Source: Polynucleobacter sp. HIN5
GTDB lineage: Bacteria; Pseudomonadota; Gammaproteobacteria; Burkholderiales; Burkholderiaceae
DNA: 64,000 bases
Reading direction: 5' to 3'
NCBI RefSeq assembly: GCF_030297555.1
Contig: NZ_AP028136.1
Location: 1,116,001 to 1,180,000, forward strand
Shown: positions 1-64,000 of the stretch, piece by piece
Position numbering within the stretch: position 1 is the stretch's first letter
Layout: each line of letters opens with the position of its first letter
The notes under the pieces: model-generated
Database searches by the model: none
What the model was told of the DNA's origin: nothing
What the model saw: only the letters and a program-made list of their open reading frames with translations
Program-made: the position numbers and the translations under genes

Positions 1-441
1 GGTAACTTCATCGAAACTACTCCAGAGACCCCCTACTTCCAAATTGGAGAATCTAAATACGGCAAACCAATCTTAGACCGAGTTATCCGCTTTAATACGC
101 CTTTAAACCTAGCAACTAAATGCGTCTTGATATCCATGGACTCAACCATCAAAAGTAATATTTCGGTTGGTCTTCCTCTTGATCTTTTGGTTTATGAAAA
201 TAACTCCTTTGCGCTTGAGAAGCTAATCACTATTGATGAAGATAACCCTTACTTTGAAATGATGCGGGGTATTTGGGGTGAAAAGCTTAAAGAGGTTGCC
301 CTGAGTATTCCAGAGCCGAGTTGGAATGGATCTAAAAAAAGTATTTCGATTGTGTCAACATCAAAAAAACTAGGTCCAGTGCCTATTCAAACACCCAAAA
401 CAAAGCGAATCAAGGCAAGCAAATCGATTAAGTCCAAATAA
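1..441 (+). CDS. Anbu-type proteasome-like protease, 3' part only
   Basis: This is the C-terminal 146 residues of a predicted proteasome-family peptidase (COG3484, Anbu), cut by the window edge. It matches residues 133-278 of the complete gene at 22011-22847 almost base for base. The only protein difference I see is Lys instead of Glu in the Ser-Lys-Lys/Glu-Ser stretch near the C-terminus. The catalytic N-terminal part lies outside the window, so I cannot tell whether this copy is complete. It ends 20 bp before a tRNA-Arg fragment, as the other copy does, so a second Anbu cassette (or its tail) precedes the array seen here. Confidence 0.8.
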   Translation, partial: GNFIETTPETPYFQIGESKYGKPILDRVIRFNTPLNLATKCVLISMDSTIKSNISVGLPLDLLVYENNSFALEKLITIDEDNPYFEMMRGIWGEKLKEVALSIPEPSWNGSKKSISIVSTSKKLGPVPIQTPKTKRIKASKSIKSK

Positions 442-461
442 TAAGATTTACCATCCAGAAT

Positions 462-654
462 TGGCCTGCCCAGCAGGAGTCGAACCTGCGACCTACGGCT
501 TAGAAGGGCTGGCTGATCTGCTTTAGACAATATCAGACACTGACATACAGTGGGTAGGCTTGAGGTGTAGGCCAAAACAAGGGTCGTCGTGGCGTTGGGT
601 GGGGCCAGATATTGGGTTTGTGGTGTCGGCAGGCGTTTGTCGGGAAAACCGACA
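462..654. repeat. tRNA-Arg att repeat 1 with 147-bp arm
   Basis: Positions 462-507 are identical to the 3' portion of the tRNA-Arg(UCU) gene at 49899-49975, from the CCA end through the T arm to the anticodon stem and loop. Identity stops inside the anticodon region. Positions 508-654 form a conserved 147-bp arm that ends in the inverted repeat TGTCGGGAAAACCGACA (638-654). The 5' half of the tRNA is missing, so this is an attachment-site remnant and not a working tRNA. The same layout recurs at 14558, 18419 and 22868. Confidence 0.88.
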
Positions 655-721
655 TTTTTGAGTACTCGTGAAAAAGAATCGTAAGGTAGCTAAAGAATGT
701 TCAAAATTTCAACTAAGAGAA

Positions 722-1621
722 CTAAAAATGATTGGCTTTTTCTATTACTAATTGAATAAAGTTTTTCATTGCAATGGTTTGATGAGCTCCCTGACGCCAA
801 TAAATTGTGGCGTCACGAGATAAGTGATTTCCCTCGATTTCTAGGCTAACTAAATCTTGCTCGCCATAACAAGCTACTGGGCTTCCAATAACGATTACTT
901 TGCCCGTTTTTGCGATTTGAATTAAATCGTCCATTGATGATACTTCGAGCCTGGCATTAAGAGATACCCCATCACTTTTACATTGAAAATCAATTTTTTG
1001 TCTCATTAAAAAATTTTTATTGAGTAAGGCCAACTCCTCTTCCTCAATCATCTTTAAATTAATTTTGTTTGGAAATTTCCTTAGCTTTATTTTTTTACCA
1101 ATGAGCGAAAAATGCTCTCTAAATAAAAACTGATGTTGCAAATTTTGTGTCTTATAGTCATCTGGCAAAATTCCAATATCAATTCCGCCTTCATTAAGGT
1201 CGTCTATTAAGTTTTTGGCTGACCCCGCCTTAAGAGTTATTTTTATTTCAGGATTTGTTATAAACAAATCAATACATGCAGGTATTACAAGGGCTTTTAA
1301 GTAGGTATTGGTTGCACCAATATTTATTACTCCAGCAGCCTTATTTGAGTTGTTTCTCAATGTCAGAAGTACTTCATCTAGATTGCCAACAATTGGCTCG
1401 ACTTGACTTAGTAGATCTTTGCCAAAGGACGTTAAAACTGATTTTCTTCCTATCTTTTCAAAAATATTCTGCCCAAGAACATTAGTTAAATCCCTCATCT
1501 GCTGTGACAACGCAGATTGGGAAAGATTGAGAATCTCAGCTGCTTTGACATAACCCGTTGATTTAGCAAGCACAATAAAACTGCGAAGAAGACGAAGATC
1601 TATATGGTTATTTATAAGCAT
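722..1621 (-). CDS. LysR-family transcriptional regulator (copy 1)
   Basis: A 299-residue LysR-type regulator. The N-terminal winged helix-turn-helix spans about residues 8-65 (LRSFIVLAKSTGYVKAAEIL, then SQSALSQQM), followed by the usual substrate-binding domain. It is transcribed away from the Bug receptor and aconitase X genes, with an AT-rich 88-bp gap to the receptor start that should hold both promoters, so it probably controls that operon in response to the substrate. A second copy lies at 14818-15717. The two proteins differ at about a dozen positions, mostly in the N-terminal 180 residues, while the C-terminal third is identical. The inducer is not known. Confidence 0.9.
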   Translation of the reverse strand: MLINNHIDLRLLRSFIVLAKSTGYVKAAEILNLSQSALSQQMRDLTNVLGQNIFEKIGRKSVLTSFGKDLLSQVEPIVGNLDEVLLTLRNNSNKAAGVINIGATNTYLKALVIPACIDLFITNPEIKITLKAGSAKNLIDDLNEGGIDIGILPDDYKTQNLQHQFLFREHFSLIGKKIKLRKFPNKINLKMIEEEELALLNKNFLMRQKIDFQCKSDGVSLNARLEVSSMDDLIQIAKTGKVIVIGSPVACYGEQDLVSLEIEGNHLSRDATIYWRQGAHQTIAMKNFIQLVIEKANHF

Positions 1622-1709
1622 TTCTTATATTAAATATTAAAAAATATTAATTTACATTATATTTTTTTACGATTACATTGGTTCTGTTCTCTTAACTAAG
1701 GGGGTGGCC

Positions 1710-2678
1710 ATGAAAAATTTTTCAAAATTAATACTTTCCTTCGTCTTGTCTTGGATTTGTGGATTAGCAATCGCTCAGAATTACCCAAACAAACCTATCA
1801 AACTAATTGTTCCTTTCCCGCCTGGGGGTCCAACGGATATTGTTGCCAGACCTTTAGCGCAGATGTTGGGTGAGTCTATGAAGCAATCAATTATTGTCGA
1901 GAATAAAGGCGGTGCTGGTGGCTCTGTTGCAGCTGATTTTGTAGCTAAATCACCACCTGATGGATATACCATCATGGTCGGAACCGTGGGGACTCATGCA
2001 ATTAACGGGAGCCTGTATCGACAACTTCCCTACGATATGACCAAAGACTTCACGCCGATTGCATTGGTAGCAAGCGCCCCTTTAGTGATAGCGGTTCCAG
2101 CTAACAGCAATATTAAGACCCTAGCAGACCTTATTAAAGAAGCTAAGGCAAAACCTGACTTTATCGCATTTGGAACTGCCGGCAATGGAACCCCTGGTCA
2201 TCTGACAGGTGCTTTATTTGAAACAGCCACCAAAACAAAGCTTAAGCATATTCCCTATAAAGGTAGCGCACCTGCAGTCACTGATTTACTTGGTGGGCAA
2301 ATTCCGCTCATGTTTGACCCCATCCAGTCGGTCCTTCCCCACATCCAATCAGGTAAGCTAATAGCATTAGCAGTCACGAGCAAAACTCGCTCACCACTTT
2401 TGCCTAATGTACCTACAGTTGCTGAATCTGGGTATCCTAATTTTGAATCCACAGCATGGTGGGCAGTATTTGGTCCAGCAAAATTACCTGAAAATGTAAC
2501 AAATACATTAACTACTCAAGTTCAGAAAATTGCCTCGTCTGCAGCATACAAAGAAAAACTTGGCAACGTAGGTGTTCAACCCAATACAAACTTTAAAGAA
2601 TCACTTAGCAATTTCCAAACCAGAGAAATCGCGAAGTGGGCAATTGCTGTACGTGATTCTGGGGCATCACTCGATTAA
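1710..2678 (+). CDS. Bug/TctC-family periplasmic substrate-binding protein (copy 1)
   Basis: A tripartite tricarboxylate receptor (Bug) family protein of 322 residues. It has a Sec signal peptide (MKNFSKLILSFVLSW..., cleavage near AIAQ). The mature start YPNKPIKLIVPFPPGG is typical of the family, and the Gly-rich loop and the PYKG motif follow. I chose the ATG at 1710 over the GTG at 1704 because the AAGGGGG ribosome site at 1698-1704 is well spaced for it. No TctA/TctB partner is in this unit, so the receptor may use the transporter of another locus or act in sensing. It lies 9 bp before the aconitase X genes, so a link with that substrate is inferred. Confidence 0.88.
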   Translation: MKNFSKLILSFVLSWICGLAIAQNYPNKPIKLIVPFPPGGPTDIVARPLAQMLGESMKQSIIVENKGGAGGSVAADFVAKSPPDGYTIMVGTVGTHAINGSLYRQLPYDMTKDFTPIALVASAPLVIAVPANSNIKTLADLIKEAKAKPDFIAFGTAGNGTPGHLTGALFETATKTKLKHIPYKGSAPAVTDLLGGQIPLMFDPIQSVLPHIQSGKLIALAVTSKTRSPLLPNVPTVAESGYPNFESTAWWAVFGPAKLPENVTNTLTTQVQKIASSAAYKEKLGNVGVQPNTNFKESLSNFQTREIAKWAIAVRDSGASLD

Positions 2679-2687
2679 AGAAAAATT

Positions 2688-3920
2688 ATGAAACTTAATG
2701 CTGAAGAAAAAGCCATGCTTGCTGGCGAATTGGGGCCAGTTCGCAAGATCGCCATCGAACATCAAATTAAAGTTGGCGAATTTTTTGGCGCCGAAGATCT
2801 TGTACCGGTCTCACAAGCACACATCATGGCTGACACGGAAAGCCTTGGGGAAGCGGGTGTTGCTTGGCTTGAGATGTTAGCCAAACACTCTTCAAAAGAG
2901 CGGGTAGTACGTATTCCTACGATTACCGATCCTCGGGGCACAGACTTTAATAAAGCCAAGCAATTGGGTCAAACCGAAACGATGCTTTCTTTAGAGCGCC
3001 GGGCGATTGCGGCTTTCGTCAAAATGGGCATCTCTATGACTGATACCTGCATCAACTACCAAACCATCATGGCTCCAGTTTTTGGTGAACATGTCGCTTT
3101 TGGTGACACTGGTGTTGTGATCTACTCCAATAGTATCTGTGGGGCCCGCTCGAATTTTGAGGGCGGCCCATCTGCCCTATCGGCCGGCTTAACCGGTCGA
3201 ACACCGCGCTATGGGTATCACTTAGATACACACCGACAGCCAACCCACCGTTTTCGAGTTTCTTGGACACCCACTTCACTCAATGAATGGGGCGCCTTGG
3301 GCGGGCTCATCGGACGCAAATCTGGAAATTATTGGTCTGTCCCCGTGATTGAGGGTATTGAAGGTCACCCTGGGTCAGATTCACTCAAGCATTTCGGTGC
3401 AGCAATGGCTAGCTTTGGATCATCCGCCCTATTTCATATTTTAGGGATTACTCCTGAAGCAATCCATGCGAGGGATTTAAAGTTTGATCATTTACCTGTG
3501 ATCGACGTTACACAAGCGGATGTCATGGCTTTACAAAAATCCTATCGTGTAAGCGATGAAATTGACGTTGTTGTGTTCTCAGCGCCCCAACTGAGTCTTT
3601 TGGAGATGAAATCGGTTGCCGAACTCTGCGCTGGTAAGAAATTTAGGAAACCCTTACTAGCGGTTACCAGCCCCCAAGTAAAGCCAGACTCGGATCGAAT
3701 GGGATATACCGAACTCATTGAATCGGCGGGAGGCACAGTCTTTGCTGGCATGTGTTTTTACCAGTCCTATGCCAGAGAAATTGCTGAGGCGAATGGCTGG
3801 AAACGCTTAGCAACTAATAGCGCCAAGATGGTCAACATCTTAGGTGGCTATGGATACACACCGATCTTAGCCTCGATGGAGGACTGCGTCCGCGCAGCTG
3901 AAACTGGGAGTCTCGCATGA
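2688..3920 (+). CDS. Aconitase X catalytic subunit (copy 1)
   Basis: A 410-residue AcnX large subunit (former DUF521). It has the conserved cysteines of the family in DTCINY and NSICGARSNFEGG, probable ligands of an Fe-S cluster, and the Gly-rich GALGGLIGRKSG segment. It overlaps the small-subunit gene by 4 bp (ATGA). Known two-subunit AcnX enzymes are dehydratases, for example of cis-3-hydroxy-L-proline in bacteria and of mevalonate 5-phosphate in archaea. The LysR and Bug neighbours fit a catabolic role on an imported hydroxy acid or hydroxyproline, but the substrate is inference. The copy at 16784 differs by Gln/Glu in the AKQLG segment and Thr/Ser in the GGTVF segment. Confidence 0.88.
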   Translation: MKLNAEEKAMLAGELGPVRKIAIEHQIKVGEFFGAEDLVPVSQAHIMADTESLGEAGVAWLEMLAKHSSKERVVRIPTITDPRGTDFNKAKQLGQTETMLSLERRAIAAFVKMGISMTDTCINYQTIMAPVFGEHVAFGDTGVVIYSNSICGARSNFEGGPSALSAGLTGRTPRYGYHLDTHRQPTHRFRVSWTPTSLNEWGALGGLIGRKSGNYWSVPVIEGIEGHPGSDSLKHFGAAMASFGSSALFHILGITPEAIHARDLKFDHLPVIDVTQADVMALQKSYRVSDEIDVVVFSAPQLSLLEMKSVAELCAGKKFRKPLLAVTSPQVKPDSDRMGYTELIESAGGTVFAGMCFYQSYAREIAEANGWKRLATNSAKMVNILGGYGYTPILASMEDCVRAAETGSLA

Positions 3921-4321
3921 ATAAAGTATTTAAAGCAAAGCATGCTCAAGGTGATGTCGTAGAAGGAGTTTGCCTGACAGCGAATGACGGCTTTTCAGCT
4001 CGCTATGACCTAGACCGAATCAATGGGGTTTTTTCAAGACCAACTCATAAATTATTTGGCGAGACCTACAACAATAAAATCTTGGTTTTAGATACAGCCA
4101 AAGGTGGCGTGGCTAGTGCCTGGATGATCTATGAAATGAAAAAACGGGGGCTTTGTCCTTCTGCCATCATTTTTAATACCGTCAATCCAATCTTGGCTCA
4201 AGGAGCTGCTCATGGTGGCATCGCCATGTTAAGTGGCTTTGATTGCGATATCACTTCAGCAATACCAAGTGGCTCAAAACTAAGGATTGATCCCAAAAAC
4301 CAAACCGTAGAAATTCTGTAA
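3917..4321 (+). CDS. Aconitase X swivel-domain small subunit (copy 1)
   Basis: A 134-residue DUF126/AcnX small subunit. It contains the family segments DRINGVFSRPTHKLFGETY and LDTAKGGVASAWMIYEM and the closing IPSGSKLRIDP. It forms the swivelling lid of the AcnX active site and is translationally coupled to the large subunit (overlap at 3917-3920). Its stop codon ends one base before the next tRNA-Arg fragment at 4323, so the att repeat directly follows the operon. The copy at 18013-18417 encodes the same protein. Confidence 0.88.
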   Translation: MNKVFKAKHAQGDVVEGVCLTANDGFSARYDLDRINGVFSRPTHKLFGETYNNKILVLDTAKGGVASAWMIYEMKKRGLCPSAIIFNTVNPILAQGAAHGGIAMLSGFDCDITSAIPSGSKLRIDPKNQTVEIL

Positions 4322-4322
4322 T

Positions 4323-4350
4323 TGGCCTGCCCAGCAGGAGTCGAACCTGC
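4323..4350. repeat. tRNA-Arg att repeat 2, truncated
   Basis: 28 bp identical to the extreme 3' end and T arm of tRNA-Arg(UCU). The match breaks off at CCTGC, and the 147-bp arm and its inverted repeat are absent. It sits at the boundary between the aconitase X unit and the TctCBA unit. It is probably a partial deletion of a full repeat. Positions 4351-4588 show no convincing gene. Confidence 0.8.
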
Positions 4351-4588
4351 TACTTAAGACGTTTACGGAATCTCAAGCGTGGGCTCGGATAGTTGTCTCA
4401 GTACGCAATCGATGGTAAATTATTTGCCAGTAGGCAGGCTAGATGTATGATTTATGAATATTCTCAGATGTTAATAGCATTTGTTTCAATCAAATACGAT
4501 GAACTAAATGTCATTAAATTTATATTTTTTACCATCTATAAAATACTTTCCCCGATTACATCAAAAAAATCCTTTGAGGAGGCTGTGA

Positions 4589-5563
4589 ATGTTCATCACA
4601 AAAAGAGATTTTGTTAAATATAGTGCTGCAGCATTTGGAACTACCTTCCTTCCCACTTGGGCGCAAGCTAAACCACTATTTGAAATCATCAATATGTTTG
4701 TCCCAGCCGCCCCAGGCGGTGGCTGGGACAGCACTGCTCGGGCCCTAGAGCGAGCTGCTAAGGCTGGGGGACTAATAGGTAATATGCAATTTGAAAATGT
4801 GGGTGGTGCAGGAGGTATGGTAGGTCTGCCTAGGTTCATAAACCAGCGAAAAGGGCAAGGCAATAGCTTGATGGTTTGCGGGTCAGTAATGATCGGGGCG
4901 GCCATTGCCAACAAAAGCTCCCTCACTATTCGCGATGTAACACCGGTCGCACGACTAACTGAAGAAGCTTGCGTCATTGTTGTGCCGTCCTCTGGAAAAA
5001 TAAAAACTTGGAATGAGTTAATTTCTGCGCTCAAAAATAACCCTAAAGCAGTTTCCGTTGCTGGGGGTAGCGCAGGTGGAACCGACCACCTGGTTCTTGG
5101 ACTCATGATCAAGGCCCTTGGTCGCAACCCAAAAGAAGGTGCCTATGTAGCTTACCCAGGCGGCGGACCTGCTAATGCGGCAATTATTGGTGGTCAGGTT
5201 ACAGCGGGCATCTCAGGGTACTCTGAGTTTGAAGAGCAAATTAAGGCTGGCCGCATGATTCCTCTTGCTACCTCCGGAAGTACTCGAATTCCTGGATTGA
5301 ATGTTCCTACTATGATGGAGCTTGGACTTAATGTGGTTCTGGCTAATTGGAGAGGTGTCTTTGCACCACCTGGCATCAATGAGTCCCAACGTAATTCGCT
5401 CATAAATTTGATAACACTTACGGTGGCTACTAGCGCATGGAAAAATGAGCTGTCGACGCGAAAGTGGTCAGATGCCTTTTTAACCGAACAACCTTTTGTG
5501 CGTGAACTAAATTCGGATATTGAGCGCACAACAGCGATCATGAAAGATCTGGGGCTCGCATGA
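4589..5563 (+). CDS. tctC: Tripartite tricarboxylate transporter receptor (TctC-like)
   Basis: A 324-residue Bug/TctC periplasmic receptor. Its signal peptide (MFITKRDFVKYSAAAFG...) resembles a Tat signal but has Lys-Arg instead of Arg-Arg, so the export route is uncertain. The mature start FVPAAPGGGWDSTARALE and the later AYPGGGPANAAIIGG are typical of the TctC subgroup. A GAGGAGG ribosome site precedes the ATG. It overlaps tctB by 4 bp, and tctA follows, so this is a complete tctCBA operon. Members bind citrate, aromatic acids or other carboxylates; the ligand here cannot be read from sequence. Confidence 0.9.
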   Translation: MFITKRDFVKYSAAAFGTTFLPTWAQAKPLFEIINMFVPAAPGGGWDSTARALERAAKAGGLIGNMQFENVGGAGGMVGLPRFINQRKGQGNSLMVCGSVMIGAAIANKSSLTIRDVTPVARLTEEACVIVVPSSGKIKTWNELISALKNNPKAVSVAGGSAGGTDHLVLGLMIKALGRNPKEGAYVAYPGGGPANAAIIGGQVTAGISGYSEFEEQIKAGRMIPLATSGSTRIPGLNVPTMMELGLNVVLANWRGVFAPPGINESQRNSLINLITLTVATSAWKNELSTRKWSDAFLTEQPFVRELNSDIERTTAIMKDLGLA

Positions 5564-6021
5564 CACCAACCCATGTCAGCCTGCTACTGGGATTGGTATG
5601 TCTGGTGGCTGGCTGGCAGGTCATCCGTATTCCCAAGTCTGCGATTGAAATGGCGGTGGGGCCCTCTCTTATGCCAGCTTTGATCGTAGCCGGCCTTTCA
5701 ATAGTAAGCCTACTTTATGGCGTTAGCGCCTATCGGGGGCTACAGGCTGATGATGCCTCAGATCTAGAGCGGGTCGCCCTCCCCGGCAGTACATCACGAT
5801 TTTTATTTCTATTAGGCGCCGCTATTATTTTTATTGGACTTGTAAACCTAGTCGGATTTATTCCCAGCGCGACTCTTTGCGGGGTCTCCATTGCTCGCGC
5901 CTTTGAGGCACGAATTAACTTAAAGTCTTTTTTAATTTGTGGAGCAATTGTTATTTTCTTTTGGTTCCTATTTTCAAAAATTCTCGGAATTGGTCTCGGT
6001 CCGGCTCTCACGCTGCCCTAA
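5560..6021 (+). CDS. tctB: Tripartite tricarboxylate transporter small membrane subunit TctB
   Basis: A 153-residue protein with four predicted membrane helices, the size and layout of TctB. The first helix is [17 protein letters not shown], and the last pair lies around [19 protein letters not shown] and [19 protein letters not shown]. It overlaps tctC by 4 bp and lies 7 bp before tctA, so the three are co-translated. TctB helps the large subunit TctA move the carboxylate handed over by TctC, driven by an ion gradient. Confidence 0.88.
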
Positions 6022-6028
6022 GATCAAT

Positions 6029-7531
6029 ATGGAAGCCTTTGAAGCGCTTATTGGGGGATTTAGCACTGCCCTAACACCCACCACTCTCATGTGGGGCTTC
6101 ATCGGATGCTTTGTCGGCACTATGGTAGGTGTCCTGCCAGGGCTTGGACCTGCCCTAACTATTGCGCTTTTGTTACCACTAACCTATCACATTCCTGCTA
6201 CTAGCATGTTCGTGATGTTTGCGGGGATTTATTATGGCGCTGCTTATGGTGGGTCCACTACCTCAATTCTCTTAAATACGCCAGGTGAAACTTCTTCTTT
6301 AGTAACGGCACTAGAAGGTAATAAGATGGCCCGCAATGGCCGAGCAGGTCAGGCTCTTGCTACAGCAGCCATAGGTAGCTTTGTAGCTGGAACTATTGGT
6401 ATCCTAGCCCTTACGTTTATTGCCCCCTGGGTGGTCGAGATCGCGCTTGCTTTTGGGCCGGCTGAATATTTCAGTTTAATGGTTCTCTCATTGGTAGCGG
6501 TTTCATCAGTACTGGGAAACTCTCTACTTCGCGGCCTAATTTCACTTGGACTCGGTCTTTTAATTGGTATGGTCGGTATTGATCTACAGACTGGGCAAAT
6601 GCGATTCACTTTCGGCCATCCTCAATTATTAGATGGTATTGAAATTACGGTCGCAGCAGTTGGACTGTTTGCAGTAGGTGAGGCACTTTATCTAGCATGG
6701 CAAGGTCGAAATAATCGACCTGGAAGTCTTACAAAACTTTCAGGAACTCTTAGAATGAGCAAACAAGACTGGGCTCGATCTTGGAAGCCCTGGATTCGTG
6801 GGGCACTTTTTGGCTTTCCAATCGGTGCTATGCCCGCTGGTGGGGCCGAAATCCCCACTCTACTGTCATACTTTACAGAAAAGAAACTCTCTAAACATCC
6901 CGAAGAATTTGGTCATGGCGCCATTGAGGGCGTTGCGGGCCCAGAGGCAGCCAATAACGCCTCGGCTGCCGGAGTGCTTATGCCATTACTTACATTAGGA
7001 ATTCCGACATCGGCCACAGCTGCCGTCATGCTGTCAGCTTTTGAAAGCTACGGTATTCAAACGGGCCCACAATTATTTTCAACTAATGGCAGCTTAGTGT
7101 GGACTCTAATTGCAAGTTTGTATATCGGTAATTTTATTTTGTTAGTACTAAATCTTCCACTCGTAGGGCTCTGGGTGAAATTACTAAGAATTCCCCCTCC
7201 GTGGCTTTATACAGGAATCATTATCGTTTCGATAATTGGTGTCTATGGAGCTGGGCAGTCACTATTTAATATCGGGCTTTTGTTTGTTTTTGGTATAGCC
7301 GGCTTCATCATGCGTCGGTTCGACTTTCCTGCTGCACCAGTTTTAGTTGGACTGATCTTATCACCACTTTTGGAGCAATCCATGCGGCAAGCGCTAACCA
7401 TCAGTCAAGGTCAGTGGAGTACATTTGTCACTCGGCCGATATCGACCATATTACTGGCCATCGCATTAATACTTTTACTTTCTCAGCCTATCTATAAGCA
7501 ATGGAAAAACCGTCAAACAACGAAGAAATAG
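6029..7531 (+). CDS. tctA: Tripartite tricarboxylate transporter large membrane subunit TctA
   Basis: A 500-residue TctA permease with about 10-12 hydrophobic helices. Family signatures include [19 protein letters not shown] near the N-terminus and the second Gly/Pro-rich loop [20 protein letters not shown], followed by [16 protein letters not shown] placed the start at the ATG 6029, just after tctB, because an upstream extension from 5939 would lie inside tctB. It is the translocation channel of the TTT system. The operon is followed by 76 bp and then the 7608 arm of an att site. Confidence 0.92.
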
Positions 7532-7607
7532 GATACTGTTGGCACAGCGACTAACTGAAATCTTCTTTGAGCTTTATTAAAGCAATTTAGGTATGTTGAT
7601 GATTTTG

Positions 7608-7798
7608 TGTCAGGTTTCCCGACAAATTCCATCGCCCTCCAACAGATGCCAATAGTCACGGGGATCCCACCCGGTGACTCAGCCCCACTTCCACGGGTCT
7701 AATGGGTCGCCAATCTGGGCCACATTCGCTTCAATCAACCTCAGTTGAAACCGCCATGATCTGGCCTGCCCAGCAGGAGTCGAACCTGCGACCTACGG
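7608..7798. repeat. Second-type att arm plus tRNA-Arg fragment (repeat 3)
   Basis: Positions 7608-7624 are a near copy of the inverted repeat (TGTCAGGTTTCCCGACA). The following stretch resembles the one upstream of the intact tRNA-Arg at 49743-49898, sharing AAATTCCAT, GATCCCACCCGGT and CAGCCCCAC. It runs into a tRNA-Arg 3' fragment at 7762-7798. The 147-bp arm does not follow. This is the only internal copy of the tRNA-proximal arm I found, so it looks like the fossil right end of an earlier integration. Confidence 0.82.
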
Positions 7799-7891
7799 AT
7801 AATCAATCTGTCGCCTGATGCTATTTAATTAACGCTTATTTTGATTGGTAACCATGTAAGTAAGCGCTACATATAAGCAATGTCTGAAGAT

Positions 7892-8269
7892 TTAAATTAA
7901 AAAACCAGACACAATCCAAAGCATCATTAACAAACCACCCGCAAACAAAATGTATCCCATAAGGGGTGCTAAAAATAAAAAATACCCGCGCGGAATCTCC
8001 TTCGGCGAAAGGCTTTTAATAAACTGTCGATGCTGAATATTCGTTAATAGCGCAATCACCGTTCCAAATAAAACAAGAACGAGACCTACAAATCCTGCTA
8101 TGACTAAATGAATGGGTTGTATTTGATTCCCTAAATTCATAAAACGAATAAAAAGACCAAATCGCTCAATCACAAACCCTAAAGTAATTAAAGTCAGGGC
8201 TGTGCGTTGCCATGCCAATAGCGTTCGCTCTGCTGCAAAATAAACACGCGGATCATCTAAATACGACAT
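7892..8269 (-). CDS. DUF202 (YidH-like) membrane protein
   Basis: A 125-residue DUF202 protein. It has the family start (DPRVYFAAERTLLAWQRTAL) followed by three membrane helices (around residues 25-42, 55-75 and 98-122). DUF202 proteins are small inner-membrane proteins without a firm biochemical role. It is last in a minus-strand run with the Pal-like lipoprotein, but the terminator at 8291-8319 lies between them, so it may have its own promoter. Confidence 0.85.
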   Translation of the reverse strand: MSYLDDPRVYFAAERTLLAWQRTALTLITLGFVIERFGLFIRFMNLGNQIQPIHLVIAGFVGLVLVLFGTVIALLTNIQHRQFIKSLSPKEIPRGYFLFLAPLMGYILFAGGLLMMLWIVSGFLI

Positions 8270-8290
8270 AAGTTATCCATATGAAACTGT

Positions 8291-8319
8291 TAAAAAAGCC
8301 CCCCATAACTGGGGGGGCA
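8291..8319 (-). terminator. Rho-independent terminator after the Pal-like gene
   Basis: On the minus strand a stem of GCCCCCC and GGGGGGC with a short loop is followed by a run of T (GGGGGGCTTTTTTA). It begins 6 bp downstream of the stop codon at 8325, so it should end transcription of the minus-strand genes 8325-10048. Confidence 0.85.
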
Positions 8320-8324
8320 AAATA

Positions 8325-8810
8325 CTACCGGTAAACGATATCGGCTCTCCTGTTTTCCTGCCAAGCTTTTTCTCCCGTTCCAGTATTTTTGGGCTTTTCC
8401 TCCCCAAAACTTACCGCTTCGATCTGATTGGTATTTACTCCAAGCAAGACAAGTGCTTTTTTTACAGCTTCTGAGCGACGTTGCCCCAATGCGAGGTTGT
8501 ACTCGGAAGTACCTCGATCATCCGTATTGCCCTCAATCACAATTCGGGATTGGCTAAATTTCAAATAGTCAGCATGAGATCTCAGAAGAGGCTGGTATGA
8601 GCCCTTTACCGTGTATTCATCAAAATCAAAATAAATAGACCCTTTTTGATACAACGGTGATTTGGGGTCACTAATTGGATCATATTTTGCTAACTGTGAA
8701 CCAACCGTCAGAGGTATTACATCGGTTTTTTTATCTTCTAATTTTGTTGAACTACATGCTGCCAAATACAAACTAACAAAAATTAAAAAAGTTTTTTTAA
8801 CGATTGACAT
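8325..8810 (-). CDS. Pal/OmpA-family peptidoglycan-binding lipoprotein
   Basis: A 161-residue lipoprotein with signal peptide MSIVKKTFLIFVSLYLAAC, lipobox LAAC, and an OmpA-like C-terminal domain. The Pal signatures are YFDFDEYTVK, GNTDDRGTSEYNLALGQRR and the closing ENRRADIVY. I took the ATG at 8810 because AGGAG lies just upstream and the lipobox then sits correctly. Pal proteins bind peptidoglycan from the outer membrane. There is no tolB beside it, so this is probably an accessory paralogue and not the housekeeping Pal. Confidence 0.88.
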   Translation of the reverse strand: MSIVKKTFLIFVSLYLAACSSTKLEDKKTDVIPLTVGSQLAKYDPISDPKSPLYQKGSIYFDFDEYTVKGSYQPLLRSHADYLKFSQSRIVIEGNTDDRGTSEYNLALGQRRSEAVKKALVLLGVNTNQIEAVSFGEEKPKNTGTGEKAWQENRRADIVYR

Positions 8811-9144
8811 ATAAACTCCTTTCAATTGAGTGGTAAGCGTTGCATTCGGATTGGTTTTGCCAGAAAAATGATTTACCGTATGCCCGCATTTTTGAGCCAC
8901 ACTTTGGGCACGAGTATCGTTTCCAGGACGATAAATACCCTGCCTTGGAGCAATGATTACAAACCAATGACTGCTTTGTGGGATAGCCATTCTCGTCAAA
9001 TTTTGTATCGATGTAGTTCGATAGGTTTTGACATGCAGAGCAAATCATCGGACTCACACTAAATCGTGTTGTGATCTCATGCGTGACGCAACAAGTCGCT
9101 GTGTAATTGCACCTAGTGCAAAGAAAGCGGTCATTGTGTGGCAT
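8797..9144 (-). CDS. Small zinc-ribbon protein, function unknown
   Basis: A 115-residue reading frame with four CxxC pairs (CTRC, CSAC, CNHC, CPKC), which points to one or two zinc ribbons. It overlaps the Pal-like gene start by 14 bp and the gene upstream by 14 bp, suggesting a coupled minus-strand operon. I chose the ATG at 9144 so that the protein starts just before the first CxxC. No DNA-binding or enzymatic domain is recognisable. The regular cysteine pairs argue against a chance reading frame. Confidence 0.6.
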   Translation of the reverse strand: MPHNDRFLCTRCNYTATCCVTHEITTRFSVSPMICSACQNLSNYIDTKFDENGYPTKQSLVCNHCSKAGYLSSWKRYSCPKCGSKMRAYGKSFFWQNQSECNAYHSIERSLYVNR

Positions 9145-9643
9145 TATTTTTCCTGATGGAATCCTCAATAGCGCTCCACCTGGTCTGAGTCTCCTCAAGC
9201 AATTTCACTTTTCTCCGATTGGCTTCTCCAATCGTCATTTTTTTCTCAATTAGCCCGTCGTAGATTTGATCAATTTGCTCGTAGTAGTTTTGGTAAACAT
9301 CAACCATACTGGGTAGCGGGAATTGCTTTGAGAGCGCCCGACATCGCAATAAAGAGCGTCGGAAATTTTTTAATGTTTTTGCTTGCTCATCATTGAGCAT
9401 GGCGGTTGATTTGATTAGCTGATCACGGTTTTCATGCTCAAAACGTAAAAATAAAACCTCTTGATCAATCAGTTCCTGATCCCGCGCATCGGTTTCTTTT
9501 TGCGTACAGTGCAAAATTTGTTGCCGAGTCCACGTTGTTTGCTCCCCTACCTCTTTAGGTGTGTATGGTGCAGCCTGTGCACCAGTCATCAAGGTGATGA
9601 AGGCGAAAACCCATAAAGCAATAGTTTGAATCGAATTTTTCAT
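9131..9643 (-). CDS. Secreted helical protein, function unknown
   Basis: A 170-residue protein with a signal peptide (MKNSIQTIALWVFAFITLMTG, cleavage near AQA). The mature part is rich in Glu, Gln, Arg and Lys and predicted to be helical, and has two cysteines (LHCTQK and LLRCRAL). I chose the ATG at 9643, which gives a normal signal peptide; an in-frame start at 9691 would add a second hydrophobic stretch. It is probably periplasmic. It lies in the minus-strand run with the zinc-ribbon and Pal-like genes. I do not recognise the family. Confidence 0.6.
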   Translation of the reverse strand: MKNSIQTIALWVFAFITLMTGAQAAPYTPKEVGEQTTWTRQQILHCTQKETDARDQELIDQEVLFLRFEHENRDQLIKSTAMLNDEQAKTLKNFRRSLLRCRALSKQFPLPSMVDVYQNYYEQIDQIYDGLIEKKMTIGEANRRKVKLLEETQTRWSAIEDSIRKNNATQ

Positions 9644-9700
9644 AAACACTCCGAATGAAAGACGCGCTAAGACGGCGTCGATTAAAAACACAATCGATGG

Positions 9701-10048
9701 TTAGATTGTTGTTTTCGGAGGTTTATCGATTGAGTGAATTAAACGTTGCGCAACAAAATAGCTGGGGGATGTATTGAAGTCGCGGTTATGAATGGGGCCT
9801 AATTGAAAGGCTGTCTCCTCCACTGGATAACCAAGAACATGCGCCATCAGATGCAGGCTTTTAGTCAATTCTCCAAGTGATTTGTTTTTTTGGTGGGCCG
9901 ACTTTTCAAGCGCCGCCTTACTTAATTGTTGCTCAAAGTGGGCGAGCTTGATGCCATTCGTGATGTAGGTATTTGCGGCCATTACCTTAAAGGCAAATAC
10001 AAACAAGCAGCACAGAACAACAATGTATCTGGAATGAATTTTCACCAT
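9701..10048 (-). CDS. Small secreted protein, function unknown
   Basis: A 115-residue protein with a signal peptide (MVKIHSRYIVVLCCLFVFAF, cleavage near VMA). The mature part is polar, with a helical charged stretch near HFEQQLSKAALEKSAHQK. It is first in the minus-strand run that ends with the Pal-like lipoprotein. I do not recognise the family, and there is no evidence for an enzyme. Confidence 0.5.
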   Translation of the reverse strand: MVKIHSRYIVVLCCLFVFAFKVMAANTYITNGIKLAHFEQQLSKAALEKSAHQKNKSLGELTKSLHLMAHVLGYPVEETAFQLGPIHNRDFNTSPSYFVAQRLIHSIDKPPKTTI

Positions 10049-10208
10049 CTGATTCTAACGAACAATGCTGTATTTGGCACTTATTTTTTTGTTGCTTTAA
10101 TTCTATGAATATCAAAAATATTAATTAATTCAGCAAGTTATAAAAACCACTTTGCTAACATAGTTTTATGTTTTAAGATGGTCGCCTCAGTACTCGAAAG
10201 GAATAACC

Positions 10209-10517
10209 ATGAAAAACAACCGCCGCCAATTTCTCCTATTGTCTGCTGCCGGTGCAGCCACCTTATCGCTATCAAACTTAGTTCAAGCGCAAGCCATGGT
10301 GGTGGAGACTGATCCGCAGGCTCAAGCACTTGGATACAAAGCCGATACCACTAAAGTCGATGCCAAAAAGTTTCCAAAGCACGCAAATGAGCAAAAATGC
10401 AGTAATTGCGCTCTCTACCAAGGTAAAGCCGGAAGCGCCTCGGGTGGCTGCGGTATCTTTGCTGGCAAACAAGTAGCCGCAAATGGCTGGTGCTCCGCCT
10501 GGGCGAAGAAAGCCTAA
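10209..10517 (+). CDS. High-potential iron-sulfur protein (HiPIP)
   Basis: A 102-residue HiPIP. The Tat signal NRRQFLLLSAAGAATLS exports the folded [4Fe-4S] protein to the periplasm. Cluster cysteines are C64, C67, C81 and C95 (KCSNCALYQG, GGCGIF, GWCSAW), matching the family spacing. It acts as a soluble electron carrier, often between the bc1 complex and terminal oxidases or reaction centres. It is followed 30 bp later by a CBS-domain gene. A GAAAGGA ribosome site precedes the ATG. Confidence 0.92.
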   Translation: MKNNRRQFLLLSAAGAATLSLSNLVQAQAMVVETDPQAQALGYKADTTKVDAKKFPKHANEQKCSNCALYQGKAGSASGGCGIFAGKQVAANGWCSAWAKKA

Positions 10518-10547
10518 TTGTTCATCTAAAAAGTAAAAAGGCCAGTA

Positions 10548-10985
10548 ATGTCAACTGTTCAAGAGTGTCTGGATCAGAAACCAAAACGAATTATTTCGGT
10601 TTCATCGACGGATTCTGTATTCAAAGCTCTTGAACTCATGAAATCCAATCGGGTTCGCGCCATCCTAGTGATAGATGAAGAACAGTTAGTAGGCATTGTG
10701 TCGCAAGGCGACTGCGCAATTCGCGCCTACTTGCGAGGGCTTAACATCAATACCACTCCGGTTACTGACATCATGACCAAAGAGCCTTTAACCGTAAAAC
10801 CTTCGGATTCCATGGATCACTGCATGGCGATCATCTCCTCGAGGGGAATTCGTCACATACCCGTGGTGGATCGAAACCAAGTAATCGGTATTGTTTCTGT
10901 GGGTGATGTGGTGAAAGAGACCATGAGTCAGCTTAGTCAAAATGCTTCGTTCTTGGAGACTTTTATAAAAGGGCATAGCGGTTAA
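10548..10985 (+). CDS. Paired CBS-domain protein
   Basis: A 145-residue protein made of two CBS motifs (about residues 10-65 and 75-132; LVGIVSQGDCAIR and VIGIVSVGDVVK are the repeated strand ends). Stand-alone CBS pairs of this size bind adenine nucleotides or NAD and act as energy sensors; the target is unknown. It follows the HiPIP gene and ends 6 bp before a tRNA-Arg repeat, so it closes this cassette. Confidence 0.88.
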   Translation: MSTVQECLDQKPKRIISVSSTDSVFKALELMKSNRVRAILVIDEEQLVGIVSQGDCAIRAYLRGLNINTTPVTDIMTKEPLTVKPSDSMDHCMAIISSRGIRHIPVVDRNQVIGIVSVGDVVKETMSQLSQNASFLETFIKGHSG

Positions 10986-10991
10986 TCAATC

Positions 10992-11184
10992 TGGCCTGCC
11001 CAGCAGGAGTCGAACCTGCGACCTACGGCTTAGAAGGGCTGGCGAATCTATAGAAGACAATGCTCAACAATGGCTTACAGCGGGTAGGTTTGCGGTGTCC
11101 GTCAAAACATCGGCGGTCCTGGCGTTGGGCGGGGTCTCGTGTTGGATTCGTGGTGTCTACAGGTTCTCATAGACTAAGATCTTA
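10992..11184. repeat. tRNA-Arg att repeat 4 with decayed arm end
   Basis: Positions 10992-11037 repeat the 46-bp tRNA-Arg 3' segment. The following arm is clearly related to that at 508-654 (shared AGACAAT, CAGCGGGTAGG, GTCAAAACA, TGGCGTTGGG). Where the inverted repeat should lie (11168-11184) the sequence has changed and the palindrome is lost. TauE starts 3 bp later, so the arm end may have been remodelled as the gene's 5' region. Confidence 0.82.
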
Positions 11185-11186
11185 AG

Positions 11187-11927
11187 ATGGAACTTAGCGC
11201 AATCCATCTAATCCTTGGTCTTTTAGGAATTGGTGCTGGTTTGTTAGGGGGCGTGATTGGCTTTGGCACCACCATTATGCTCATGCCACCCTTAGTCTAT
11301 TTGCATGGATCGCTACTAACCATTCCCATCATTGCAATTACGGCAACCATTGCTAATCTTGCTAGGGTTTTCATTTGGTGGCGCAGTATTGATTGGAAAG
11401 TATGCGCCGCCTATGCTGCTAGCGCAATTCCTGCCGTTATTTTGGGCGCCAATACGTTGATCTTGCTCAATCCCCGGGCGATTGAGATTGTGCTGGGCCT
11501 ATTTTTACTCTTCCTCATTCCAATCCGTCGTTGGATGCGCCGCCAAGAGATCGTGGTTAGCCTGTGACACATGGCTTTGGTTGGTGCTGGGATTGGCTAT
11601 TTAACGGGCATCGTTGCAACAACAGGGGCGATTAATACCCCCTTCTTTTTGGCTTATGGATTAACCAAAGGCGCCTATCTCGGTACCGAGGCAGCCAGCT
11701 CGCTTTCCATCTTCATTACCAAAGGCGTGGTGTTTCATGAACTGGGAGTAATTGATCGTGTGGCCATCCTGGAGGGGCTCTTTCTTGGGGTCTGTGTCTT
11801 TATGGGATCACTACTATCCAAACGGATTGTTCTAAAAATGCGCGAGGAGCAATTTATCCAGATGATGGAATGGGTGATTGCCATTTCGGGGATTGCTATT
11901 TTGATGATGAGTATTATTCACCAATGA
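11187..11927 (+). pseudogene. TauE/SafE-family permease with an in-frame stop
   Basis: One TauE/SafE-family membrane permease (sulfite/organosulfonate exporter type) is read in a single frame from 11187 to 11927 but is interrupted by TGA at 11565-11567. The first part (126 residues) carries the start GLLGIGAGLLGGVIGFGTT. The second part resumes two codons after the stop with GAGIGYLTGIVATTGAINTP, the second half of the family's inverted repeat. Together they give about 246 residues, the usual family length. It is either a recent nonsense mutation, a read-through case or a sequencing error. The downstream EamA gene overlaps its end by 4 bp. Confidence 0.8.
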
Positions 11928-12781
11928 GTAGTTTTGTCTTTACCTGCATCTTAGGCGCTGCGCTCATGCACGCTCTATGGAATATATTACTCAAGTCGGC
12001 ATCGGATAAAAACTTAGAAACCGCGGTAGCAAACTTTGCCACTGCAATCCTCGCCCTTCCCTTGCTGGTGATATATGGACTTCCTGATCCCCAAACCTTT
12101 CCCTATATAGCATTATCAATTGCCCTTCATTTAATTTATTTTTATTTGGTTGCATCCGCATATCGCTTCGGGGACTTGAATCTCGCTTACCCCATCATGC
12201 GCGGTGCGGCCCCACTTCTGACTCTCTTGTTTGGATATATGTTTTTACGTGAACAGGTATCCGATGGAGTAATTGCTGGTATTTTTCTAGTATCAGCCGG
12301 AGTCATCCTCTTAGGTTTGCGTAAAACATCGACATCAGCCCATCATTTAAAAGCCCTACTCTTTGCTCTAACCAATGCCCTGGTCATCGCCCTCTATACC
12401 ATTGTTGATGGGCATGGGGTGCGGCTTAGTAATAATGCATGGTCTTATGTGAGCCTATTAATGTTTTCGCATGGCTGCGTCTTTCTGTCGCTAGTTCTTT
12501 GGCAACGACGTCGTCAGCAATTGCTACCGGAGAGCTTTAGCTATATCAAATCCCGTCTCATATACCCCTTAATCGGTGGAACTTGTATTATTGGTTCTTA
12601 TTCGGTTGCTCTTTGGGCAATGACGCAAGCACCCATCTCCTTAGTTGCGGCAGTCCGCGAAACATCCGTTTTATTTGCGTTTCTATTTGGAACTCTCTAT
12701 TTAAAAGAGTCGCCATACACTCAGCGAATTATTGGTGCGCTGGGAATATGTCTAGGTTTAATCTTGATACGAATTTACTAA
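11924..12781 (+). CDS. EamA/DMT-family transporter
   Basis: A 285-residue drug/metabolite transporter superfamily protein with about ten membrane helices arranged as two EamA repeats (helices 1-5 and 6-10). The first repeat ends at AGVILLGLRK and the second at LGICLGLILIRIY. The ATG at 11924 overlaps the TauE stop (ATGA), which favours this start over the upstream in-frame ATG. Family members export metabolites or amino acids; the substrate cannot be inferred. It is the last gene before a decayed att repeat. Confidence 0.85.
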   Translation: MSSFVFTCILGAALMHALWNILLKSASDKNLETAVANFATAILALPLLVIYGLPDPQTFPYIALSIALHLIYFYLVASAYRFGDLNLAYPIMRGAAPLLTLLFGYMFLREQVSDGVIAGIFLVSAGVILLGLRKTSTSAHHLKALLFALTNALVIALYTIVDGHGVRLSNNAWSYVSLLMFSHGCVFLSLVLWQRRRQQLLPESFSYIKSRLIYPLIGGTCIIGSYSVALWAMTQAPISLVAAVRETSVLFAFLFGTLYLKESPYTQRIIGALGICLGLILIRIY

Positions 12782-12841
12782 CTCTTAGTTCAGAGCATAA
12801 GAAAATCAACTATTACTGATTTTTTATTTGATTAGAAGTTG

Positions 12842-13007
12842 CCACCCACGGCCGAGAAGGGCAAACTAATCTGCGGAATACAATGATCAACAATGGCTTG
12901 CAGTGGGCTGGTTCGAGGTGTTCATCAAAACACCGGATTGGCTGGAGTTGAATGGAACCTGAAGTTGGATTCGAGGTGTCTGCAGATGGGTGTCGGGAAA
13001 ACCGACA
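12842..13007. repeat. Decayed tRNA-Arg att repeat 5 with conserved arm
   Basis: The tRNA part is badly eroded (only about 12842-12860 resembles the anticodon-arm end, CACGGCCGAGAAGG). The 147-bp arm at 12861-13007 is well kept and ends exactly in TGTCGGGAAAACCGACA (12991-13007). Its length equals that of the intact copies, so this is a true repeat that lost its core. It separates the EamA unit from the antiporter unit. The stretch 13008-13172 shows no convincing gene. Confidence 0.78.
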
Positions 13008-13172
13008 TACTTTGAACTTCTGCTTTTATAGGCATTCGTCTTTCAAACAAGTAGTAAGAATTACCCATAAAAATTACAAGGTAATTAAACTACGAAGAAC
13101 TTGGTTGAAAAAATTATGCTACATTCCTAATTGCATTAAATAGCAACATCTTTTCATGTGCTTCCACTTTGA

Positions 13173-13198
13173 ACCACCCAACTGGGTGGTCTTTTTTT
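13173..13198 (+). terminator. Rho-independent terminator upstream of the antiporter
   Basis: Stem ACCACCC / GGGTGGT with a 4-base loop, followed by CTTTTTTT. It lies between the att arm and the antiporter gene, 90 bp before the start. It would stop transcription entering from the previous cassette, or act as an attenuator of the antiporter. Confidence 0.8.
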
Positions 13199-13287
13199 AT
13201 CCAAGTCCTTAGGTTTTGTACGGATACTTTTGCTCTCGCTGTGCAAAGATTGGAATTCGTTCATCATTCCTGAAAATAGATAAATCC

Positions 13288-14556
13288 ATGAGCAACCCAA
13301 CTACCATTCAATTAATTGCCACTACGCTATTTGGTATTGCGGTATTACATACCTTTTTAGCTTTTTATTTTGAACGGCTAGCCCATCGTTCACGGCACCA
13401 CGCGGGTTTATTTCATCTCTTGGGTGAAGTTGAGGCTGTATTTGGCTTTTGGGCGATGGTGCTCGTTGTTTTCATGGCTTTTATTCATGGCAGCACTAAG
13501 CCGGCCATCACCTACTTAGAGTCTCGCAACTATACCGAGCCATTGTTTGTGTTTGCCATTATGGTGATAGCGGCCAGTAAACCGATTTTGTACGTTGCCA
13601 AAACTATTGTTCTCGCAATTTCAAAACTGCTTGAAAAGTCGTTCAGATTACCGGCAGCTACTGCCAACTACTTTGTGACCCTGAGCGCAGTTCCCATCTT
13701 AGGCTCGTTTATCACAGAGCCGGCTGCGATGACCTTGGCTGCCTTTTTGCTGCGCGATACCATCTTCTCAAAAACCAATTCAACGAAATTGATGTACCTC
13801 ACGATTGGGGTCTTATTTGTCAACATTTCAATTGGTGGAGCTTTAACAAGTTTTGCCGCACCTCCCATTTTGATGGTTACTTCTACTTGGAATTGGGATA
13901 CGACGTATGTATTTCAGACCTTCGGAATCAAAGCAACCATTGCGGTTCTAGTCAATGCCCTACTCATTACACTGGTTGTTCATAAGGACCTACCAAAGAC
14001 TGCCTCAGCCCATCAAGAGGATCGTATGCCCTTATGGGTGGCCTTCACTCACCTACTATTTCTGTTAGCAGTGGTTGTTTTTGCCCATCATCCGGTGGTC
14101 TTCATGGGCTTTTTGCTCTTTTTCTTGGGCTATACCCACGCTTACAGCGCCTATCAATCCCGACTGATTCTCAAAGAAGCGCTCATGGTGGCATTTTTCT
14201 TAGCTGGTCTTGTGGTACTTGGCGGACTCCAACAATGGTGGCTACAACCGCTATTAAGTGGCATGAGTAATACGGCTGTGTTTTATGGAGCAACTGCTCT
14301 GACAGCAATTACTGATAATGCCGCTTTGACTTATTTAGGATCCTTGGTGGAAGGAACGACCGAAGAGTTTCGTTATGCTTTGGTGGCTGGTGCGCTTGCA
14401 GGTGGCGGCTTAACAGTGATCGCAAATGCCCCAAATCCTGCGGGTTTGGCAATCCTAAAAGATTACTTTCCACAAAAGGCGGTATCCGCTCTTAAATTAC
14501 TGTTAGCCGCTCTGCCACCAACTGCTATCGCGATACTTGCTTTTCAAGTTCTTTGA
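13288..14556 (+). CDS. Putative Na+/H+ antiporter (PF07399 type)
   Basis: A 422-residue membrane protein with about ten helices that matches my memory of the putative Na+/H+ antiporter family PF07399. Conserved polar membrane segments include GSFITEPAAMTLAAFLL and ALTAITDNAALTYLGSLVEG; such acidic residues in helices are usual for cation antiporters. I chose the ATG at 13288; the upstream extension to 13216 is polar and lacks a ribosome site. It is the only gene in its cassette, and its stop codon ends one base before the next att repeat. Ion specificity is inferred from the family. Confidence 0.8.
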   Translation: MSNPTTIQLIATTLFGIAVLHTFLAFYFERLAHRSRHHAGLFHLLGEVEAVFGFWAMVLVVFMAFIHGSTKPAITYLESRNYTEPLFVFAIMVIAASKPILYVAKTIVLAISKLLEKSFRLPAATANYFVTLSAVPILGSFITEPAAMTLAAFLLRDTIFSKTNSTKLMYLTIGVLFVNISIGGALTSFAAPPILMVTSTWNWDTTYVFQTFGIKATIAVLVNALLITLVVHKDLPKTASAHQEDRMPLWVAFTHLLFLLAVVVFAHHPVVFMGFLLFFLGYTHAYSAYQSRLILKEALMVAFFLAGLVVLGGLQQWWLQPLLSGMSNTAVFYGATALTAITDNAALTYLGSLVEGTTEEFRYALVAGALAGGGLTVIANAPNPAGLAILKDYFPQKAVSALKLLLAALPPTAIAILAFQVL

Positions 14557-14557
14557 G

Positions 14558-14750
14558 TGGCCTGCCCAGCAGGAGTCGAACCTGCGACCTACGGCTTAGA
14601 AGGGCTGGCTGATCTGCTTTAGACAATATCAGACACTGACATACAGTGGGTAGGCTTGAAGTGTAGGTCAAAACAGGGGTCGTCGTGGCGTTGGGTGGGG
14701 CCAGATATTGGGTTTGTGGTGTCGGCAGGCGTTTGTCGGGAAAACCGACA
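14558..14750. repeat. tRNA-Arg att repeat 6 with 147-bp arm
   Basis: The tRNA-Arg 3' segment (14558-14603) and a 147-bp arm (14604-14750) ending in TGTCGGGAAAACCGACA. It is almost identical to the repeat at 462-654, with a few substitutions in the middle of the arm. It opens the second LysR/Bug/aconitase X unit. Confidence 0.88.
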
Positions 14751-14817
14751 TTTTTGAGTACTCGTGAAAAAGAATCGTAAGGTAGCTAAAAAATGTTCAA
14801 AATTTCAACTAAGAGAA

Positions 14818-15717
14818 CTAAAAATGATTGGCTTTTTCTATTACTAATTGAATAAAGTTTTTCATTGCAATGGTTTGATGAGCTCCCTGACGCCAATAAA
14901 TTGTGGCGTCACGAGATAAGTGATTTCCCTCGATTTCTAGGCTAACTAAATCTTGCTCGCCATAACAAGCTACTGGGCTTCCAATAACGATTACTTTGCC
15001 CGTTTTTGCGATTTGAATTAAATCGTCCATTGATGATACTTCGAGCCTGGCATTAAGAGATACCCCATCACTTTTACATTGAAAATCAATTTTTTGTCTC
15101 ATTAAAAAATTTTTATTGAGTAAGGCCAACTCCACTTCCTCAATCATCTTTAAATTAATTTTGTTTGGAAATTTTTTTAAATTTTCGATTTTTCCAATAA
15201 CTGAAAAATGCTCTCTAAATAAAAACTGATGTTGCAAATTCTGTGTCTTATAGTCATCTGGCAAAATTCCAATATCAATTCCACCTTCATTAAGGTCGTC
15301 TATTAAGTTTTTGGCTGACCCCGCCTTAAGAGTTATTTTTATCTCAGGATTTGTTAAAAACAAATCAATACATGCAGGAATTACAAGGGCTTTTAAGTAG
15401 GTATTGGTTGCACCAATACTTAGTACTCCAGCAGCCTTATTTGAGTTATTTCTCAATGTCAGAAGTACTTCATCTAGATTACCAACAATTGGCTCAACTT
15501 GACTTAGTAGATTTTTGCCAAAGGACGTTAAAACTGATTTCCTCCCTATCTTCTCAAAAATATTCTGCCCAAGGGCATCAGTTAAATCGCTCATCTGCTG
15601 TGACAAAGCAGATTGAGAAAGGTTGAGAATCTCAGCTGCTTTGACATAACCAGTTGATTTAGCAAGCACAATAAAACTGCGAAGAAGACGAAGATCGATA
15701 CGGTTATTTATAAGCAT
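14818..15717 (-). CDS. LysR-family transcriptional regulator (copy 2)
   Basis: Second copy of the 299-residue LysR regulator at 722-1621, divergent from its receptor gene in the same way. It differs in the N-terminal 180 residues at about a dozen sites (for example SDLTDALG against RDLTNVLG, and a cluster around VIGKIENLKKF against LIGKKIKLRKF). The C-terminal 120 residues are identical. The changes are in frame and mostly conservative, so both copies look functional. They may differ slightly in DNA or ligand recognition. Confidence 0.9.
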   Translation of the reverse strand: MLINNRIDLRLLRSFIVLAKSTGYVKAAEILNLSQSALSQQMSDLTDALGQNIFEKIGRKSVLTSFGKNLLSQVEPIVGNLDEVLLTLRNNSNKAAGVLSIGATNTYLKALVIPACIDLFLTNPEIKITLKAGSAKNLIDDLNEGGIDIGILPDDYKTQNLQHQFLFREHFSVIGKIENLKKFPNKINLKMIEEVELALLNKNFLMRQKIDFQCKSDGVSLNARLEVSSMDDLIQIAKTGKVIVIGSPVACYGEQDLVSLEIEGNHLSRDATIYWRQGAHQTIAMKNFIQLVIEKANHF

Positions 15718-15805
15718 TTCTTATATTAAATATTAAAAAATATTAATTTACATTATATTTTGTTACAGTTACATTGGTTCTGTTCTCTTAACTAAGGGGG
15801 TGGCC

Positions 15806-16774
15806 ATGAAAAATTTTTCAAAATTGATACTTTCCTTCGTCTTGTCTTGGGTTTGTGGATTAGCAATTGCTCAGAATTACCCAAATAAGCCCATTAAATT
15901 AATTGTGCCCTTCCCGGCTGGGGGTCCAACCGATATTGTCGCCAGACCTTTGGCGCAGATGTTGGGTGAGTCTATGAAGCAATCAATTATTGTCGAGAAT
16001 AAAGGCGGTGCTGGTGGCTCTGTTGCAGCTGATTTTGTAGCTAAATCACCACCTGATGGATATACCATCATGGTCGGAACCGTGGGGACTCATGCAATTA
16101 ACGGGAGCCTATATCGACAGCTTCCCTACGATATGACCAAAGACTTCACGCCGATTGCATTGGTAGCAAGCGCCCCTTTAGTGATAGCGGTTCCAGCTAA
16201 CAGCAATATTAAGACCCTAGCAGACCTTATTAAAGAAGCTAAGGCAAAACCTGACTTTATCGCATTTGGAACTGCCGGCAATGGAACCCCTGGTCATCTG
16301 ACAGGTGCTTTATTTGAAACAGCCACCAAAACAAAGCTTAAGCATATTCCCTATAAAGGTAGCGCACCTGCAGTCACTGATTTACTTGGTGGGCAAATTC
16401 CGCTCATGTTTGACCCCATCCAGTCGGTCCTTCCCCACATCCAATCAGGTAAGCTAATAGCATTAGCAGTCACGAGCAAAACTCGCTCACCACTTTTGCC
16501 TAATGTACCTACAGTTGCTGAATCTGGGTATCCTAATTTTGAATCCACAGCATGGTGGGCAGTTTTTGGTCCAGCAAAACTACCTGAAAATGTAACAAAT
16601 ACATTAACTACTCAAGTTCAGAAAATTGCCTCGTCTGCAGCATACAAAGAAAAACTTGGCAACGTAGGTGTTCAACCCAATACAAACTTTAAAGAATCAC
16701 TTAGCAATTTCCAAACCAGAGAAATCGCGAAGTGGGCAATTGCTGTACGTGATTCTGGGGCATCACTCGATTAA
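15806..16774 (+). CDS. Bug/TctC-family periplasmic substrate-binding protein (copy 2)
   Basis: Second copy of the 322-residue Bug receptor, with the same start context (AAGGGGG before the ATG). It differs from copy 1 by two residues (Ile/Val in the signal peptide and Pro/Ala in the VPFPAGG loop). Synonymous differences cluster in the first 150 bp, while most of the remaining sequence is identical. The uneven spread suggests gene conversion or recombination between copies. Confidence 0.88.
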   Translation: MKNFSKLILSFVLSWVCGLAIAQNYPNKPIKLIVPFPAGGPTDIVARPLAQMLGESMKQSIIVENKGGAGGSVAADFVAKSPPDGYTIMVGTVGTHAINGSLYRQLPYDMTKDFTPIALVASAPLVIAVPANSNIKTLADLIKEAKAKPDFIAFGTAGNGTPGHLTGALFETATKTKLKHIPYKGSAPAVTDLLGGQIPLMFDPIQSVLPHIQSGKLIALAVTSKTRSPLLPNVPTVAESGYPNFESTAWWAVFGPAKLPENVTNTLTTQVQKIASSAAYKEKLGNVGVQPNTNFKESLSNFQTREIAKWAIAVRDSGASLD

Positions 16775-16783
16775 AGAAAAATT

Positions 16784-18016
16784 ATGAAACTTAATGCTGA
16801 AGAAAAAGCCATGCTTGCTGGCGAATTGGGGCCAGTTCGCAAGATCGCCATCGAACATCAAATTAAAGTTGGCGAATTTTTTGGCGCCGAAGATCTTGTA
16901 CCGGTCTCACAAGCACACATCATGGCTGACACGGAAAGCCTTGGGGAAGCGGGTGTTGCTTGGCTTGAGATGTTAGCCAAACACTCTTCAAAAGAGCGGG
17001 TAGTACGTATTCCTACGATTACCGATCCTCGGGGCACAGACTTTAATAAAGCTAAGGAATTAGGTCAAACCGAAACGATGCTTTCTTTAGAGCGCCGGGC
17101 GATTGCGGCTTTCGTCAAAATGGGTATCTCTATGACTGATACCTGCATCAACTACCAAACCATCATGGCTCCAGTTTTTGGTGAACATGTCGCTTTTGGT
17201 GACACTGGTGTTGTGATCTACTCCAATAGTATCTGTGGGGCCCGCTCGAATTTTGAGGGCGGCCCATCTGCCCTATCGGCCGGCTTAACCGGTCGAACAC
17301 CGCGCTATGGGTATCACTTAGATACACACCGACAGCCAACCCACCGTTTTCGAGTTTCTTGGACACCCACTTCACTCAATGAATGGGGCGCCTTGGGCGG
17401 GCTCATCGGACGCAAATCTGGAAATTATTGGTCTGTCCCCGTGATTGAGGGTATTGAAGGTCACCCTGGGTCAGATTCACTTAAGCATTTCGGTGCAGCA
17501 ATGGCTAGCTTTGGATCATCCGCCCTATTTCATATTTTAGGGATTACTCCTGAAGCAATCCATGCGAGGGATTTAAAGTTTGATCATTTACCTGTGATCG
17601 ACGTTACACAAGCGGATGTCATGGCTTTACAAAAATCCTATCGTGTAAGCGATGAAATTGACGTTGTTGTGTTCTCAGCGCCCCAACTGAGTCTTTTGGA
17701 GATGAAATCGGTTGCCGAACTCTGCGCTGGTAAGAAATTTAGGAAACCCTTACTAGCGGTTACCAGCCCCCAAGTAAAGCCAGACTCGGATCGAATGGGA
17801 TATACCGAACTCATTGAATCGGCGGGAGGCTCAGTCTTTGCTGGCATGTGTTTTTACCAGTCCTATGCCAGAGAAATTGCTGAGGCGAATGGCTGGAAAC
17901 GCTTAGCAACTAATAGCGCCAAGATGGTCAACATCTTAGGTGGCTATGGATACACACCGATCTTAGCCTCGATGGAAGATTGTGTGCGCGCAGCTGAAAC
18001 TGGGAGTCTCGCATGA
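16784..18016 (+). CDS. Aconitase X catalytic subunit (copy 2)
   Basis: Second copy of the 410-residue AcnX large subunit, with the same cysteine motifs as copy 1. It differs by Glu for Gln in AKELGQ and by Ser for Thr in GGSVF, plus a few silent changes near the 3' end. Reading frame and coupling to the small subunit are intact, so it should be active. Having two copies could raise dosage or reflect recent cassette duplication. Confidence 0.88.
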   Translation: MKLNAEEKAMLAGELGPVRKIAIEHQIKVGEFFGAEDLVPVSQAHIMADTESLGEAGVAWLEMLAKHSSKERVVRIPTITDPRGTDFNKAKELGQTETMLSLERRAIAAFVKMGISMTDTCINYQTIMAPVFGEHVAFGDTGVVIYSNSICGARSNFEGGPSALSAGLTGRTPRYGYHLDTHRQPTHRFRVSWTPTSLNEWGALGGLIGRKSGNYWSVPVIEGIEGHPGSDSLKHFGAAMASFGSSALFHILGITPEAIHARDLKFDHLPVIDVTQADVMALQKSYRVSDEIDVVVFSAPQLSLLEMKSVAELCAGKKFRKPLLAVTSPQVKPDSDRMGYTELIESAGGSVFAGMCFYQSYAREIAEANGWKRLATNSAKMVNILGGYGYTPILASMEDCVRAAETGSLA

Positions 18017-18417
18017 ATAAAGTATTTAAAGCAAAGCATGCTCAAGGTGATGTCGTAGAAGGAGTTTGCCTGACAGCGAATGACGGCTTTTCAGCTCGCT
18101 ATGACCTAGACCGAATCAATGGGGTTTTTTCAAGACCAACTCATAAATTATTTGGCGAGACCTACAACAATAAAATCTTGGTTTTAGATACCGCTAAAGG
18201 TGGCGTGGCTAGTGCCTGGATGATCTATGAAATGAAAAAACGGGGGCTTTGTCCTTCTGCCATCATTTTTAATACCGTCAATCCAATCTTGGCCCAAGGA
18301 GCTGCTCATGGTGGCATCGCCATGTTAAGTGGCTTTGATTGCGATATCACTTCAGCAATACCAAGTGGCTCAAAACTAAGGATTGATCCCAAAAACCAAA
18401 CCGTAGAAATTCTATAA
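18013..18417 (+). CDS. Aconitase X swivel-domain small subunit (copy 2)
   Basis: Second copy of the 134-residue AcnX small subunit; the protein is the same as copy 1 with a few silent base changes. It overlaps the large-subunit gene by 4 bp and ends one base before the att repeat at 18419. Here the following repeat is complete, whereas in copy 1 it is truncated. Confidence 0.88.
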   Translation: MNKVFKAKHAQGDVVEGVCLTANDGFSARYDLDRINGVFSRPTHKLFGETYNNKILVLDTAKGGVASAWMIYEMKKRGLCPSAIIFNTVNPILAQGAAHGGIAMLSGFDCDITSAIPSGSKLRIDPKNQTVEIL

Positions 18418-18418
18418 G

Positions 18419-18611
18419 TGGCCTGCCCAGCAGGAGTCGAACCTGCGACCTACGGCTTAGAAGGGCTGGCTAATCTGCAGAACACAATGTTTGACAATGA
18501 CATACAGTTGCCAGGTTCGAGCTGTTCATCAAAACAAGGGTTGGCATGGCATTCAGTAGGGTCTGATTTTTAGGGATTGGTGTCTGCAGGTGATTGTGGG
18601 GAAAACCGACA
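18419..18611. repeat. tRNA-Arg att repeat 7 with 147-bp arm
   Basis: The 46-bp tRNA-Arg 3' segment (18419-18464) plus a 147-bp arm (18465-18611). The terminal inverted repeat has one mismatch (TGTGGGGAAAACCGACA, 18595-18611). The arm sequence differs more from repeats 1 and 6 than they do from each other. A small hairpin (CAAGCGTCC / GGGACGCTTG, 18616-18640) follows without a T run. Confidence 0.87.
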
Positions 18612-18710
18612 AATGCAAGCGTCCTTTATAGGGACGCTTGAATTATTTGATACTGATCTTTAACGACTCAATCAAGGCGATTGCACCTCAAGATAGAACT
18701 GTGTGGCTTA

Positions 18711-18738
18711 TATGCACTAATAATGTGCATATATGCAC
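18711..18738 (+). promoter_or_regulatory. Overlapping TATGCAC inverted repeats, candidate operator
   Basis: A palindrome TATGCAC-TAATAAT-GTGCATA (18711-18731) overlaps a second one, GTGCATATATGCAC (18725-18738). They lie 55-80 bp before the ATP-grasp start of the Anbu operon. The inner 17 bases TGCAC-N7-GTGCA resemble an NtrC enhancer site, but I see no sigma-54 promoter with correct spacing, so the regulator is unknown. Confidence 0.45.
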
Positions 18739-18792
18739 CACCATTTATCAGACTAAGCCGATATTAGATCTCAATCGTAATAGTCTGACTGA

Positions 18793-20205
18793 ATGAAAAG
18801 TCCGTATAACGAGATGTTTGATGAGTATGGTGCTCCACGTCCGCACTATGGGACTTTTCATACCTGGCTTGGTAACCAGAGCCAAGCACTCATGAGTCTT
18901 AAACGGGCAGAGGCCGATCTAATTTTTCGTCGTGTTGGCATTACCTTTGCTGTGTATGGTGATGATCTTGGTGCAGAGCGCACCATTCCCTTCGATGAGG
19001 TTCCGCGTATCTTTACCGCTAAAGAATGGTCCGACCTTGAGTCCGGATTGCGGCAACGGGTTACCGCACTTAATCACTTTATTCATGATGTCTATCATGA
19101 TGAAGCAATCATTAAAGCTGGAATCATACCGGCCGAACAGATTTTTAACAATGCGCAATATCGACCGGAGATGCGTCATGTCGAAGTTCCACGCAATATT
19201 TATGCCCAAATTGCAGGGATTGATATTGTGCGAGCTGGTGAAGGTGAGTTTTATGTCTTAGAAGATAACCTGCGGGTGCCTTCGGGTGTTTCTTATATGG
19301 TTGAAGACCGCAAAATGATGATGCGGCTATTTCCTGATCTGTTTCAGCGCTATCGGGTTGCACCCGTGGAGCACTATCCCGATCTTCTACTGGAATGCCT
19401 CAAGTCCGTCAAACCCGAAGGCATTAAAAAACCCAATGTAGTTGTGCTGACCCCAGGCATGTTTAACTCTGCTTATTTTGAACATACCTACCTAGCCCAA
19501 CAAATGGGGGTGGAGTTAGTCGAAGGTAAGGATCTCTTTGTGAAAGACGAAGAGGTTTTTATGCGTACCACACAAGGCCCCGAGCGAGTGGACGTGATCT
19601 ATCGTCGGATTGATGATGACTTCCTTGATCCTTTAGCATTTCGGTCTGACTCCGCATTAGGTGTTGCTGGTTTACTGAACGCTTACCGAGCTGGCAACAT
19701 TACCTTGGCTAATGCCATTGGCACTGGGATTGCAGACGATAAGTCTATTTATCCCTACGTACCCGACATGATTGAATTTTATTTAGGTGAAAAGCCCATC
19801 CTAAACAATGTACCAACCTATCAGTGTCGTAAAGCCGAAGACCTCGCCTATACCCTCGCCAATATCGAGCAGCTTGTTGTGAAAGAAACCCATGGTGCCG
19901 GGGGCTATGGCATGCTCGTTGGCCCAGCTTCCACCAAAGATCAGATTGCACGTTTTAAGGAAAATCTCATCAAGTACCCCGAACAATATATTGCTCAACC
20001 GACTCTTTCATTATCAACCTGCCCTACTTTTGTGGAGTCTGGAATAGCCCCCCGTCATATTGATTTGCGCCCATTCGTACTGTCAGGCAAGACCATCAAA
20101 ATGGTGCCGGGCGGACTCACGCGGGTAGCTCTCAAAGAAGGTTCTTTGGTGGTGAACTCTTCTCAGGGCGGCGGTACCAAGGACACTTGGGTGCTAGAGG
20201 ATTAA
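18793..20205 (+). CDS. Circularly permuted ATP-grasp peptide ligase-like protein
   Basis: A 470-residue circularly permuted ATP-grasp protein (COG2308). Family segments are VYGDDLGAERTIPFD near residue 55, GIDIVRAGEGEFYVLEDNLR near 145, and VVKETHGAGGYGMLVGP near 370, with the nucleotide-binding Lys and Glu. ATP-grasp enzymes join carboxylates to amines. Comparative work on amidoligases places this family with alpha-E, transglutaminase-like and Anbu genes in one operon, as here, and suggests that it makes a peptide-like compound. The product is not known. The start follows the TATGCAC palindromes. Confidence 0.9.
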   Translation: MKSPYNEMFDEYGAPRPHYGTFHTWLGNQSQALMSLKRAEADLIFRRVGITFAVYGDDLGAERTIPFDEVPRIFTAKEWSDLESGLRQRVTALNHFIHDVYHDEAIIKAGIIPAEQIFNNAQYRPEMRHVEVPRNIYAQIAGIDIVRAGEGEFYVLEDNLRVPSGVSYMVEDRKMMMRLFPDLFQRYRVAPVEHYPDLLLECLKSVKPEGIKKPNVVVLTPGMFNSAYFEHTYLAQQMGVELVEGKDLFVKDEEVFMRTTQGPERVDVIYRRIDDDFLDPLAFRSDSALGVAGLLNAYRAGNITLANAIGTGIADDKSIYPYVPDMIEFYLGEKPILNNVPTYQCRKAEDLAYTLANIEQLVVKETHGAGGYGMLVGPASTKDQIARFKENLIKYPEQYIAQPTLSLSTCPTFVESGIAPRHIDLRPFVLSGKTIKMVPGGLTRVALKEGSLVVNSSQGGGTKDTWVLED

Positions 20206-20217
20206 AACGGAGACGCC

Positions 20218-21195
20218 ATGCTAAGTCGAACCGCAGATTGTCTTTATTGGATGGCCCGCTATACCGAGCGTGCTGAGAATACTGCACGCATGCTGGATGT
20301 GAATTATCAAACATCCCTTTTGCCACAACCGTCCGAATACCGTGATCAAAGCTGGCGCAAGTTACTTACGATCTCAAAATTAGAGCCGATGTTCTTGGAA
20401 CGTTCCTCCAGGATGAATCGTGAAAATATATTACGGTTCATGATTGAGGATTTAAATAATCCATCGAGTATCGTATCGTGCTTGCGCGCTGCGAGAGAAA
20501 ATGCCAGAGCTATTCGGGGCAGAATTACCTCTGAACTTTGGGAAACCCAAAACACCACATGGCTTGAGTTCCAGCAGCTCTTAGCAAAACAGGATTATGC
20601 CGACCCTAGTGGTCTATTGGACTGGGTCAAGTACCGCTGCCACTTATTTCGGGGGGTGATGCATGGCACGATGCTCAAGAATGAAGCGTACTACTTTATG
20701 CGCATTGGTACTTTATTAGAGCGCGCTGATAATACTGCTCGTATCTTGGAGACGAAATATCAAGACCCAGATAGTCTGATGCAGTTAAATCCCAAAAATA
20801 ACATGGGCGAAGAATCTGATTCAGCCTTCTTTGACTTCTATCACTGGGCTGCGTTACTGCGTTCGGTCTCTGCGTTTGAGATCTATCGACAAATCTATTC
20901 AGATCAAATTGCTCCCCAACAGGCTGCTGAGCTTTTAATCTTTAATCGACAGATGCCGCGTTCTTTAACGTACTGTGTTAACGATTTAATTACCCTCTTG
21001 GGTGAAATCCGTAATCAGAATTCTAAGGAGATAGAACGCTTAATCGGTAAATTACAGGCAGACTTAGACTACTCTAATATTGATGAAGTATTTGCTATGG
21101 GGTTAGAAGAATTTATAAAACAGTTTCTGGAGCGCATCAATCATATTGGTGATGAACTAAGTAATGCCTATCTCATACCTCTCGCCGTTGCTTGA
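20218..21195 (+). CDS. Alpha-E domain protein
   Basis: A 325-residue all-helical alpha-E family protein (COG2307). It has the usual start LSRTADCLYWMARYTERAENTARML and the internal repeat FMRIGTLLERADNTARILE. It follows the ATP-grasp gene by 12 bp and ends one base before the transglutaminase-like gene. Its biochemical role is not established; its invariant pairing with the permuted ATP-grasp protein implies a shared pathway. Length is normal for the family. Confidence 0.9.
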   Translation: MLSRTADCLYWMARYTERAENTARMLDVNYQTSLLPQPSEYRDQSWRKLLTISKLEPMFLERSSRMNRENILRFMIEDLNNPSSIVSCLRAARENARAIRGRITSELWETQNTTWLEFQQLLAKQDYADPSGLLDWVKYRCHLFRGVMHGTMLKNEAYYFMRIGTLLERADNTARILETKYQDPDSLMQLNPKNNMGEESDSAFFDFYHWAALLRSVSAFEIYRQIYSDQIAPQQAAELLIFNRQMPRSLTYCVNDLITLLGEIRNQNSKEIERLIGKLQADLDYSNIDEVFAMGLEEFIKQFLERINHIGDELSNAYLIPLAVA

Positions 21196-21196
21196 T

Positions 21197-22009
21197 ATGA
21201 CAACCTTGCACCTAGAGATTGAACATCACACTCAGTATCACTATGAAACTGCTGTGCGTTACTCCATTCAGGAACTTCGACTCAAACCACCGAATTCCCA
21301 TGGACAGTCAATAAAAAACTGGAAGATTCTGACGCCGATCAAGACAAAAACAAACCAGGATACGTTTGGCAATGAATATCAAACATTTGTCCAAGATGCG
21401 CCCTATAAATCCATGAGTATTTCAGCAAAAGGAGAAGTCATTAGTACTGGCGGCTATGAATACACTGACCTCGAATCCGCTGTCTCACCCTATTACTTAC
21501 TGCAACAAACTAGGCTTACCATTCCCTCGCCAGAAATGATGGCCTATTTTGAGAAAACCCTTCCCAAAAAGGCAGACCTGGATTCTGTTTTAGAGTTAGC
21601 CAGCGCAATCCGAAACACCATCACCTATCAATCTGGAATTACGAATTTTGCGACTACGGCGATGCAATCGTTTGCCATGAAAACCGGTGTTTGCCAAGAC
21701 CATAGTCACATTATGCTCAGTCTTTGCCGAGCGGCAAATATCCCAGCGCGCTATGTCAGTGGTTATTTTTTTGCCGAGGACTCTCCTAATCTAGCTAGCC
21801 ATGCCTGGATTGATATCTGCACCGATATTGATAAATCCAAGTGGCTCAGTATTGATGTCACCCATGCTTGCACCACGGATAATCGTCATATTCGTCTTGC
21901 TGTGGGAAGGGATTATTATTCAGCTGCGCCCATCAAAGGAATTCGTTCTGGCGGTGGTCAAGAGGAACTTAGCGCCCGAATTTCAATTCATCAAATTAAA
22001 GTACTCTAA
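21197..22009 (+). CDS. Transglutaminase-like cysteine peptidase
   Basis: A 270-residue protein with a bacterial transglutaminase-like N-terminal region (LHLEIEHHTQYHYETAV) and a core domain. The catalytic triad is visible as Cys in KTGVCQDHSH, His in ASHAWIDI and Asp in SIDVTHAC. I placed the start at the ATG 21197, one base after the alpha-E stop. The upstream in-frame ATG at 21164 lies inside alpha-E. Such enzymes cleave or transfer amide bonds. In this operon it probably processes the ligase product. Confidence 0.9.
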   Translation: MTTLHLEIEHHTQYHYETAVRYSIQELRLKPPNSHGQSIKNWKILTPIKTKTNQDTFGNEYQTFVQDAPYKSMSISAKGEVISTGGYEYTDLESAVSPYYLLQQTRLTIPSPEMMAYFEKTLPKKADLDSVLELASAIRNTITYQSGITNFATTAMQSFAMKTGVCQDHSHIMLSLCRAANIPARYVSGYFFAEDSPNLASHAWIDICTDIDKSKWLSIDVTHACTTDNRHIRLAVGRDYYSAAPIKGIRSGGGQEELSARISIHQIKVL

Positions 22010-22010
22010 T

Positions 22011-22847
22011 ATGACTTATTGCATTGGCTTATGCCTTGACCAAGGCCTCGTGTTGCTAGCAGATACGCGGACAAACGCAGGGGTTGACCAGATTGGCACC
22101 TTTCGGAAAATGACCATATTCCAAAAGGACAAAGAGCGCTTCTTTGCCCTGATGAGTTCTGGTAACTTAGCGATTACCCAAGCCGTTAAAGAAATATTGC
22201 TCCAGGGGGAAACTTTCGGTGAGATCAATCTCTGGACGGCTAAAAATAGTTACGAAGCTGCCACAGTTGTCGGGGCTGCTATCAAGAAAGTACGGGAGCG
22301 CGATTTTCAATCCTTGCAAAAATCGGGTATCGAATTTAACTGCAATCTAATTTTTGGAGGCCAGGTTAAGGGAGAGAAGCCGCGCCTATTTAATATCTAC
22401 GCTGCTGGTAACTTCATCGAAACTACTCCAGAGACCCCCTACTTCCAAATTGGAGAATCTAAATACGGCAAACCAATCTTAGACCGAGTTATCCGCTTTA
22501 ATACGCCTTTAAACCTAGCAACTAAATGCGTCTTGATATCCATGGACTCAACCATCAAAAGTAATATTTCGGTTGGTCTTCCTCTTGATCTTTTGGTTTA
22601 TGAAAATAACTCCTTTGCGCTTGAGAAGCTAATCACTATTGATGAAGATAACCCTTACTTTGAAATGATGCGGGGTATTTGGGGTGAAAAGCTTAAAGAG
22701 GTTGCCCTGAGTATTCCAGAGCCGAGTTGGAATGGATCTAAAGAAAGTATTTCGATTGTGTCAACATCAAAAAAACTAGGTCCAGTGCCTATTCAAACAC
22801 CCAAAACAAAGCGAATCAAGGCAAGCAAATCGATTAAGTCCAAATAA
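22011..22847 (+). CDS. Anbu-type proteasome-like peptidase
   Basis: A 278-residue predicted proteasome-type protease (COG3484, Anbu), an early-branching relative of HslV and proteasome beta subunits. The start MTYCIGLCLDQGLVLLADTR puts Thr at position 2 as the likely nucleophile. I therefore use the ATG at 22011, not the longer frame from 21801, which overlaps the transglutaminase gene. It lies one base after that gene, so the four genes form one operon. Its 3' 441 bp recur at the start of the window. The C-terminus is basic (Lys/Arg/Ser-rich), and the stop is 20 bp before an att repeat. Confidence 0.9.
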   Translation: MTYCIGLCLDQGLVLLADTRTNAGVDQIGTFRKMTIFQKDKERFFALMSSGNLAITQAVKEILLQGETFGEINLWTAKNSYEAATVVGAAIKKVRERDFQSLQKSGIEFNCNLIFGGQVKGEKPRLFNIYAAGNFIETTPETPYFQIGESKYGKPILDRVIRFNTPLNLATKCVLISMDSTIKSNISVGLPLDLLVYENNSFALEKLITIDEDNPYFEMMRGIWGEKLKEVALSIPEPSWNGSKESISIVSTSKKLGPVPIQTPKTKRIKASKSIKSK

Positions 22848-22867
22848 TAAGATTTACCATCCAGATT

Positions 22868-23060
22868 TGGCCTGCCCAGCAGGAGTCGAACCTGCGACCT
22901 ACGGCTTAGAAGGGCTGGCTAATCTGCGAATAACAATGTGCAACAATGGATTACAGCGCCCTGATTTGAGTGCTCGTCAAAACAGGTGTGGTCATGGCGT
23001 TGGGTGGGGTCTAGTGTAGGTGGTCATGGCGTCTGCAGGCGTTTGTCGGGAAAACCGACA
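22868..23060. repeat. tRNA-Arg att repeat 8 with 147-bp arm
   Basis: The 46-bp tRNA-Arg 3' segment (22868-22913) and a 147-bp arm (22914-23060) that ends in a perfect TGTCGGGAAAACCGACA (23044-23060). It separates the Anbu operon from the thioredoxin/CcdA/selenoneine unit. It is the last full repeat before the intact tRNA at 49899. Confidence 0.88.
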
Positions 23061-23128
23061 TTAACGAATTCACTATAAAATTAATTAATAGTAATTTAAG
23101 TAAATTAAGTAAAGAAAGAACTTTCATC

Positions 23129-23509
23129 ATGAATTTTTTAAGTCGTCTTTTGATTACCATCTCTATGCTAACACCCTTTAGCGTATTTGCTGCCGGTCAG
23201 CCAATTACAGCGACTCAGCTAGCTGAAATTGAAAAACAAGGTAAGTCAGCAGTGATTTCTGTCCATGCGGATTGGTGTTCCACATGCAAAACGCAAGATA
23301 AAGTTCTGTCAGAGTTCATGAAAAATCCAGAGTACAAAAACGTTACTTTCTATCAGCTTGAATACGATACTCAGAAAGATCTTTTAAAAACACTCAAGGT
23401 GCGCTCGCAAAGCACAATTATTGTTTTCAAGAATGGTAAAGAAGTCGCACGCGCGACAGGGGATACAAAAGAGTCGGCACTTGCTAAGTTAACGAAGCAG
23501 GCGATTTAA
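23129..23509 (+). CDS. Periplasmic thioredoxin-fold protein
   Basis: A 126-residue exported thioredoxin-like protein. A signal peptide (MNFLSRLLITISMLTPFSVF) precedes a thioredoxin fold with the redox pair C50-x-x-C53 (ADWCSTCK). The cis-Pro position is replaced by Thr in QSTIIVFKNG. It overlaps the CcdA gene by one base. The pair resembles a split DsbD: CcdA moves electrons across the membrane and this protein passes them to periplasmic substrates. The partner proteins are not known. Confidence 0.87.
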   Translation: MNFLSRLLITISMLTPFSVFAAGQPITATQLAEIEKQGKSAVISVHADWCSTCKTQDKVLSEFMKNPEYKNVTFYQLEYDTQKDLLKTLKVRSQSTIIVFKNGKEVARATGDTKESALAKLTKQAI

Positions 23510-24237
23510 TGGATTTTGGGGTTGGGTCATTCCTCTTTGCATTTCTAGCGGGTGTTTTATCGACTCTATCCCCTTGTGTTTTGCCTCTAATTCCCATCAT
23601 TATTGGGGCAGCTACTAATCAACATCGACTTGGACCGCTTGCGTTGGCTGGCGGCCTGACATTGTCGTTTGCTGTGATTGGTACTGCCTTGGCTGGTCTC
23701 GGGGCATCGATTGGAATCGCTCAGGATGGATTTCGTTTGTTTGCAGCGATCATCATGGGTCTGATTGGCGTCGTCTTGATTTCTACCCACTTGCAAGAGC
23801 GGTTTGCGGTTGCCATGTCGGGTATTAGTGGTGCAGGTAATACCTTGCTATCCAAAGTGAGCATTGATGGCCTATTTGGGCAGTTTCTGATTGGCATCTT
23901 GCTCGGCTTAGTTTGGACTCCATGCGTTGGGCCTACCCTCGGGGCAGCCATTACCTTGGCCAGTCAAGGTAAGGACCTTGAGAAAATCGTATTTGTTATG
24001 CTGGTCTTTGGTCTCGGAGCGGGATTACCACTGGCATTGCTAGGTGTTTTATCAAGAAAAACTCTGATGAAAGCCAAGGGAACGCTTGGCCATGCAGGTA
24101 AATTTGGTAAACAATTTTTGGGAGGATTTTTGATCCTCATTAGTGGATTAGTTTTGACCGGATTTGATAAACCTGTAGAAGCCTTCCTACTCAAGCACTC
24201 GCCCGCATGGCTCACAGACTTAACCACGATGTTCTAA
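23509..24237 (+). CDS. CcdA/DsbD-like thiol-disulfide membrane transporter
   Basis: A 242-residue membrane protein of the CcdA/DsbD-beta family with six predicted helices. The two membrane cysteines that relay reducing power are in LSPCVLPLIPI (helix 1) and WTPCVGPTLG (helix 4). It overlaps the thioredoxin gene stop by one base, so they are co-translated. It should draw electrons from cytoplasmic thioredoxin and reduce the periplasmic thioredoxin-like protein. Confidence 0.88.
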   Translation: MDFGVGSFLFAFLAGVLSTLSPCVLPLIPIIIGAATNQHRLGPLALAGGLTLSFAVIGTALAGLGASIGIAQDGFRLFAAIIMGLIGVVLISTHLQERFAVAMSGISGAGNTLLSKVSIDGLFGQFLIGILLGLVWTPCVGPTLGAAITLASQGKDLEKIVFVMLVFGLGAGLPLALLGVLSRKTLMKAKGTLGHAGKFGKQFLGGFLILISGLVLTGFDKPVEAFLLKHSPAWLTDLTTMF

Positions 24238-24265
24238 ACCCAGATTAATGGATGCTGGTTCTGCG

Positions 24266-24829
24266 ATGAGTAATAAAACGATTCGCCATTGCCTAGGCTT
24301 AATCGTAATTGCATGGACTGGGTTAGCCTCGGCTGCTGCGATTTCAGTTGAGATTCGTCAAACTGGGGGCGGATTTGATATTCAGGGGAGTTATATGTCA
24401 CCCCTAACGCAATGTCAGGCTTATGTTTTGTTAACTGATTTTTCCTCTGATGAGCCATCCGAGGGGATTAAATCCTCAAAAATGACTCGTTTGTCGGATC
24501 AGACTATTCGGGTAGAGCAATTGGTAGAAGATCGATTTCTCTTCTTCACTACTAAATTTGAATCCATCATTGATTACACCGAGTATCCAATGCTTGGTAT
24601 GGATCTTCGTCAGGTTAAAGGCTACTTCAAAGAATATCGTGGTAGTTGGCGTTTAGTTCCTAAGGAGGGCGGCACCTTATTTACCTATCAAGCATTTGTC
24701 TTCCCTGAATCATCAATTCCAATGTTTCTAATTGAGCATTTCATGAACAATCGAGTCCAGCAGCGCTTTGAGAAAATGGCAAATCGCGCCAATCGAAAAA
24801 AAGATTTCATACCAGAGCGCTGCCAATGA
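24266..24829 (+). CDS. Exported SRPBCC/START-like protein
   Basis: A 187-residue protein with a signal peptide (MSNKTIRHCLGLIVIAWTGLA) and a fold resembling the SRPBCC/polyketide cyclase-dehydrase group (YMSPLTQCQAYVLLTDF at the start, GSWRLVPKEGGTLFTYQ in the middle). A start at 24248 is also possible. It overlaps the ATP-grasp gene by 4 bp, which suggests a shared pathway. Lipid or hydrophobic ligand binding is a family-level guess; no substrate can be named. Confidence 0.65.
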   Translation: MSNKTIRHCLGLIVIAWTGLASAAAISVEIRQTGGGFDIQGSYMSPLTQCQAYVLLTDFSSDEPSEGIKSSKMTRLSDQTIRVEQLVEDRFLFFTTKFESIIDYTEYPMLGMDLRQVKGYFKEYRGSWRLVPKEGGTLFTYQAFVFPESSIPMFLIEHFMNNRVQQRFEKMANRANRKKDFIPERCQ

Positions 24830-26112
24830 AAAAAATCCTAGTGCTATTTATGAAGGACTGGGATCAGCTCGCAATTCAAGCATATCAAGAGAGTGGTCGA
24901 TACCAGTTCTATTTTGAAGGCTTTGATTTATTTCAGTTCCCGCAAAATGCTCGATTACTTCATTTTCGGGTTCTTAATTACATTAGTCATCTGGAACAGA
25001 AGTACCGCAAAATTGGACTCGATGGTATTGTCAGCAATCACGAGCAGTATGGCGCCTTAATTGCCGCGGTTCTAGCAGAGCGCTTGGGCCTACCCGGGAA
25101 TGATCCACGAGCCATTATCGCTAGTCAGCACAAGTATTACAGCCGTATGATTCAAGAAAGGGTTGTTCCGGAGGCTGTTCCGCGTTATGCCTTAATTCCA
25201 TTTCCTCTTAAAAATGATCAAATCATCGATTTGCCTTACCCATTTTTTGTGAAGCCGATTAAAGCAACGTATTCAGTGCTAGCAAAGGCCATTCAGCAGC
25301 GATCAGAATTGGTCGATCTTCTTCATTTTGGCTATTTTGAGGAAAGGATTATTCGCCGACTTGTAAAACCCTTTGCCGATATGATGCCCCTCTATAGTGA
25401 CCATACTGTTGATCCCAGTGGCATGCTTGCCGAAGAAATCATGACCGGGGATCAAATCAATATAGATGGCTATTGCTATCAGGGTCAACTATATTTTCTG
25501 GGCACGATTGATGAGGTGATGTATCCAGGCACCGATGCCTTCATGCGTTTTGAGTATCCATCGCAGTTATCACCATCCATTTTAGAGCGCGCCAAGATCA
25601 TCACCAAAAAAGTGCTTGAGGCCATTCATTATCAGCATGGATTTTTTAATATTGAATTCATTTATAACAAAAGTAATGATCAACTAAAAATCATCGAAAT
25701 TAATCCTCGGATGGCATCTCAGCTGGTTAATTTGTATCAGCGGGTAGATGGGTATAGACCATACGATATTCTTTTTAAACTCGCGGTTGGCGAAGAACCA
25801 AAAGTAAGGCAAGAAACATCTCAATTTCAATCGGCTGCCAGCTTTATTTTTCGGAAGTTTAGCGAACCCATAGCCCAAAGTATTCCAACCGCAGACCAGA
25901 TCCAACAAGCCCTGGCACCTTACCCGGATGCCAATCTGATGCTTTACTTCAAAAAGGGATCTCAATTAAAGCGTGAGTTGAAATGGCTAGGAAGTTATCG
26001 GTATGCTGTTCTCAATCTTGGCGGAATAAATCGTAGTGATCTTTTCGAGCGATGTCAGTCAATCTCCCATACACTGCAGTTTGATTATCCATTTGAACTA
26101 AGCGGTAGATGA
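24826..26112 (+). CDS. ATP-grasp carboxylate-amine ligase-like protein
   Basis: A 428-residue ATP-grasp protein. A central fragment FFVKPIKATYSVLAKAI holds the ATP-binding Lys, and a later metal-binding stretch FFNIEFIYNKSNDQLKIIEINPRM has the Glu and Asn of the active site. It overlaps both neighbours by 4 bp, coupling it with the SRPBCC gene and the EgtB/SenA-like gene. Its substrate is unknown. The coupling could mean that it modifies the ergothioneine/selenoneine product or an intermediate, but this is inference only. Confidence 0.8.
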   Translation: MKKILVLFMKDWDQLAIQAYQESGRYQFYFEGFDLFQFPQNARLLHFRVLNYISHLEQKYRKIGLDGIVSNHEQYGALIAAVLAERLGLPGNDPRAIIASQHKYYSRMIQERVVPEAVPRYALIPFPLKNDQIIDLPYPFFVKPIKATYSVLAKAIQQRSELVDLLHFGYFEERIIRRLVKPFADMMPLYSDHTVDPSGMLAEEIMTGDQINIDGYCYQGQLYFLGTIDEVMYPGTDAFMRFEYPSQLSPSILERAKIITKKVLEAIHYQHGFFNIEFIYNKSNDQLKIIEINPRMASQLVNLYQRVDGYRPYDILFKLAVGEEPKVRQETSQFQSAASFIFRKFSEPIAQSIPTADQIQQALAPYPDANLMLYFKKGSQLKRELKWLGSYRYAVLNLGGINRSDLFERCQSISHTLQFDYPFELSGR

Positions 26113-27251
26113 TGCAATCCGTGATTCCTGATTATTTGCGATACACCTCATACCCAAGTCAAGCGACGCTACTGACTTGGCTTGAGGATTCAAACTCCTT
26201 GACCAGGCAGATCCTCCAAAATCTGCAAGCCGGGCAAGAATCCGTTCCTCGGCAAGAAATTCTGAATCCCCCTCATTGGGAGTTCGGCCATATTAGCTGG
26301 TTTCATGAGTTTTGGGTTCATCGATCCGGATTAGAGGCTAATCAATCTTGGCTTTATAACGCGGATGGATTATTTAATTCATCACTGGTATCGCATCGTA
26401 CGCGCTGGGAGCTTCAGATTCCTGATCTCGACAAACTTTTTGCCTATAACCAAGCGACATTTGAGCGAACCGCTGATCTATTAGGTCGCCCTTTAAGCAA
26501 TGAACAGCTGTACTTCATTACGCTATCGATTTTTCATCAGGATATGCATAATGAGTCCTTTGCCTATATGTGGCAAACCCTCGGTTATCCCCAGCCCTTT
26601 ATACCAAACCATCAAAGCACTCACCCCCAAATTCCAGCACGTGATCTTGCGTTTTCTGGTCAAACACGACAATTTGGATCCCAGTTAGGAGAGGGCTTTA
26701 TCTTTGATAACGAAAAGTGGGCTCACCCAATTCAACTTGAGCCTTTTTCAATCGCATCCCATCCGGTGACAAATGGCGAGTACCTTGAGTTTTTACAATC
26801 ACAAGCTGATCAGTTAGAGACTTGGATCCCTCTCTATTGGAATCAGGATGGTAGCCAATGGTATGAGCGCCATTTTGATCAATGGCAAATCTTACAAGAG
26901 AATGAGCCTGTGCGACATATACGGTATGATCAGGCTCAGAGGTATTGTGAGTGGCGTCACCGACGACTACCAACGGAGCACGAGTTAGCGATTTTGTATT
27001 CTAGCGATATGAATACGTATCAATCCTCATGGCTATGGGAATGGAGCGGCACTATTTTTCAACCCTTTCCAGGCTTTTCTGAAGACCCATACCGAGATTA
27101 TTCGAGGCCATGGTTTGATGGTCGCCATCAAGTCTTAAAGGGTTGGAGTACTTTTACGCCAGAGCGTCTGCGCCGTTCGGCATTTCGTAATTTTTACGAG
27201 ACCCAGCGCGCAGACATATTTTGTGGATTTCGAACCTGTTCAATCGAGTGA
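26109..27251 (+). CDS. senA: EgtB/SenA-family sulfoxide or selenoneine synthase
   Basis: A 380-residue protein with a DinB-like N-terminal half holding the iron-binding motif HQDMHNESFAYM and a C-terminal FGE-sulfatase-like domain (SIASHPVTNGEYLEF, later WLWEWSGTIFQPFPGF). Such EgtB homologues join a sulfur or selenium donor to trimethylhistidine. A SenB-like glycosyltransferase two genes away favours the selenoneine enzyme SenA over EgtB. It overlaps the ATP-grasp gene (ATGA), and egtD starts one base after its stop. The assignment as SenA rests on context and on my memory of the HxDMH motif form. Confidence 0.72.
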   Translation: MMQSVIPDYLRYTSYPSQATLLTWLEDSNSLTRQILQNLQAGQESVPRQEILNPPHWEFGHISWFHEFWVHRSGLEANQSWLYNADGLFNSSLVSHRTRWELQIPDLDKLFAYNQATFERTADLLGRPLSNEQLYFITLSIFHQDMHNESFAYMWQTLGYPQPFIPNHQSTHPQIPARDLAFSGQTRQFGSQLGEGFIFDNEKWAHPIQLEPFSIASHPVTNGEYLEFLQSQADQLETWIPLYWNQDGSQWYERHFDQWQILQENEPVRHIRYDQAQRYCEWRHRRLPTEHELAILYSSDMNTYQSSWLWEWSGTIFQPFPGFSEDPYRDYSRPWFDGRHQVLKGWSTFTPERLRRSAFRNFYETQRADIFCGFRTCSIE

Positions 27252-27252
27252 T

Positions 27253-28182
27253 ATGACATTATCAATTCAAGACAAACTTTTCCATGAAATTATTGATGGC
27301 TTACAAGCTAATCCGGCTTCAATTTCCCCAAAGTTTTTTTATGACGAACTGGGATCCAGTCTTTTTCAGGCAATTACTCATCTTGAGGAGTATTACCCAA
27401 CCCGTGTAGAGCGGGAGATTATGCAGTCCAAGCTTTCCCAGATTACACAGGCCATTGCCTCGGTTGATGTCATTGTGGAGCTCGGGGCTGGTAATTGCGA
27501 AAAGGTCAGACCGTTATTGGAAACTATCGCGCCTAAGCAATATCGAGCTTTAGATATTTCAGCCGATTTTCTAGAGACTGCCTTAGCTAATTTACATCAC
27601 GATTATCCAGCGATCGATATGCGGGCGATCGCTGCGGATATTACCCAAGAACTTTCATTTCCAGATTTACAAGATCAGCGAATATTATTCTTTTATTCTG
27701 GTTCATCGATTGGTAACTTTAACCCCCCAGAGGCCTCCCGTCTGTTCTCAAATCTAGCCAGGGAGTGTCATGGAAGCGGCGGCTTACTGATTGGGGTTGA
27801 TTTAGTTAAAGACATTCATGTATTAGAGCGAGCTTACAACGATATTCTGGGCGTGACTGCAGCATTTAATTTGAATGCGTTGCGACACCTTAATTACCTG
27901 ATTGGAAGTAATTTTGCTATTCGAGGTTGGGAGCATTACGCGTTCTTTAATCAAACCCTCGATCGCATTGAAATGCATCTTCGAGCCAAATCGGATCAGT
28001 TGGTAAGCTGGCCCGGTGGTCATCGTCAATTCTTTGCCGGAGAAATGATTCATACCGAAAATAGCTATAAATATCCCAAAGCCACATTTCTAAAAATGCT
28101 CCAGGAGGCTGGTTTTACTCAGGTGACTGCTTGGACTGATCCAGAGTCTAATTTCTTAGTGTGTTTTGCTGAATTTAAGTAA
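27253..28182 (+). CDS. egtD: L-histidine N-alpha-methyltransferase EgtD
   Basis: A 309-residue EgtD-family SAM methyltransferase that converts histidine to N,N,N-trimethylhistidine (hercynine). Characteristic segments are SISPKFFYDELGSSLFQAI near the start, VELGAGNCEKVRPLL (SAM motif I) and LFFYSGSSIGNFNPPEA. The ATG at 27253 is one base after the SenA-like stop, better than the longer frame from 27223. Hercynine is the shared precursor of ergothioneine and selenoneine. It ends in a 27-bp tail-to-tail overlap with the SenB gene. Confidence 0.92.
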   Translation: MTLSIQDKLFHEIIDGLQANPASISPKFFYDELGSSLFQAITHLEEYYPTRVEREIMQSKLSQITQAIASVDVIVELGAGNCEKVRPLLETIAPKQYRALDISADFLETALANLHHDYPAIDMRAIAADITQELSFPDLQDQRILFFYSGSSIGNFNPPEASRLFSNLARECHGSGGLLIGVDLVKDIHVLERAYNDILGVTAAFNLNALRHLNYLIGSNFAIRGWEHYAFFNQTLDRIEMHLRAKSDQLVSWPGGHRQFFAGEMIHTENSYKYPKATFLKMLQEAGFTQVTAWTDPESNFLVCFAEFK

Positions 28183-29124
28183 GCGGGTCACGAGTTTTTC
28201 TAGAGAAGACCGCTCATGGCTGGGTTGGACAAGCTTCTGTAATTTCTTCACTTGTTCTTGAAGTTTCTTATAGAACAATTGATCGGTTTCTGCACGGAGC
28301 AGAAGTCTGGCTAGGGCTTTTTCATTACCAACCGGAAAATATCCCAAATAATCTTTTCCGAGTAACCCAAAATTGCCTGCTATCTTGGAGGCAAGTACTG
28401 GAACACCTGCTGCAATTGCCTCAGAAACTACATGAGCACCACCCTCCATGCGACTGGAGATAACCATAACGTGACTGCGCGCCAGGGTTCGTAGTGTTGT
28501 CTGGTGACTCACCATGCCCAGCCAGGTATAGCGAGCATGTTGCTTGGTCGCTTGCAATGCAATTTTTTCCATCTCCGCACTCATCGCCATACCTAAGTGT
28601 TGAATAGTGATTTGACTGTCGCTGCGCAAATAGGGTAAGGCGCGGATGATACAAAAAGGATCTTTTTCAGGGCGAAGATGCCCAATCACACTCACGCTGA
28701 ATTGCCCTTTAGGCTTTTGCTGTTTTGGTATCCGCGGTACCGACTGATGAATAACTGTTGCCTTATGACGCCATTTTGCGGGGATGAGTCGCAATGCCTG
28801 TTTTTGTAAAACTACTAATGCATCAGCTAGTGCCATTGATTCATGAACCTCTGGCTGGTTTGCCATATCCCGGTACAGGTCAGTGCCTGTGAGAATCAGA
28901 ATTAAGGGACGATTAGGGTATGCGAGTTTAAACGCATCAATTGACGCATGACTTCGATAGGCATGCAAGGCAATCAGAAGGTCAGCATCTTTTCCGGACC
29001 AAGATTCAGTGATGGGGACGCGATAGCCAAGCTGTCTTAAAAAACCTTGCCATCGTTTGGCGGTCACACGATTACCATGTAGGCTCCCAGGAGGAGCTGG
29101 AGTGACGATTTCGATGCGACGCAT
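28156..29124 (-). CDS. senB: SenB-like selenosugar synthase (glycosyltransferase)
   Basis: A 322-residue GT-B glycosyltransferase that I recognise as the TIGR04348 family, now assigned to selenoneine biosynthesis SenB. Its start (IEIVTPAPPGSLHGNRVTA), then LILILTGTDLYRDM and the C-terminal SSRMEGGAHVVSEAIAAGVP, fit that family. SenB makes a selenosugar from UDP-sugar and selenophosphate, which SenA attaches to hercynine. It is encoded opposite to egtD with a 27-bp convergent overlap. No selenophosphate synthetase (senC/selD) lies in the window; one elsewhere in the genome would be needed. Confidence 0.82.
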   Translation of the reverse strand: MRRIEIVTPAPPGSLHGNRVTAKRWQGFLRQLGYRVPITESWSGKDADLLIALHAYRSHASIDAFKLAYPNRPLILILTGTDLYRDMANQPEVHESMALADALVVLQKQALRLIPAKWRHKATVIHQSVPRIPKQQKPKGQFSVSVIGHLRPEKDPFCIIRALPYLRSDSQITIQHLGMAMSAEMEKIALQATKQHARYTWLGMVSHQTTLRTLARSHVMVISSRMEGGAHVVSEAIAAGVPVLASKIAGNFGLLGKDYLGYFPVGNEKALARLLLRAETDQLFYKKLQEQVKKLQKLVQPSHERSSLEKLVTRLLKFSKTH

Positions 29125-29188
29125 ATCTTTTTTAAAAAATAATTATTTATTAAAAGAACTACATCTCATTTTTGAAATTAATAGTTAA

Positions 29189-30583
29189 TCATGCGTGATG
29201 GAGATTCAATGCCAATATATTTGGGGTAGGAATGGTTTTCAATGCTTTTTTGATTATCTTATAGATGTCGAGATCAAATTCAGGTTCCCCGCTCTGAAGA
29301 AGCTCTTCGATTTCTTGCTCACTGATGGCATTACCTAGGTAGCACCAATGATCAAAAAGATGCAAATCCTCCCCTTCCTGAATCCCAATGGCTCCTGGGT
29401 AGGGCCAAATCGCTACCTTTAATTTGAGTAAAGCAGTTTGTAGGCGCAAATCATGAATCGCTCGAGGCTCTACCCCAATGCATGCTCCTTTACATTGCTT
29501 TACATGAAAACCAAAGCAAGGGCTTCCGGGACTTAACTTTTCAAAGCCTAATAACCCTTCACAGAGTTGATTGCGTTTGGCAATTGACTGGAGGGTTTGG
29601 GTGGCTTCACGCTTACTGTAAAAGAGTCCATATAAATGATCTTGCTTACCTGGTTGCAGTTCATGGTGATTCACAAGGCGCAGTTCTAGGTGATTAGATC
29701 CTTTGGTCAACTGCCAAGCGCATAAATCCTGCGAGCGACGTAATTTAATGTTTAAGCTCGGTAGCTTCTCTTTAATTAAGCGCGATTCCAAGAGTAAGGC
29801 GCCTAATTCTCCACTGGTTTCAATCCAGTCAATGTCTCGCACCTGCAAAGAAAGCTTCATTTCTTTGCGGTTGGTTAATGAGGCCTGAAAATGACTCATG
29901 ACCCGCGCTCGCAGGTCATTACTTTTCCCAATGTAGAGGGGTTGCTTATTTTCTGCGTAAAAGAGATACACACCAGGTCGATTGGGGATCTCATCAATCA
30001 ACTCACGGTCAATATGCGGTGGAAGGCTGGGTCTTCCTAATAGATAATCAATTTGGGCATGGAAATGCTCTTGATCAAAGGTCGCTTCACAGCGCTGCCA
30101 AAACTGATGCAGTAACTTGGCATCGTCAAGGGCTCGGTGGCGATTTTCGACTTGGAGACCATGAACCGCGATTAGGGTATCAAGATTGTGCCTGGCCTGA
30201 TTCGGAAAGAGACGTCGGGAGAGCTTAACCGTACAGATGACCTTGGGGGAGAAATCAATCCCCAAGCGCTTGAATTCGGCTTTGAGAAAGCTGTAATCAA
30301 AGCGGGCATTGTGGGCCACAAAGATCTTGTCTTTGAGCTCCAAATACAACTCCTCTGCAATCTCTGCAAAACTGGGTTTTGAACTGACCATGGCTGGAGT
30401 AATCCCCGTGAGCTGCTGAATATTAGCTGGAATCGATACGCCTGGATTAATTAATCCCGACCACTCCGATACCTCTTGATTCTCAAGGGTCACGATGCCA
30501 ACTTCGGTAATACGATCTAAGTTTGCCCGCGAACCTGTGGTTTCAATATCAACAAAGGCGTAAATGGGATTTTTTGTGGGCAT
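29189..30583 (-). CDS. DnaQ-like exonuclease fused to a GIY-YIG nuclease
   Basis: A 464-residue fusion. Residues 1-180 are a DEDDh 3'-5' exonuclease of the DNA polymerase III epsilon type (FVDIETTG, then NARFDYSFL, then HRALDDAKLL with the catalytic His and Asp). Residues about 195-275 are a GIY-YIG domain as in UvrC and Cho (PGVYLFYAENKQPLYIGKS), followed by a cysteine-containing C-terminal part. Such fusions are known in several bacterial groups and are thought to act in DNA repair. It follows senB on the same strand by 64 bp but is probably independent. Confidence 0.88.
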   Translation of the reverse strand: MPTKNPIYAFVDIETTGSRANLDRITEVGIVTLENQEVSEWSGLINPGVSIPANIQQLTGITPAMVSSKPSFAEIAEELYLELKDKIFVAHNARFDYSFLKAEFKRLGIDFSPKVICTVKLSRRLFPNQARHNLDTLIAVHGLQVENRHRALDDAKLLHQFWQRCEATFDQEHFHAQIDYLLGRPSLPPHIDRELIDEIPNRPGVYLFYAENKQPLYIGKSNDLRARVMSHFQASLTNRKEMKLSLQVRDIDWIETSGELGALLLESRLIKEKLPSLNIKLRRSQDLCAWQLTKGSNHLELRLVNHHELQPGKQDHLYGLFYSKREATQTLQSIAKRNQLCEGLLGFEKLSPGSPCFGFHVKQCKGACIGVEPRAIHDLRLQTALLKLKVAIWPYPGAIGIQEGEDLHLFDHWCYLGNAISEQEIEELLQSGEPEFDLDIYKIIKKALKTIPTPNILALNLHHA

Positions 30584-30701
30584 TACTTAAAAACGATCAG
30601 GGTTTTGAGTCATTTGATTATCAATGAACCAGTTGATCTTTGCTCACTTAACAATTAATAAGCGATAGATAGTTTTTACTACACTGATACTTACTTATAG
30701 T

Positions 30702-30718
30702 TGTCGTTTAAACCGACA
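30702..30718. repeat. 17-bp inverted repeat of the TGTCG-N7-CGACA class
   Basis: TGTCGTTTAAACCGACA matches the palindrome of the att arms in its outer five bases on each side, with a different centre. No tRNA fragment or 147-bp arm adjoins it. It lies between the start of the nuclease gene (minus strand, 120 bp away) and the coq7 terminator. It may mark a cassette border whose core was lost, or be an operator. Confidence 0.6.
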
Positions 30719-30733
30719 TTTCTCTGGGTGGGT

Positions 30734-30760
30734 AATAAAAAAATGGTCGCCAAAGCGACC
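30734..30760 (-). terminator. Rho-independent terminator after coq7
   Basis: On the minus strand, GGTCGC-TTTG-GCGACC is followed by ATTTTTTTATT. It lies about 90 bp after the coq7 stop codon at 30846 and should end the minus-strand transcript of coq7, DUF2076 and possibly the oxidase gene. Confidence 0.82.
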
Positions 30761-30845
30761 GAATTGAGGAAGAAAAACAACTTAAATGTTAGCCTAGTTT
30801 TACAGGAGCCCCATTCAATTTAACTATCAACTTATGGTGTTTCGG

Positions 30846-31403
30846 TTAAATTTTGCGAGCTAGAGATACTGCGAGTTTTGAGCCAATTCCAACAACTTTG
30901 CACCAAGCCGCCAAAACAAGCCCTGGAGGATCTGATTGAATCAGGTCTTTGGCCTCATCGCGATGATGCTGTTCATCAGCCTGGCAACGTTGTAATAGGG
31001 ATAGTAGCTCTGTGGGCCCGCCAAAAGACTGAATGTGATCAATTTGCTCCTGATAATGCTGATCCACAAATGTCTCTACGGCTGCTATCGTGGCATAGAC
31101 TGATTTAGATCCAAAAAGTGCTGGAATAGCGCCAGTTAACCAGCCGGCCAATTTCCATGGACCTAGTAAACGACTTCGGTTGCTCGGCTCTAACCACTCT
31201 TCAACCAATTGAAGGTGCTCTACTTCGGTCTTTAAATGATGCTTAGCAAAAGTGACTAGTTCTTGATTGTGATAAATTTGGGCAATCGTAATAATGCCTT
31301 GATAAATGTAAACCGCCCCAGTCTCTCCCGCGTGATCGGAGCGTAGCTCACGAATTAAATACGGAGAAAGCTCCGCATGGACTGGATTGATGGCCAACTC
31401 CAT
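30846..31403 (-). CDS. coq7: Coq7-family demethoxyubiquinone hydroxylase
   Basis: A 185-residue ferritin-like di-iron monooxygenase of the Coq7 family. The iron-binding residues are visible in ELRSDHAGETGAVYIYQG (Glu), LKTEVEHLQLVEEWL (Glu and ExxH), VETFVDQHYQEQID (Glu) and DEQHHRDEA (Glu and ExxH). It hydroxylates demethoxyubiquinol in late ubiquinone synthesis at the inner membrane. It is 8 bp from the DUF2076 gene on the same strand and two genes from an alternative oxidase, another quinone-linked di-iron enzyme. Confidence 0.92.
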   Translation of the reverse strand: MELAINPVHAELSPYLIRELRSDHAGETGAVYIYQGIITIAQIYHNQELVTFAKHHLKTEVEHLQLVEEWLEPSNRSRLLGPWKLAGWLTGAIPALFGSKSVYATIAAVETFVDQHYQEQIDHIQSFGGPTELLSLLQRCQADEQHHRDEAKDLIQSDPPGLVLAAWCKVVGIGSKLAVSLARKI

Positions 31404-31411
31404 ATCAATCC

Positions 31412-31981
31412 TTATACAAAGTCATCGCCGCCAAAATCACTATCGATTTGATCTTGGAAATCATGTTGGTCATATTGGACCGTTTGTAAATCATCATTCG
31501 TCCCACCAGAGCCCAACGGGCCTAAATTGGGCTGGTTTTGATCGTGTCCCAACATACTCTGAATACCTTGGTAGAGCATCGATCCAACCACCACACCAGC
31601 AGCAGTAGTTGCAATGGTTCCTAATAAGCCAGCACCCCAGGCACTCGGTTGATTTGGTGATATTGCATTTGTCTTGGTTGTTTGAAGTGGCGCATTAGTC
31701 GGGGGTGAACCTGGGGCTCTACCCCAAGAATTATGGTCATTGATAAAACTTGACGGCTTAGTCTGAGGGTTTACAGCCTGTAGCTCAGTAAGTTGTTTTT
31801 GAGTAGCCTGCAGGGCTAACTCCAGCCCAAGGGCGCGCTGAACCAACAAGTAGGTTGCATCGGGATTATTTCTGGTACTGTCCGCAATCAATTTGTCCGC
31901 ATCAAGATCTTTTGGATTTGCCTGAGAATTTTTTAATTGCTGAAGAAACTTCTCAAGCATTACTTTTTCATTGGGGTTCAT
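31412..31981 (-). CDS. DUF2076 family protein
   Basis: A 189-residue DUF2076 protein. A helical N-terminal part (MNPNEKVMLEKFLQQLKNSQ) is followed by a Pro/Asn/Gln-rich middle, a short hydrophobic stretch (LLGTIATTAAGVVVGSMLY), and an acidic C-terminus ending DSDFGGDDFV. The family has no assigned function and its members look like periplasmic ligand-binding or peripheral membrane proteins. It lies between coq7 and the alternative oxidase, 8 and 22 bp from them, so the three probably share a transcript. Confidence 0.85.
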   Translation of the reverse strand: MNPNEKVMLEKFLQQLKNSQANPKDLDADKLIADSTRNNPDATYLLVQRALGLELALQATQKQLTELQAVNPQTKPSSFINDHNSWGRAPGSPPTNAPLQTTKTNAISPNQPSAWGAGLLGTIATTAAGVVVGSMLYQGIQSMLGHDQNQPNLGPLGSGGTNDDLQTVQYDQHDFQDQIDSDFGGDDFV

Positions 31982-32003
31982 TGCCTATTATTCCTTCCAT
32001 TAA

Positions 32004-32705
32004 CTAGGATGTTTTACGCTGCTCATCGTATTCTTTAGCAAATTGATGATTGGTATCACGATGGTGTGCCTCATCCTCACGAACAGCAATTACTACATCA
32101 CGCAGTGTGGCATCTGGGGCTAATTTCCAATAATCAATTGCTATTTTTGGCGCTGGAATATTAGGCGTTCTTCCAGAATCAATCTCTTTGAGATACTCAG
32201 TGTAGGAGTACACTGCCTCTTCTTCAAAATACCCAACGATACGATGAGCTGTTCTTGGAAAGAACACATAAATCACAAAGAATAGATTCCAAAAGACGGC
32301 TTGGGCAATTAAAACTAAATACCGCTCAAATAAGTTCGGCTTTGCAATCTCAATAAATGTCATTAAGTGCATACGTTCATTTTCGGCTTCAGCCAGTAAG
32401 GTACGGATCTTGGGGCCGTAGCCGACTCGCATGCGTCGCAGGCTAGTCAAGTGGGTCCACATTCCTGCAACCATCCCTGGCACACCGGCTACTGTCTCTA
32501 GTACAACGGCGCGATGTCCATACCGTGTTTTGAAAAAGGTATCGGCAAAGAACCGCATGCTTTTGGTAAAGATCAAGGCAACGCGATCAGAAATAGTAAT
32601 AGGTTGATAGTGCATGAATAGACTATATAGAGATGTACCTTTTTGTGTGTGCCGCCAATCCGGGAGAGGCTCTTTAGCCTTTGAGCACCAATAGTTCAGT
32701 GTCAC
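32004..32705 (-). CDS. aox: Alternative oxidase (ubiquinol oxidase)
   Basis: A 233-residue alternative oxidase. All four di-iron signature motifs are present: LETVAGVPGMV, EAENERMHLMTF, YFEEEAVYSYT and REDEAHHRDTNH. It oxidises ubiquinol and reduces oxygen to water without pumping protons and is bound to one face of the inner membrane. Bacterial copies are patchily spread and often transferred. The pairing with coq7 supports a quinone-linked respiratory module. The N-terminal 30 residues are polar and could start slightly further in. Confidence 0.92.
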   Translation of the reverse strand: MTLNYWCSKAKEPLPDWRHTQKGTSLYSLFMHYQPITISDRVALIFTKSMRFFADTFFKTRYGHRAVVLETVAGVPGMVAGMWTHLTSLRRMRVGYGPKIRTLLAEAENERMHLMTFIEIAKPNLFERYLVLIAQAVFWNLFFVIYVFFPRTAHRIVGYFEEEAVYSYTEYLKEIDSGRTPNIPAPKIAIDYWKLAPDATLRDVVIAVREDEAHHRDTNHQFAKEYDEQRKTS

Positions 32706-32817
32706 ATTTGATTGACAGCTCTTATACCAATGACTTCAACAAGTCATTTATAAGACTTACAAATGCAAGAATGCTTGTTAAGCGCTATATTAAAAACTCA
32801 AACTTATGGAGGTTTCA

Positions 32818-33057
32818 ATGAAAAAACTGCTCGTATCAACTATCCTACTCGCTGCCTCTGGTCTTGCCCTAGCTCATGGCTGTCCTGGTGAGATGAAAAA
32901 AATTGATGCCGCTATGCCCACTACTAAACTAAGTGCTCAAGACGCAACCAAGGTAAAAGAACTTCGTGCTAAGGGTGAAGAACAGCACAAAGCAGGTCAA
33001 CATACTGAATCGATGAAGTCCTTGGCTGATGCGAAGAAAATCATGGGAATTCAATAA
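32818..33057 (+). CDS. Small exported protein, function unknown
   Basis: A 79-residue protein with a clear signal peptide (MKKLLVSTILLAASGLALA). The short mature region starts HGCPGEMKKID and is otherwise helical and charged (VKELRAKGEEQHKAGQHTE). A GGAGG ribosome site stands 6 bp before the ATG at 32818. It is divergent from the alternative oxidase gene, about 110 bp away, and is followed by a terminator. The single Cys and the His near the mature start could bind a metal; this is a guess. Confidence 0.72.
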   Translation: MKKLLVSTILLAASGLALAHGCPGEMKKIDAAMPTTKLSAQDATKVKELRAKGEEQHKAGQHTESMKSLADAKKIMGIQ

Positions 33058-33090
33058 ACTAATAATAAGTAACTTCTAGGTAACTTATCG

Positions 33091-33122
33091 AATAGGGGGA
33101 TGATATCCCTCTATTTGTTTTG
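33091..33122 (+). terminator. Rho-independent terminator
   Basis: Stem ATAGGGGGAT / ATCCCTCTAT followed by TTGTTTTG, 34 bp after the stop of the small exported protein. The T run is imperfect, so moderate strength is expected. Confidence 0.65.
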
Positions 33123-33175
33123 TACGACTCGACACATAGTTAACACTTTATACCGGACACATACTTTACAGTTTT

Positions 33176-33190
33176 TGGCCTGCCCAGCAG
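33176..33190. repeat. 15-bp remnant of the tRNA-Arg att core
   Basis: TGGCCTGCCCAGCAG equals the last 15 bases of the tRNA-Arg(UCU) gene including its CCA end. The T arm and the 147-bp arm are gone. It marks the left edge of the recombinase-bearing region. The length alone would make a chance match unlikely in one window, and its place at a gene-content boundary supports it. Confidence 0.6.
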
Positions 33191-33216
33191 TAATTAGAAC
33201 CCTTATCAACCGTCTT

Positions 33217-33381
33217 TTAACTGGACGTTGATCTCAAACTAGCCTGTGCCCGCCGAATCTGCTGTCTAGCTCGCTCAGCTTTCACCGCTTGTTGGGCTTG
33301 CTTGACTCGCGATTGCATACTTTTAATGCGCTGTTGATCAGGCGAGAGCGGACGCTGAGGTTTGATTTCCGCAATCCGCAT
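33217..33381 (-). CDS. Small basic coiled-coil protein of mobile islands
   Basis: A 54-residue, strongly basic helical protein (LSPDQQRIKSMQSRVKQAQQ, then RARQQIRRAQASL). I take the ATG at 33381, preceded by an AGGTGGGG ribosome site; the longer frame to 33516 has a composition unlike coding sequence. Similar short proteins occur in integrative elements of Burkholderiales as far as I recall, but their function is unknown. It is on the same strand as the DUF6641-type gene upstream. Confidence 0.55.
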   Translation of the reverse strand: MRIAEIKPQRPLSPDQQRIKSMQSRVKQAQQAVKAERARQQIRRAQASLRSTSS

Positions 33382-33579
33382 CAGTGCCCCACCTGCTGCG
33401 GAACTTGCAATACATTCGCAGCACCAAATTGCGCTTGCAGAATTTTGGTGGCTTCGAGGCTGGTTCGGGCCATGATCATGGTTTGCACCACCATGCCCGA
33501 TGCTCGCACTAGGCATTGAAACTGTTTCATATGAGTATTTAGCGCTGACTAAGAAAACCGTCCCGATTAAGGACGCTGG

Positions 33580-34020
33580 TCAGCGTCGAAAGCCACTACG
33601 CAGACTTTGGCTGGCCAATTCAATCTGTGAGTCCAACTCCCCTGCCTCAACCGCGGTTTTGATGACCTCCAAGGTTTTGATGAGATCGGCAGCGCTGGCG
33701 ACCTCAATGCTGGGTTTGCCTTTGGCCAGTTCTAAGGTGTAGCTACCATAGCGAATAGCGATGCATACTTTGCCGGCCTCGCTTTGAAACCACCACGGTT
33801 TGATCCTTTTGGGCACTTCCACCTGTTTCTTCACACCGGTTTCAGGATCTCGAACACTTCTAAATTTATGGATTACGAACGGTGTGCCATCGATCTGGCT
33901 TTTGGCCAACTGGATCTGCTCCCAGAGCTTGGCCGCGAGCTTGTGCCTGCGAACTACGATCACCGGCATATTGCGTGGCTTTTTATCCGCTACGAGTTTA
34001 AGTTCACTAATTGCACCCAT
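33580..34020 (-). CDS. DUF6641-type protein of integrative elements
   Basis: A 146-residue protein whose body (ISELKLVADKKPRNMPVIVV, then RRHKLAAKLWEQIQLAKSQ, then VPKRIKPWWF and a closing LRSGFRR) matches my memory of the DUF6641 family from proteobacterial plasmids and islands. I chose the ATG at 34020 because AAGGAG lies just upstream; longer in-frame starts reach 34170. It is basic and probably cytoplasmic; nucleic acid binding is a guess. It helps define 33.2-41.2 kb as mobile-element DNA. Confidence 0.7.
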   Translation of the reverse strand: MGAISELKLVADKKPRNMPVIVVRRHKLAAKLWEQIQLAKSQIDGTPFVIHKFRSVRDPETGVKKQVEVPKRIKPWWFQSEAGKVCIAIRYGSYTLELAKGKPSIEVASAADLIKTLEVIKTAVEAGELDSQIELASQSLRSGFRR

Positions 34021-34191
34021 CACACTCTCCTTAATTGAATTGCTAGCACTAAGTGTGTAATCGTTTGGCGTTTTGGACGACCTTTTTTTGGTCGATGGGC
34101 TGATTTGGCTCATTTTGGATGGGAAAAATACGGTTTTTATTAGCAAGAGATAAATATTTACGAGTCGCAAAGTGAGTTGCTATACGAGTTG

Positions 34192-34321
34192 CTAAGAGAG
34201 GCGTATGTGAAATGGTTGCTAGATGCGGCGGTTGGATGCAATTGGGGACAAATGAGTAGCTCTGAACTCAATACCCGCATCCAGTGCAACAGCAACCAGT
34301 TCTTGGATCTGCCTCTCTTAG
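34192..34321. ncRNA. Nested inverted repeats, possible structured RNA
   Basis: Three nested complementary pairs enclose each other: CTAAGAGAGGC (34192-34202) with GCCTCTCTTAG (34311-34321); GGTTGCT (34214-34220) with AGCAACC (34291-34297); and GATGCGG (34222-34228) with CCGCATC (34275-34281). This would fold into a 130-nt long hairpin with a 46-nt apical region. It lies in a 350-bp gene-free stretch between two divergent genes. It could be a small RNA, a leader of the gene at 34370 or a recombination/replication hairpin. The strand of transcription is unknown. Confidence 0.45.
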
Positions 34322-34369
34322 TGACTCAGGCAACACTGCGACTTCTTTCAAACTTAAAGGAGATTAAAA

Positions 34370-34903
34370 ATGAAAGAAATTACCGCCCGTTTATGGGATA
34401 ACCCCAAATTTGGAACCACCTATGGCAAGGGCCAATATCGCCGAGCCATCTACAACGGCACTTTGGAGGTCAGCCAACCCCGCAGCAAGTATTTAGTGGA
34501 TTTTGAGGAGATCGAAGCCTGGTTTCACACAGCCAAAGCACCTGTGCATGTGAGCATGACACAACGCTTGGAAGAATTACCTGTCAATGAATCCGGTGTG
34601 CTCATGAGCTGGATCTATCGCTATGAACTATCTAATAAGATTCCGGTACGAGGCTATGCAGCCTTGGATCTCAATCACCATCGCTTGATCATTGAGATCG
34701 AAGATGCGGATACCCAAATCCATGAATCGTGGAACTTGGCCGTACGAGCTTGCATTGCGCGAACACCTGGAAAACCCACTCCCACGCTGATCGCTACCAA
34801 CGCTACTTTGTTAGATTCGCCTCAAAATCCGTCTACAAACGGTGCTTTTACCGGAGCGAATATGCGAGCACTAGAGGAGCTAGCGCACCGCGCACAACGC
34901 TGA
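34370..34903 (+). CDS. Hypothetical protein of the mobile region
   Basis: A 177-residue protein I do not recognise. The start (WDNPKFGTTYGKGQYRRAIY) and DFEEIEAWFHTAK could form a small nucleic acid-binding or replication-regulator fold, and the middle has a beta-rich stretch (GYAALDLNHHRLIIEIED). An AAAGGAG ribosome site precedes the ATG. It is alone on its strand before two strong hairpins (34926-35022) and the recombinase gene at 35157. Confidence 0.6.
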   Translation: MKEITARLWDNPKFGTTYGKGQYRRAIYNGTLEVSQPRSKYLVDFEEIEAWFHTAKAPVHVSMTQRLEELPVNESGVLMSWIYRYELSNKIPVRGYAALDLNHHRLIIEIEDADTQIHESWNLAVRACIARTPGKPTPTLIATNATLLDSPQNPSTNGAFTGANMRALEELAHRAQR

Positions 34904-34925
34904 TTTGAAGCGTTGCTGCACAAAC

Positions 34926-35022
34926 GCCCAAAATCGTCGTCTTTTCGCCACGAAAAACGGGGTTTTGGGCTAAATACTGATAGACAAATACAGGTTAAGA
35001 AAATGTAACTTTTCTTAACCTG
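34926..35022. other. Two strong hairpins upstream of the recombinase gene
   Basis: The first hairpin is framed by GCCCAAAA and GTTTTGGGC (34926-34970), with an inner TTTTCG/CGAAAA pair. The second is a perfect 13-bp inverted repeat, CAGGTTAAGAAAA / TTTTCTTAACCTG (34991-35022), with a 6-base loop. The first may terminate the gene ending at 34903. The second could be an operator or recombinase-binding site. A loose relative of the att palindrome (TGTCGGG, spacer, CCCG) follows near 35057. Confidence 0.5.
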
Positions 35023-35156
35023 CTTTGTAAGTCATTGATTCTTGGAAGGACTTTTTTGTCGGGCGATTTGGCTGTTACCCGCAAATTCCGGTCGACCTTT
35101 TGTTGATAAGAAAACATACTGTAAACACACTTTTTATTTATGAAAGGACTACCAAA

Positions 35157-35723
35157 ATGGCACAAGCCAAAACCCTAACAACCCAAGAACTCGAGCAAGT
35201 ATTTGCGTATGTGGATAAAAACCGATACGCAGAACGCAATCGCGCGATTTTGGCCATGAGCTTTTACGCGGGGCTGCGTGTGGCCGAAATCGCCAGCCTA
35301 CGAATGGGCGATGTCTTAAACTCCGACGGCACAATCAAGAGTGAGATTCGCCTAAGTGCAGCGCAGACCAAAGGCAAACATCCGAGAACTGTATTTGTAT
35401 CGCAGCGCTTACGGGCAGAACTAGAGCGCTACATTACTACTCGCCATGTCAAGAACGCTGATGTGCCCTTCTTCCATACCGAGAATCGCTTGGGATTTAC
35501 CCCAAATGGTCTTTGTGTCTGGTTCTTCCAGCTGTACAAGAACGCGGGAATCAGTGGCGGGAGCAGCCATTCAGGAAGAAAATTTTTTATTACAACCTTG
35601 GCAAACAAGGGCATCGGTGTACGAATCTTAGCCAGCCTGGCGGGTCATAAGAATATCTCGGTTACTCAGAGATACATTGATGTCAACGATGAGCAGAAAC
35701 GTAATGCGGTAGAGTTAATATAG
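35157..35723 (+). CDS. Short tyrosine recombinase, catalytic domain only
   Basis: A 188-residue tyrosine recombinase with the whole catalytic set: R41 (GLRVAE), Lys near 72 (QTKGK), H138-x-x-R141 (SHSGRK), H164 (LAGHKN) and Y173 (TQRYID). The usual N-terminal core-binding domain is absent, so it is a minimal enzyme. The ATG at 35157 is preceded by AAAGGA; the upstream extension from 35100 is unlikely. It overlaps the convergent gene at 35715 by 9 bp. It is a candidate driver of recombination at the tRNA-Arg repeats, together with the integrase at 39906. Confidence 0.88.
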   Translation: MAQAKTLTTQELEQVFAYVDKNRYAERNRAILAMSFYAGLRVAEIASLRMGDVLNSDGTIKSEIRLSAAQTKGKHPRTVFVSQRLRAELERYITTRHVKNADVPFFHTENRLGFTPNGLCVWFFQLYKNAGISGGSSHSGRKFFITTLANKGIGVRILASLAGHKNISVTQRYIDVNDEQKRNAVELI

Positions 35724-36728
35724 ACGTTCAAGACTATCAAGATTATAAGATTTTGCCCTCTCAATCAGGCTGGGCAATTCATTTACTATCTGATTTACAT
35801 CTTGCGTCTTGTATGGTGTTATCTCCTGAATGATATTAAATAGATTCATAAAATAATCAGGCATCTGAAGATACTTACTATGAATGCCTGGGCCCTTTTT
35901 AGTATGCGGAAACGAACTTCTTGCCGCGGCTTCGGCTAGATTAATAGCCATAGTTAATTGGTTTTTTATTCCCGACCTAACGCTTTTAGCAGCCTCTGAA
36001 TTTGAGTCATCTTTAATACCAGCTAAAGATGTCTTAAGAGTATTAGCCATTTTTGCAAGCTCAATAAGAGAAATTTCTGGGAATCGAATTCGTAATTCAA
36101 AGGTTCTATAACAATCTCTTAAGGCACCTTCCTTTAACTTTGACTGTTTAATGAAAAAATTTCCATGGGCGGTATTTTCTTGGGGATACACGTTATATCG
36201 ATCCATTATTTCAATAAATTCCCTGATAAGAACATTTTTTGATTTATCCATAGTCACACCAAGAATTAAGGTATCTGGAAATGATGGGCTATCAATTACA
36301 TGATCAAGGTAATTTTGAAACCTAATATTGAATAACTGGCGTTTGTTTTGGTCATATTTTTTGCCAAACTGGATTAGGGCTAACTCCTTAAACTTTATAT
36401 CTTCTAATTTGTTGAATTGTAGTTGCCCAAAGGTAGCCCACCAGCGAACAAAATCAAAATGCCAAACATCATATAAGCCTTGATACGTCATGTTGACCAA
36501 ATCATAGTCTGGCAAATAATCTTTGTAGTTATCTGGATTTTTTCCTCCTGATTTAATTTCTGCCTGACAGTCTCTTACATATCGATAACTTGCACTAATT
36601 TGTAAGAACCTAAAAAACCATTTATGGCGCCAGTCTGGTCTAACAGCAAAATTAAATTTCTGGCACACCTCATTCAACACTTTATCGTGTTGCTCAAACT
36701 CATCTGATATTAGTTTTTGATCATTCAT
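35715..36728 (-). CDS. Hypothetical protein of the mobile region
   Basis: A 337-residue protein, mostly helical and rich in aromatic residues (HKWFFRFLQISASYRYVRDC, later YDVWHFDFVRWWATFGQLQF). No domain is recognisable. The ATG at 36728 is preferred over a TTG at 36767. Composition is AT-rich compared with the neighbouring operon on the plus strand. It runs convergent to the recombinase, overlapping by 9 bp, and divergent from the 36916 operon across a region with an att-type palindrome. A defence or regulatory role is possible but unsupported. Confidence 0.65.
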   Translation of the reverse strand: MNDQKLISDEFEQHDKVLNEVCQKFNFAVRPDWRHKWFFRFLQISASYRYVRDCQAEIKSGGKNPDNYKDYLPDYDLVNMTYQGLYDVWHFDFVRWWATFGQLQFNKLEDIKFKELALIQFGKKYDQNKRQLFNIRFQNYLDHVIDSPSFPDTLILGVTMDKSKNVLIREFIEIMDRYNVYPQENTAHGNFFIKQSKLKEGALRDCYRTFELRIRFPEISLIELAKMANTLKTSLAGIKDDSNSEAAKSVRSGIKNQLTMAINLAEAAARSSFPHTKKGPGIHSKYLQMPDYFMNLFNIIQEITPYKTQDVNQIVNELPSLIERAKSYNLDSLERLY

Positions 36729-36837
36729 AGTTAATTGAATTTTGATCAAAATTCTTTTGATCGACAAGAGGCCTTACCTCCAAGAAACTCCTTAAACGTA
36801 GCGCCCTCTTCAAATATTTGCCTATTTGAAGACAAAA

Positions 36838-36854
36838 AGTCGGGATTCCCGACA
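36838..36854. promoter_or_regulatory. Att-type palindrome in a divergent promoter region
   Basis: AGTCGGGATTCCCGACA matches the TGTCG-N7-CGACA class with one change. It lies in the 187-bp gap between two divergent genes (starts at 36728 and 36916). Its position suggests an operator for both; its similarity to the att arm palindromes suggests the same protein binds both. Confidence 0.5.
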
Positions 36855-36915
36855 AAGCCTTTCCCAGGCAGCAGGCTAAGGAAAGTTTTAGTAATTCTGA
36901 ATACAAGGAGGTCGT

Positions 36916-37713
36916 ATGACCCAATTAGTAGTAGAAACAAGAGCGGTAGATCAATCCTCTACCACTGGCCTAGCAGACCGAGTAAGTCTCTATGGCCGCA
37001 AGGAAATCAGTGAGGTGATTGCCAACCTCATTGCTGAGCGTAAGCATTGGGAAACCAATGAATTTGCCAGTAGTAATAAGCGCAAGTATCAAATTCTGCA
37101 AAGCTGCTATGTGCTGTACAAAGACATGGTAGGTATTACTGTGGAAAAACTTGCTCTTAAACGTGCCTTTAACAAGCACTGCGAAGAGCTTGGGTTCGAG
37201 TTCAAAGATAGTACCCACCTAATGGTTCGGGTAGTAACTGCTGTATTTGGCAATCAAGACCGCCGTCGAGTCTCCAGCTATGCCAAAGCCTTACGCATCG
37301 CCGCAGAAAAGAATATCGGCAGTATGGATATTCCTAAATTCTTAAGCGATGCCGGTGGCATTGAAGAAGTTCGGCGCGAGGGCAAAACCGTCAAGGTCAA
37401 CATCAAGGAAAAAGCCAAAGTTGGTTTGACATTGATGCAAGGTAAAACGCTCGCTCAAGTACAAGGCGATGCCCTCAATGCAGAATTTGATGAAGCGGCC
37501 TACGATGGCGCGGCGTTATTAATGTCAACCCGTGAAGTCGATGGCAGCTTTCACATCAAGTACGTACTGCAAAACGGCGTACTCATTACCAGCGCCCTAG
37601 CCCATTTGCCCACCCTCTTAAAAGACAAAGAGGCCTTAAAGGCAGAAGAGCAAAAGGCAGCCAATGATGAGGCGATTCGCGCTGCAGCCATTCAAGAGGC
37701 GCAAGCCGCATAA
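36916..37713 (+). CDS. Hypothetical protein, first gene of the mobile core operon
   Basis: A 265-residue protein without a domain I recognise. The N-terminal half is helical and basic (VIANLIAERKHWETNEFASS, KHCEELGFEFKDSTH). The middle carries EEVRREGKTVKVNIKEKAKV, and the C-terminus is an Ala/Glu/Lys coiled-coil-like tail. An AAGGAGG ribosome site stands 6 bp before the ATG. It is followed by the AAA ATPase gene by 59 bp. DNA binding with the ATPase is plausible but inferred. Confidence 0.65.
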   Translation: MTQLVVETRAVDQSSTTGLADRVSLYGRKEISEVIANLIAERKHWETNEFASSNKRKYQILQSCYVLYKDMVGITVEKLALKRAFNKHCEELGFEFKDSTHLMVRVVTAVFGNQDRRRVSSYAKALRIAAEKNIGSMDIPKFLSDAGGIEEVRREGKTVKVNIKEKAKVGLTLMQGKTLAQVQGDALNAEFDEAAYDGAALLMSTREVDGSFHIKYVLQNGVLITSALAHLPTLLKDKEALKAEEQKAANDEAIRAAAIQEAQAA

Positions 37714-37772
37714 CCCCCAGGCGCTACTAACCCGTCAACAAATAGGCAAATTCAACCACTTTAGGAGTCCAC

Positions 37773-38474
37773 ATGACACTCGTTATTAATCCACCCCAAA
37801 CCCTAGATGACTTTCCACTCATGCCGCAATCGCAGCAAAAGCTGAAGATGATCCTCAATGGGCAAATCGCATTTCCTGGCCAAAAGAAAAGTATCTTGCT
37901 CTATGGTGTCTATGGTACGGGTAAAACCACCATGGCCAAATTACTGCCTGGCTGGATCGAAACCTCTAAGACCACCACCGGCTGGCAAAACCAGCCCGTT
38001 GAAAAGCTCATGGATACCACTAACCCAAATTATGAGATTCATCCATGTGCTTCTGGTCAAAATGGCGTGAGCTTAATCAACCGCATTCAAACGCAAACCA
38101 GCTACATGAGCTTTAACACCAGTAACTTGCATTACGTGATCTTGGATGAATTTGATTTACTGACCGATTTAGCGATCGCCTCGTTTAAAGCAATTATGAA
38201 TCGCGAAGATGTGGTTTACATTCTCACCACCAATCATCTCAATAAAGTGGATCGCGGTGTGCAAGACCGATCCATCTTGATTGATATGAATGCTCCACCA
38301 CCCACTGCTTGGGTCGCCAAGTTACGAAAGATTTACTCGGATTCCGGAGTCATCGCGCCACCAGATCATGCCCTGGAAGGCATTGTGAGCGCAGGGAATG
38401 GCTCTGCCCGCAATATCTTGACTGATATTCAAATAGCCGAGGCTGGACGCTTGGAGACCTTGCCAAATGGTTGA
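37773..38474 (+). CDS. AAA+ ATPase, clamp-loader-like
   Basis: A 233-residue AAA+ protein. Walker A is GVYGTGKT (residues 45-52), Walker B is YVILDEFD (121-128), and sensor 1 is in YILTTNH. The order and size resemble replication factor C or clamp-loader small subunits without the C-terminal collar. It overlaps the next gene by 8 bp. In this mobile region it may help replicate the element or power a recombination or partition step. Confidence 0.78.
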   Translation: MTLVINPPQTLDDFPLMPQSQQKLKMILNGQIAFPGQKKSILLYGVYGTGKTTMAKLLPGWIETSKTTTGWQNQPVEKLMDTTNPNYEIHPCASGQNGVSLINRIQTQTSYMSFNTSNLHYVILDEFDLLTDLAIASFKAIMNREDVVYILTTNHLNKVDRGVQDRSILIDMNAPPPTAWVAKLRKIYSDSGVIAPPDHALEGIVSAGNGSARNILTDIQIAEAGRLETLPNG

Positions 38475-38913
38475 CCAAGATCTAAAAACCCGGTTGAAAT
38501 TTTTTGCCATCAAAATTTTTGGGGATCTTTGCTATGGCTCTGACAAAATTTCAGAATTTTTAAATTTAGTTGAAATCGCATGCAAAATGCGCGATATTGC
38601 GGGGCCATTTCAATTTGAGGAAATATGGCAAAGCCATTTGCCAGAGAATCAAACCCCTCATATTTTTATTCAATTTAAATTCTCCCCAGCCGCATTAAAT
38701 CATTACCTGGGATATGAGGGCGACTTTAATCAGTTTAGCTGGGCTTTTGTATTACCCATTATTCATGATCTCAAAACTGAAATCATCCCTGCGAACACCG
38801 TGGACTATCTCCTTTTGGGTTCTGTGCACATTTTGTCCAAGAACAAAGAAACTTTTACTGAATCCGGTGCTCTACAAATTCTTGATGGGTATGTCACTCA
38901 TTCAAGTCGTTAA
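38467..38913 (+). CDS. Hypothetical protein coupled to the AAA ATPase
   Basis: A 148-residue protein of unknown family, rich in aromatic residues (ARFKF-type basic start, then FQFEEIWQSHLPENQTPH and FNQFSWAFVLPIIHDLKTE). Its ATG lies within the last codons of the AAA ATPase gene, so the two are translationally coupled and probably act together. AT content is higher than in the upstream gene. Confidence 0.6.
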   Translation: MVDQDLKTRLKFFAIKIFGDLCYGSDKISEFLNLVEIACKMRDIAGPFQFEEIWQSHLPENQTPHIFIQFKFSPAALNHYLGYEGDFNQFSWAFVLPIIHDLKTEIIPANTVDYLLLGSVHILSKNKETFTESGALQILDGYVTHSSR

Positions 38914-38932
38914 TTTTATGAAAGGATTTTTT

Positions 38933-39016
38933 ATGTCAAAGAAAGTAAAAAAAATGTGGTTTGGGTTGATTTCAAATCCAAGCGAAATGAGTCCGGATAT
39001 AAACCGCAATCGATGA
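38933..39016 (+). CDS. Very short possible peptide gene
   Basis: A 27-codon frame (MSKKVKKMWFGLISNPSEMS...) with AAAGGA 7 bp before its ATG, lying 19 bp after the upstream stop and 22 bp before the next gene. The basic start and good ribosome site make it possible, but its length gives little support. It could also be a leader of the next gene. Confidence 0.25.
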   Translation: MSKKVKKMWFGLISNPSEMSPDINRNR

Positions 39017-39038
39017 ATACTAATTGAAAGGAATCAAC

Positions 39039-39293
39039 ATGAAAACCGTGGCAGTAATAATCAATATTACTTTTGATGACGAGCCTAACAAGCCCAATAG
39101 CTTAGCCGGCAATCCAACTACTTATTCGCCAAAAAGTGGATTCAATTTTTTATCTTCAACGACCACTAAACCTTGGCCTGATTTCACTGATAAAAAAATT
39201 GCTGCAGATAGAAAAACTTCTGCTAGCACAAATGTTATTGCATTTCCAAGTTGTGAGCTATTGAGGAGGCATCATGTCCGTACTGGGAAATAG
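39039..39293 (+). CDS. Small hypothetical protein
   Basis: An 84-residue protein, polar and Ser/Thr/Pro-rich, with a short hydrophobic start (MKTVAVIINITFDDEP). An AAAGGA ribosome site precedes the ATG at 39039. It overlaps the next gene by 20 bp. I do not recognise it. Its place in a tight plus-strand row supports expression but not function. Confidence 0.45.
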   Translation: MKTVAVIINITFDDEPNKPNSLAGNPTTYSPKSGFNFLSSTTTKPWPDFTDKKIAADRKTSASTNVIAFPSCELLRRHHVRTGK

Positions 39294-39855
39294 CGACTCC
39301 GCAAATTTTATCTTTTTCCATATTCCTCGTGGTCATGCTTTACCCAGTAATGATGAATTTTCAAATGCATTTTCAAATCATCAAATGAAAATTTATAAAG
39401 CTAAAGGCTACTTTAGTTATGAACTTTCGGCAATCAATACTGCCTTTTTTATATTAAAAAATAATATAAAGGAATATGCCAAAAAATATGCCTATGTTGA
39501 TGAATTTAATTTTGTTGCTCGATTGAACGCAACTTGCAAAGCAAACATTTTTTTTAATATTCAGCATCCTGAAATTGTTAAGCAATATCGACTCGACCAA
39601 TCTACTTTGAAGTCGATTGTTAAAATGATTGGGGCTGTTAATTTTATAAAGGAGGCAAATGAAGATTTTAAAAACTGGAAAGATATATTTGAGAGAGGAA
39701 AGCAAATCAATCTTGAATTGATGCTAGCCGACCCAAAAATGGAAAACCCAAATGAGGCCTTCATAGCCTCTCTCTTTGATGATTATGGAGCCATTGCGTT
39801 AGATCACCTCTATCAACAAATTGTCGATTGGGATAAAAAAGTGACTTGGTTGTGA
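39274..39855 (+). CDS. Hypothetical protein of the mobile region
   Basis: A 193-residue protein of unknown family, AT-rich and helical (EFSNAFSNHQMKIYKAKGYF, later DFKNWKDIFERGKQINLELM). GAGGAGG precedes its ATG within the previous gene. It is last in the plus-strand row that starts at 36916 and is convergent with the integrase gene, 50 bp away. No function can be named. Confidence 0.6.
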   Translation: MSVLGNSDSANFIFFHIPRGHALPSNDEFSNAFSNHQMKIYKAKGYFSYELSAINTAFFILKNNIKEYAKKYAYVDEFNFVARLNATCKANIFFNIQHPEIVKQYRLDQSTLKSIVKMIGAVNFIKEANEDFKNWKDIFERGKQINLELMLADPKMENPNEAFIASLFDDYGAIALDHLYQQIVDWDKKVTWL

Positions 39856-39905
39856 CCTTCAAAGGTTAATTTAAAAGATTACGTTTTTGAAATTTTATAA
39901 GATAG

Positions 39906-41129
39906 TTAAGATAATCGCTCTGCACAAATCATCGGAGTTAACTTTGAGTAATGCTTTTCCAGCATCACAACCGAAGTACCCATCTGCCTAGCCACGGTGT
40001 GAATATCCACACCAGTGGCCAAGGCTTGGGTGGCATAGGTATGGCGTAGGCTATACAAGGTTCGGATTTGATTAGTCTGGGGATCACGCAGTAATTCAGC
40101 ATCTTCTAATAGGCGTCGAAACACCCCATGCAGGCTATAAGGCTGGTCTCCCGCAGGGAACACAAACACCTTGCGATCCAAGCCTGCCACAATTAGCTGA
40201 TCTAGGGATTCATAGGGCAGTTGTTGCCAGTGCATGAGCCTTTCCAGCGTCCCAATTAAGGACGCTCGGGCAATCAAGTGACGTGGGCCAGTTTTGCCCG
40301 ATACCCAGATCTTCAAGTATTGTTCGCCACCTGCTCGGTGCCATTGGATGTCTTTCCAGCGGACGGGCATGGATTCGGTGCCTTGCCGGATGCCGGTATA
40401 CAGCAAGAACTCCACATAACAGCGACATAATCTGGCCATGTCATGGAAGCGTTGGGTACGTCCGGCTCGTCGTTGCACTTCCCACCTGGGCATAAAGGCC
40501 AACAAGCGATCCACTTCCTCGGCACTGAAACTGGGTCTTGCTTGAGATCGATCACCTGCCACATTCAAGGTTACGGGTTTGGCAAAGCGATTGAGTAAGC
40601 CATTGTTACCGGCTCGTGCCATGACCCGATTAAAGGTCGTGGCGTGGTGGCGCTGGGTACTAAATCGGGGTTCACGACCCATCTGGGCAATGCGCCAACT
40701 ATCAAACTCATCCACTTGTGTTTGCTGGATATCAGCTACCGCCAACCTGCCAAAGAATGGGATCAAATAGTACTCTAGCACATAGATATGATCCCGAATG
40801 CTTTGGCGATTCTTGGCCGTTTCAAGTTGAGACTTCAAGGATTCAAGTTCTTGCGTGGCTATCCAGGCAAAAGTTCGTGCTCTGTAAGCCTCTTCACTGG
40901 CATAGCTTTCATGGATTCGGTGATGCAGCTCAATTGCTCGGGTGCTGGCTTCAGCCACTTGATCACTGGCGGTGGTACCAGAAAACCATGAGCCGTTGTC
41001 CAGTCGAAAACGGCATTGCCATTGTGAACTACCAGATCTTTTGTATAAGACGATGGCACCATCAAGCAGCGGGATGGTTCTGGATTGGGTGGTAGCAGCT
41101 TGATTAAATAGGTATTGCAGATTGTTCAC
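39906..41129 (-). CDS. int: Tyrosine-type integrase
   Basis: A 407-residue phage-type tyrosine recombinase with an N-terminal arm-binding-like part (residues 1-80), a core-binding domain (about 85-185) and a catalytic domain. The visible catalytic residues are R248 (YTGIRQG), K279 (SGKTG), R362 (YSLRHTYAT) and Y394 (EKHYSKL). The first His of HxxR is Tyr (Y359), and the second His position is Thr (MGTS), which some integrase subfamilies also show. Its promoter region holds a perfect att-type palindrome at 41198. It is the best candidate for the enzyme acting at the tRNA-Arg site. Confidence 0.9.
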   Translation of the reverse strand: MNNLQYLFNQAATTQSRTIPLLDGAIVLYKRSGSSQWQCRFRLDNGSWFSGTTASDQVAEASTRAIELHHRIHESYASEEAYRARTFAWIATQELESLKSQLETAKNRQSIRDHIYVLEYYLIPFFGRLAVADIQQTQVDEFDSWRIAQMGREPRFSTQRHHATTFNRVMARAGNNGLLNRFAKPVTLNVAGDRSQARPSFSAEEVDRLLAFMPRWEVQRRAGRTQRFHDMARLCRCYVEFLLYTGIRQGTESMPVRWKDIQWHRAGGEQYLKIWVSGKTGPRHLIARASLIGTLERLMHWQQLPYESLDQLIVAGLDRKVFVFPAGDQPYSLHGVFRRLLEDAELLRDPQTNQIRTLYSLRHTYATQALATGVDIHTVARQMGTSVVMLEKHYSKLTPMICAERLS

Positions 41130-41197
41130 GGGCAGCGTCCTCGAAATAGACGCTCGTTAGCTTAACTTCAGATTGAGGTTTGGGCGACCGGGCTTTT

Positions 41198-41214
41198 TGT
41201 CGGGAAAACCGACA
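41198..41214. promoter_or_regulatory. Perfect att-arm palindrome upstream of int
   Basis: TGTCGGGAAAACCGACA, identical to the end of the att arms at 654, 13007, 14750 and 23060. It lies 69 bp upstream of the integrase start and just after the histidine kinase stop (41229, minus strand). It could be an int operator, a recombinase arm site or the border of the cytochrome cluster. Confidence 0.65.
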
Positions 41215-41228
41215 TTTCAAACCCTCAT

Positions 41229-42584
41229 TTACTGAACATTCGGCAGTTCGAGTGTTACAGATAATCCCCCAAGATTAGACTGATTCAAAACCACTCTGCC
41301 ACCATAAATTTCAACCAATTCAGAGACGATTGATAGCCCCAACCCAGAACCCGGGGTCACTTCATCAAGCTTTATCCCTCTTTTAAGTGCCTCATCATAC
41401 TTGATAGGATCTAAACCAATCCCGTCATCCTCAAAACAAATGAGAAGGAAATTTTCTCTACTTGTAATTTTGATATGAACGATTGATTTAGCCCATTTAC
41501 AAGCGTTATCCAATACATTACCAATCATTTCCTGTAAATCATGGCCTTCACCATTAAAGATTGGGGCTGGCTCATTACAGGTAATCTTTATTTGTAAGCT
41601 CTTATCACTATGCAGTTTATCCATCACCCGAACAACCGATTGAATTGTTTCTAAAATTGGTGTGCCAGGTGTTACGATTCGATTAAGCGCTATAGATTTT
41701 GCCTTTGCTAGACTCCAGTCAACCTGCTCTTTAGCCGATTGTGTCTGCTGAAGAACCAATTCCTTAAAAGCCTCTTTGGATAGACTGCTGTCATGGACAG
41801 CGTTTTGAATCACCGCTAACGGGGTTTTAATAGCATGTGCTAAATTGCCAACTTGTGCTCTTGCCCTAACAATGATCTGTTGGTTTTGCCCCAAAACTGT
41901 ATTGAAGTCTTTCACCAAAATATTGAACTCGGTAGGATACTCACCCTCAATCATTGAGCTTTTGCCACTCTTTAATCGAATCATTGCTTTTTTTAATGCT
42001 TCAAGAGGCTGTAATCCAATCGTAATTTGCATGATTAATATCATGAGGAGCGCAAGCGCAAGAATGAATAAGTAACGCCTAATTTCACTTGAAAATAATG
42101 TAATTTCAGCGTCAAGCGGTGAGCGATCGACAGCTACTGTTAGCGTAAATGGAGTTGACTGAGCATCCTCCAAGGAAACGGTTTTGGAGTAAGCCAGTAA
42201 TGAATGCTGACCAATGCTACTAATTTCGTAAAAAAGAGGTTGATCAGACTGATTTTTGGAGCCGCGGATGGCGAGTGTTTGGTCCCAAAGGGAACGCGAG
42301 CGTAACACGGTCCCATCTGATGCATTGATCTGCCAATAGAGTCCAGATAGGGGCTTAGCCCATCTGGGCTCTCCCACTGGCGATACTAACTGGGGCTGCT
42401 GAGACCGCAAATCAATCGAGACAAGACTCGCCAACTGATTAAATTGAGTTTGTATGTTGAGTTCAAACTGCTTGCTGGCATATTGGGCAAACAAGTCCGC
42501 AATGACCCGATTAGCAACAAATAATGCGATAAGAATTGCTAAAATTGAGGTGACTGCGATCCGAAATCGCAGGGACTTAAGCAT
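41229..42584 (-). CDS. Sensor histidine kinase (two-component system)
   Basis: A 451-residue membrane sensor kinase of the PhoQ/QseC type. Two helices (about residues 7-25 and 160-180) flank a periplasmic sensor. A HAMP-like linker follows, then a phosphoacceptor His in VGNLAHAIKTPLAV, an N box in IGNVLDNACKWAK, and G boxes in EDDGIGLD and GSGLGLSIV. The ATG at 42584 overlaps the response regulator stop. Together with the PepSY gene it probably controls the SHP/cytochrome genes at 43660-45109, which such kinases usually adjoin. Confidence 0.9.
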   Translation of the reverse strand: MLKSLRFRIAVTSILAILIALFVANRVIADLFAQYASKQFELNIQTQFNQLASLVSIDLRSQQPQLVSPVGEPRWAKPLSGLYWQINASDGTVLRSRSLWDQTLAIRGSKNQSDQPLFYEISSIGQHSLLAYSKTVSLEDAQSTPFTLTVAVDRSPLDAEITLFSSEIRRYLFILALALLMILIMQITIGLQPLEALKKAMIRLKSGKSSMIEGEYPTEFNILVKDFNTVLGQNQQIIVRARAQVGNLAHAIKTPLAVIQNAVHDSSLSKEAFKELVLQQTQSAKEQVDWSLAKAKSIALNRIVTPGTPILETIQSVVRVMDKLHSDKSLQIKITCNEPAPIFNGEGHDLQEMIGNVLDNACKWAKSIVHIKITSRENFLLICFEDDGIGLDPIKYDEALKRGIKLDEVTPGSGLGLSIVSELVEIYGGRVVLNQSNLGGLSVTLELPNVQ

Positions 42585-43242
42585 GATCGTTGAGTCGATA
42601 CCCAAGGCCACGGACTGTCTCGATCAAACCTTCGGGTAGTTTTTTTCGCAAACGCGCGATAAAGACCTCAATCGTATTGGAGTCCTTGTCTTCATCATAG
42701 GCGTAAAGATGTTCACTCAGGGTTGTTTTATCAATCACTTTATTGGGGTGATGCATTAGGTAACTTAGCAAGCGCAACTCATAACTCGTTAAATTGATGG
42801 TATTGCCGTCAAGACTCACTCGATTACTAGCAAGATCTAAAGTCAATCCTTGGATACTAATTACTGAAGAAGAGTGACCGGTTGAGCGACGAATAACGCT
42901 TCGCACCCTTGCTAAAAGCTCCTCCATATGAAATGGCTTCGTGATGTAGTCATCCGCTCCAGAATCAATCCCAGCTACTTTCTCGCTCCAGTTATCCCGT
43001 GCAGTCAAAATAATGACTGGAAATGTTTTCTGAGCAGCTCGCCATCCCTTTAAGACCGAAATCCCATCAAGCTTGGGAAGGCCCAAGTCCAAAATGGCCG
43101 CATCAATCGCCTCTTCTTTTCCAAAATGAAGTGCATCCTCCCCATTACTGGCTATATCGACCACATAACCTTGCTCTTGGAGCGCTAGTTTTAATTGCTC
43201 ACATAGAGTTGGTTCATCCTCAACCACGAGTAAACGCATCAA
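42577..43242 (-). CDS. OmpR-family response regulator
   Basis: A 221-residue response regulator. The receiver domain (1-115) has its acidic pair in VVEDEP, the phosphoacceptor Asp in AAILDLGLPKLDG and the Lys in YITKPFHMEELLARV. The C-terminal winged helix ends in VEVFIARLRKKLPE and TVRGLGYRL. It overlaps the kinase gene by 8 bp and lies 8 bp after the PepSY gene, so the three form one minus-strand operon divergent from the cytochrome genes. Confidence 0.92.
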   Translation of the reverse strand: MMRLLVVEDEPTLCEQLKLALQEQGYVVDIASNGEDALHFGKEEAIDAAILDLGLPKLDGISVLKGWRAAQKTFPVIILTARDNWSEKVAGIDSGADDYITKPFHMEELLARVRSVIRRSTGHSSSVISIQGLTLDLASNRVSLDGNTINLTSYELRLLSYLMHHPNKVIDKTTLSEHLYAYDEDKDSNTIEVFIARLRKKLPEGLIETVRGLGYRLNDHA

Positions 43243-43250
43243 TTGGCCTT

Positions 43251-43556
43251 TTAGTTTTTCTTGGTCTTTTGCTTTAAAACCTGACCGGTTTTAGCGTCTA
43301 TCTCTAACTTCACGATTGAACCTGTCGAAGTCAGTTGCTTAATTTCATAAACCCAGACACCCTTCTCCTGATCAAGCTCCACTTCGAGCACTTGACCGGG
43401 ATAATCTTTAGAAACCTTTTGTAATATTTCTTGCAGAGGAAGGATCTGACCAGATTGAACAGCTTTTCTAGCTCGCTCATGATCTGAATCGGCAAAACTA
43501 GTCATCGGCATCACAATGAGTGCTAATACCAGAAGAAACTGTGGGAGTTTTCGCAT
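43251..43556 (-). CDS. PepSY-domain periplasmic protein
   Basis: A 101-residue exported protein. A signal peptide (MRKLPQFLLVLALIVMPMTS) precedes one PepSY domain that ends in GSIVKLEIDAKTGQVLKQ. The ATG at 43556 gives the shorter and more normal signal peptide. PepSY proteins often sit beside PhoPQ-like systems and modulate the sensor. It is first in the operon with the response regulator and kinase and is divergent from the cytochrome genes. Confidence 0.85.
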   Translation of the reverse strand: MRKLPQFLLVLALIVMPMTSFADSDHERARKAVQSGQILPLQEILQKVSKDYPGQVLEVELDQEKGVWVYEIKQLTSTGSIVKLEIDAKTGQVLKQKTKKN

Positions 43557-43659
43557 GGGGAAATTGTAAATCGGCAAGATGAATGGAATCTGAATAATGC
43601 CTTCAGCCTGGGTCTAGGAACATTATTTAATACTGGGGTCCAAACAATAAAGGACTCCA

Positions 43660-44058
43660 ATGAAATACTCCTTCAGTCTTATCTTGATTATTGGCATAGG
43701 CATGGTAAATGCCGCCGTTGCCGGTGATACCAGCCCCACTGCACAGCTGAAATACTGGACAGATCAAACCGGTGCGGAGGCAAACCCGATTGCTGGAAAG
43801 CTTTTTTTTACCCAAACGCATGGCAAAGAATGGTCTTGTGCCTCATGCCATGGCAATTCACCTCTTAACACCGGCAAACATGCAAGTACGAATAAAGCTA
43901 TTCCACCCTTAGCACCTAGCAGTAATCCAGAAGCATTTACGGAAACCACAAAGATTGAAAAGTGGTTTCGGCGTAACTGCAATGATGTCCTTGCTAGGGA
44001 ATGCACTCCTTTAGAGAAAGCCAACGTGCTGGCTTATTTGATTTCGTTAACCAAATAA
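43660..44058 (+). CDS. SHP-type monoheme cytochrome c (DUF1924)
   Basis: A 132-residue exported cytochrome c of the DUF1924/SHP group. After the signal peptide (MKYSFSLILIIGIGMVNAAV) the heme site CASCHG lies near residue 67. SHP proteins have an Asn heme ligand and bind oxygen, NO or other small molecules when reduced. The gene is followed by diheme cytochrome and cytochrome b561 genes in the same order as the shp/dhc/cytb clusters described from Rhodobacter. AAAGGA precedes the ATG. Confidence 0.88.
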   Translation: MKYSFSLILIIGIGMVNAAVAGDTSPTAQLKYWTDQTGAEANPIAGKLFFTQTHGKEWSCASCHGNSPLNTGKHASTNKAIPPLAPSSNPEAFTETTKIEKWFRRNCNDVLARECTPLEKANVLAYLISLTK

Positions 44059-44107
44059 GTGGATGAGTGAAATGGCTCAAAAAAATAAACACCATCAGGA
44101 GATCAAC

Positions 44108-44590
44108 ATGAAAGAGTTTTTTGGATTAATTTTATTGACCTTGGTTCTATTGGCGGTGATTGCTTTGACCAGCAAGCATGCCAATGCCGGCAGCAAGAGT
44201 ATGTCGCCGGTACAGTCTCTGCCCATATATCAAACTGAATGCGGCTCGTGCCACTTAGCCTACCCTCCCGGATTCTTACCAAAAACCTCATGGGAGCAAT
44301 TGATGTCCACTCTTTCCAAACACTATGGGACCGATGCCTCAATCGATGCCAAATCCAGCCATCAAATCAATCAGTGGCTATCCCAGTATGGAGGAAGCTA
44401 TAAGCGAGTCAAAGAATCGCCACCTGAGAATCGCATTACTAAATCGGTATGGTTTGAACGTAAACACCGCAAAGTGAAATCCAGCGACTTTACGAAGCCA
44501 TCCGTGAAAAGCCCTGCCAATTGTGCAGCCTGCCATCAGCGGGCAGAGCAAGGTCAATTTGACGATGATGATGTTCGGATCCCAGAATAA
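44108..44590 (+). CDS. Diheme cytochrome c (DHC)
   Basis: A 160-residue exported diheme cytochrome. The signal peptide or membrane anchor is MKEFFGLILLTLVLLAVIAL. The heme sites are CGSCH near residue 51 and CAACH near 145, as in diheme cytochrome DHC. I chose the ATG at 44108 because of the AGGAG just upstream, over the in-frame ATG at 44063. DHC is the proposed electron donor to SHP. Confidence 0.9.
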   Translation: MKEFFGLILLTLVLLAVIALTSKHANAGSKSMSPVQSLPIYQTECGSCHLAYPPGFLPKTSWEQLMSTLSKHYGTDASIDAKSSHQINQWLSQYGGSYKRVKESPPENRITKSVWFERKHRKVKSSDFTKPSVKSPANCAACHQRAEQGQFDDDDVRIPE

Positions 44591-44599
44591 GGCCATTCG

Positions 44600-45109
44600 A
44601 TGAAAACACTCAAGCAAATTCTTCACCTAGCAGGCGCCATCACGTTTATAGGGGCATACCTTACCGCCGATAGTGAATCTTGGCGATTGATTCATGTGTA
44701 TTTAGGTTATGGTTTTGGGATTATCTTTTCCCTTCGACTCTTGATTGGCCTAGTTCCAAGAACATCGATGGCATTTCAAACAATTTGGATGCGTGCCAAT
44801 CTATTTAAAACAATTGTGCAAGATCTCAAGGATCTAAAACTTGAGCGTCTTTTCAAATGGCAAATTTGGTATGGATCCGGTATGGGGATTTTGGTATTTC
44901 TCATGTACTTTTTATCCATCCCGCTGGTTTTGTTCGGAATCGTGATTTTTGAGGAATTCGGTGGAAAATGGTTTATTAAATTTGCTGAAAATACCCACGA
45001 ATTTATTGGTGAGTTTTATCTTTCGATTGTTTTGATTCACTTGGTACTTGTTTTTGGAAAATATCTTTTGTTAAAAACAAAAAATCAATTCCTAAGGCAT
45101 GCTAATTAA
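44600..45109 (+). CDS. Cytochrome b561-type membrane subunit
   Basis: A 169-residue integral membrane protein with four helices and conserved helix His residues (LHLAGAITFIGAY, RLIHVYLGYGFG, NTHEFIGEFYLS, VLIHLVLVFGKYLL) that can bind two b hemes. It lies 9 bp after the diheme cytochrome gene. It should pass electrons from the quinone pool to the diheme cytochrome and on to SHP, completing a small periplasmic redox chain. Confidence 0.88.
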   Translation: MKTLKQILHLAGAITFIGAYLTADSESWRLIHVYLGYGFGIIFSLRLLIGLVPRTSMAFQTIWMRANLFKTIVQDLKDLKLERLFKWQIWYGSGMGILVFLMYFLSIPLVLFGIVIFEEFGGKWFIKFAENTHEFIGEFYLSIVLIHLVLVFGKYLLLKTKNQFLRHAN

Positions 45110-45180
45110 ATAGGCTGCCTTTTTAGGGTTAATCTATCAGGAAACTGGTGTGGGTTAGGTCAACAAAATTTAAGGCAAGG

Positions 45181-45215
45181 GCCTGAAGTTTGTCGTTTAA
45201 AACGACACTTCAGGC
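45181..45215. repeat. Long palindrome around a TGTCG-N7-CGACA motif
   Basis: GCCTGAAG and CTTCAGGC flank the 17-bp core TGTCGTTTAAAACGACA (45191-45207), giving a nearly perfect 35-bp palindrome. It lies between the convergent cytochrome b561 and methyltransferase genes, so it may work as a bidirectional hairpin terminator even without a T run. Its core belongs to the att-type palindrome class. Confidence 0.6.
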
Positions 45216-45242
45216 ATTCTCATTCGGTTTTATTGTCAGATA

Positions 45243-46088
45243 TTAATTTTTTGGCTTTTCAAACACCCCCAATATGGATGTCCCCCACGGAAAGGAAAGG
45301 TGATGACCTAATGGAGTTTCAGCATAGAACAGAGCCTTGAGCGCATTGTTGATGATAGGATGAGGCGTCTTGTACTCCTCTTTATAGAGCTTTGCCATTT
45401 GCTCCGCATTAAGTTCTTTGGGACGAGTTTTACGGGATAGCCAGTACAGCGGACTAAGCAAGAACATAAAGTAGCGCGCATCTTTAAGGATTAATCCACT
45501 ATTCTTTGCCAGCTCCTGATACTTTGGTTTGTCGTAGCGACGTACGTGCTTTACGAACTCATCGTTATAGGACCAAAAGAAGTCAAGCGCTGGGGTTGCC
45601 ACAAATAGCTTACCACCCGGCTTCACAGCTTTAGCTGCCTCCCGCATCACGGTGACATCATCGGGACAATGCTCAATTACATCTAATAAATAAGCCGTAT
45701 CCCACTGCTCCTGCATTTGTAAATCCATGAGGTCAACGTGATACAGGTCCACATCCTCATCTAATACCCCTTTGGCATTGAGGAGTGCTACCCGGGAGGA
45801 ATCCGCCAGCGCCAAATCGGTTAATCGATCGGGAATGGTTTGAGTAAGGTATTGCACCCAGCCGCCACATCCCCCACCCAAATCAATTGCTGAGAATTTT
45901 TCTGATGCTTGATGACGCTTTAATGACTCTAATAAAAAACGATGGCGCCCTAGATACCAAAAATGCTTGGATTGCATTTCAAATAAATGAGCAAACTGAT
46001 CTTCAACAAATTCATCATTTCGATGCGTGACTGGTTTTTTTGGCACATAAATGCCATCGCTATCTTGGTAATACATAAACATCCCCAT
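45243..46088 (-). CDS. Class I SAM-dependent methyltransferase
   Basis: A 281-residue methyltransferase. Motif I is AIDLGGGCGGWVQYL (near residue 70), followed by motif II around VDLYHVDLMDL, then YLLDVIEHCPDD and VKPGGKLFVATPA. This pattern is typical of small-molecule or glycolipid O-methyltransferases. The C-terminal part holds a hydrophobic stretch (FMFLLSPLYWLS) that may touch the membrane. It has no operon partner. The substrate is unknown. Confidence 0.82.
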   Translation of the reverse strand: MGMFMYYQDSDGIYVPKKPVTHRNDEFVEDQFAHLFEMQSKHFWYLGRHRFLLESLKRHQASEKFSAIDLGGGCGGWVQYLTQTIPDRLTDLALADSSRVALLNAKGVLDEDVDLYHVDLMDLQMQEQWDTAYLLDVIEHCPDDVTVMREAAKAVKPGGKLFVATPALDFFWSYNDEFVKHVRRYDKPKYQELAKNSGLILKDARYFMFLLSPLYWLSRKTRPKELNAEQMAKLYKEEYKTPHPIINNALKALFYAETPLGHHLSFPWGTSILGVFEKPKN

Positions 46089-46236
46089 ACCGATTTCGTA
46101 GCCGATTGGCTACAGCACTTGGTTTCGTGAGAAACCGCCCAGAATGGAGGTGAACAACCCGCTAAGGGTTTAAAGCAATGAAATGTATTTTTTAGAGGTT
46201 GCCACCAACCATTGGCTTACCTGAAGCGGTAAGCGC

Positions 46237-46635
46237 TTAGATGAAGTGGCGTTGGGGTGGCGCTAAAGCCGGGGGTGGAAACTTGGGGTTAAGAAATGAA
46301 AACGGGACCAATAAGGTCTTGGCAAACGAAACGCGCCGAATAAAGGGTCGATCTTTTAAGACTAAAAGGACGACTGCAACAAAAGCAACCGCAAAAGTGG
46401 TGTCGAGAAAATGCTTACGCGCATCTGGAACAGTCACTGCATATGAATCCGGGGTTGGCTCAGGACTGCCATCATCTAAGAGTCGCGCATTATCAAATGC
46501 GCTCAAACCCGACATATGAAATCCAGAATCGTTATCTCCAGCGATATGCGCATGTAAGAATGGAGACATGCACTTGAGGAAAACTCCCAAGAACAAAAAA
46601 ACCGCCAAAGATGAGCGGGTGAATTTAAAGCGCAT
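46237..46635 (-). CDS. Small membrane protein, function unknown
   Basis: A 132-residue protein with an N-terminal hydrophobic segment (SSLAVFLFLGVFLKCMSPFL) followed by HAHIAGDNDSGFH, and a second helix (TTFAVAFVAVVLLVL). The Pro-rich basic C-terminus ends PPPALAPPQRHFI. Resemblance in layout to the small His-rich protein at 53389 suggests a metal-linked role, but the similarity is weak. It is divergent from the riboswitch-controlled exporter. Confidence 0.55.
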   Translation of the reverse strand: MRFKFTRSSLAVFLFLGVFLKCMSPFLHAHIAGDNDSGFHMSGLSAFDNARLLDDGSPEPTPDSYAVTVPDARKHFLDTTFAVAFVAVVLLVLKDRPFIRRVSFAKTLLVPFSFLNPKFPPPALAPPQRHFI

Positions 46636-46749
46636 GATCGTATTCTAAGGGCAACTTGAATATTTTGATAACCATCATCCATGCTGGGCCTTTATCGCAT
46701 GCAAGCTAAGGATCAGTTTTATGAGGGACCAATTCGTTTGTTACAATTG

Positions 46750-46925
46750 TGACGTCACTAGGGAGTAGCCGCCCTTCTTTATAGAAGATGGCTTACATCA
46801 ACATACTTGGGCTTTTAGCTTATGGTGTAAGCGGTTTAGATACTTGGCAAGACTTTTGACTACAAACACTTACTTAGGCTGTGGGTGTCTTGTAGTCATT
46901 TGTTTATGACACAGCCTAGGGGACG
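46750..46925 (+). promoter_or_regulatory. yybP-ykoY manganese riboswitch
   Basis: The leader of the TMEM165/GDT1-family gene holds the two conserved strands of the yybP-ykoY motif: AGGGAGTAGCCGCCC near 46759 and CATCAACATACTTGGG near 46796. A downstream helix follows (GTGTAAGC region and the closing strand AGCCTAGGGG near 46912). This class senses Mn2+ and turns on manganese exporters. The distance to the start codon (46931) leaves room for control of translation initiation. Confidence 0.82.
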
Positions 46926-46930
46926 TTCAT

Positions 46931-47503
46931 ATGGATTCACTCTTAATTTCCACTGGCGTGGTGGCACTTGCTGAAATGGGCGATAAAACTCAGCTTTTGG
47001 CTTTTATCTTAGCCGCTCGCTTTAAAAAACCTGTTCCTATTATTTTGGGGATTTTGGCCGCTACCACTATTAATCATGGATTAGCCGGTGCGTTGGGCGC
47101 TTGGATTACCTCCATGGTGAACCCCGATGTGTTGCGGTGGATTTTAGGCGCCTCCTTTATTGGCATGGCGATTTGGACTCTAAAGCCAGACAAAATTGAG
47201 GAGGAGGAAACTCAGATTGCCAAACATCTTGGGGTCTTTGGCGCCACCTTTATCACCTTCTTTTTTGCAGAAATGGGCGACAAAACTCAATTGGCAACCA
47301 TCGCACTTGCGGCTCACTATGCCGCTCCATTAGCAGTTGTGGTTGGCACAACCTTGGGCATGATGATTGCCGATGTGCCTGCGGTGTTTGTCGGCAATAA
47401 ATTTGCCGCAAAGATCCCAATGAAATTGGTTCACTCCATCGCTGCTGGAATATTTGCCGTAATGGGTGTCTTAACGCTTTTTGGTATCGATAAGCTCTTT
47501 TAA
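46931..47503 (+). CDS. TMEM165/GDT1-family manganese/calcium exporter
   Basis: A 190-residue UPF0016/GDT1 membrane protein with six helices and the two family repeats ALAEMGDKTQLLAF (near residue 14) and FAEMGDKTQLATIA (near residue 117). The acidic residues of EMGDKT bind the ion. Bacterial relatives behind the same riboswitch export Mn2+, so Mn2+ efflux is the probable role. It is followed by a strong terminator at 47611. Confidence 0.92.
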   Translation: MDSLLISTGVVALAEMGDKTQLLAFILAARFKKPVPIILGILAATTINHGLAGALGAWITSMVNPDVLRWILGASFIGMAIWTLKPDKIEEEETQIAKHLGVFGATFITFFFAEMGDKTQLATIALAAHYAAPLAVVVGTTLGMMIADVPAVFVGNKFAAKIPMKLVHSIAAGIFAVMGVLTLFGIDKLF

Positions 47504-47610
47504 TTAGGCGAGCAGCAACGTTTTGATATTTTTGAGCTTGGTCCCAAGAAATTTGACATAATAAAAAACGTAATTGGAAAAATTAGAACGCCAAATCAAC
47601 GCTCTAGATA

Positions 47611-47647
47611 CCAAAAAGGCCTCTAGTGAAATCTAGGGGCTTTTTGG
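47611..47647. terminator. Bidirectional rho-independent terminator
   Basis: CCAAAAAG-GCCTCTAG, a short loop and CTAGGGGC-TTTTTGG form a stem flanked by A and T runs, so it can work in both directions. It lies 108 bp after the exporter stop and 103 bp downstream of the HEPN-like gene stop at 47750 (minus strand), serving both. Confidence 0.85.
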
Positions 47648-47749
47648 TTGAAGTAAATGTAGTCGCTGTTCGAACAATGCTGAACTTATTAGAGCATTGC
47701 GGGTCAGGGTAGAGGGCGCTGGGTGAAAGCTTAAGAGACCGTGAACGAT

Positions 47750-48607
47750 TTAAATAGAATCTCTTTTGTTAAAAACGATAGATAAATCCCTGATTGATGC
47801 CTGAATAATGATCCAAGAAATTTTTACTGAATCCAGGTCTGGATACGTATTTGATGTTATTTGAACATTTGGATGAATCAAATTTCTAAAATCCCTTAGT
47901 GCATGAGAAAACTTAGACATACTTGTTCTAATCCAACCCAACTTGTGAGCAACATCGATCATTTCGGATAATGTCCAGCCAGAGAATGGCTTCACCTTGC
48001 CAGTCTTTGAGTCTTTAGGAGAAGATTGACACCTGGCGACATCCTCTGGATAGCGTTGGAAAACTCCCAACAACAAACCTTCAAGAAAGCTTCCCATCAA
48101 GATTGTGGAGGCGAGGTGAGTTTGCATCTCCACGCATTTCTTAATCTCCTCTAGACGCCCTTCCAGAATCTTATGCAAAGAACTATCAAACTTTAAAAAA
48201 TCTAAATTTGGAATTTCTAAAAACGCTTCATTGCCCAGCTCTTGATCTAAATTAAAATTAACTTCAATCATCTCAAAGACTGGGCTTGTCCCTTTCAAAA
48301 CAACCTTGAAACCTTCTACATAAACAACTGCATTCAAGGAAGTCAGTGCTTCTTTAACTTTTTGTTTGTCCCCTCCATACTCATAAGGAGAGACAAATCG
48401 CTTTAGTATTTTTGCCAACTCCTGCTTGCTGCAATTTCTTAAACATTCTGCAACCCAAAATCGCCTTGTTGAGCCATCGTGAACAAATCTACCCACATCC
48501 GCCCCTGCAAAAAATTTCGTTAATCTATCTCCAGATCTATAAACAGGAGCACCTGGCAAATCGCCACATATTAGCTCTGCAAGATTTATATAAGTGTTAT
48601 CGTCCAC
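47750..48607 (-). CDS. HEPN-like protein paired with a reverse transcriptase
   Basis: A 285-residue protein. The C-terminal third is helical and contains RDFRNLIHP (R238, H245), which fits the RX4-6H motif of HEPN RNases. The N-terminal 110 residues (LTKFFAGADV, TRRFWVAECLRNCS, KILKRFVSPYEYGG) recall the N-terminal regions of AbiJ-type abortive infection proteins; this is a weak recollection. It is 37 bp downstream of the reverse transcriptase on the same strand. A toxin or effector in an antiphage system is the natural inference. Confidence 0.6.
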   Translation of the reverse strand: MDDNTYINLAELICGDLPGAPVYRSGDRLTKFFAGADVGRFVHDGSTRRFWVAECLRNCSKQELAKILKRFVSPYEYGGDKQKVKEALTSLNAVVYVEGFKVVLKGTSPVFEMIEVNFNLDQELGNEAFLEIPNLDFLKFDSSLHKILEGRLEEIKKCVEMQTHLASTILMGSFLEGLLLGVFQRYPEDVARCQSSPKDSKTGKVKPFSGWTLSEMIDVAHKLGWIRTSMSKFSHALRDFRNLIHPNVQITSNTYPDLDSVKISWIIIQASIRDLSIVFNKRDSI

Positions 48608-48644
48608 TAAATTCTTTCTTGATTATTAGTCTGACAAAAAATTG

Positions 48645-49412
48645 CTAGGGGAATTGATTTAGCTGCATAGGATTTACTGATCTAACGTATTTTCTGATAC
48701 CACTCTTTTTGTTGGCATTAATGGTCCCCATGTACTCATACAGCAGCTTTTGAAGTCTTGCATTTGTTATCTCATAATGCGCCCTTTTAAGGTCGATATT
48801 AAAAGCAGTTACAGAAGGGGCGCATATTACCTCTTTAGATGAATTTGACAACCAGTGAGATCTCAGCATTTGATCTTTCACCTCTATAGTTAAACGTCTC
48901 AATAAAGCATTGTCATTTGACGATATCAATATATCGTCCATATACACAGACAAAGAGATCCCCGCAATTTTCGATAGTCGAAAAAGGGTTTTGCCTAAAT
49001 TCGACCTATCTAAGCAGACGGATGCAAGAATTGGCGACTGAACAAACCCAAAGGGCAACATAAATTGGATGGGGTAGCTGTTTGGTATCTTTACGGCTGA
49101 ATTCAATGCAATTTCCCAAGACTTTTTATAGCCCAAAAATTCCTTGAGTGATCTTGCTATCCTTGATCTAGAAATGGAGCCGAAAAAATTGTCTATATCA
49201 AGCCTTGAAAAGAATTGATGATTGGCATGTAAGCGTATTGCCTTAACATGTCCTCCTGGCTTTAGATGATAAAAATACTCTGGTATATCCCACTTAGATT
49301 TAATCAGCTTTGAAACTTGCCTCCCAAATACCTTTGAAGATTGGGTCGGAACAAAGACCCATTTACCCGATTTCAGAGGAAACCTACTTTTCCACCTAGT
49401 ATCTATTTGCAT
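48645..49412 (-). CDS. Reverse transcriptase (retron/defence-type)
   Basis: A 255-residue reverse transcriptase. The catalytic acids lie in RLDIDNFFGSI (D72, D74) and VYMDDILIS (D159, D160), and the nucleotide-binding LPFGFVQSPILAS is at residues 119-131. It lacks the maturase and endonuclease domains of group II intron enzymes, and no intron structure is evident. It is short for retron or DRT enzymes, with little thumb domain after residue 215. A HEPN-like gene follows and a foldable region precedes it. I cannot place it in a known class from sequence alone. Confidence 0.85.
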   Translation of the reverse strand: MQIDTRWKSRFPLKSGKWVFVPTQSSKVFGRQVSKLIKSKWDIPEYFYHLKPGGHVKAIRLHANHQFFSRLDIDNFFGSISRSRIARSLKEFLGYKKSWEIALNSAVKIPNSYPIQFMLPFGFVQSPILASVCLDRSNLGKTLFRLSKIAGISLSVYMDDILISSNDNALLRRLTIEVKDQMLRSHWLSNSSKEVICAPSVTAFNIDLKRAHYEITNARLQKLLYEYMGTINANKKSGIRKYVRSVNPMQLNQFP

Positions 49413-49442
49413 TTACTGGTGGTAAAGAATAGTTAAAGAACA

Positions 49443-49512
49443 CGCCGTAAAGGTCAAGCAGCAGTTTTACCTTTTGTAAAAAAGGAAACAGCCCCTTGAG
49501 GCATTTACGGAC
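49443..49512 (-). ncRNA. Foldable region upstream of the reverse transcriptase
   Basis: Read on the minus strand, CCGTAAA and TTTACGG (49504-49510 and 49445-49451) enclose TCAAG/CTTGA and a hairpin CCTTTT/AAAAGG, giving three nested stems in about 70 nt. It ends 31 bp before the reverse transcriptase start. The position and shape fit a retron msr/msd or a DRT non-coding RNA, but no branching G or defined class features could be proven. Confidence 0.4.
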
Positions 49513-49742
49513 TAAGCTTAAATTAGAATTTTTTTTCATAATTTAATCTCCATCTTGCGCCTGACATGCTTAGCGTGAACGCCGTGTTTATAACCAAACA
49601 GATATGAGTAATAAATTACACACACTAGTGATCACTAAGTGACATCAAGATGAAATGCTAGGGATTAACCTACCGTCAGACAACTTCATTTAATACCAAA
49701 TCAAAGGATTTCGCAAGGTCGCATGTGATTGATCGCTTCTGA

Positions 49743-49898
49743 TGTCGGGTTTCCCGACAAATTCCATGATCCACCAGTAGATGCCAATAACCACACGGAT
49801 CCCACCCGGTTCTACAGCCCCACCGCCATCGGTCTCATGGGTGACCAATCTCTCCCACAATCGATTCAATGGATCCAGTAAAAATTTCCATCCAGATT
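49743..49898. repeat. tRNA-proximal att arm with inverted repeat
   Basis: It begins with a perfect TGTCGGGTTTCCCGACA (49743-49759) and runs to the CCA end of the intact tRNA-Arg. It shares several blocks with 7608-7761 (AAATTCCAT, GATGCCAATA, GATCCCACCCGGT, CAGCCCCAC). It is the right arm of the att site created by the last integration at the tRNA. Confidence 0.8.
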
Positions 49899-49975
49899 TG
49901 GCCTGCCCAGCAGGAGTCGAACCTGCGACCTACGGCTTAGAAGGCCGTTGCTCTATCCAGCTGAGCTATGGGCAG
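49899..49975 (-). tRNA. tRNA-Arg(UCU), intact
   Basis: A 77-nt cloverleaf on the minus strand with encoded CCA. Acceptor stem CTGCCCA/TGGGCAG, D arm GCTC/GAGC, anticodon stem ACGGC/GCCGT with loop CTTCTAA (anticodon TCT), T arm GCAGG/CCTGC with TTCGACT. It reads AGA codons. Its 3' portion is the repeated core of the array at 462-33190, so it is the integration target. It is the only complete copy in the window. Confidence 0.96.
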
Positions 49976-50085
49976 TTGGGATAGCTAATTTTAATGGACT
50001 ATCCCCTGCCTTGGGACCTTTTGGTTAATTTATTAAACTCCTGTTATAAATGGACTTTTGATAACAAAACTGCGTTGGAGATTTC

Positions 50086-50928
50086 ATGAAATTCCTCAAA
50101 TCTTGGCTTCTATTGATTGGTTTAAGCCTGTCCATTTCTTCATTTGCTCAGTTTCCCGCCGATGTGGGCGATGACAAGTATCAACCACGTCTGGGTCAAG
50201 AAGGCAAGGATGTGATTTGGATGCCAACTGGTAATGAGCTGGTTATTCAAATGCTCAAGACTGCCAAGGTGGGGCCCAATGATTTGGTCTATGACCTCGG
50301 TGCTGGTGACGGCAAGATCGCAATTGCTGCAGCTAAAGAATTCGGTGCCCGTGCTGTGGGTATTGAGTTCAATCCCGATATGGCAGCCTTTGCTCAACGC
50401 AATGCTAATCGTGCTGGTGTTGGTGATCGTGTCAAGATCATTAATGGCGATATCTTCAAAGAAGACTTTAGTAAAGCAACGGTGGTTACGCTCTATCTGT
50501 TACCTGACCTTAATTTGCGTCTGCGCCCCACGATCTTGGCCATGAAACCTGGTACTCGGGTGGTCTCACACGCATTCACAATGGGTGATTGGGAAGCCGA
50601 TAAAGAAATTGATGTGGGCTCAAAGGGATATTACTGGGTCGTTCCTGCCAATGTAGCTGGTGAGTGGCAACTCGACGGTGTTGATGTAAATGGCAAAGGC
50701 ACTCTCAGTTTGTCGCAACGTTACCAACGCATTGGTGGCAACCTCACCATCAGTGGCAAATCACAACCGATCCTTAATCCAACCCTTGAGGGCGACAAAC
50801 TGAGTTTTGGCTATCTTGATCGTAAGAACAACTTGCATTCAGTGAAAGTTACTGTCAATGGCTCCCAGTTAAAGGGTGAAGACAAAGGTAGTACGACGTT
50901 TACGGAAGTAACCGGCAAGCGTCGCTAA
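50086..50928 (+). CDS. SAM-dependent methyltransferase with a signal peptide
   Basis: A 280-residue protein. A clear signal peptide (MKFLKSWLLLIGLSLSISSF, cleavage near AQF) precedes a class I methyltransferase core: VYDLGAGDGKIAIAAA (motif I), GIEFNPDM, and a later IINGDIFKEDF. A C-terminal beta-rich region follows. Export of a SAM enzyme is odd, because SAM is cytoplasmic; either the hydrophobic start anchors it with the domain inside, or it has another role. It is 10 bp before the permease gene. Confidence 0.82.
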   Translation: MKFLKSWLLLIGLSLSISSFAQFPADVGDDKYQPRLGQEGKDVIWMPTGNELVIQMLKTAKVGPNDLVYDLGAGDGKIAIAAAKEFGARAVGIEFNPDMAAFAQRNANRAGVGDRVKIINGDIFKEDFSKATVVTLYLLPDLNLRLRPTILAMKPGTRVVSHAFTMGDWEADKEIDVGSKGYYWVVPANVAGEWQLDGVDVNGKGTLSLSQRYQRIGGNLTISGKSQPILNPTLEGDKLSFGYLDRKNNLHSVKVTVNGSQLKGEDKGSTTFTEVTGKRR

Positions 50929-50938
50929 GTCTTTGTAG

Positions 50939-52294
50939 ATGGGAAGTTCTCAAGGCGCTAACCCTAGCGCCTCACCTCTTCGTTTACTCAGCCCCCTTGG
51001 GGCTGTTGCCATTATTGTCGGCATCGTCATTGGTGCCGGCATCTTCAAAACCCCATCGATGGTGGCTGGCATCACCGGTGACGTTGGTTGGTCCATTACC
51101 ATTTGGATCGCTGGGGCACTCATCTCTTTGATGGGCGCCCTTTGCTATGCTGAGCTTGCCACCCTCTATCCCCACGCAGGCGGTGATTATCATTTCTTGA
51201 CACGTGCGTATGGCAAGAATGTCTCCTTTTTATATGGTTGGGCTAAGGCGATGGTCATCAATACTGGCTCGATTGCATTGCTAGCCTTTGTGTTTGGTGA
51301 CTACATGACCAAGGTGTTACCTCTTGGGGTCTACTCTTCGCTCTATTGGGCATGCTTGATTGTGATTGCCTTGACAGTCATTAATTTGATTGGTATTCAT
51401 GCATCAGCGAATGTGCAAACAGTACTGACTGTTTTAGAGGTTGCTGGTTTAGTGGCCATCATCATTGCTGGCTTTGGTTTATTCGGAAACGCCCCTCCCC
51501 CAGTTAATAACCCACCGTTGTTTAGCAATACCCCACAACTGGGCATGCTTGGCCTGGGAATGGTCTTTGTCTTACTGACCTTTGGTGGTTGGAATGAATC
51601 CGCTTACATCTCAGCCGAACTCAAGGGAACCAGCAAAACGATCGTGAGCGTGATTGTGATTAGCATGGTGGTCATCACCATCATTTATCTACTAGTTAAT
51701 ATTGCCCTCATCAATGGTCTGGGTCTCAAAGCACTAGCCAGTAGTAAGGCGGCGCCTGCGGATTTGTTGGGCCTAGTCTTTGGCCCTGTCGGTGAAAAAT
51801 TACTAGGTTTATTTGTAGCGGTTGCCGCACTTACAAGTATTAATGCCACCATGATTGTGGGAGCCCGCACCAACTACGCAATGGGTGAGGACTGGGACGG
51901 TCTTAGCAAAATGGGTAAATGGGAATCCTCTCGCGGCACCCCCACATTTGCGTATCTGGTTCAGGGTGTCATCAGTCTGGCCTTGGTTGGCTTTGGTGCC
52001 TTACAAAGCGATGGCTTTGAAGCCATGGTGGAATTTACTGCCCCGGTCTTTTGGACCTTTTTACTGCTGGTTGGTATTGGTTTATTTGTATTGCGGTTTA
52101 AGGATCGCTCCCCGCGCCCTTTTAGCGTTCCCCTCTACCCCATCACACCACTGATCTTCTGCGCCTCGTGTGCTTACTTAGCTTACTCCAGCATCATGTA
52201 TGCGCATAGCAAAGGAGCAGTTCAGATCTCGTTCTATGTGATGTTGGCAGGTTTAGTTGCATTATTGATTCTGCGTCTACGTAAGATCTCTTAG
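50939..52294 (+). CDS. APC-family amino acid permease
   Basis: A 451-residue transporter of the amino acid/polyamine/organocation family with twelve predicted helices. Signature regions are IVIGAGIFKTPSMVAG (helix 1) and GGDYHFLTRAYG after helix 2, with a central FGGWNESAYISAELKG. This resembles the LAT/SLC7-like group. It follows the methyltransferase by 10 bp and may be co-transcribed. Substrate not deducible. Confidence 0.9.
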   Translation: MGSSQGANPSASPLRLLSPLGAVAIIVGIVIGAGIFKTPSMVAGITGDVGWSITIWIAGALISLMGALCYAELATLYPHAGGDYHFLTRAYGKNVSFLYGWAKAMVINTGSIALLAFVFGDYMTKVLPLGVYSSLYWACLIVIALTVINLIGIHASANVQTVLTVLEVAGLVAIIIAGFGLFGNAPPPVNNPPLFSNTPQLGMLGLGMVFVLLTFGGWNESAYISAELKGTSKTIVSVIVISMVVITIIYLLVNIALINGLGLKALASSKAAPADLLGLVFGPVGEKLLGLFVAVAALTSINATMIVGARTNYAMGEDWDGLSKMGKWESSRGTPTFAYLVQGVISLALVGFGALQSDGFEAMVEFTAPVFWTFLLLVGIGLFVLRFKDRSPRPFSVPLYPITPLIFCASCAYLAYSSIMYAHSKGAVQISFYVMLAGLVALLILRLRKIS

Positions 52295-52345
52295 GTCATT
52301 AAATTGACATCTGGCTCTGTAAACTAGAGCTTTTGGGTGTGGTTC

Positions 52346-53200
52346 ATGCGTTTGTCCTGGTTCATTCAATATGCTTTGCTGATTCTGGTCTTGACTGGAT
52401 TGCCAAGACCAGTCTATGCATTTGAGCCTTTGAATACCGATGATGCGGGCACGATTGGCAAAAGCGTTAACCAGATCGAACAATACTTTTATGTTCTGCA
52501 CAACAATGCGCCAGGTAACCCTGGCAGCGTCGCCACGCCTGGCGAAGAGTTCCGGGGGCTTGGTAATGCCAAGGCCTTCCCATTTACCTACACCCATGGT
52601 GTTTCCGATACGACCGAGATTGCATTCTCAACAACGTATTACGCAACCCCGCGGGGATCGTACTCGCCGTTCTCAAACAATATTGTCTCGTTCAAATGGC
52701 GCTTCTGGGGCGATGGTCAGACCGGTCTTGGAATGGCCATTAAGCCAGCGATTACCCTACCAGCCAGCACCTCGCAACAGGTGCAAGGCTTGGGTCTCGC
52801 AAAGACCAACTATGAGTTCAATTACATCATCTCCTACTATTGGGATCGCATTCAGGTGCATACCAATATTAGTTACGCCCGTAATCCCTACAACACCAAC
52901 TATCCCATCAGCGGCACATACAGCCCGTATCAAATTAATTTAGTATCAGGCTCCATTGCACCTGTTTGGATTGTGAACTCGTGGCTCAAGCTTGCCTTAG
53001 ACATTGGCAGCTCAATTGATACCTCCCCAAATGCCGCTGCGGTCAATGACTATGGAATGGTCGCAGCGATATTCTCGGTCAATAGGAATGTGGATATTGG
53101 TTTGTCCTATTTGCAAAGTAGTACAACGCCCAATAATGCCTGGACTAGCAAAAGCATCGCGTCTGACCGTACCGAGGTTGGCGTAACTTGGCGTTTTTGA
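52346..53200 (+). CDS. Exported beta-barrel-like protein
   Basis: A 284-residue protein with a signal peptide (MRLSWFIQYALLILVLTGLP, cleavage near VYA). The mature part consists of alternating beta strands (TYTHGVSDTTEIAFSTTYYA, then VGVTWRF at the C-terminus ending in Phe), typical of outer-membrane barrels such as the phenol-degradation MetA-type transporters. The ATG at 52346 gives a normal signal peptide. Its role in uptake is inferred. Confidence 0.65.
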   Translation: MRLSWFIQYALLILVLTGLPRPVYAFEPLNTDDAGTIGKSVNQIEQYFYVLHNNAPGNPGSVATPGEEFRGLGNAKAFPFTYTHGVSDTTEIAFSTTYYATPRGSYSPFSNNIVSFKWRFWGDGQTGLGMAIKPAITLPASTSQQVQGLGLAKTNYEFNYIISYYWDRIQVHTNISYARNPYNTNYPISGTYSPYQINLVSGSIAPVWIVNSWLKLALDIGSSIDTSPNAAAVNDYGMVAAIFSVNRNVDIGLSYLQSSTTPNNAWTSKSIASDRTEVGVTWRF

Positions 53201-53228
53201 CGGAGTTAAGAGAGTAACAAGAGAAAAG

Positions 53229-53305
53229 TGGTCGGAGTACAAGGATTCGAACCTTGGACCCCCTGCTCCCAAAGCAGGTGCGCTACCAGGCTGCGCTACA
53301 CTCCG
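53229..53305 (-). tRNA. tRNA-Pro(UGG)
   Basis: A 77-nt cloverleaf on the minus strand with encoded CCA. Acceptor CGGAGTG pairs with its 3' partner, anticodon stem CCTGC/GCAGG with loop TTTGGGA (anticodon TGG), T arm CAAGG/CCTTG with TTCGAAT. No repeated fragments of it were seen in the window. Confidence 0.96.
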
Positions 53306-53388
53306 ACAGATCTCCATTATAGCCTGACTGGGCTCTAAGCGCCCTCCTACGTTAAGGGGGGCTTGACAGCTCAGGTAATATTAATGAT

Positions 53389-53793
53389 ATGCCTTCCTTA
53401 TTACGCCCTCACCTCGCTCGCCAAGAGACCGCGCCCATCAAGCGCTGGGTGATGCTTGGCTTGGTAATGCTAAGCCTCTTAACCACTCAATGGCTTGGGT
53501 TGGCTCACCAGATAGAACATCAAGAATTTAAACCCTCGGTAACCCATGAAGCCCGCACCAGTTGCGAGAAGCATAATCATTCACTCTTTGCATTTCTAGG
53601 TCATGAAGAAAGCTCGGTCGAGTGCCAACTTTTTGATGCAATCACCCTCGCGGGTCTCATTACCAGTAGTCCAATTCAGTATGTTGTTCCAAACGGTTTT
53701 AGCCAATTCGTTTTTGGCTTTGTCACTCAAGTTAGTGCATCTCGCACTCACGAGCCCTATCAATCACGGGCACCTCCGCTCAATACCCTGTAA
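53389..53793 (+). CDS. Small membrane protein upstream of the ZnuD-like receptor
   Basis: A 134-residue protein with one strong helix (WVMLGLVMLSLLTTQWLGLA) followed by HQIEHQEF and other His-rich stretches (CEKHNHSLFAFLGHEE), resembling small CzcI-like or DUF2946-like metal-linked proteins. It is 88 bp before the TonB receptor on the same strand. An AT-rich stretch, GGTAATATTAATGATATGCC, just before its ATG is loosely like a Zur box. Confidence 0.6.
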   Translation: MPSLLRPHLARQETAPIKRWVMLGLVMLSLLTTQWLGLAHQIEHQEFKPSVTHEARTSCEKHNHSLFAFLGHEESSVECQLFDAITLAGLITSSPIQYVVPNGFSQFVFGFVTQVSASRTHEPYQSRAPPLNTL

Positions 53794-53881
53794 TTTTCTT
53801 TGGGTGATTGGCTTTCACAAGCCAATCCGAGTGTATTAATCCCTCGTTAAAGACGAAGGGTTATTTAGAGGTGTTGAGGTC

Positions 53882-55957
53882 ATGAAGCAGATTGATTTAA
53901 TCAAGAGTTATCTTTTAGTAAAACTATTAGCTGCTGTTAGTTGGTCGGTAGCGCATGAAAATCCAGCCTTACAAATTGATGTCAGTGGATCAGCGGAATC
54001 AGCAACAGGCATCTTAACGCCCACCAAAATCTTGCAAGGGAATGAGCTGCAAGATAAGTTGGGCACCACCTTAGGTGCCACGATTGGAAATGAACTTGGT
54101 GTATCGCAAACGGGTTACGGTCTTGGTGCATCGCGCCCGGTCATGCGCGGTCTTGAGGGAGCGCGGGTGCAGATTCTTCAGAACGGTCTATCGGTCGGCG
54201 ATGTCTCGTCAATCTCAGCCGACCATGCAGTAGCCAGCCCCGTAGTAAACGCCCGACAGATTGAGATCCTGCGAGGAGCTGCCGCCCTACTCTACGGGTC
54301 AGGCTCCAGCGGTGGGTTGGTGAATATCGTCAACGACCGAATTCTGACGACCTTACCTGGCGAGGCAACAGGCTCAGCAAATACGAGCTATGACTCTGTC
54401 AGCAATGGTCGCGCTGCTTCGGGGCATGTGGATACCTCCTTTGAGTCAATCGCAATCCATGTTGATACAGCAATCAACAATAACCAAAACTACCGAATTC
54501 CTGGCAACTCAACGCAGGGCGGCCCAAACCAGGTCTGGGGAGTTCCGCCAGGCGGTCCTTTTGAGAACTATACGGGCAAACTACCCAACTCCTTTAACAA
54601 CCAAAATAACTTGGGGGTTGGCGCTTCCTACATTGGCAAATCTGGATATACCGGGATTTCCGTAGAGCGAATGAACAATAACTACGGTATTCCGACGCCT
54701 GAAGGTGGCATGATTGCCCAATCTCAAAATAGATATGACTTCCAGCATCAAACTCGCGATCCATTTGCAGGGTTCTCTTCGATTAAGTTCAGCGCCGCTA
54801 ATAGTAATTACAACCATACGGAGTTTTCTATCTTGAATGGTGCATACAGTCCAGCTGCACTCTGGAAAAATATTGCTAATGAGGCAAGACTTGAGTTGGC
54901 CCACAAAGCGGTGATGGGTTGGAAAGGGACATTTGGCGCACAGGTAACAAGCTCCTCGGTAGAGGCGACTGATATTGCAACTGGTAGTTACGCCATCTTG
55001 CCATCCACTAAGACCAACTCGAATGCACTCTTCTGGATTGAGGAAGGACGTTGGGGCGTCCTACAGGGGAACTTGGGTTTGCGGTATGACCTAGTTGGTC
55101 AAAACCCAAACCAATCCACCGAGTTTGAACCACTGACTGTGAATAGCGGCGTTGCTCCTTCTGCACCAGGATTGCAAAATCGTAATTTCAATTTAATTTC
55201 GTATTCTGCAGGTGGTTTATGGAACTTTACTAATGGGTATGGCACAGGGTTGTCGTATACGGTTTCACAGCGCGCACCAAGTGCCCAGGAGCTCTACTCC
55301 TATGGTGTTCATGAGTCAACTGCAACGTTTGCAGTGGGTAACTCAAATTTAAGTAAAGAGACCTCGCATAATTTAGAGGTCAATATCCAGAAAACCATCG
55401 GTAAGGTTCGCGGTAAGGTCAATGTTTATCTCAACAAATTTAGTAATTACATTTATGGTTACTACACTGGGCAAACCGCTACCAATGCCGAAGATTTCTC
55501 TGTTGTTCAAGCCCAACAAGCCGCTGCTACCATCAAGGGGGCTGAGGGTGAACTGACCTATAACTGGGGCAATGTAGGTAGTGGTGCACGCTTGTTTGCC
55601 GATGCCTCACAGGGAACCTTTGATGCGGGTGGTAATTTGCCCTTGCAACCTGCTCCTCGGATTGGTGTGCAGGTGGCGCATCAGAAGAATGGTTGGTTGG
55701 CAAACGCCAGTTACACCTATAGCTTTCAGCAAAATCGTTTAGCCACTTGGGAAGTTGGGCCCACGCCAAGCTATAACCTCTTAAATGCCGGTTTGTCCTA
55801 TACCGAGAAGATCAATAAGGTGAGTTGGACGGGCTATATGATGCTCAAGAATATTCTGAATGACGATATTCGGTATGCCACTACGCCGATGGCGGTTCGT
55901 TTATACGCACCCCAACCGGGCCGCAGCTTGATGGTGGGCGTTCGAGCTAACTTCTAG
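53882..55957 (+). CDS. znuD: TonB-dependent receptor, ZnuD-like
   Basis: A 691-residue outer-membrane receptor. A short N-terminal region and plug (GASRPVMRGLEGARVQILQN, then SADHAVASPVVNARQIEILR and GAAALLYGSGSSGGLVNIV) precede a 22-strand barrel ending in MVGVRANF with terminal Phe. The plug sequence is typical of the ZnuD zinc/heme receptor group. The small His-rich protein upstream fits zinc uptake. Zinc specificity is inferred from the plug similarity. It overlaps the convergent acyltransferase gene by 11 bp. Confidence 0.85.
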   Translation: MKQIDLIKSYLLVKLLAAVSWSVAHENPALQIDVSGSAESATGILTPTKILQGNELQDKLGTTLGATIGNELGVSQTGYGLGASRPVMRGLEGARVQILQNGLSVGDVSSISADHAVASPVVNARQIEILRGAAALLYGSGSSGGLVNIVNDRILTTLPGEATGSANTSYDSVSNGRAASGHVDTSFESIAIHVDTAINNNQNYRIPGNSTQGGPNQVWGVPPGGPFENYTGKLPNSFNNQNNLGVGASYIGKSGYTGISVERMNNNYGIPTPEGGMIAQSQNRYDFQHQTRDPFAGFSSIKFSAANSNYNHTEFSILNGAYSPAALWKNIANEARLELAHKAVMGWKGTFGAQVTSSSVEATDIATGSYAILPSTKTNSNALFWIEEGRWGVLQGNLGLRYDLVGQNPNQSTEFEPLTVNSGVAPSAPGLQNRNFNLISYSAGGLWNFTNGYGTGLSYTVSQRAPSAQELYSYGVHESTATFAVGNSNLSKETSHNLEVNIQKTIGKVRGKVNVYLNKFSNYIYGYYTGQTATNAEDFSVVQAQQAAATIKGAEGELTYNWGNVGSGARLFADASQGTFDAGGNLPLQPAPRIGVQVAHQKNGWLANASYTYSFQQNRLATWEVGPTPSYNLLNAGLSYTEKINKVSWTGYMMLKNILNDDIRYATTPMAVRLYAPQPGRSLMVGVRANF

Positions 55958-56696
55958 AAGCCTCAATCATGGATCGCACTTGGGTCTCGCAATACAGCGC
56001 GAGATCCTTGCGATCCAGATCGGTTGCTGGACTTGGAGCAAAAATCAACTCGACGGTAATGGCTTTGGCCCTGAGTATCTTCGCAATGGAATCAATCAGG
56101 GTCATATCGCCAATAAAGGCCGTCGCATCGCTATATTCCTGATGCGCATTGCGATACCGAATGGCCATTGGGAAGGTTTGCACCTGGGTTTGGGCGGCTG
56201 ACTCAAAAAGATTGGTCTTGAACGGCAAAACCCGATCCCCTGCCGTTGAGGTCCCTTCTGGGAAGATACAAATCGGCTCTTTGGGGAGTAGATCTTCCAG
56301 TTGTTTGGCAATCTCTTTGCCGTGCCGTTTGTTGTCTCGACGAATAAAGAGGGTTCCAGTTTGTCTGGCCATCCATCCAAACACGGGCCAGCCAGCGACT
56401 TCTGACTTGGCCACAAAGCGGCAAGGCAAGAAGGAATGAATGCTGGCAATATCAATCCACGAAATGTGGTTAGCTGCAATGAGATAGCCTCCGCTCTTGG
56501 GTAAATACTCGGAATGGATGACCTTGAGTTTGAGACCAAAGATGCTAAGCAGTTGCTTCGACCAAGATTGAATATGGCGTTTTTTAGTCGATTCTTGCGC
56601 AAAGGGAAAGATCACGATCAGGATCAACGCGCCTTTGATCACATGAAAAATGATGTGCAAGGCGGGCCAGAATAAGAGTCGGGAGGAGTCTGCCAT
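55947..56696 (-). CDS. plsC: 1-acyl-sn-glycerol-3-phosphate acyltransferase
   Basis: A 249-residue PlsC-family acyltransferase. Catalytic motif NHISWID (Hx4D) and substrate motif FPEGTSTAGD are visible, with an N-terminal membrane segment (LHIIFHVIKGALILIVIF). It acylates lysophosphatidate at position 2 in phospholipid synthesis at the inner membrane. It overlaps the end of the TonB receptor gene on the other strand and is divergent from the LpxH-like gene at 56792. Confidence 0.88.
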   Translation of the reverse strand: MADSSRLLFWPALHIIFHVIKGALILIVIFPFAQESTKKRHIQSWSKQLLSIFGLKLKVIHSEYLPKSGGYLIAANHISWIDIASIHSFLPCRFVAKSEVAGWPVFGWMARQTGTLFIRRDNKRHGKEIAKQLEDLLPKEPICIFPEGTSTAGDRVLPFKTNLFESAAQTQVQTFPMAIRYRNAHQEYSDATAFIGDMTLIDSIAKILRAKAITVELIFAPSPATDLDRKDLALYCETQVRSMIEASRS

Positions 56697-56791
56697 AGTT
56701 CAGATGATAAAGGGGATGTATTGGCGCTTGTCATCAAACTGACACTAAAGTGTCATGATGATTTCATGATGCGGTGGCATCGTAGAGGTCC

Positions 56792-57658
56792 ATGGAGCAC
56801 TATAGAGCCATTTGGATCTCAGACGTGCATCTCGGGACACCTGGATGCCAGGCTAAATTCCTCCTCGATTTCTTAAAGCATAACGAATCCGACACCCTTT
56901 ATTTAGTGGGTGACATCATTGATGGTTGGCGCTTAAAGAAAAGTATCTACTGGCCACAGTCCCATAACGATGTGGTCCAAAAGATCTTACGTAAAGCTCG
57001 CAAAGGTACTGAGGTTGTGTATGTGCCCGGCAATCATGATGAATCGATTCGTCAGTTCTTAGGTCTCTCCTTTGGAGAAATCAAAGTGGTACCCGAAGCC
57101 ATTCATACAACGGCTGATGGTCGCAAACTCTGGATTACCCATGGCGATTTATTTGATGGCGTGATGCAATACGCCAAGTGGCTGGCCTATGTGGGTGACA
57201 ACCTCTACTCCCTGATCCTGTACTTCAATCGCTACCTCAATCTGCTACGCGTTCGGATGGGCATGCAGTATTGGTCACTCTCTCAATACTTAAAGCACCA
57301 GGTGAAGAATGCAGTGAGTTACATCGCTGACTTTGAAATGATCATGGCGCGTGAGGCACGATTACGGGGCTGCCAAGGCGTGGTCTGTGGGCATATCCAC
57401 AAAGCCGAGATCCGTATGATCGATAACCTCCTCTATTGCAATGATGGCGATTGGGTCGAGAGCTTGACCGCCTTAGTTGAAACCCACGAGGGCGAGCTCA
57501 AGATTGTGCATTGGCCTCGCATCTTGGACGACAAACCCGTCATCGAGGAAGTAACGGTTGAACAAATGAGCTTATCGATTTCTTTTCCAAGCCGCGTGTC
57601 ATCACCTGGGTTGATGGCGCAATCCACTATTACCCATTCAATGGAGACCATTACATGA
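56792..57658 (+). CDS. UDP-2,3-diacylglucosamine diphosphatase-like metallophosphoesterase
   Basis: A 288-residue LpxH-type metallophosphoesterase. The metal-binding motifs are all present: ISDVHLGTPG, LVGDIIDGW, VPGNHDES, THGDLFDG and CGHIHKAEI. LpxH enzymes remove UMP from UDP-2,3-diacylglucosamine in lipid A synthesis. This longer type next to a GT4 glycosyltransferase is common in betaproteobacteria. It overlaps the following gene by 4 bp. The housekeeping LpxH may be encoded elsewhere. Confidence 0.85.
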   Translation: MEHYRAIWISDVHLGTPGCQAKFLLDFLKHNESDTLYLVGDIIDGWRLKKSIYWPQSHNDVVQKILRKARKGTEVVYVPGNHDESIRQFLGLSFGEIKVVPEAIHTTADGRKLWITHGDLFDGVMQYAKWLAYVGDNLYSLILYFNRYLNLLRVRMGMQYWSLSQYLKHQVKNAVSYIADFEMIMAREARLRGCQGVVCGHIHKAEIRMIDNLLYCNDGDWVESLTALVETHEGELKIVHWPRILDDKPVIEEVTVEQMSLSISFPSRVSSPGLMAQSTITHSMETIT

Positions 57659-58683
57659 GAATCATGATCGTGACTGACGCTTGGGAACCCCAAGTCAATG
57701 GCGTTGTAAGAACCCTCAAGCAAACTACGTATGAGCTGCAGAAGATGGGGCATCAGGTAGAAATGATTACTCCTGCTGAATTTAAGACCATCCCCTGCCC
57801 TACTTATCCAGACATCTCCTTGTCGATCCTGCCTGGTAAAGGTGTCGCCAAGCGGATGAAGGCGTTCTCGCCCGATGCGATTCACATTGCGACCGAGGGG
57901 CCACTTGGGTTGGCGGCACGCTCCTACGCACTGCGCTACAACTTACCATTTTCAACCGCTTACCATACCCGTTTTCCGGAATACGTCTATGCACGCACCC
58001 GCATTCCACTGGCGTGGACCTATCGCTTCCTGAAATGGTTTCATGGTCCATCGATGGCAGTGATGGCGCCCACCCAAGTGGTCAAAGACGATCTCGAGAA
58101 ATATGGTTTTGACAATGTCGTGATCTGGTCACGCGGTGTTGACCTTGAGATCTTTAAAACCCAACCCTCCAAAGTATTGAACTCTGCCCATCCCATCTTT
58201 TTATACGTAGGTCGGGTTGCAGTTGAAAAGAATATCAATGCCTTTTTGGAGATTGATCTGCCTGGATCAAAGTGGGTGGTCGGTGACGGTCCAGCCTTAA
58301 AAGAAATTAAGGAGAAATACCCCTTAGTGAACTACCTTGGCGTTCTCAATCAATATCAATTGGCCGAGGTCTATGCTGCCGCTGATGTGTTTGTGTTCCC
58401 AAGCAAGACTGATACCTTTGGTCTCGTTTTGCTTGAAGCCATGGCGTGTGGTCTCCCTGTGGCTGCTTACCCTGTGACGGGTCCGATTGATGTACTGGGT
58501 GACTCCAAAGCTGGGGTCATGCATGAGGATTTAAAGACTGCATGCATGGAGGCGCTGCGCATTCCGCGTGAGGTAGCGCGTGCTCATGCCGAGAAGTTCT
58601 CATGGAAGGCCGCAAGTGAGCAATTTGCCAATCATTTAAAGCCGGTTCGTGTGCATGTGAGCACGCAAACGGTTCCTGCTTGA
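57655..58683 (+). CDS. GT4-family glycosyltransferase
   Basis: A 342-residue GT-B glycosyltransferase. The N-terminal DAWEPQVNGVVRTLKQT is typical of GT4 enzymes acting on lipids or mannosides, and the C-terminal half has FLYVGRVAVEKN and SKTDTFGLVLLEAMACGLP with the nucleotide-sugar Glu. It is coupled with the LpxH-like gene (ATGA overlap) and shares a base with the dgkA stop/start, so three lipid-related genes form one operon. Confidence 0.88.
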   Translation: MRIMIVTDAWEPQVNGVVRTLKQTTYELQKMGHQVEMITPAEFKTIPCPTYPDISLSILPGKGVAKRMKAFSPDAIHIATEGPLGLAARSYALRYNLPFSTAYHTRFPEYVYARTRIPLAWTYRFLKWFHGPSMAVMAPTQVVKDDLEKYGFDNVVIWSRGVDLEIFKTQPSKVLNSAHPIFLYVGRVAVEKNINAFLEIDLPGSKWVVGDGPALKEIKEKYPLVNYLGVLNQYQLAEVYAAADVFVFPSKTDTFGLVLLEAMACGLPVAAYPVTGPIDVLGDSKAGVMHEDLKTACMEALRIPREVARAHAEKFSWKAASEQFANHLKPVRVHVSTQTVPA

Positions 58684-59081
58684 TGAGCCAGCCGTACGAC
58701 ATTAAACAAAATCCCCATAAGGGGAATCGCGGTCTCACCCGGGCAATCCATGCCGCTAAGAACTCCTGGCATGGTTTGATCTTTGCATTTAAAGAGGAGA
58801 GTGCCTTTCGGCAGGAGTTGGTTTTATTACTTGTCTTAAGTCCAATTGCCATTCTCTTACCAGTGGGTCTATTTGAGAGGGCACTCATGATCTGCTCCTT
58901 AATCATGGTGCTGGTCATTGAACTACTCAACTCGAGCGTAGAAGCCGCTATTGACCGGATCTCTTTTGAACACCACGACCTCTCTAAACGGGCCAAGGAT
59001 TTTGGCTCGGCCGCCGTGATGTTAGCCCTATTAATCGCCTTTGTGATCTGGGCTGCCGTCCTTTATCAAGAATTTATTTAA
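58683..59081 (+). CDS. dgkA: Diacylglycerol kinase DgkA
   Basis: A 132-residue DgkA with three membrane helices. Signature ELLNSSVEAAIDRI and the following SKRAKDFGSAAVML carry the catalytic Glu and metal-binding residues; the amphipathic N-terminal FKEESAFRQEL also matches. It phosphorylates diacylglycerol for recycling into phospholipids. The start ATG at 58683 overlaps the glycosyltransferase stop by one base. Confidence 0.93.
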   Translation: MSQPYDIKQNPHKGNRGLTRAIHAAKNSWHGLIFAFKEESAFRQELVLLLVLSPIAILLPVGLFERALMICSLIMVLVIELLNSSVEAAIDRISFEHHDLSKRAKDFGSAAVMLALLIAFVIWAAVLYQEFI

Positions 59082-59169
59082 TAAAATCAATTATTTATGA
59101 TTTTGTTACCCATGCCTTATTCCTGTAATATATGCCCTATAGGATCAGGCTATCAACTAAGGAACTGCG

Positions 59170-60117
59170 ATGCCTGATATCCCAAATCCCTTTTCGCCCC
59201 TGGACAACTTATTCATTACAACAAAACGTCATGCGAACGCATCAATTTCTACAAAACCCTGGGCGGATAAATTGAATCCCCTCAAAAAATTCTTTGGCAA
59301 AAAGGCTGAGACCTCAGGGATCGATCCCAAATCTGAGACGCCCTCATCCAAGACTGGATTAGAAAATGTTCCACAGCTTTTAGGCAAAGCCAAGCGTGCC
59401 CCATTCAAGATTTCATGGGCCATCAATGACGAAGAGATCAAAGAAGCGCAGCGCCTGCGTTACAAAGTATTTGCTGAAGAGATGGGTGCTCATTTACCAG
59501 CCAATGAAGAAGGTCTTGATATCGACGAGTTTGATGCCTATTGCGATCACTTGCTCATTCGTGACCCTGAGACCTTGCGTGTCATTGGTACCTACCGGGT
59601 CCTGCCACCCCATAAAGCCAGTCAAATCGGTCGCCTTTACTCGGACTCCGAATTTGATCTCTCCCGCATTAATCACTTACGCCCCAAAATGGTCGAAGTA
59701 GGTCGCTCGTGTGTGCATGAAGACTATCGCTCGGGCGCAGTGATCATGGCACTATGGAGTGGTCTTGGCCAGTATATGAAACAGCATCAATATGAGATCA
59801 TGCTAGGTTGCGCCAGTATTCCGATGGCTGATGGTGGTCACTATGCAGCGAGTCTCTATAACTCGCTCGGGCCAGAGCAAATGGCACCGGTTGAGAATCA
59901 TGCGTTCCCGAAGCTACCTCTCCCCTTAGATCGTCTCAATGGCGGTCTTCATGTTGAAGCACCACCACTCATCAAGGGCTACCTGAAACTCGGAGCTAAG
60001 ATTTGTAGCGCACCCGCTTGGGATCCCGACTTCAACACCGCTGACCTGCTCACGATGTTGCGCCTCTCCGAAATGAATCCGCGCTACGCGAAGCATTTTC
60101 TAGAAAAAGCGGACTAG
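59170..60117 (+). CDS. GNAT-fold N-acyltransferase (OlsB/hemolysin-like)
   Basis: A 315-residue protein with an acyltransferase GNAT core (RLRYKVFAEEMGAHLP, later VEVGRSCVHEDYRSGAVIMAL) as in the ornithine-acyl-ACP acyltransferase/hemolysin-like group. The polar 80-residue N-terminal extension is unlike OlsB itself. It follows the lipid operon by 88 bp on the same strand, and its stop overlaps the ppx gene end by 4 bp. The acceptor is unknown. Confidence 0.78.
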   Translation: MPDIPNPFSPLDNLFITTKRHANASISTKPWADKLNPLKKFFGKKAETSGIDPKSETPSSKTGLENVPQLLGKAKRAPFKISWAINDEEIKEAQRLRYKVFAEEMGAHLPANEEGLDIDEFDAYCDHLLIRDPETLRVIGTYRVLPPHKASQIGRLYSDSEFDLSRINHLRPKMVEVGRSCVHEDYRSGAVIMALWSGLGQYMKQHQYEIMLGCASIPMADGGHYAASLYNSLGPEQMAPVENHAFPKLPLPLDRLNGGLHVEAPPLIKGYLKLGAKICSAPAWDPDFNTADLLTMLRLSEMNPRYAKHFLEKAD

Positions 60118-61682
60118 TCGATTAACTTTAGGGTATAGCGGTACCCAATTCGTTCCCACTCTGCGGCTTCTTTACGCAGGCTGAACTCGGTTAAGGGGTG
60201 GGCACTTGCCCACTGTCGATCAAGCAAGACCTCAAAGGTCTCACTGTTGGGATTCTTCACCTTCACCTTAGGCAAGTGCTCATCCATGCGTGAGCGGCAC
60301 AAGACATGCGCTAGACGGATGCAGAACAACATGCGCCAGTCGGTGAAGTTAGCATTGTTTGAGAGTTTGCCCAGTTTGCCCGTATGCCCCAGAAGCAGCG
60401 CTGCCAATCGGGCTTGATCATTCTTGGAGAACCCTGGCATATCGGCATTTGCTGCGATATAAGCCGAGTGCTTGTGATAGCCGTTATGCGAGATCGATAA
60501 TCCCACCTCATGCAGGTTTGCTGACCAGCCAAGTAAGGCAAGATTATCGGTGCGGCTCTCATGATGTGGCTTTGGTAATTGGGCCAAGAAATCCGCGGCC
60601 AGCATTCCTAAGCGATGCGCCTGCTCACGATCAACTGCATAACGTTGCATAAACTGCTCAACGGTTACGAAACGCATATCGTCATGTTGCGTACGACCCA
60701 ATAGATCATAGAGCACGCCCACTCGGAGGGCTGCATCGCTGACCTCCATGCGCTCAATGCCTAACTCATCAAAGATGGCGAGCATAATCGATAGTCCTCC
60801 GGGTAATACGGGACGACGATCATCCTTAAGGTTAATCAGATTGACGCGATCGATGTGATCAAAGTCCAAAAGGCGCTTCTTCAACCCCTTGAGACCCTGC
60901 AAGGTAATCACCCCCGCACCACTATTGTCTAAGGGGTCAAGGGTTGACTTCTCCCCAGAACCATTGAGTTTGTTGTCTGCAATCAAGTCAGCTAAAGCGC
61001 GTGCCGTTCCCGATGAACCAATCACCTGATTCCAGCCCGATTTACTAAATCGGCCCTTAATTACTTGCACTTCTCGGCGCGCCGCTAGCTCTGCCTCTTT
61101 GAATGCGTGGGGATCGATCGTGCCGTTCGGGAAAAAACGGATGCTGTGCGATACGCAGCCAATATATAGACTCTCCAAGAGCTTTGGCTCATAGCCCTTA
61201 CCGATGATGAACTCGCTCGAGCCACCACCTACATCGATGACCAAGCGGTTACCAGAAACAGCGGGAGCCTCATGCGAGGTGCCGATGTAAATCAAGCGGG
61301 CCTCTTCAACTCCCGCAATCACCTCAATCGGAAATCCCAAGGCAACCTGAGCCTCTTGCACAAACTTTTGCGCATTGCGTGCTACCCGTAAGGTATTGGT
61401 GGCAACGGCTCTCACCTGTTTGGGTCTAAAGCCCCGCAAGCGCTCCCCAAAGCGTCGAATGGCGCCTAAGCCCCGCTCCATTGCCTCATCATCCAGGACC
61501 TTACCAGGGGTTAAGCCTGCCGCCAAGCGGACCGGTTCACGCAGGGTATCAATGGTGCGCAACTGCATCCCGGAGGGGGTAATGTAGGCCTGGCAGATGA
61601 GCAGTCGAAAGCTATTGGAGCCAAGGTCCACAGCGGCCACTAGGTCTAGTCCGGGCTTATTGGAGGTGCTGGTCTTAGACAC
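60114..61682 (-). CDS. ppx: Exopolyphosphatase Ppx/GppA
   Basis: A 522-residue Ppx/GppA phosphatase. N-terminal ASKHA-fold motifs AAVDLGSNSFRLLI and VIDVGGGSSEFIIG bind phosphate. An HD-like C-terminal domain includes NLHEVGLSISHNGYHKHSAY. It degrades polyphosphate from the ends, or pppGpp. It is divergent from ppk1 across a 77-bp promoter region, the common pairing of polyphosphate synthesis and breakdown. Confidence 0.93.
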   Translation of the reverse strand: MSKTSTSNKPGLDLVAAVDLGSNSFRLLICQAYITPSGMQLRTIDTLREPVRLAAGLTPGKVLDDEAMERGLGAIRRFGERLRGFRPKQVRAVATNTLRVARNAQKFVQEAQVALGFPIEVIAGVEEARLIYIGTSHEAPAVSGNRLVIDVGGGSSEFIIGKGYEPKLLESLYIGCVSHSIRFFPNGTIDPHAFKEAELAARREVQVIKGRFSKSGWNQVIGSSGTARALADLIADNKLNGSGEKSTLDPLDNSGAGVITLQGLKGLKKRLLDFDHIDRVNLINLKDDRRPVLPGGLSIMLAIFDELGIERMEVSDAALRVGVLYDLLGRTQHDDMRFVTVEQFMQRYAVDREQAHRLGMLAADFLAQLPKPHHESRTDNLALLGWSANLHEVGLSISHNGYHKHSAYIAANADMPGFSKNDQARLAALLLGHTGKLGKLSNNANFTDWRMLFCIRLAHVLCRSRMDEHLPKVKVKNPNSETFEVLLDRQWASAHPLTEFSLRKEAAEWERIGYRYTLKLID

Positions 61683-61759
61683 GGTATTTAGAATTTATTA
61701 GGATCAAAGACTATTATCGTATGAAATAAAAGTGACACATTTGTGAAATATAAAGAGAT

Positions 61760-63853
61760 ATGTCACTTTTATTACTCAACCGTGAAATCGGTATTCTGGA
61801 GTTTAATTCAAGGGTACTGGCGCAAGCTGAAGATCCGAAGATCCCCCTCCTCGAGCGTATTCGGTTTCTCAGTATTGTTTCAAGTAATCTCGATGAGTTC
61901 TTTGAGATCCGGATGTCGGGCATCAAAGAGCAACTCATCGACAACCCCTTAAAAGTGGGTGCTGACGGTCGTACGATTGCTGAGAACTATGAGTTAGTCT
62001 CTCAACACGCGCATGCGCTCGTTGATCGCCAATACCACCTGTATCAGCAAGTTTTGCTTCCTCAACTTTATAAAGTCAATATTCAATTCTTACTGCCTGA
62101 GCACTGGAATCACGAACAACGCGTTTGGGCCGAAGACTTCTTTAAAGAAGAGCTCTTTCCCCTTCTTACCCCCATCGCCCTCGATCCCGTTCATCCTTTT
62201 CCACGCGTCATCAATAAGAGTCTGAACTTTATTGTTCAGCTCGAGGGTAAGGATGCATTTGGGCGCAAAGCGAATCTCGCTGTGGTGCAGGCGCCGCGTT
62301 CACTTCCTCGCCTGGTCAAAATGCCTAGGCGCCTTGCGGGTCATCAAGAAGCATTTGTCTTTTTATCATCGTTTATTCAGGCCTTTGTGGGTCAACTGTT
62401 CCCAGGGATGAGCGTCCTAGGCTGTTACCAATTTCGGGTCACGCGCAATTCCGATCTCTTTGTATCCGATGACGAGATCACCGACTTACGCCAAGCCTTA
62501 CAAGGTGAGTTGCCCACCCGCCATTTAGGCGATGCCGTGCGACTTGAAGCAAACATCAATATTCCAGAAACGTTGTTACAACGCCTATGTAAAGAGAACA
62601 ATCTCGACATGCGCGATTGCTATCGGGTTAATGGCCCGGTCAATTTAGTCCGCCTTGCGCAACTCCCTGACTTGGTCGATCAACCCAAACTGGTCTTTAA
62701 GCCTCATATCCCTGCCATGCCATTCAAACTCGGCTCAGGTAGTGGCGTGATCTCATTCTTTGAGCGCATAAAACAGTCTGATCTACTCTTGCATCATCCT
62801 TATGAGAGCTTTGAGCCTGTCTTAGACCTGTTACGCGAAGCCAGTCGAGACCCTGACGTAATGGCGATTAAGCAAACGGTATACCGAACTGGCGATAAAT
62901 CACCAGTGATGGAGGCGCTGATTGAGGCAGCCCAAAATGGTAAAGAGGTCACAGTAGTTCTTGAGCTTCTTGCCCGTTTTGATGAGCAAACCAATATCAA
63001 TTGGGCAGCCCGCTTAGAGGAAGTAGGCGCGCACGTGGTGTATGGGGTGGTCGGCCATAAATGCCATGCCAAACTGTTGCTGATCGTTCGCAAAGAGAAA
63101 ATCCATAAGTCAGGTAAGACATCGCTGGTGCGCTATGCACACCTAGGAACCGGTAACTACCACCCTCGTACCGCCAAGATCTACACTGATTTTGGTTTGA
63201 TGACCTGCGATCCGCTTATCACTAAGGATGTGCATCAGGTTTTTCAGCAACTCACAGGGACTGGCATGCAACTCGAGACCCGAGAGCTATGGGAAGCACC
63301 CTTCACAATGCTTGAGCAACTCGTACATCACATCCGCGCTGAGACGAAGGCTGCGAAGCAAGGCAAGAAAGCGCGCATCATTGGCAAGATGAATGCGCTT
63401 TTAGAGAAAACCATCATCGAGGAGCTCTATAAAGCCTCGCAAGCTGGAGTGAAGATTGATTTGATTGTACGCGGTGTCTGCGCCCTACGCCCCGGGGTCA
63501 ATGGCCTGTCCGAGAACATTAAGGTACGCTCGATCGTGGGTCGCTTCTTAGAGCATCATCGGATTTATTACTTCTACCATGGTGGCTCTGAGCAGGTCTA
63601 TCTGTCGAGTGCAGATTGGATGGAGCGCAATCTCCTACGCCGCGTCGAGGTCGCCTTCCCCGTCAAGGATCCCAAACTAAAGCAACGGGTGATTAACGAA
63701 GGCTTGATGATTTTGCTCAAAGACAATGCCTCAGCATGGCTCATGAAGGCAGATGGTAGTTATGTCAAGAGTAAACCACGCATCAACCAAACCCCGATCG
63801 TGGGTCAACTCGAACTACTTAAGAAATTCGTTCGGGGGGAAAGCGCAGAGTAA
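61760..63853 (+). CDS. ppk1: Polyphosphate kinase 1
   Basis: A 697-residue PPK1. The N-terminal domain starts [20 protein letters not shown]; the catalytic part contains [20 protein letters not shown] with the phosphorylated His, and [13 protein letters not shown]. It makes polyphosphate from ATP reversibly. It is divergent from ppx and overlaps the convergent phoR-like gene by 35 bp, a Pho-linked arrangement. Confidence 0.95.
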
Positions 63854-64000
63854 AGGTACTGCCCTTGCCAAGCGTACTCTCAATCAATAACTGGGCTTGA
63901 TGGCGATTAGCCACATGCTTCACAATTGCCAATCCTAAGCCAGTGCCACCGGTCTCACGCGAGCGACTTCGATCAACCCGATAAAAACGCTCCGTTAAGC
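63819..64000 (-). CDS. phoR: Sensor histidine kinase PhoR, C-terminal part
   Basis: About 60 residues, not shown as a complete gene because the window ends. The frame reads [20 protein letters not shown] then HRAQ-like sequence and [11 protein letters not shown], the F and G2 boxes of a histidine kinase ATPase domain. [10 protein letters not shown] with [13 protein letters not shown] is typical of PhoR. It overlaps ppk1 tail-to-tail by 35 bp. The rest lies beyond 64000. Confidence 0.8.

What the first reader, a model, noticed from the sequence alone, without database searches (positions are those of the whole stretch)
1..49975. A cassette-like gene array built on repeated tRNA-Arg(UCU) 3' ends
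Seen: direct copies of the tRNA-Arg 3' part at 462, 4323, 7762, 10992, about 12842, 14558, 18419, 22868 and 33176, with one intact tRNA at 49899. Operons between them are compact; the last stop codon lies one base before the repeat at 4323, 14558 and 18419, and 6-20 bp before those at 462, 10992 and 22868. Known: tyrosine integrases insert at tRNA 3' ends and leave direct repeats, and tandem tRNA-anchored elements with nutrient cargo (tycheposons) are described from Prochlorococcus. Inferred: here most units carry no recombinase of their own, so the layout is closer to an integron, with cargo units moved in trans by one shared enzyme. Nutrient, respiratory and metabolite genes dominate the cargo.
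Basis: partly seen in the sequence, partly recalled or inferred. Interest (0 to 1): 0.92.

Follow-up and report, generated by a model that had tools for sequence, protein, structure and literature searches.

The report
tRNA-anchored array of swappable gene cassettes
Next to one tRNA gene, freshwater Polynucleobacter bacteria stack blocks of useful genes separated by copies of the tRNA's end, and related species carry different blocks there, which looks like a gene-collecting site that works somewhat like an integron but is built on a tRNA.

Summary
The repeats are real. Five exact 46-bp copies of the tRNA-Arg(UCU) 3' end lie at 462, 10992, 14558, 18419 and 22868, with partial or decayed copies at 4323, 7762, 12815 and 33176. 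The array continues left of the window. The genus is Polynucleobacter; the arm matches in 94 of 186 congeneric genomes and in none of 133 other genera sampled. Relatives have different cargo at this tRNA, and whole units recur in other neighbourhoods with edges at the cores. A two-recombinase module sits in 10 of 51 units, 8 of them next to the tRNA; 32 of the 41 others carry a left arm. Ten genomes have two or more arm matches but no close small recombinase. Most likely an additive tRNA island of att-site cassettes whose passengers are moved in trans by recombinase-bearing elements; trans movement is inferred, not shown. A new variant of a known kind.

The parts
1..461 (+). right end of cassette B (rest lies left of the window, genome from 1112013); 3' end of a proteasome-subunit-like gene
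   Evidence: B and B2 99.6% identical; Pfam on the intact copy
462..507 (-). core: exact 46-bp copy of tRNA-Arg 3' part
508..656 (+). left arm (type alpha) of cassette C
722..4321 (.). cassette C cargo: LysR regulator(-), TctC, aconitase X, AcnX swivel
4323..4356 (-). decayed core (28 bp exact), no left arm detected
4589..7531 (+). unit D cargo: TctC, TctB, TctA
7608..7761 (-). right arm (inverted homologue of left-arm distal half); 79% to the copy beside the tRNA (core included)
7762..7798 (-). partial core (37 bp), no left arm detected
7892..10985 (.). unit E: DUF202, OmpA-family and two unassigned ORFs (-), CBS-domain protein (+)
10992..11037 (-). core, exact 46 bp
11038..11169 (+). left arm of cassette F
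11187..12781 (+). cassette F: TauE split over two ORFs, EamA transporter
12815..13008 (.). degenerate core (18/38) plus left arm 12863-13008 of cassette G
13216..14556 (+). cassette G: putative Na+/H+ antiporter
14558..14603 (-). core, exact 46 bp
14604..18417 (.). cassette C2 with left arm to 14752 (98.0% to cassette C)
18419..18464 (-). core, exact 46 bp
18465..22847 (+). cassette B2: left arm to 18612; CP-ATP-grasp, Alpha-E, transglutaminase-like, proteasome-like
22868..22913 (-). core, exact 46 bp
22914..23063 (+). left arm of unit H1
23129..32705 (.). unit H1 cargo: thioredoxin, DsbD-like, polyketide-cyclase-like, ATP-grasp, FGE-sulfatase/DinB (EgtB-like) and histidine methyltransferase (EgtD-like) genes; glycosyltransferase, RNase T/GIY-YIG, COQ7, DUF2076, alternative oxidase
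   Evidence: the Egt names are my reading of the Pfam domains
33176..33190 (-). truncated core, 15 bp
33580..41129 (.). recombinase-bearing module: DUF6641 (33580-34170 -), p177 (34370-34903), small tyrosine recombinase (35100-35723 +), 350-aa ORF (35715-36767 -), p265 (36916-37713), clamp-loader-like AAA (37773-38474), large tyrosine recombinase (39906-41129 -)
   Evidence: parts shared with relatives
41198..41214 (.). 17-bp arm palindrome, read as the remnant of a lost cassette edge
41229..47503 (.). cassette-like cargo (histidine kinase, response regulator, DUF1924, dihaem cytochrome c, cytochrome b561, methyltransferase, GDT1 with Mn riboswitch 46743-46917); lies elsewhere in the array of relative G160
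47750..49412 (-). 285-aa unknown ORF and retron-type reverse transcriptase (cargo)
49743..49898 (-). right arm next to the tRNA
49899..49975 (-). intact tRNA-Arg(UCU), attachment site

Best explanation
The locus is an additive island on tRNA-Arg(UCU), built by repeated site-specific recombination, probably in the 7-base anticodon loop. Shown by sequence: units begin with a copy of the tRNA 3' part (core), in most cases followed by a ~150-bp left arm. Units that carry the recombinase pair mostly also end in an inverted right arm, so a circular form would present right arm - core - left arm, like a phage-type attP (recalled comparison). Inferred: the small tyrosine recombinase, perhaps with the large one, binds these arms and exchanges strands in the anticodon loop. 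On insertion the chromosome's own tRNA 3' half stays on the far side as a fragment and the element's copy restores the tRNA, so units pile up with the youngest next to the tRNA. Units with a core and arm but no recombinase are passengers moved in trans when a recombinase-bearing element is present. When that element is lost the array stays behind, like an integron cassette cluster without its integrase.
For: Exact cores and conserved arms. Cassette-sized repeats in swapped order and with different divergence (91.0, 98.0, 99.6%). For five pairs aligned core to core (B/B2, C/C2, G007_4038/G019_18461, G018_5672/G019_7559, G007_4775/G011_10658) identity drops to about 30-65% left of the core (one 30-bp window at 73%), and on the right after the core, or after the arms where both neighbours have them. 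Full-length units shared by species in different neighbourhoods: 737/739 bp, 92.8%; 834 bp, 86.8%; and G007_4775/G011_10658 from first base to last, with a size difference inside. Single-copy site in G002, whose downstream flank matches the left end of the G004 and G007 arrays to roughly 100-140 bp from the core. G160 and G061, nearest to G000 by small recombinase (99, 98%), with flanks 86-88% identical, have largely different cargo at the same tRNA, and blocks of G000 recur there in other positions. Recombinase pair in 10 of 51 units; right arm detected at the right end of 9 of those 10 but of 10 of the 41 others; 8 of the 10 next to the tRNA; left arm on 32 of 41 recombinase-less and 8 of 10 recombinase units. 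Related arms behind cores of other tRNAs (Lys-like, Cys-like). The T-arm half of 47 of 49 cores is nearer the host's own tRNA version than the other version, 2 ties. Cores are better kept nearer the tRNA (8 arrays that vary, permutation p 0.031; 7 without G000, p 0.008).
Against: No excised circle, read data or recombination assay was available; mobility in trans is inferred. In G000 the recombinase unit has a truncated left core and no detected left arm, so its own edge cannot be matched to the cassettes. Two moving units (737 and 834 bp) have a core but no detectable arm. The right-arm reference panel (15 ends) was picked by me, mostly from recombinase-unit ends and alpha/beta types, so the 9-of-10 versus 10-of-41 contrast is biased and other right arms may be missed; several left- and right-arm matches are weak (E around 1e-4). 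Several shared blocks have edges inside units, so other recombination also acts. Host-matched cores may partly reflect that the two tRNA versions follow host clades. Across 186 genomes arms and the small recombinase are only loosely tied: 57 both, 37 arms only, 38 recombinase only, 54 neither; drafts, other-tRNA elements and non-cognate recombinases blur this.
Confidence: 0.66

Rival explanations
1. CIME-type accretion: each recombinase-less unit is the decayed remnant of an element that integrated with its own recombinase and later lost it; units now move only in cis with a complete neighbour, or not at all.
For: Accretion of decayed elements at tRNA ends is the published model for such tandems (PMC5704250, passages). 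Some units without the small recombinase keep both arms (e.g. G160 56522-58443), and G019_8393 keeps a remnant of the large recombinase (44%).
Against: 24 of 32 arm-bearing recombinase-less units show no right arm in this test (biased panel, see above) and 40 of 41 recombinase-less units have no match to either recombinase at E 1e-6; some small units occur flush between cores in different species, which fits repeated individual movement better than independent decay.
Confidence: 0.29
2. RecA-dependent homologous recombination between the tRNA fragments and arms shuffles the units; the recombinase matters only for the first insertions.
For: The 46-bp cores and arms give homology; several shared blocks have edges inside units; G004 and G014 share cargo (89.6%) behind different arm types.
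Against: Five window cores are exact while the arms next to them differ by about 23-30% between non-duplicate copies, and the sequences on the far side of the cores are unrelated; the switch from shared tRNA to arm sequence lies at the anticodon loop.
Confidence: 0.12
3. Retro-copying primed by the tRNA 3' end, using the reverse transcriptase beside the tRNA.
For: Repeats end exactly at the encoded CCA end and an RT lies at 48645-49412.
Against: RVT_1 matches in only 2 of 23 genomes searched, the other one on another contig than the array; the RT resembles retron RTs; arrays exist in genomes without a match.
Confidence: 0.01

Closest known systems
Additive flexible genomic islands at tRNA genes (Alteromonas fGI1, PMC4119200; Actinomarinales fGI1, PMC7771536; Methylopumilus fGI-2 at tRNA-Lys, PMC10872708; passages read)
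   Same: Conserved tRNA as target, gene cassettes that differ per strain, partial tRNA direct repeats beside units.
   Different: In the passages read no conserved arm, no one- versus two-armed units and no recombinase-position pattern is described; other tRNAs and taxa.
Tandem accretion of ICE/IME/CIME elements (PMC5704250, passages read)
   Same: Site-specific tandem stacking at a tRNA 3' end; passengers without recombinase.
   Different: A CIME is described there as keeping attL and attR of a decayed element; most units here show one arm only, carry operons, and some recur as units in other species. No conjugation gene was seen among the 50 window proteins scanned.
Chromosomal integrons and CALINs (PMC11389934 and PMC4119200, passages read)
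   Same: Array of cargo units beside a recombinase; arrays without recombinase in some genomes; toxin-antitoxin-type units.
   Different: XerC/D-like small recombinase, no integron integrase; att sites on a tRNA core, no conserved hairpin found; units of one to many genes.
Tycheposons (mentions in PMC10872708 and PMC11389934 read; original paper not looked up, recalled)
   Same: tRNA-anchored, tyrosine recombinase, nutrient cargo.
   Different: Recombinase and other genes were not compared here; the units here are mostly recombinase-less.

Membership tests
Additive tRNA genomic island | same tRNA locus in relatives with different units | tested here: met
   (species level; one genome per species held)
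Additive tRNA genomic island | partial tRNA direct repeats at unit edges | tested here: met
Integron | integron integrase (IntI) | tested here: not met
   NCBIfam integron integrase 39.6 and 22.6 bits for the two recombinases vs cut-off 265
Integron | attC sites with conserved folded structure | tested here: inconclusive
   consensus fold of 30 arms gives 0 pairs; no dedicated attC finder was run
CIME | both attL and attR retained on each unit | tested here: inconclusive
   cores on both sides by construction, but a right arm detected at only 10 of 41 recombinase-less units; reference panel biased, gamma-type right arms may be missed
ICE/IME | relaxase or conjugation genes | tested here: not met
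   none among 50 proteins between 722 and 49412 scanned with Pfam; small ORFs and the copy C2 not scanned
Tycheposon | family-specific recombinase and gene modules | not tested
   no reference sequences compared
Phage or phage satellite | presence of the module in viral sequences | tested here: inconclusive
   no IMG/VR contig confirmed for the small recombinase or p265; 95 phage records with recombinases all below 60% identity
Trans-mobilised cassette system | unit moves when the recombinase is supplied from elsewhere | not testable with these tools
   needs experiment or reads

The most novel reading that the evidence does not exclude
A genus-wide, integron-like gene capture system on a tRNA: one-armed att cassettes (core plus ~150-bp arm plus operon) that depend on a separate small/large tyrosine recombinase pair, persist as recombinase-free arrays, sit beside toxin-antitoxin units, and have been retargeted to other tRNAs by exchanging the core while keeping the arm.
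Probability: 0.34. Interest if true: 0.85.

Novelty: new variant of a known kind. Interest (0 to 1): 0.68.

Why it matters
It gives a concrete, testable anatomy (core, left arm, right arm, recombinase pair) for how small-genome freshwater bacteria may gain and lose nutrient and respiration operons one unit at a time. If trans mobilisation holds, a tRNA can serve the role that attI serves in integrons, and arrays without a recombinase are mobilisable gene stores. The arm model also lets such units be found without knowing the cargo.

Tried and rejected
Reverse transcriptase as the mover: rejected, RVT_1 in 2 of 23 genomes. The arm as a structured RNA or hairpin: RNAalifold predicts no pairs on 30 arms, and at Rfam's gathering scores only the two tRNAs and a Mn riboswitch appear in the window. 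Viral origin: no confirmed relatives in viral contigs; in plasmids 1271 records and in phages 95 records hold recombinases, all below 60% identity. Assigning p265 of the module: no Pfam, 58 homologues without a functional name, AlphaFold model of moderate confidence (pLDDT 69.4) with 0 PDB matches at E<=0.001 among 212 at E<=10. A simple segmental duplication in G000: rejected because the repeated units come in swapped order with different divergence. Stops flush with the core as a general rule: rejected on relatives. In print: Polynucleobacter with tRNA-Arg gave one paper, on Methylophilaceae; Polynucleobacter with genomic island terms gave nothing on this array in the listings (8 papers, 15 of 1,305 listed). 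In one search the tRNA scan inside the script returned nothing for all 37 loci (input not read as meant) and was not used.
Full report
WHAT WAS CHECKED. The window is genome position 1116001-1180000 of a one-contig 1.88-Mb genome. A protein scan of named genomes shows that the genus is Polynucleobacter: contigs of the same-genus genomes G007 and G019 match AP-Kaivos-20-H2 and JS-Safj-400b-B2 by length. The one intact tRNA-Arg(UCU) is at 49899-49975 on the minus strand. Its last 46 bp recur exactly at 462, 10992, 14558, 18419 and 22868; shorter or decayed pieces lie at 7762 (37 bp), 4323 (28 bp), 33176 (15 bp) and 12815 (18 of 38 bases). More copies lie left of the window, so the array is larger than reported.

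A SECOND SIGNAL. After six of the nine cores comes a ~150-bp block; compared without the tRNA part, non-duplicate copies in this genome are about 70-77% identical. A sequence-only model of it (R1, from 30 sites without the tRNA part) finds nine copies in this genome and matches in 94 of 186 congeneric genomes, 45 of them with two or more (E<=0.001, stricter filters, so some may be missed; some matches are weak or stand at other tRNAs). In 300 genomes drawn from the order, covering 134 genera, it matches 2 genomes, both of the own genus (at least two more congeneric genomes in that sample had no match). In four of the window's six left arms the block ends in the exact 17-bp palindrome TGTCGGGAAAACCGACA. 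Beside the tRNA (49743-49898) and at 7608-7761 lies an inverted sequence that shares the distal half and, in the first case exactly, a palindrome of that kind. I read these as the left and right arms of an att site around the tRNA core. Related arms stand behind other tRNA-like cores: Lys-like in five loci and decayed in a sixth (L143), Cys-like in one (tRNA identities judged by eye). This fits recombinase-binding arms rather than a feature of tRNA-Arg.

UNITS MOVE AS UNITS. In this genome unit B (genome 1112013-1116461) and B2 (18419-22867) are 99.6% identical, C (462-4322) and C2 (14558-18418) 98.0%, and the unit ending at genome 1111043 and G 91.0% over 1391 bp. B-C stands on the left but C2-B2 on the right, so one block duplication does not explain it. 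For five pairs aligned core to core, identity in 30-bp windows falls to about 30-65% left of the core (73% in one window, B/B2), and on the right after the core, or more slowly where both neighbours carry arms. Between species, the 737/739-bp unit of G007 and G019 (92.8%), the 834-bp unit of G018 and G019 (86.8%) and the G007_4775/G011_10658 unit run from core to core. Not all pairs are so clean: G004/G014, G004/G031, G012/G031, G031/G063 and others share cargo with edges inside units. The two small shared units are HEPN/nucleotidyltransferase pairs of the toxin-antitoxin type; they have no detectable arm.

SAME LOCUS IN RELATIVES. G002 has a single tRNA-Arg copy; the sequence downstream of it matches the left end of the G004 and G007 arrays up to roughly 100-140 bp from the core, so I take it as an empty site. 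G160 and G061, nearest by small-recombinase identity (99 and 98%) and with flanks 86-88% identical, share only some blocks with G000: the kinase/cytochrome/GDT1 block (93.6%) lies elsewhere in the G160 array, and the COQ7/alternative-oxidase block (88%) starts just after a core and arm in G061 but is fused to other genes in G000. One genome per species is held, so strain-level gain and loss could not be tested.

RECOMBINASES. Pfam, NCBIfam and PHROGs show a 207-aa XerC/D-like catalytic-domain recombinase (35100-35723) and a 407-aa integrase-like recombinase (39906-41129; Pfam 24.5 bits, just under the cut-off of 27.1), with a clamp-loader-like AAA protein and uncharacterised proteins. Over 51 units in 15 arrays, 10 carry the small recombinase, all 10 also the large one; 8 of the 10 are next to the tRNA (exceptions in G007 and G160). 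A right arm was detected at the end of 9 of these 10 units but of 10 of the other 41; a left arm at the start of 8 of 10 and 32 of 41 (BLAST E<=1e-3, some matches weak). Two biases: arrays were picked because they had several cores or close recombinases, and the 15 right-arm references were picked mostly from recombinase-unit ends, so other right arms may be missed. G063 (99% complete) has arms on five units, yet its only two Phage_integrase matches look by score and frame length like XerC and XerD; G104 has one more, elsewhere. Across 186 genomes 57 have arm and small recombinase (E<=1e-30), 37 arm only, 38 recombinase only, 54 neither.

HOW IT PROBABLY WORKS. Intact cores agree up to CTTAGAAG and then switch to arm sequence, so the crossover is placed in the anticodon loop (inference). 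In 47 of 49 cores the T-arm half is nearer the host's own tRNA version than the other, 2 ties (two full tRNA copies and one half of a split core left out). G016's left core has a different but still pairable T-stem by eye, as if it were the tRNA end displaced by the insertion. Cores are better preserved nearer the tRNA (8 arrays that vary, p 0.031; 7 without G000, p 0.008). Together this suggests insertion at the tRNA with older units pushed away. Movement of recombinase-less units in trans is the likeliest reading but is not demonstrated; accretion of decayed elements is the main rival.

WHAT IS KNOWN. Additive islands with gene cassettes at a tRNA and partial tRNA repeats are described for Alteromonas (PMC4119200), Actinomarinales (PMC7771536) and Methylopumilus (PMC10872708), and accretion with decayed passengers for ICE/IME (PMC5704250); passages were read. 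What I add are the shared arms, the one-armed passengers, the recombinase-proximal layout, the recombinase-free arrays and the arms at other tRNAs. I did not meet these in the passages of five papers or in the listings of my searches, which cover an open-access library only.

Noticed in passing
window 46743-46917 (+): yybP-ykoY manganese riboswitch directly before a GDT1-family antiporter gene inside mobile cargo: a cassette that brings its own metal control.
   Followed up: partly
window 47750-49412 (-): Small retron-type reverse transcriptase with a 285-aa partner without a match in Pfam, PHROGs or PADLOC, next to the tRNA: a possible retron or defence pair.
   Followed up: partly
L046:4082-4725 and L052:7597-8318: Two minimal 0.7-0.8 kb units are HEPN/nucleotidyltransferase toxin-antitoxin-type pairs flush between tRNA cores, reminiscent of TA cassettes in integrons.
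   Followed up: partly
L142, L144, L145, L151, L152 (tRNA-Lys-like), L143 (decayed Lys-like), L146 (tRNA-Cys-like): Related arms follow 3' ends of other tRNAs, so related elements seem to have changed target tRNA.
   Followed up: partly
G031 array 22532-31627 and G018 array 6506-14842: Islands bounded by two complete tRNA-Arg genes and holding a larger integrase (339-356 aa frames): a different integration mode at the same tRNA.
   Followed up: no
window 11187-11927: TauE/SafE exporter split into two ORFs; probably a decayed gene in a cassette.
   Followed up: no
window 36916-37713 (+): p265 of the recombinase module: 58 homologues, none with a functional name, no Pfam, no PDB fold match at E<=0.001.
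   Followed up: yes
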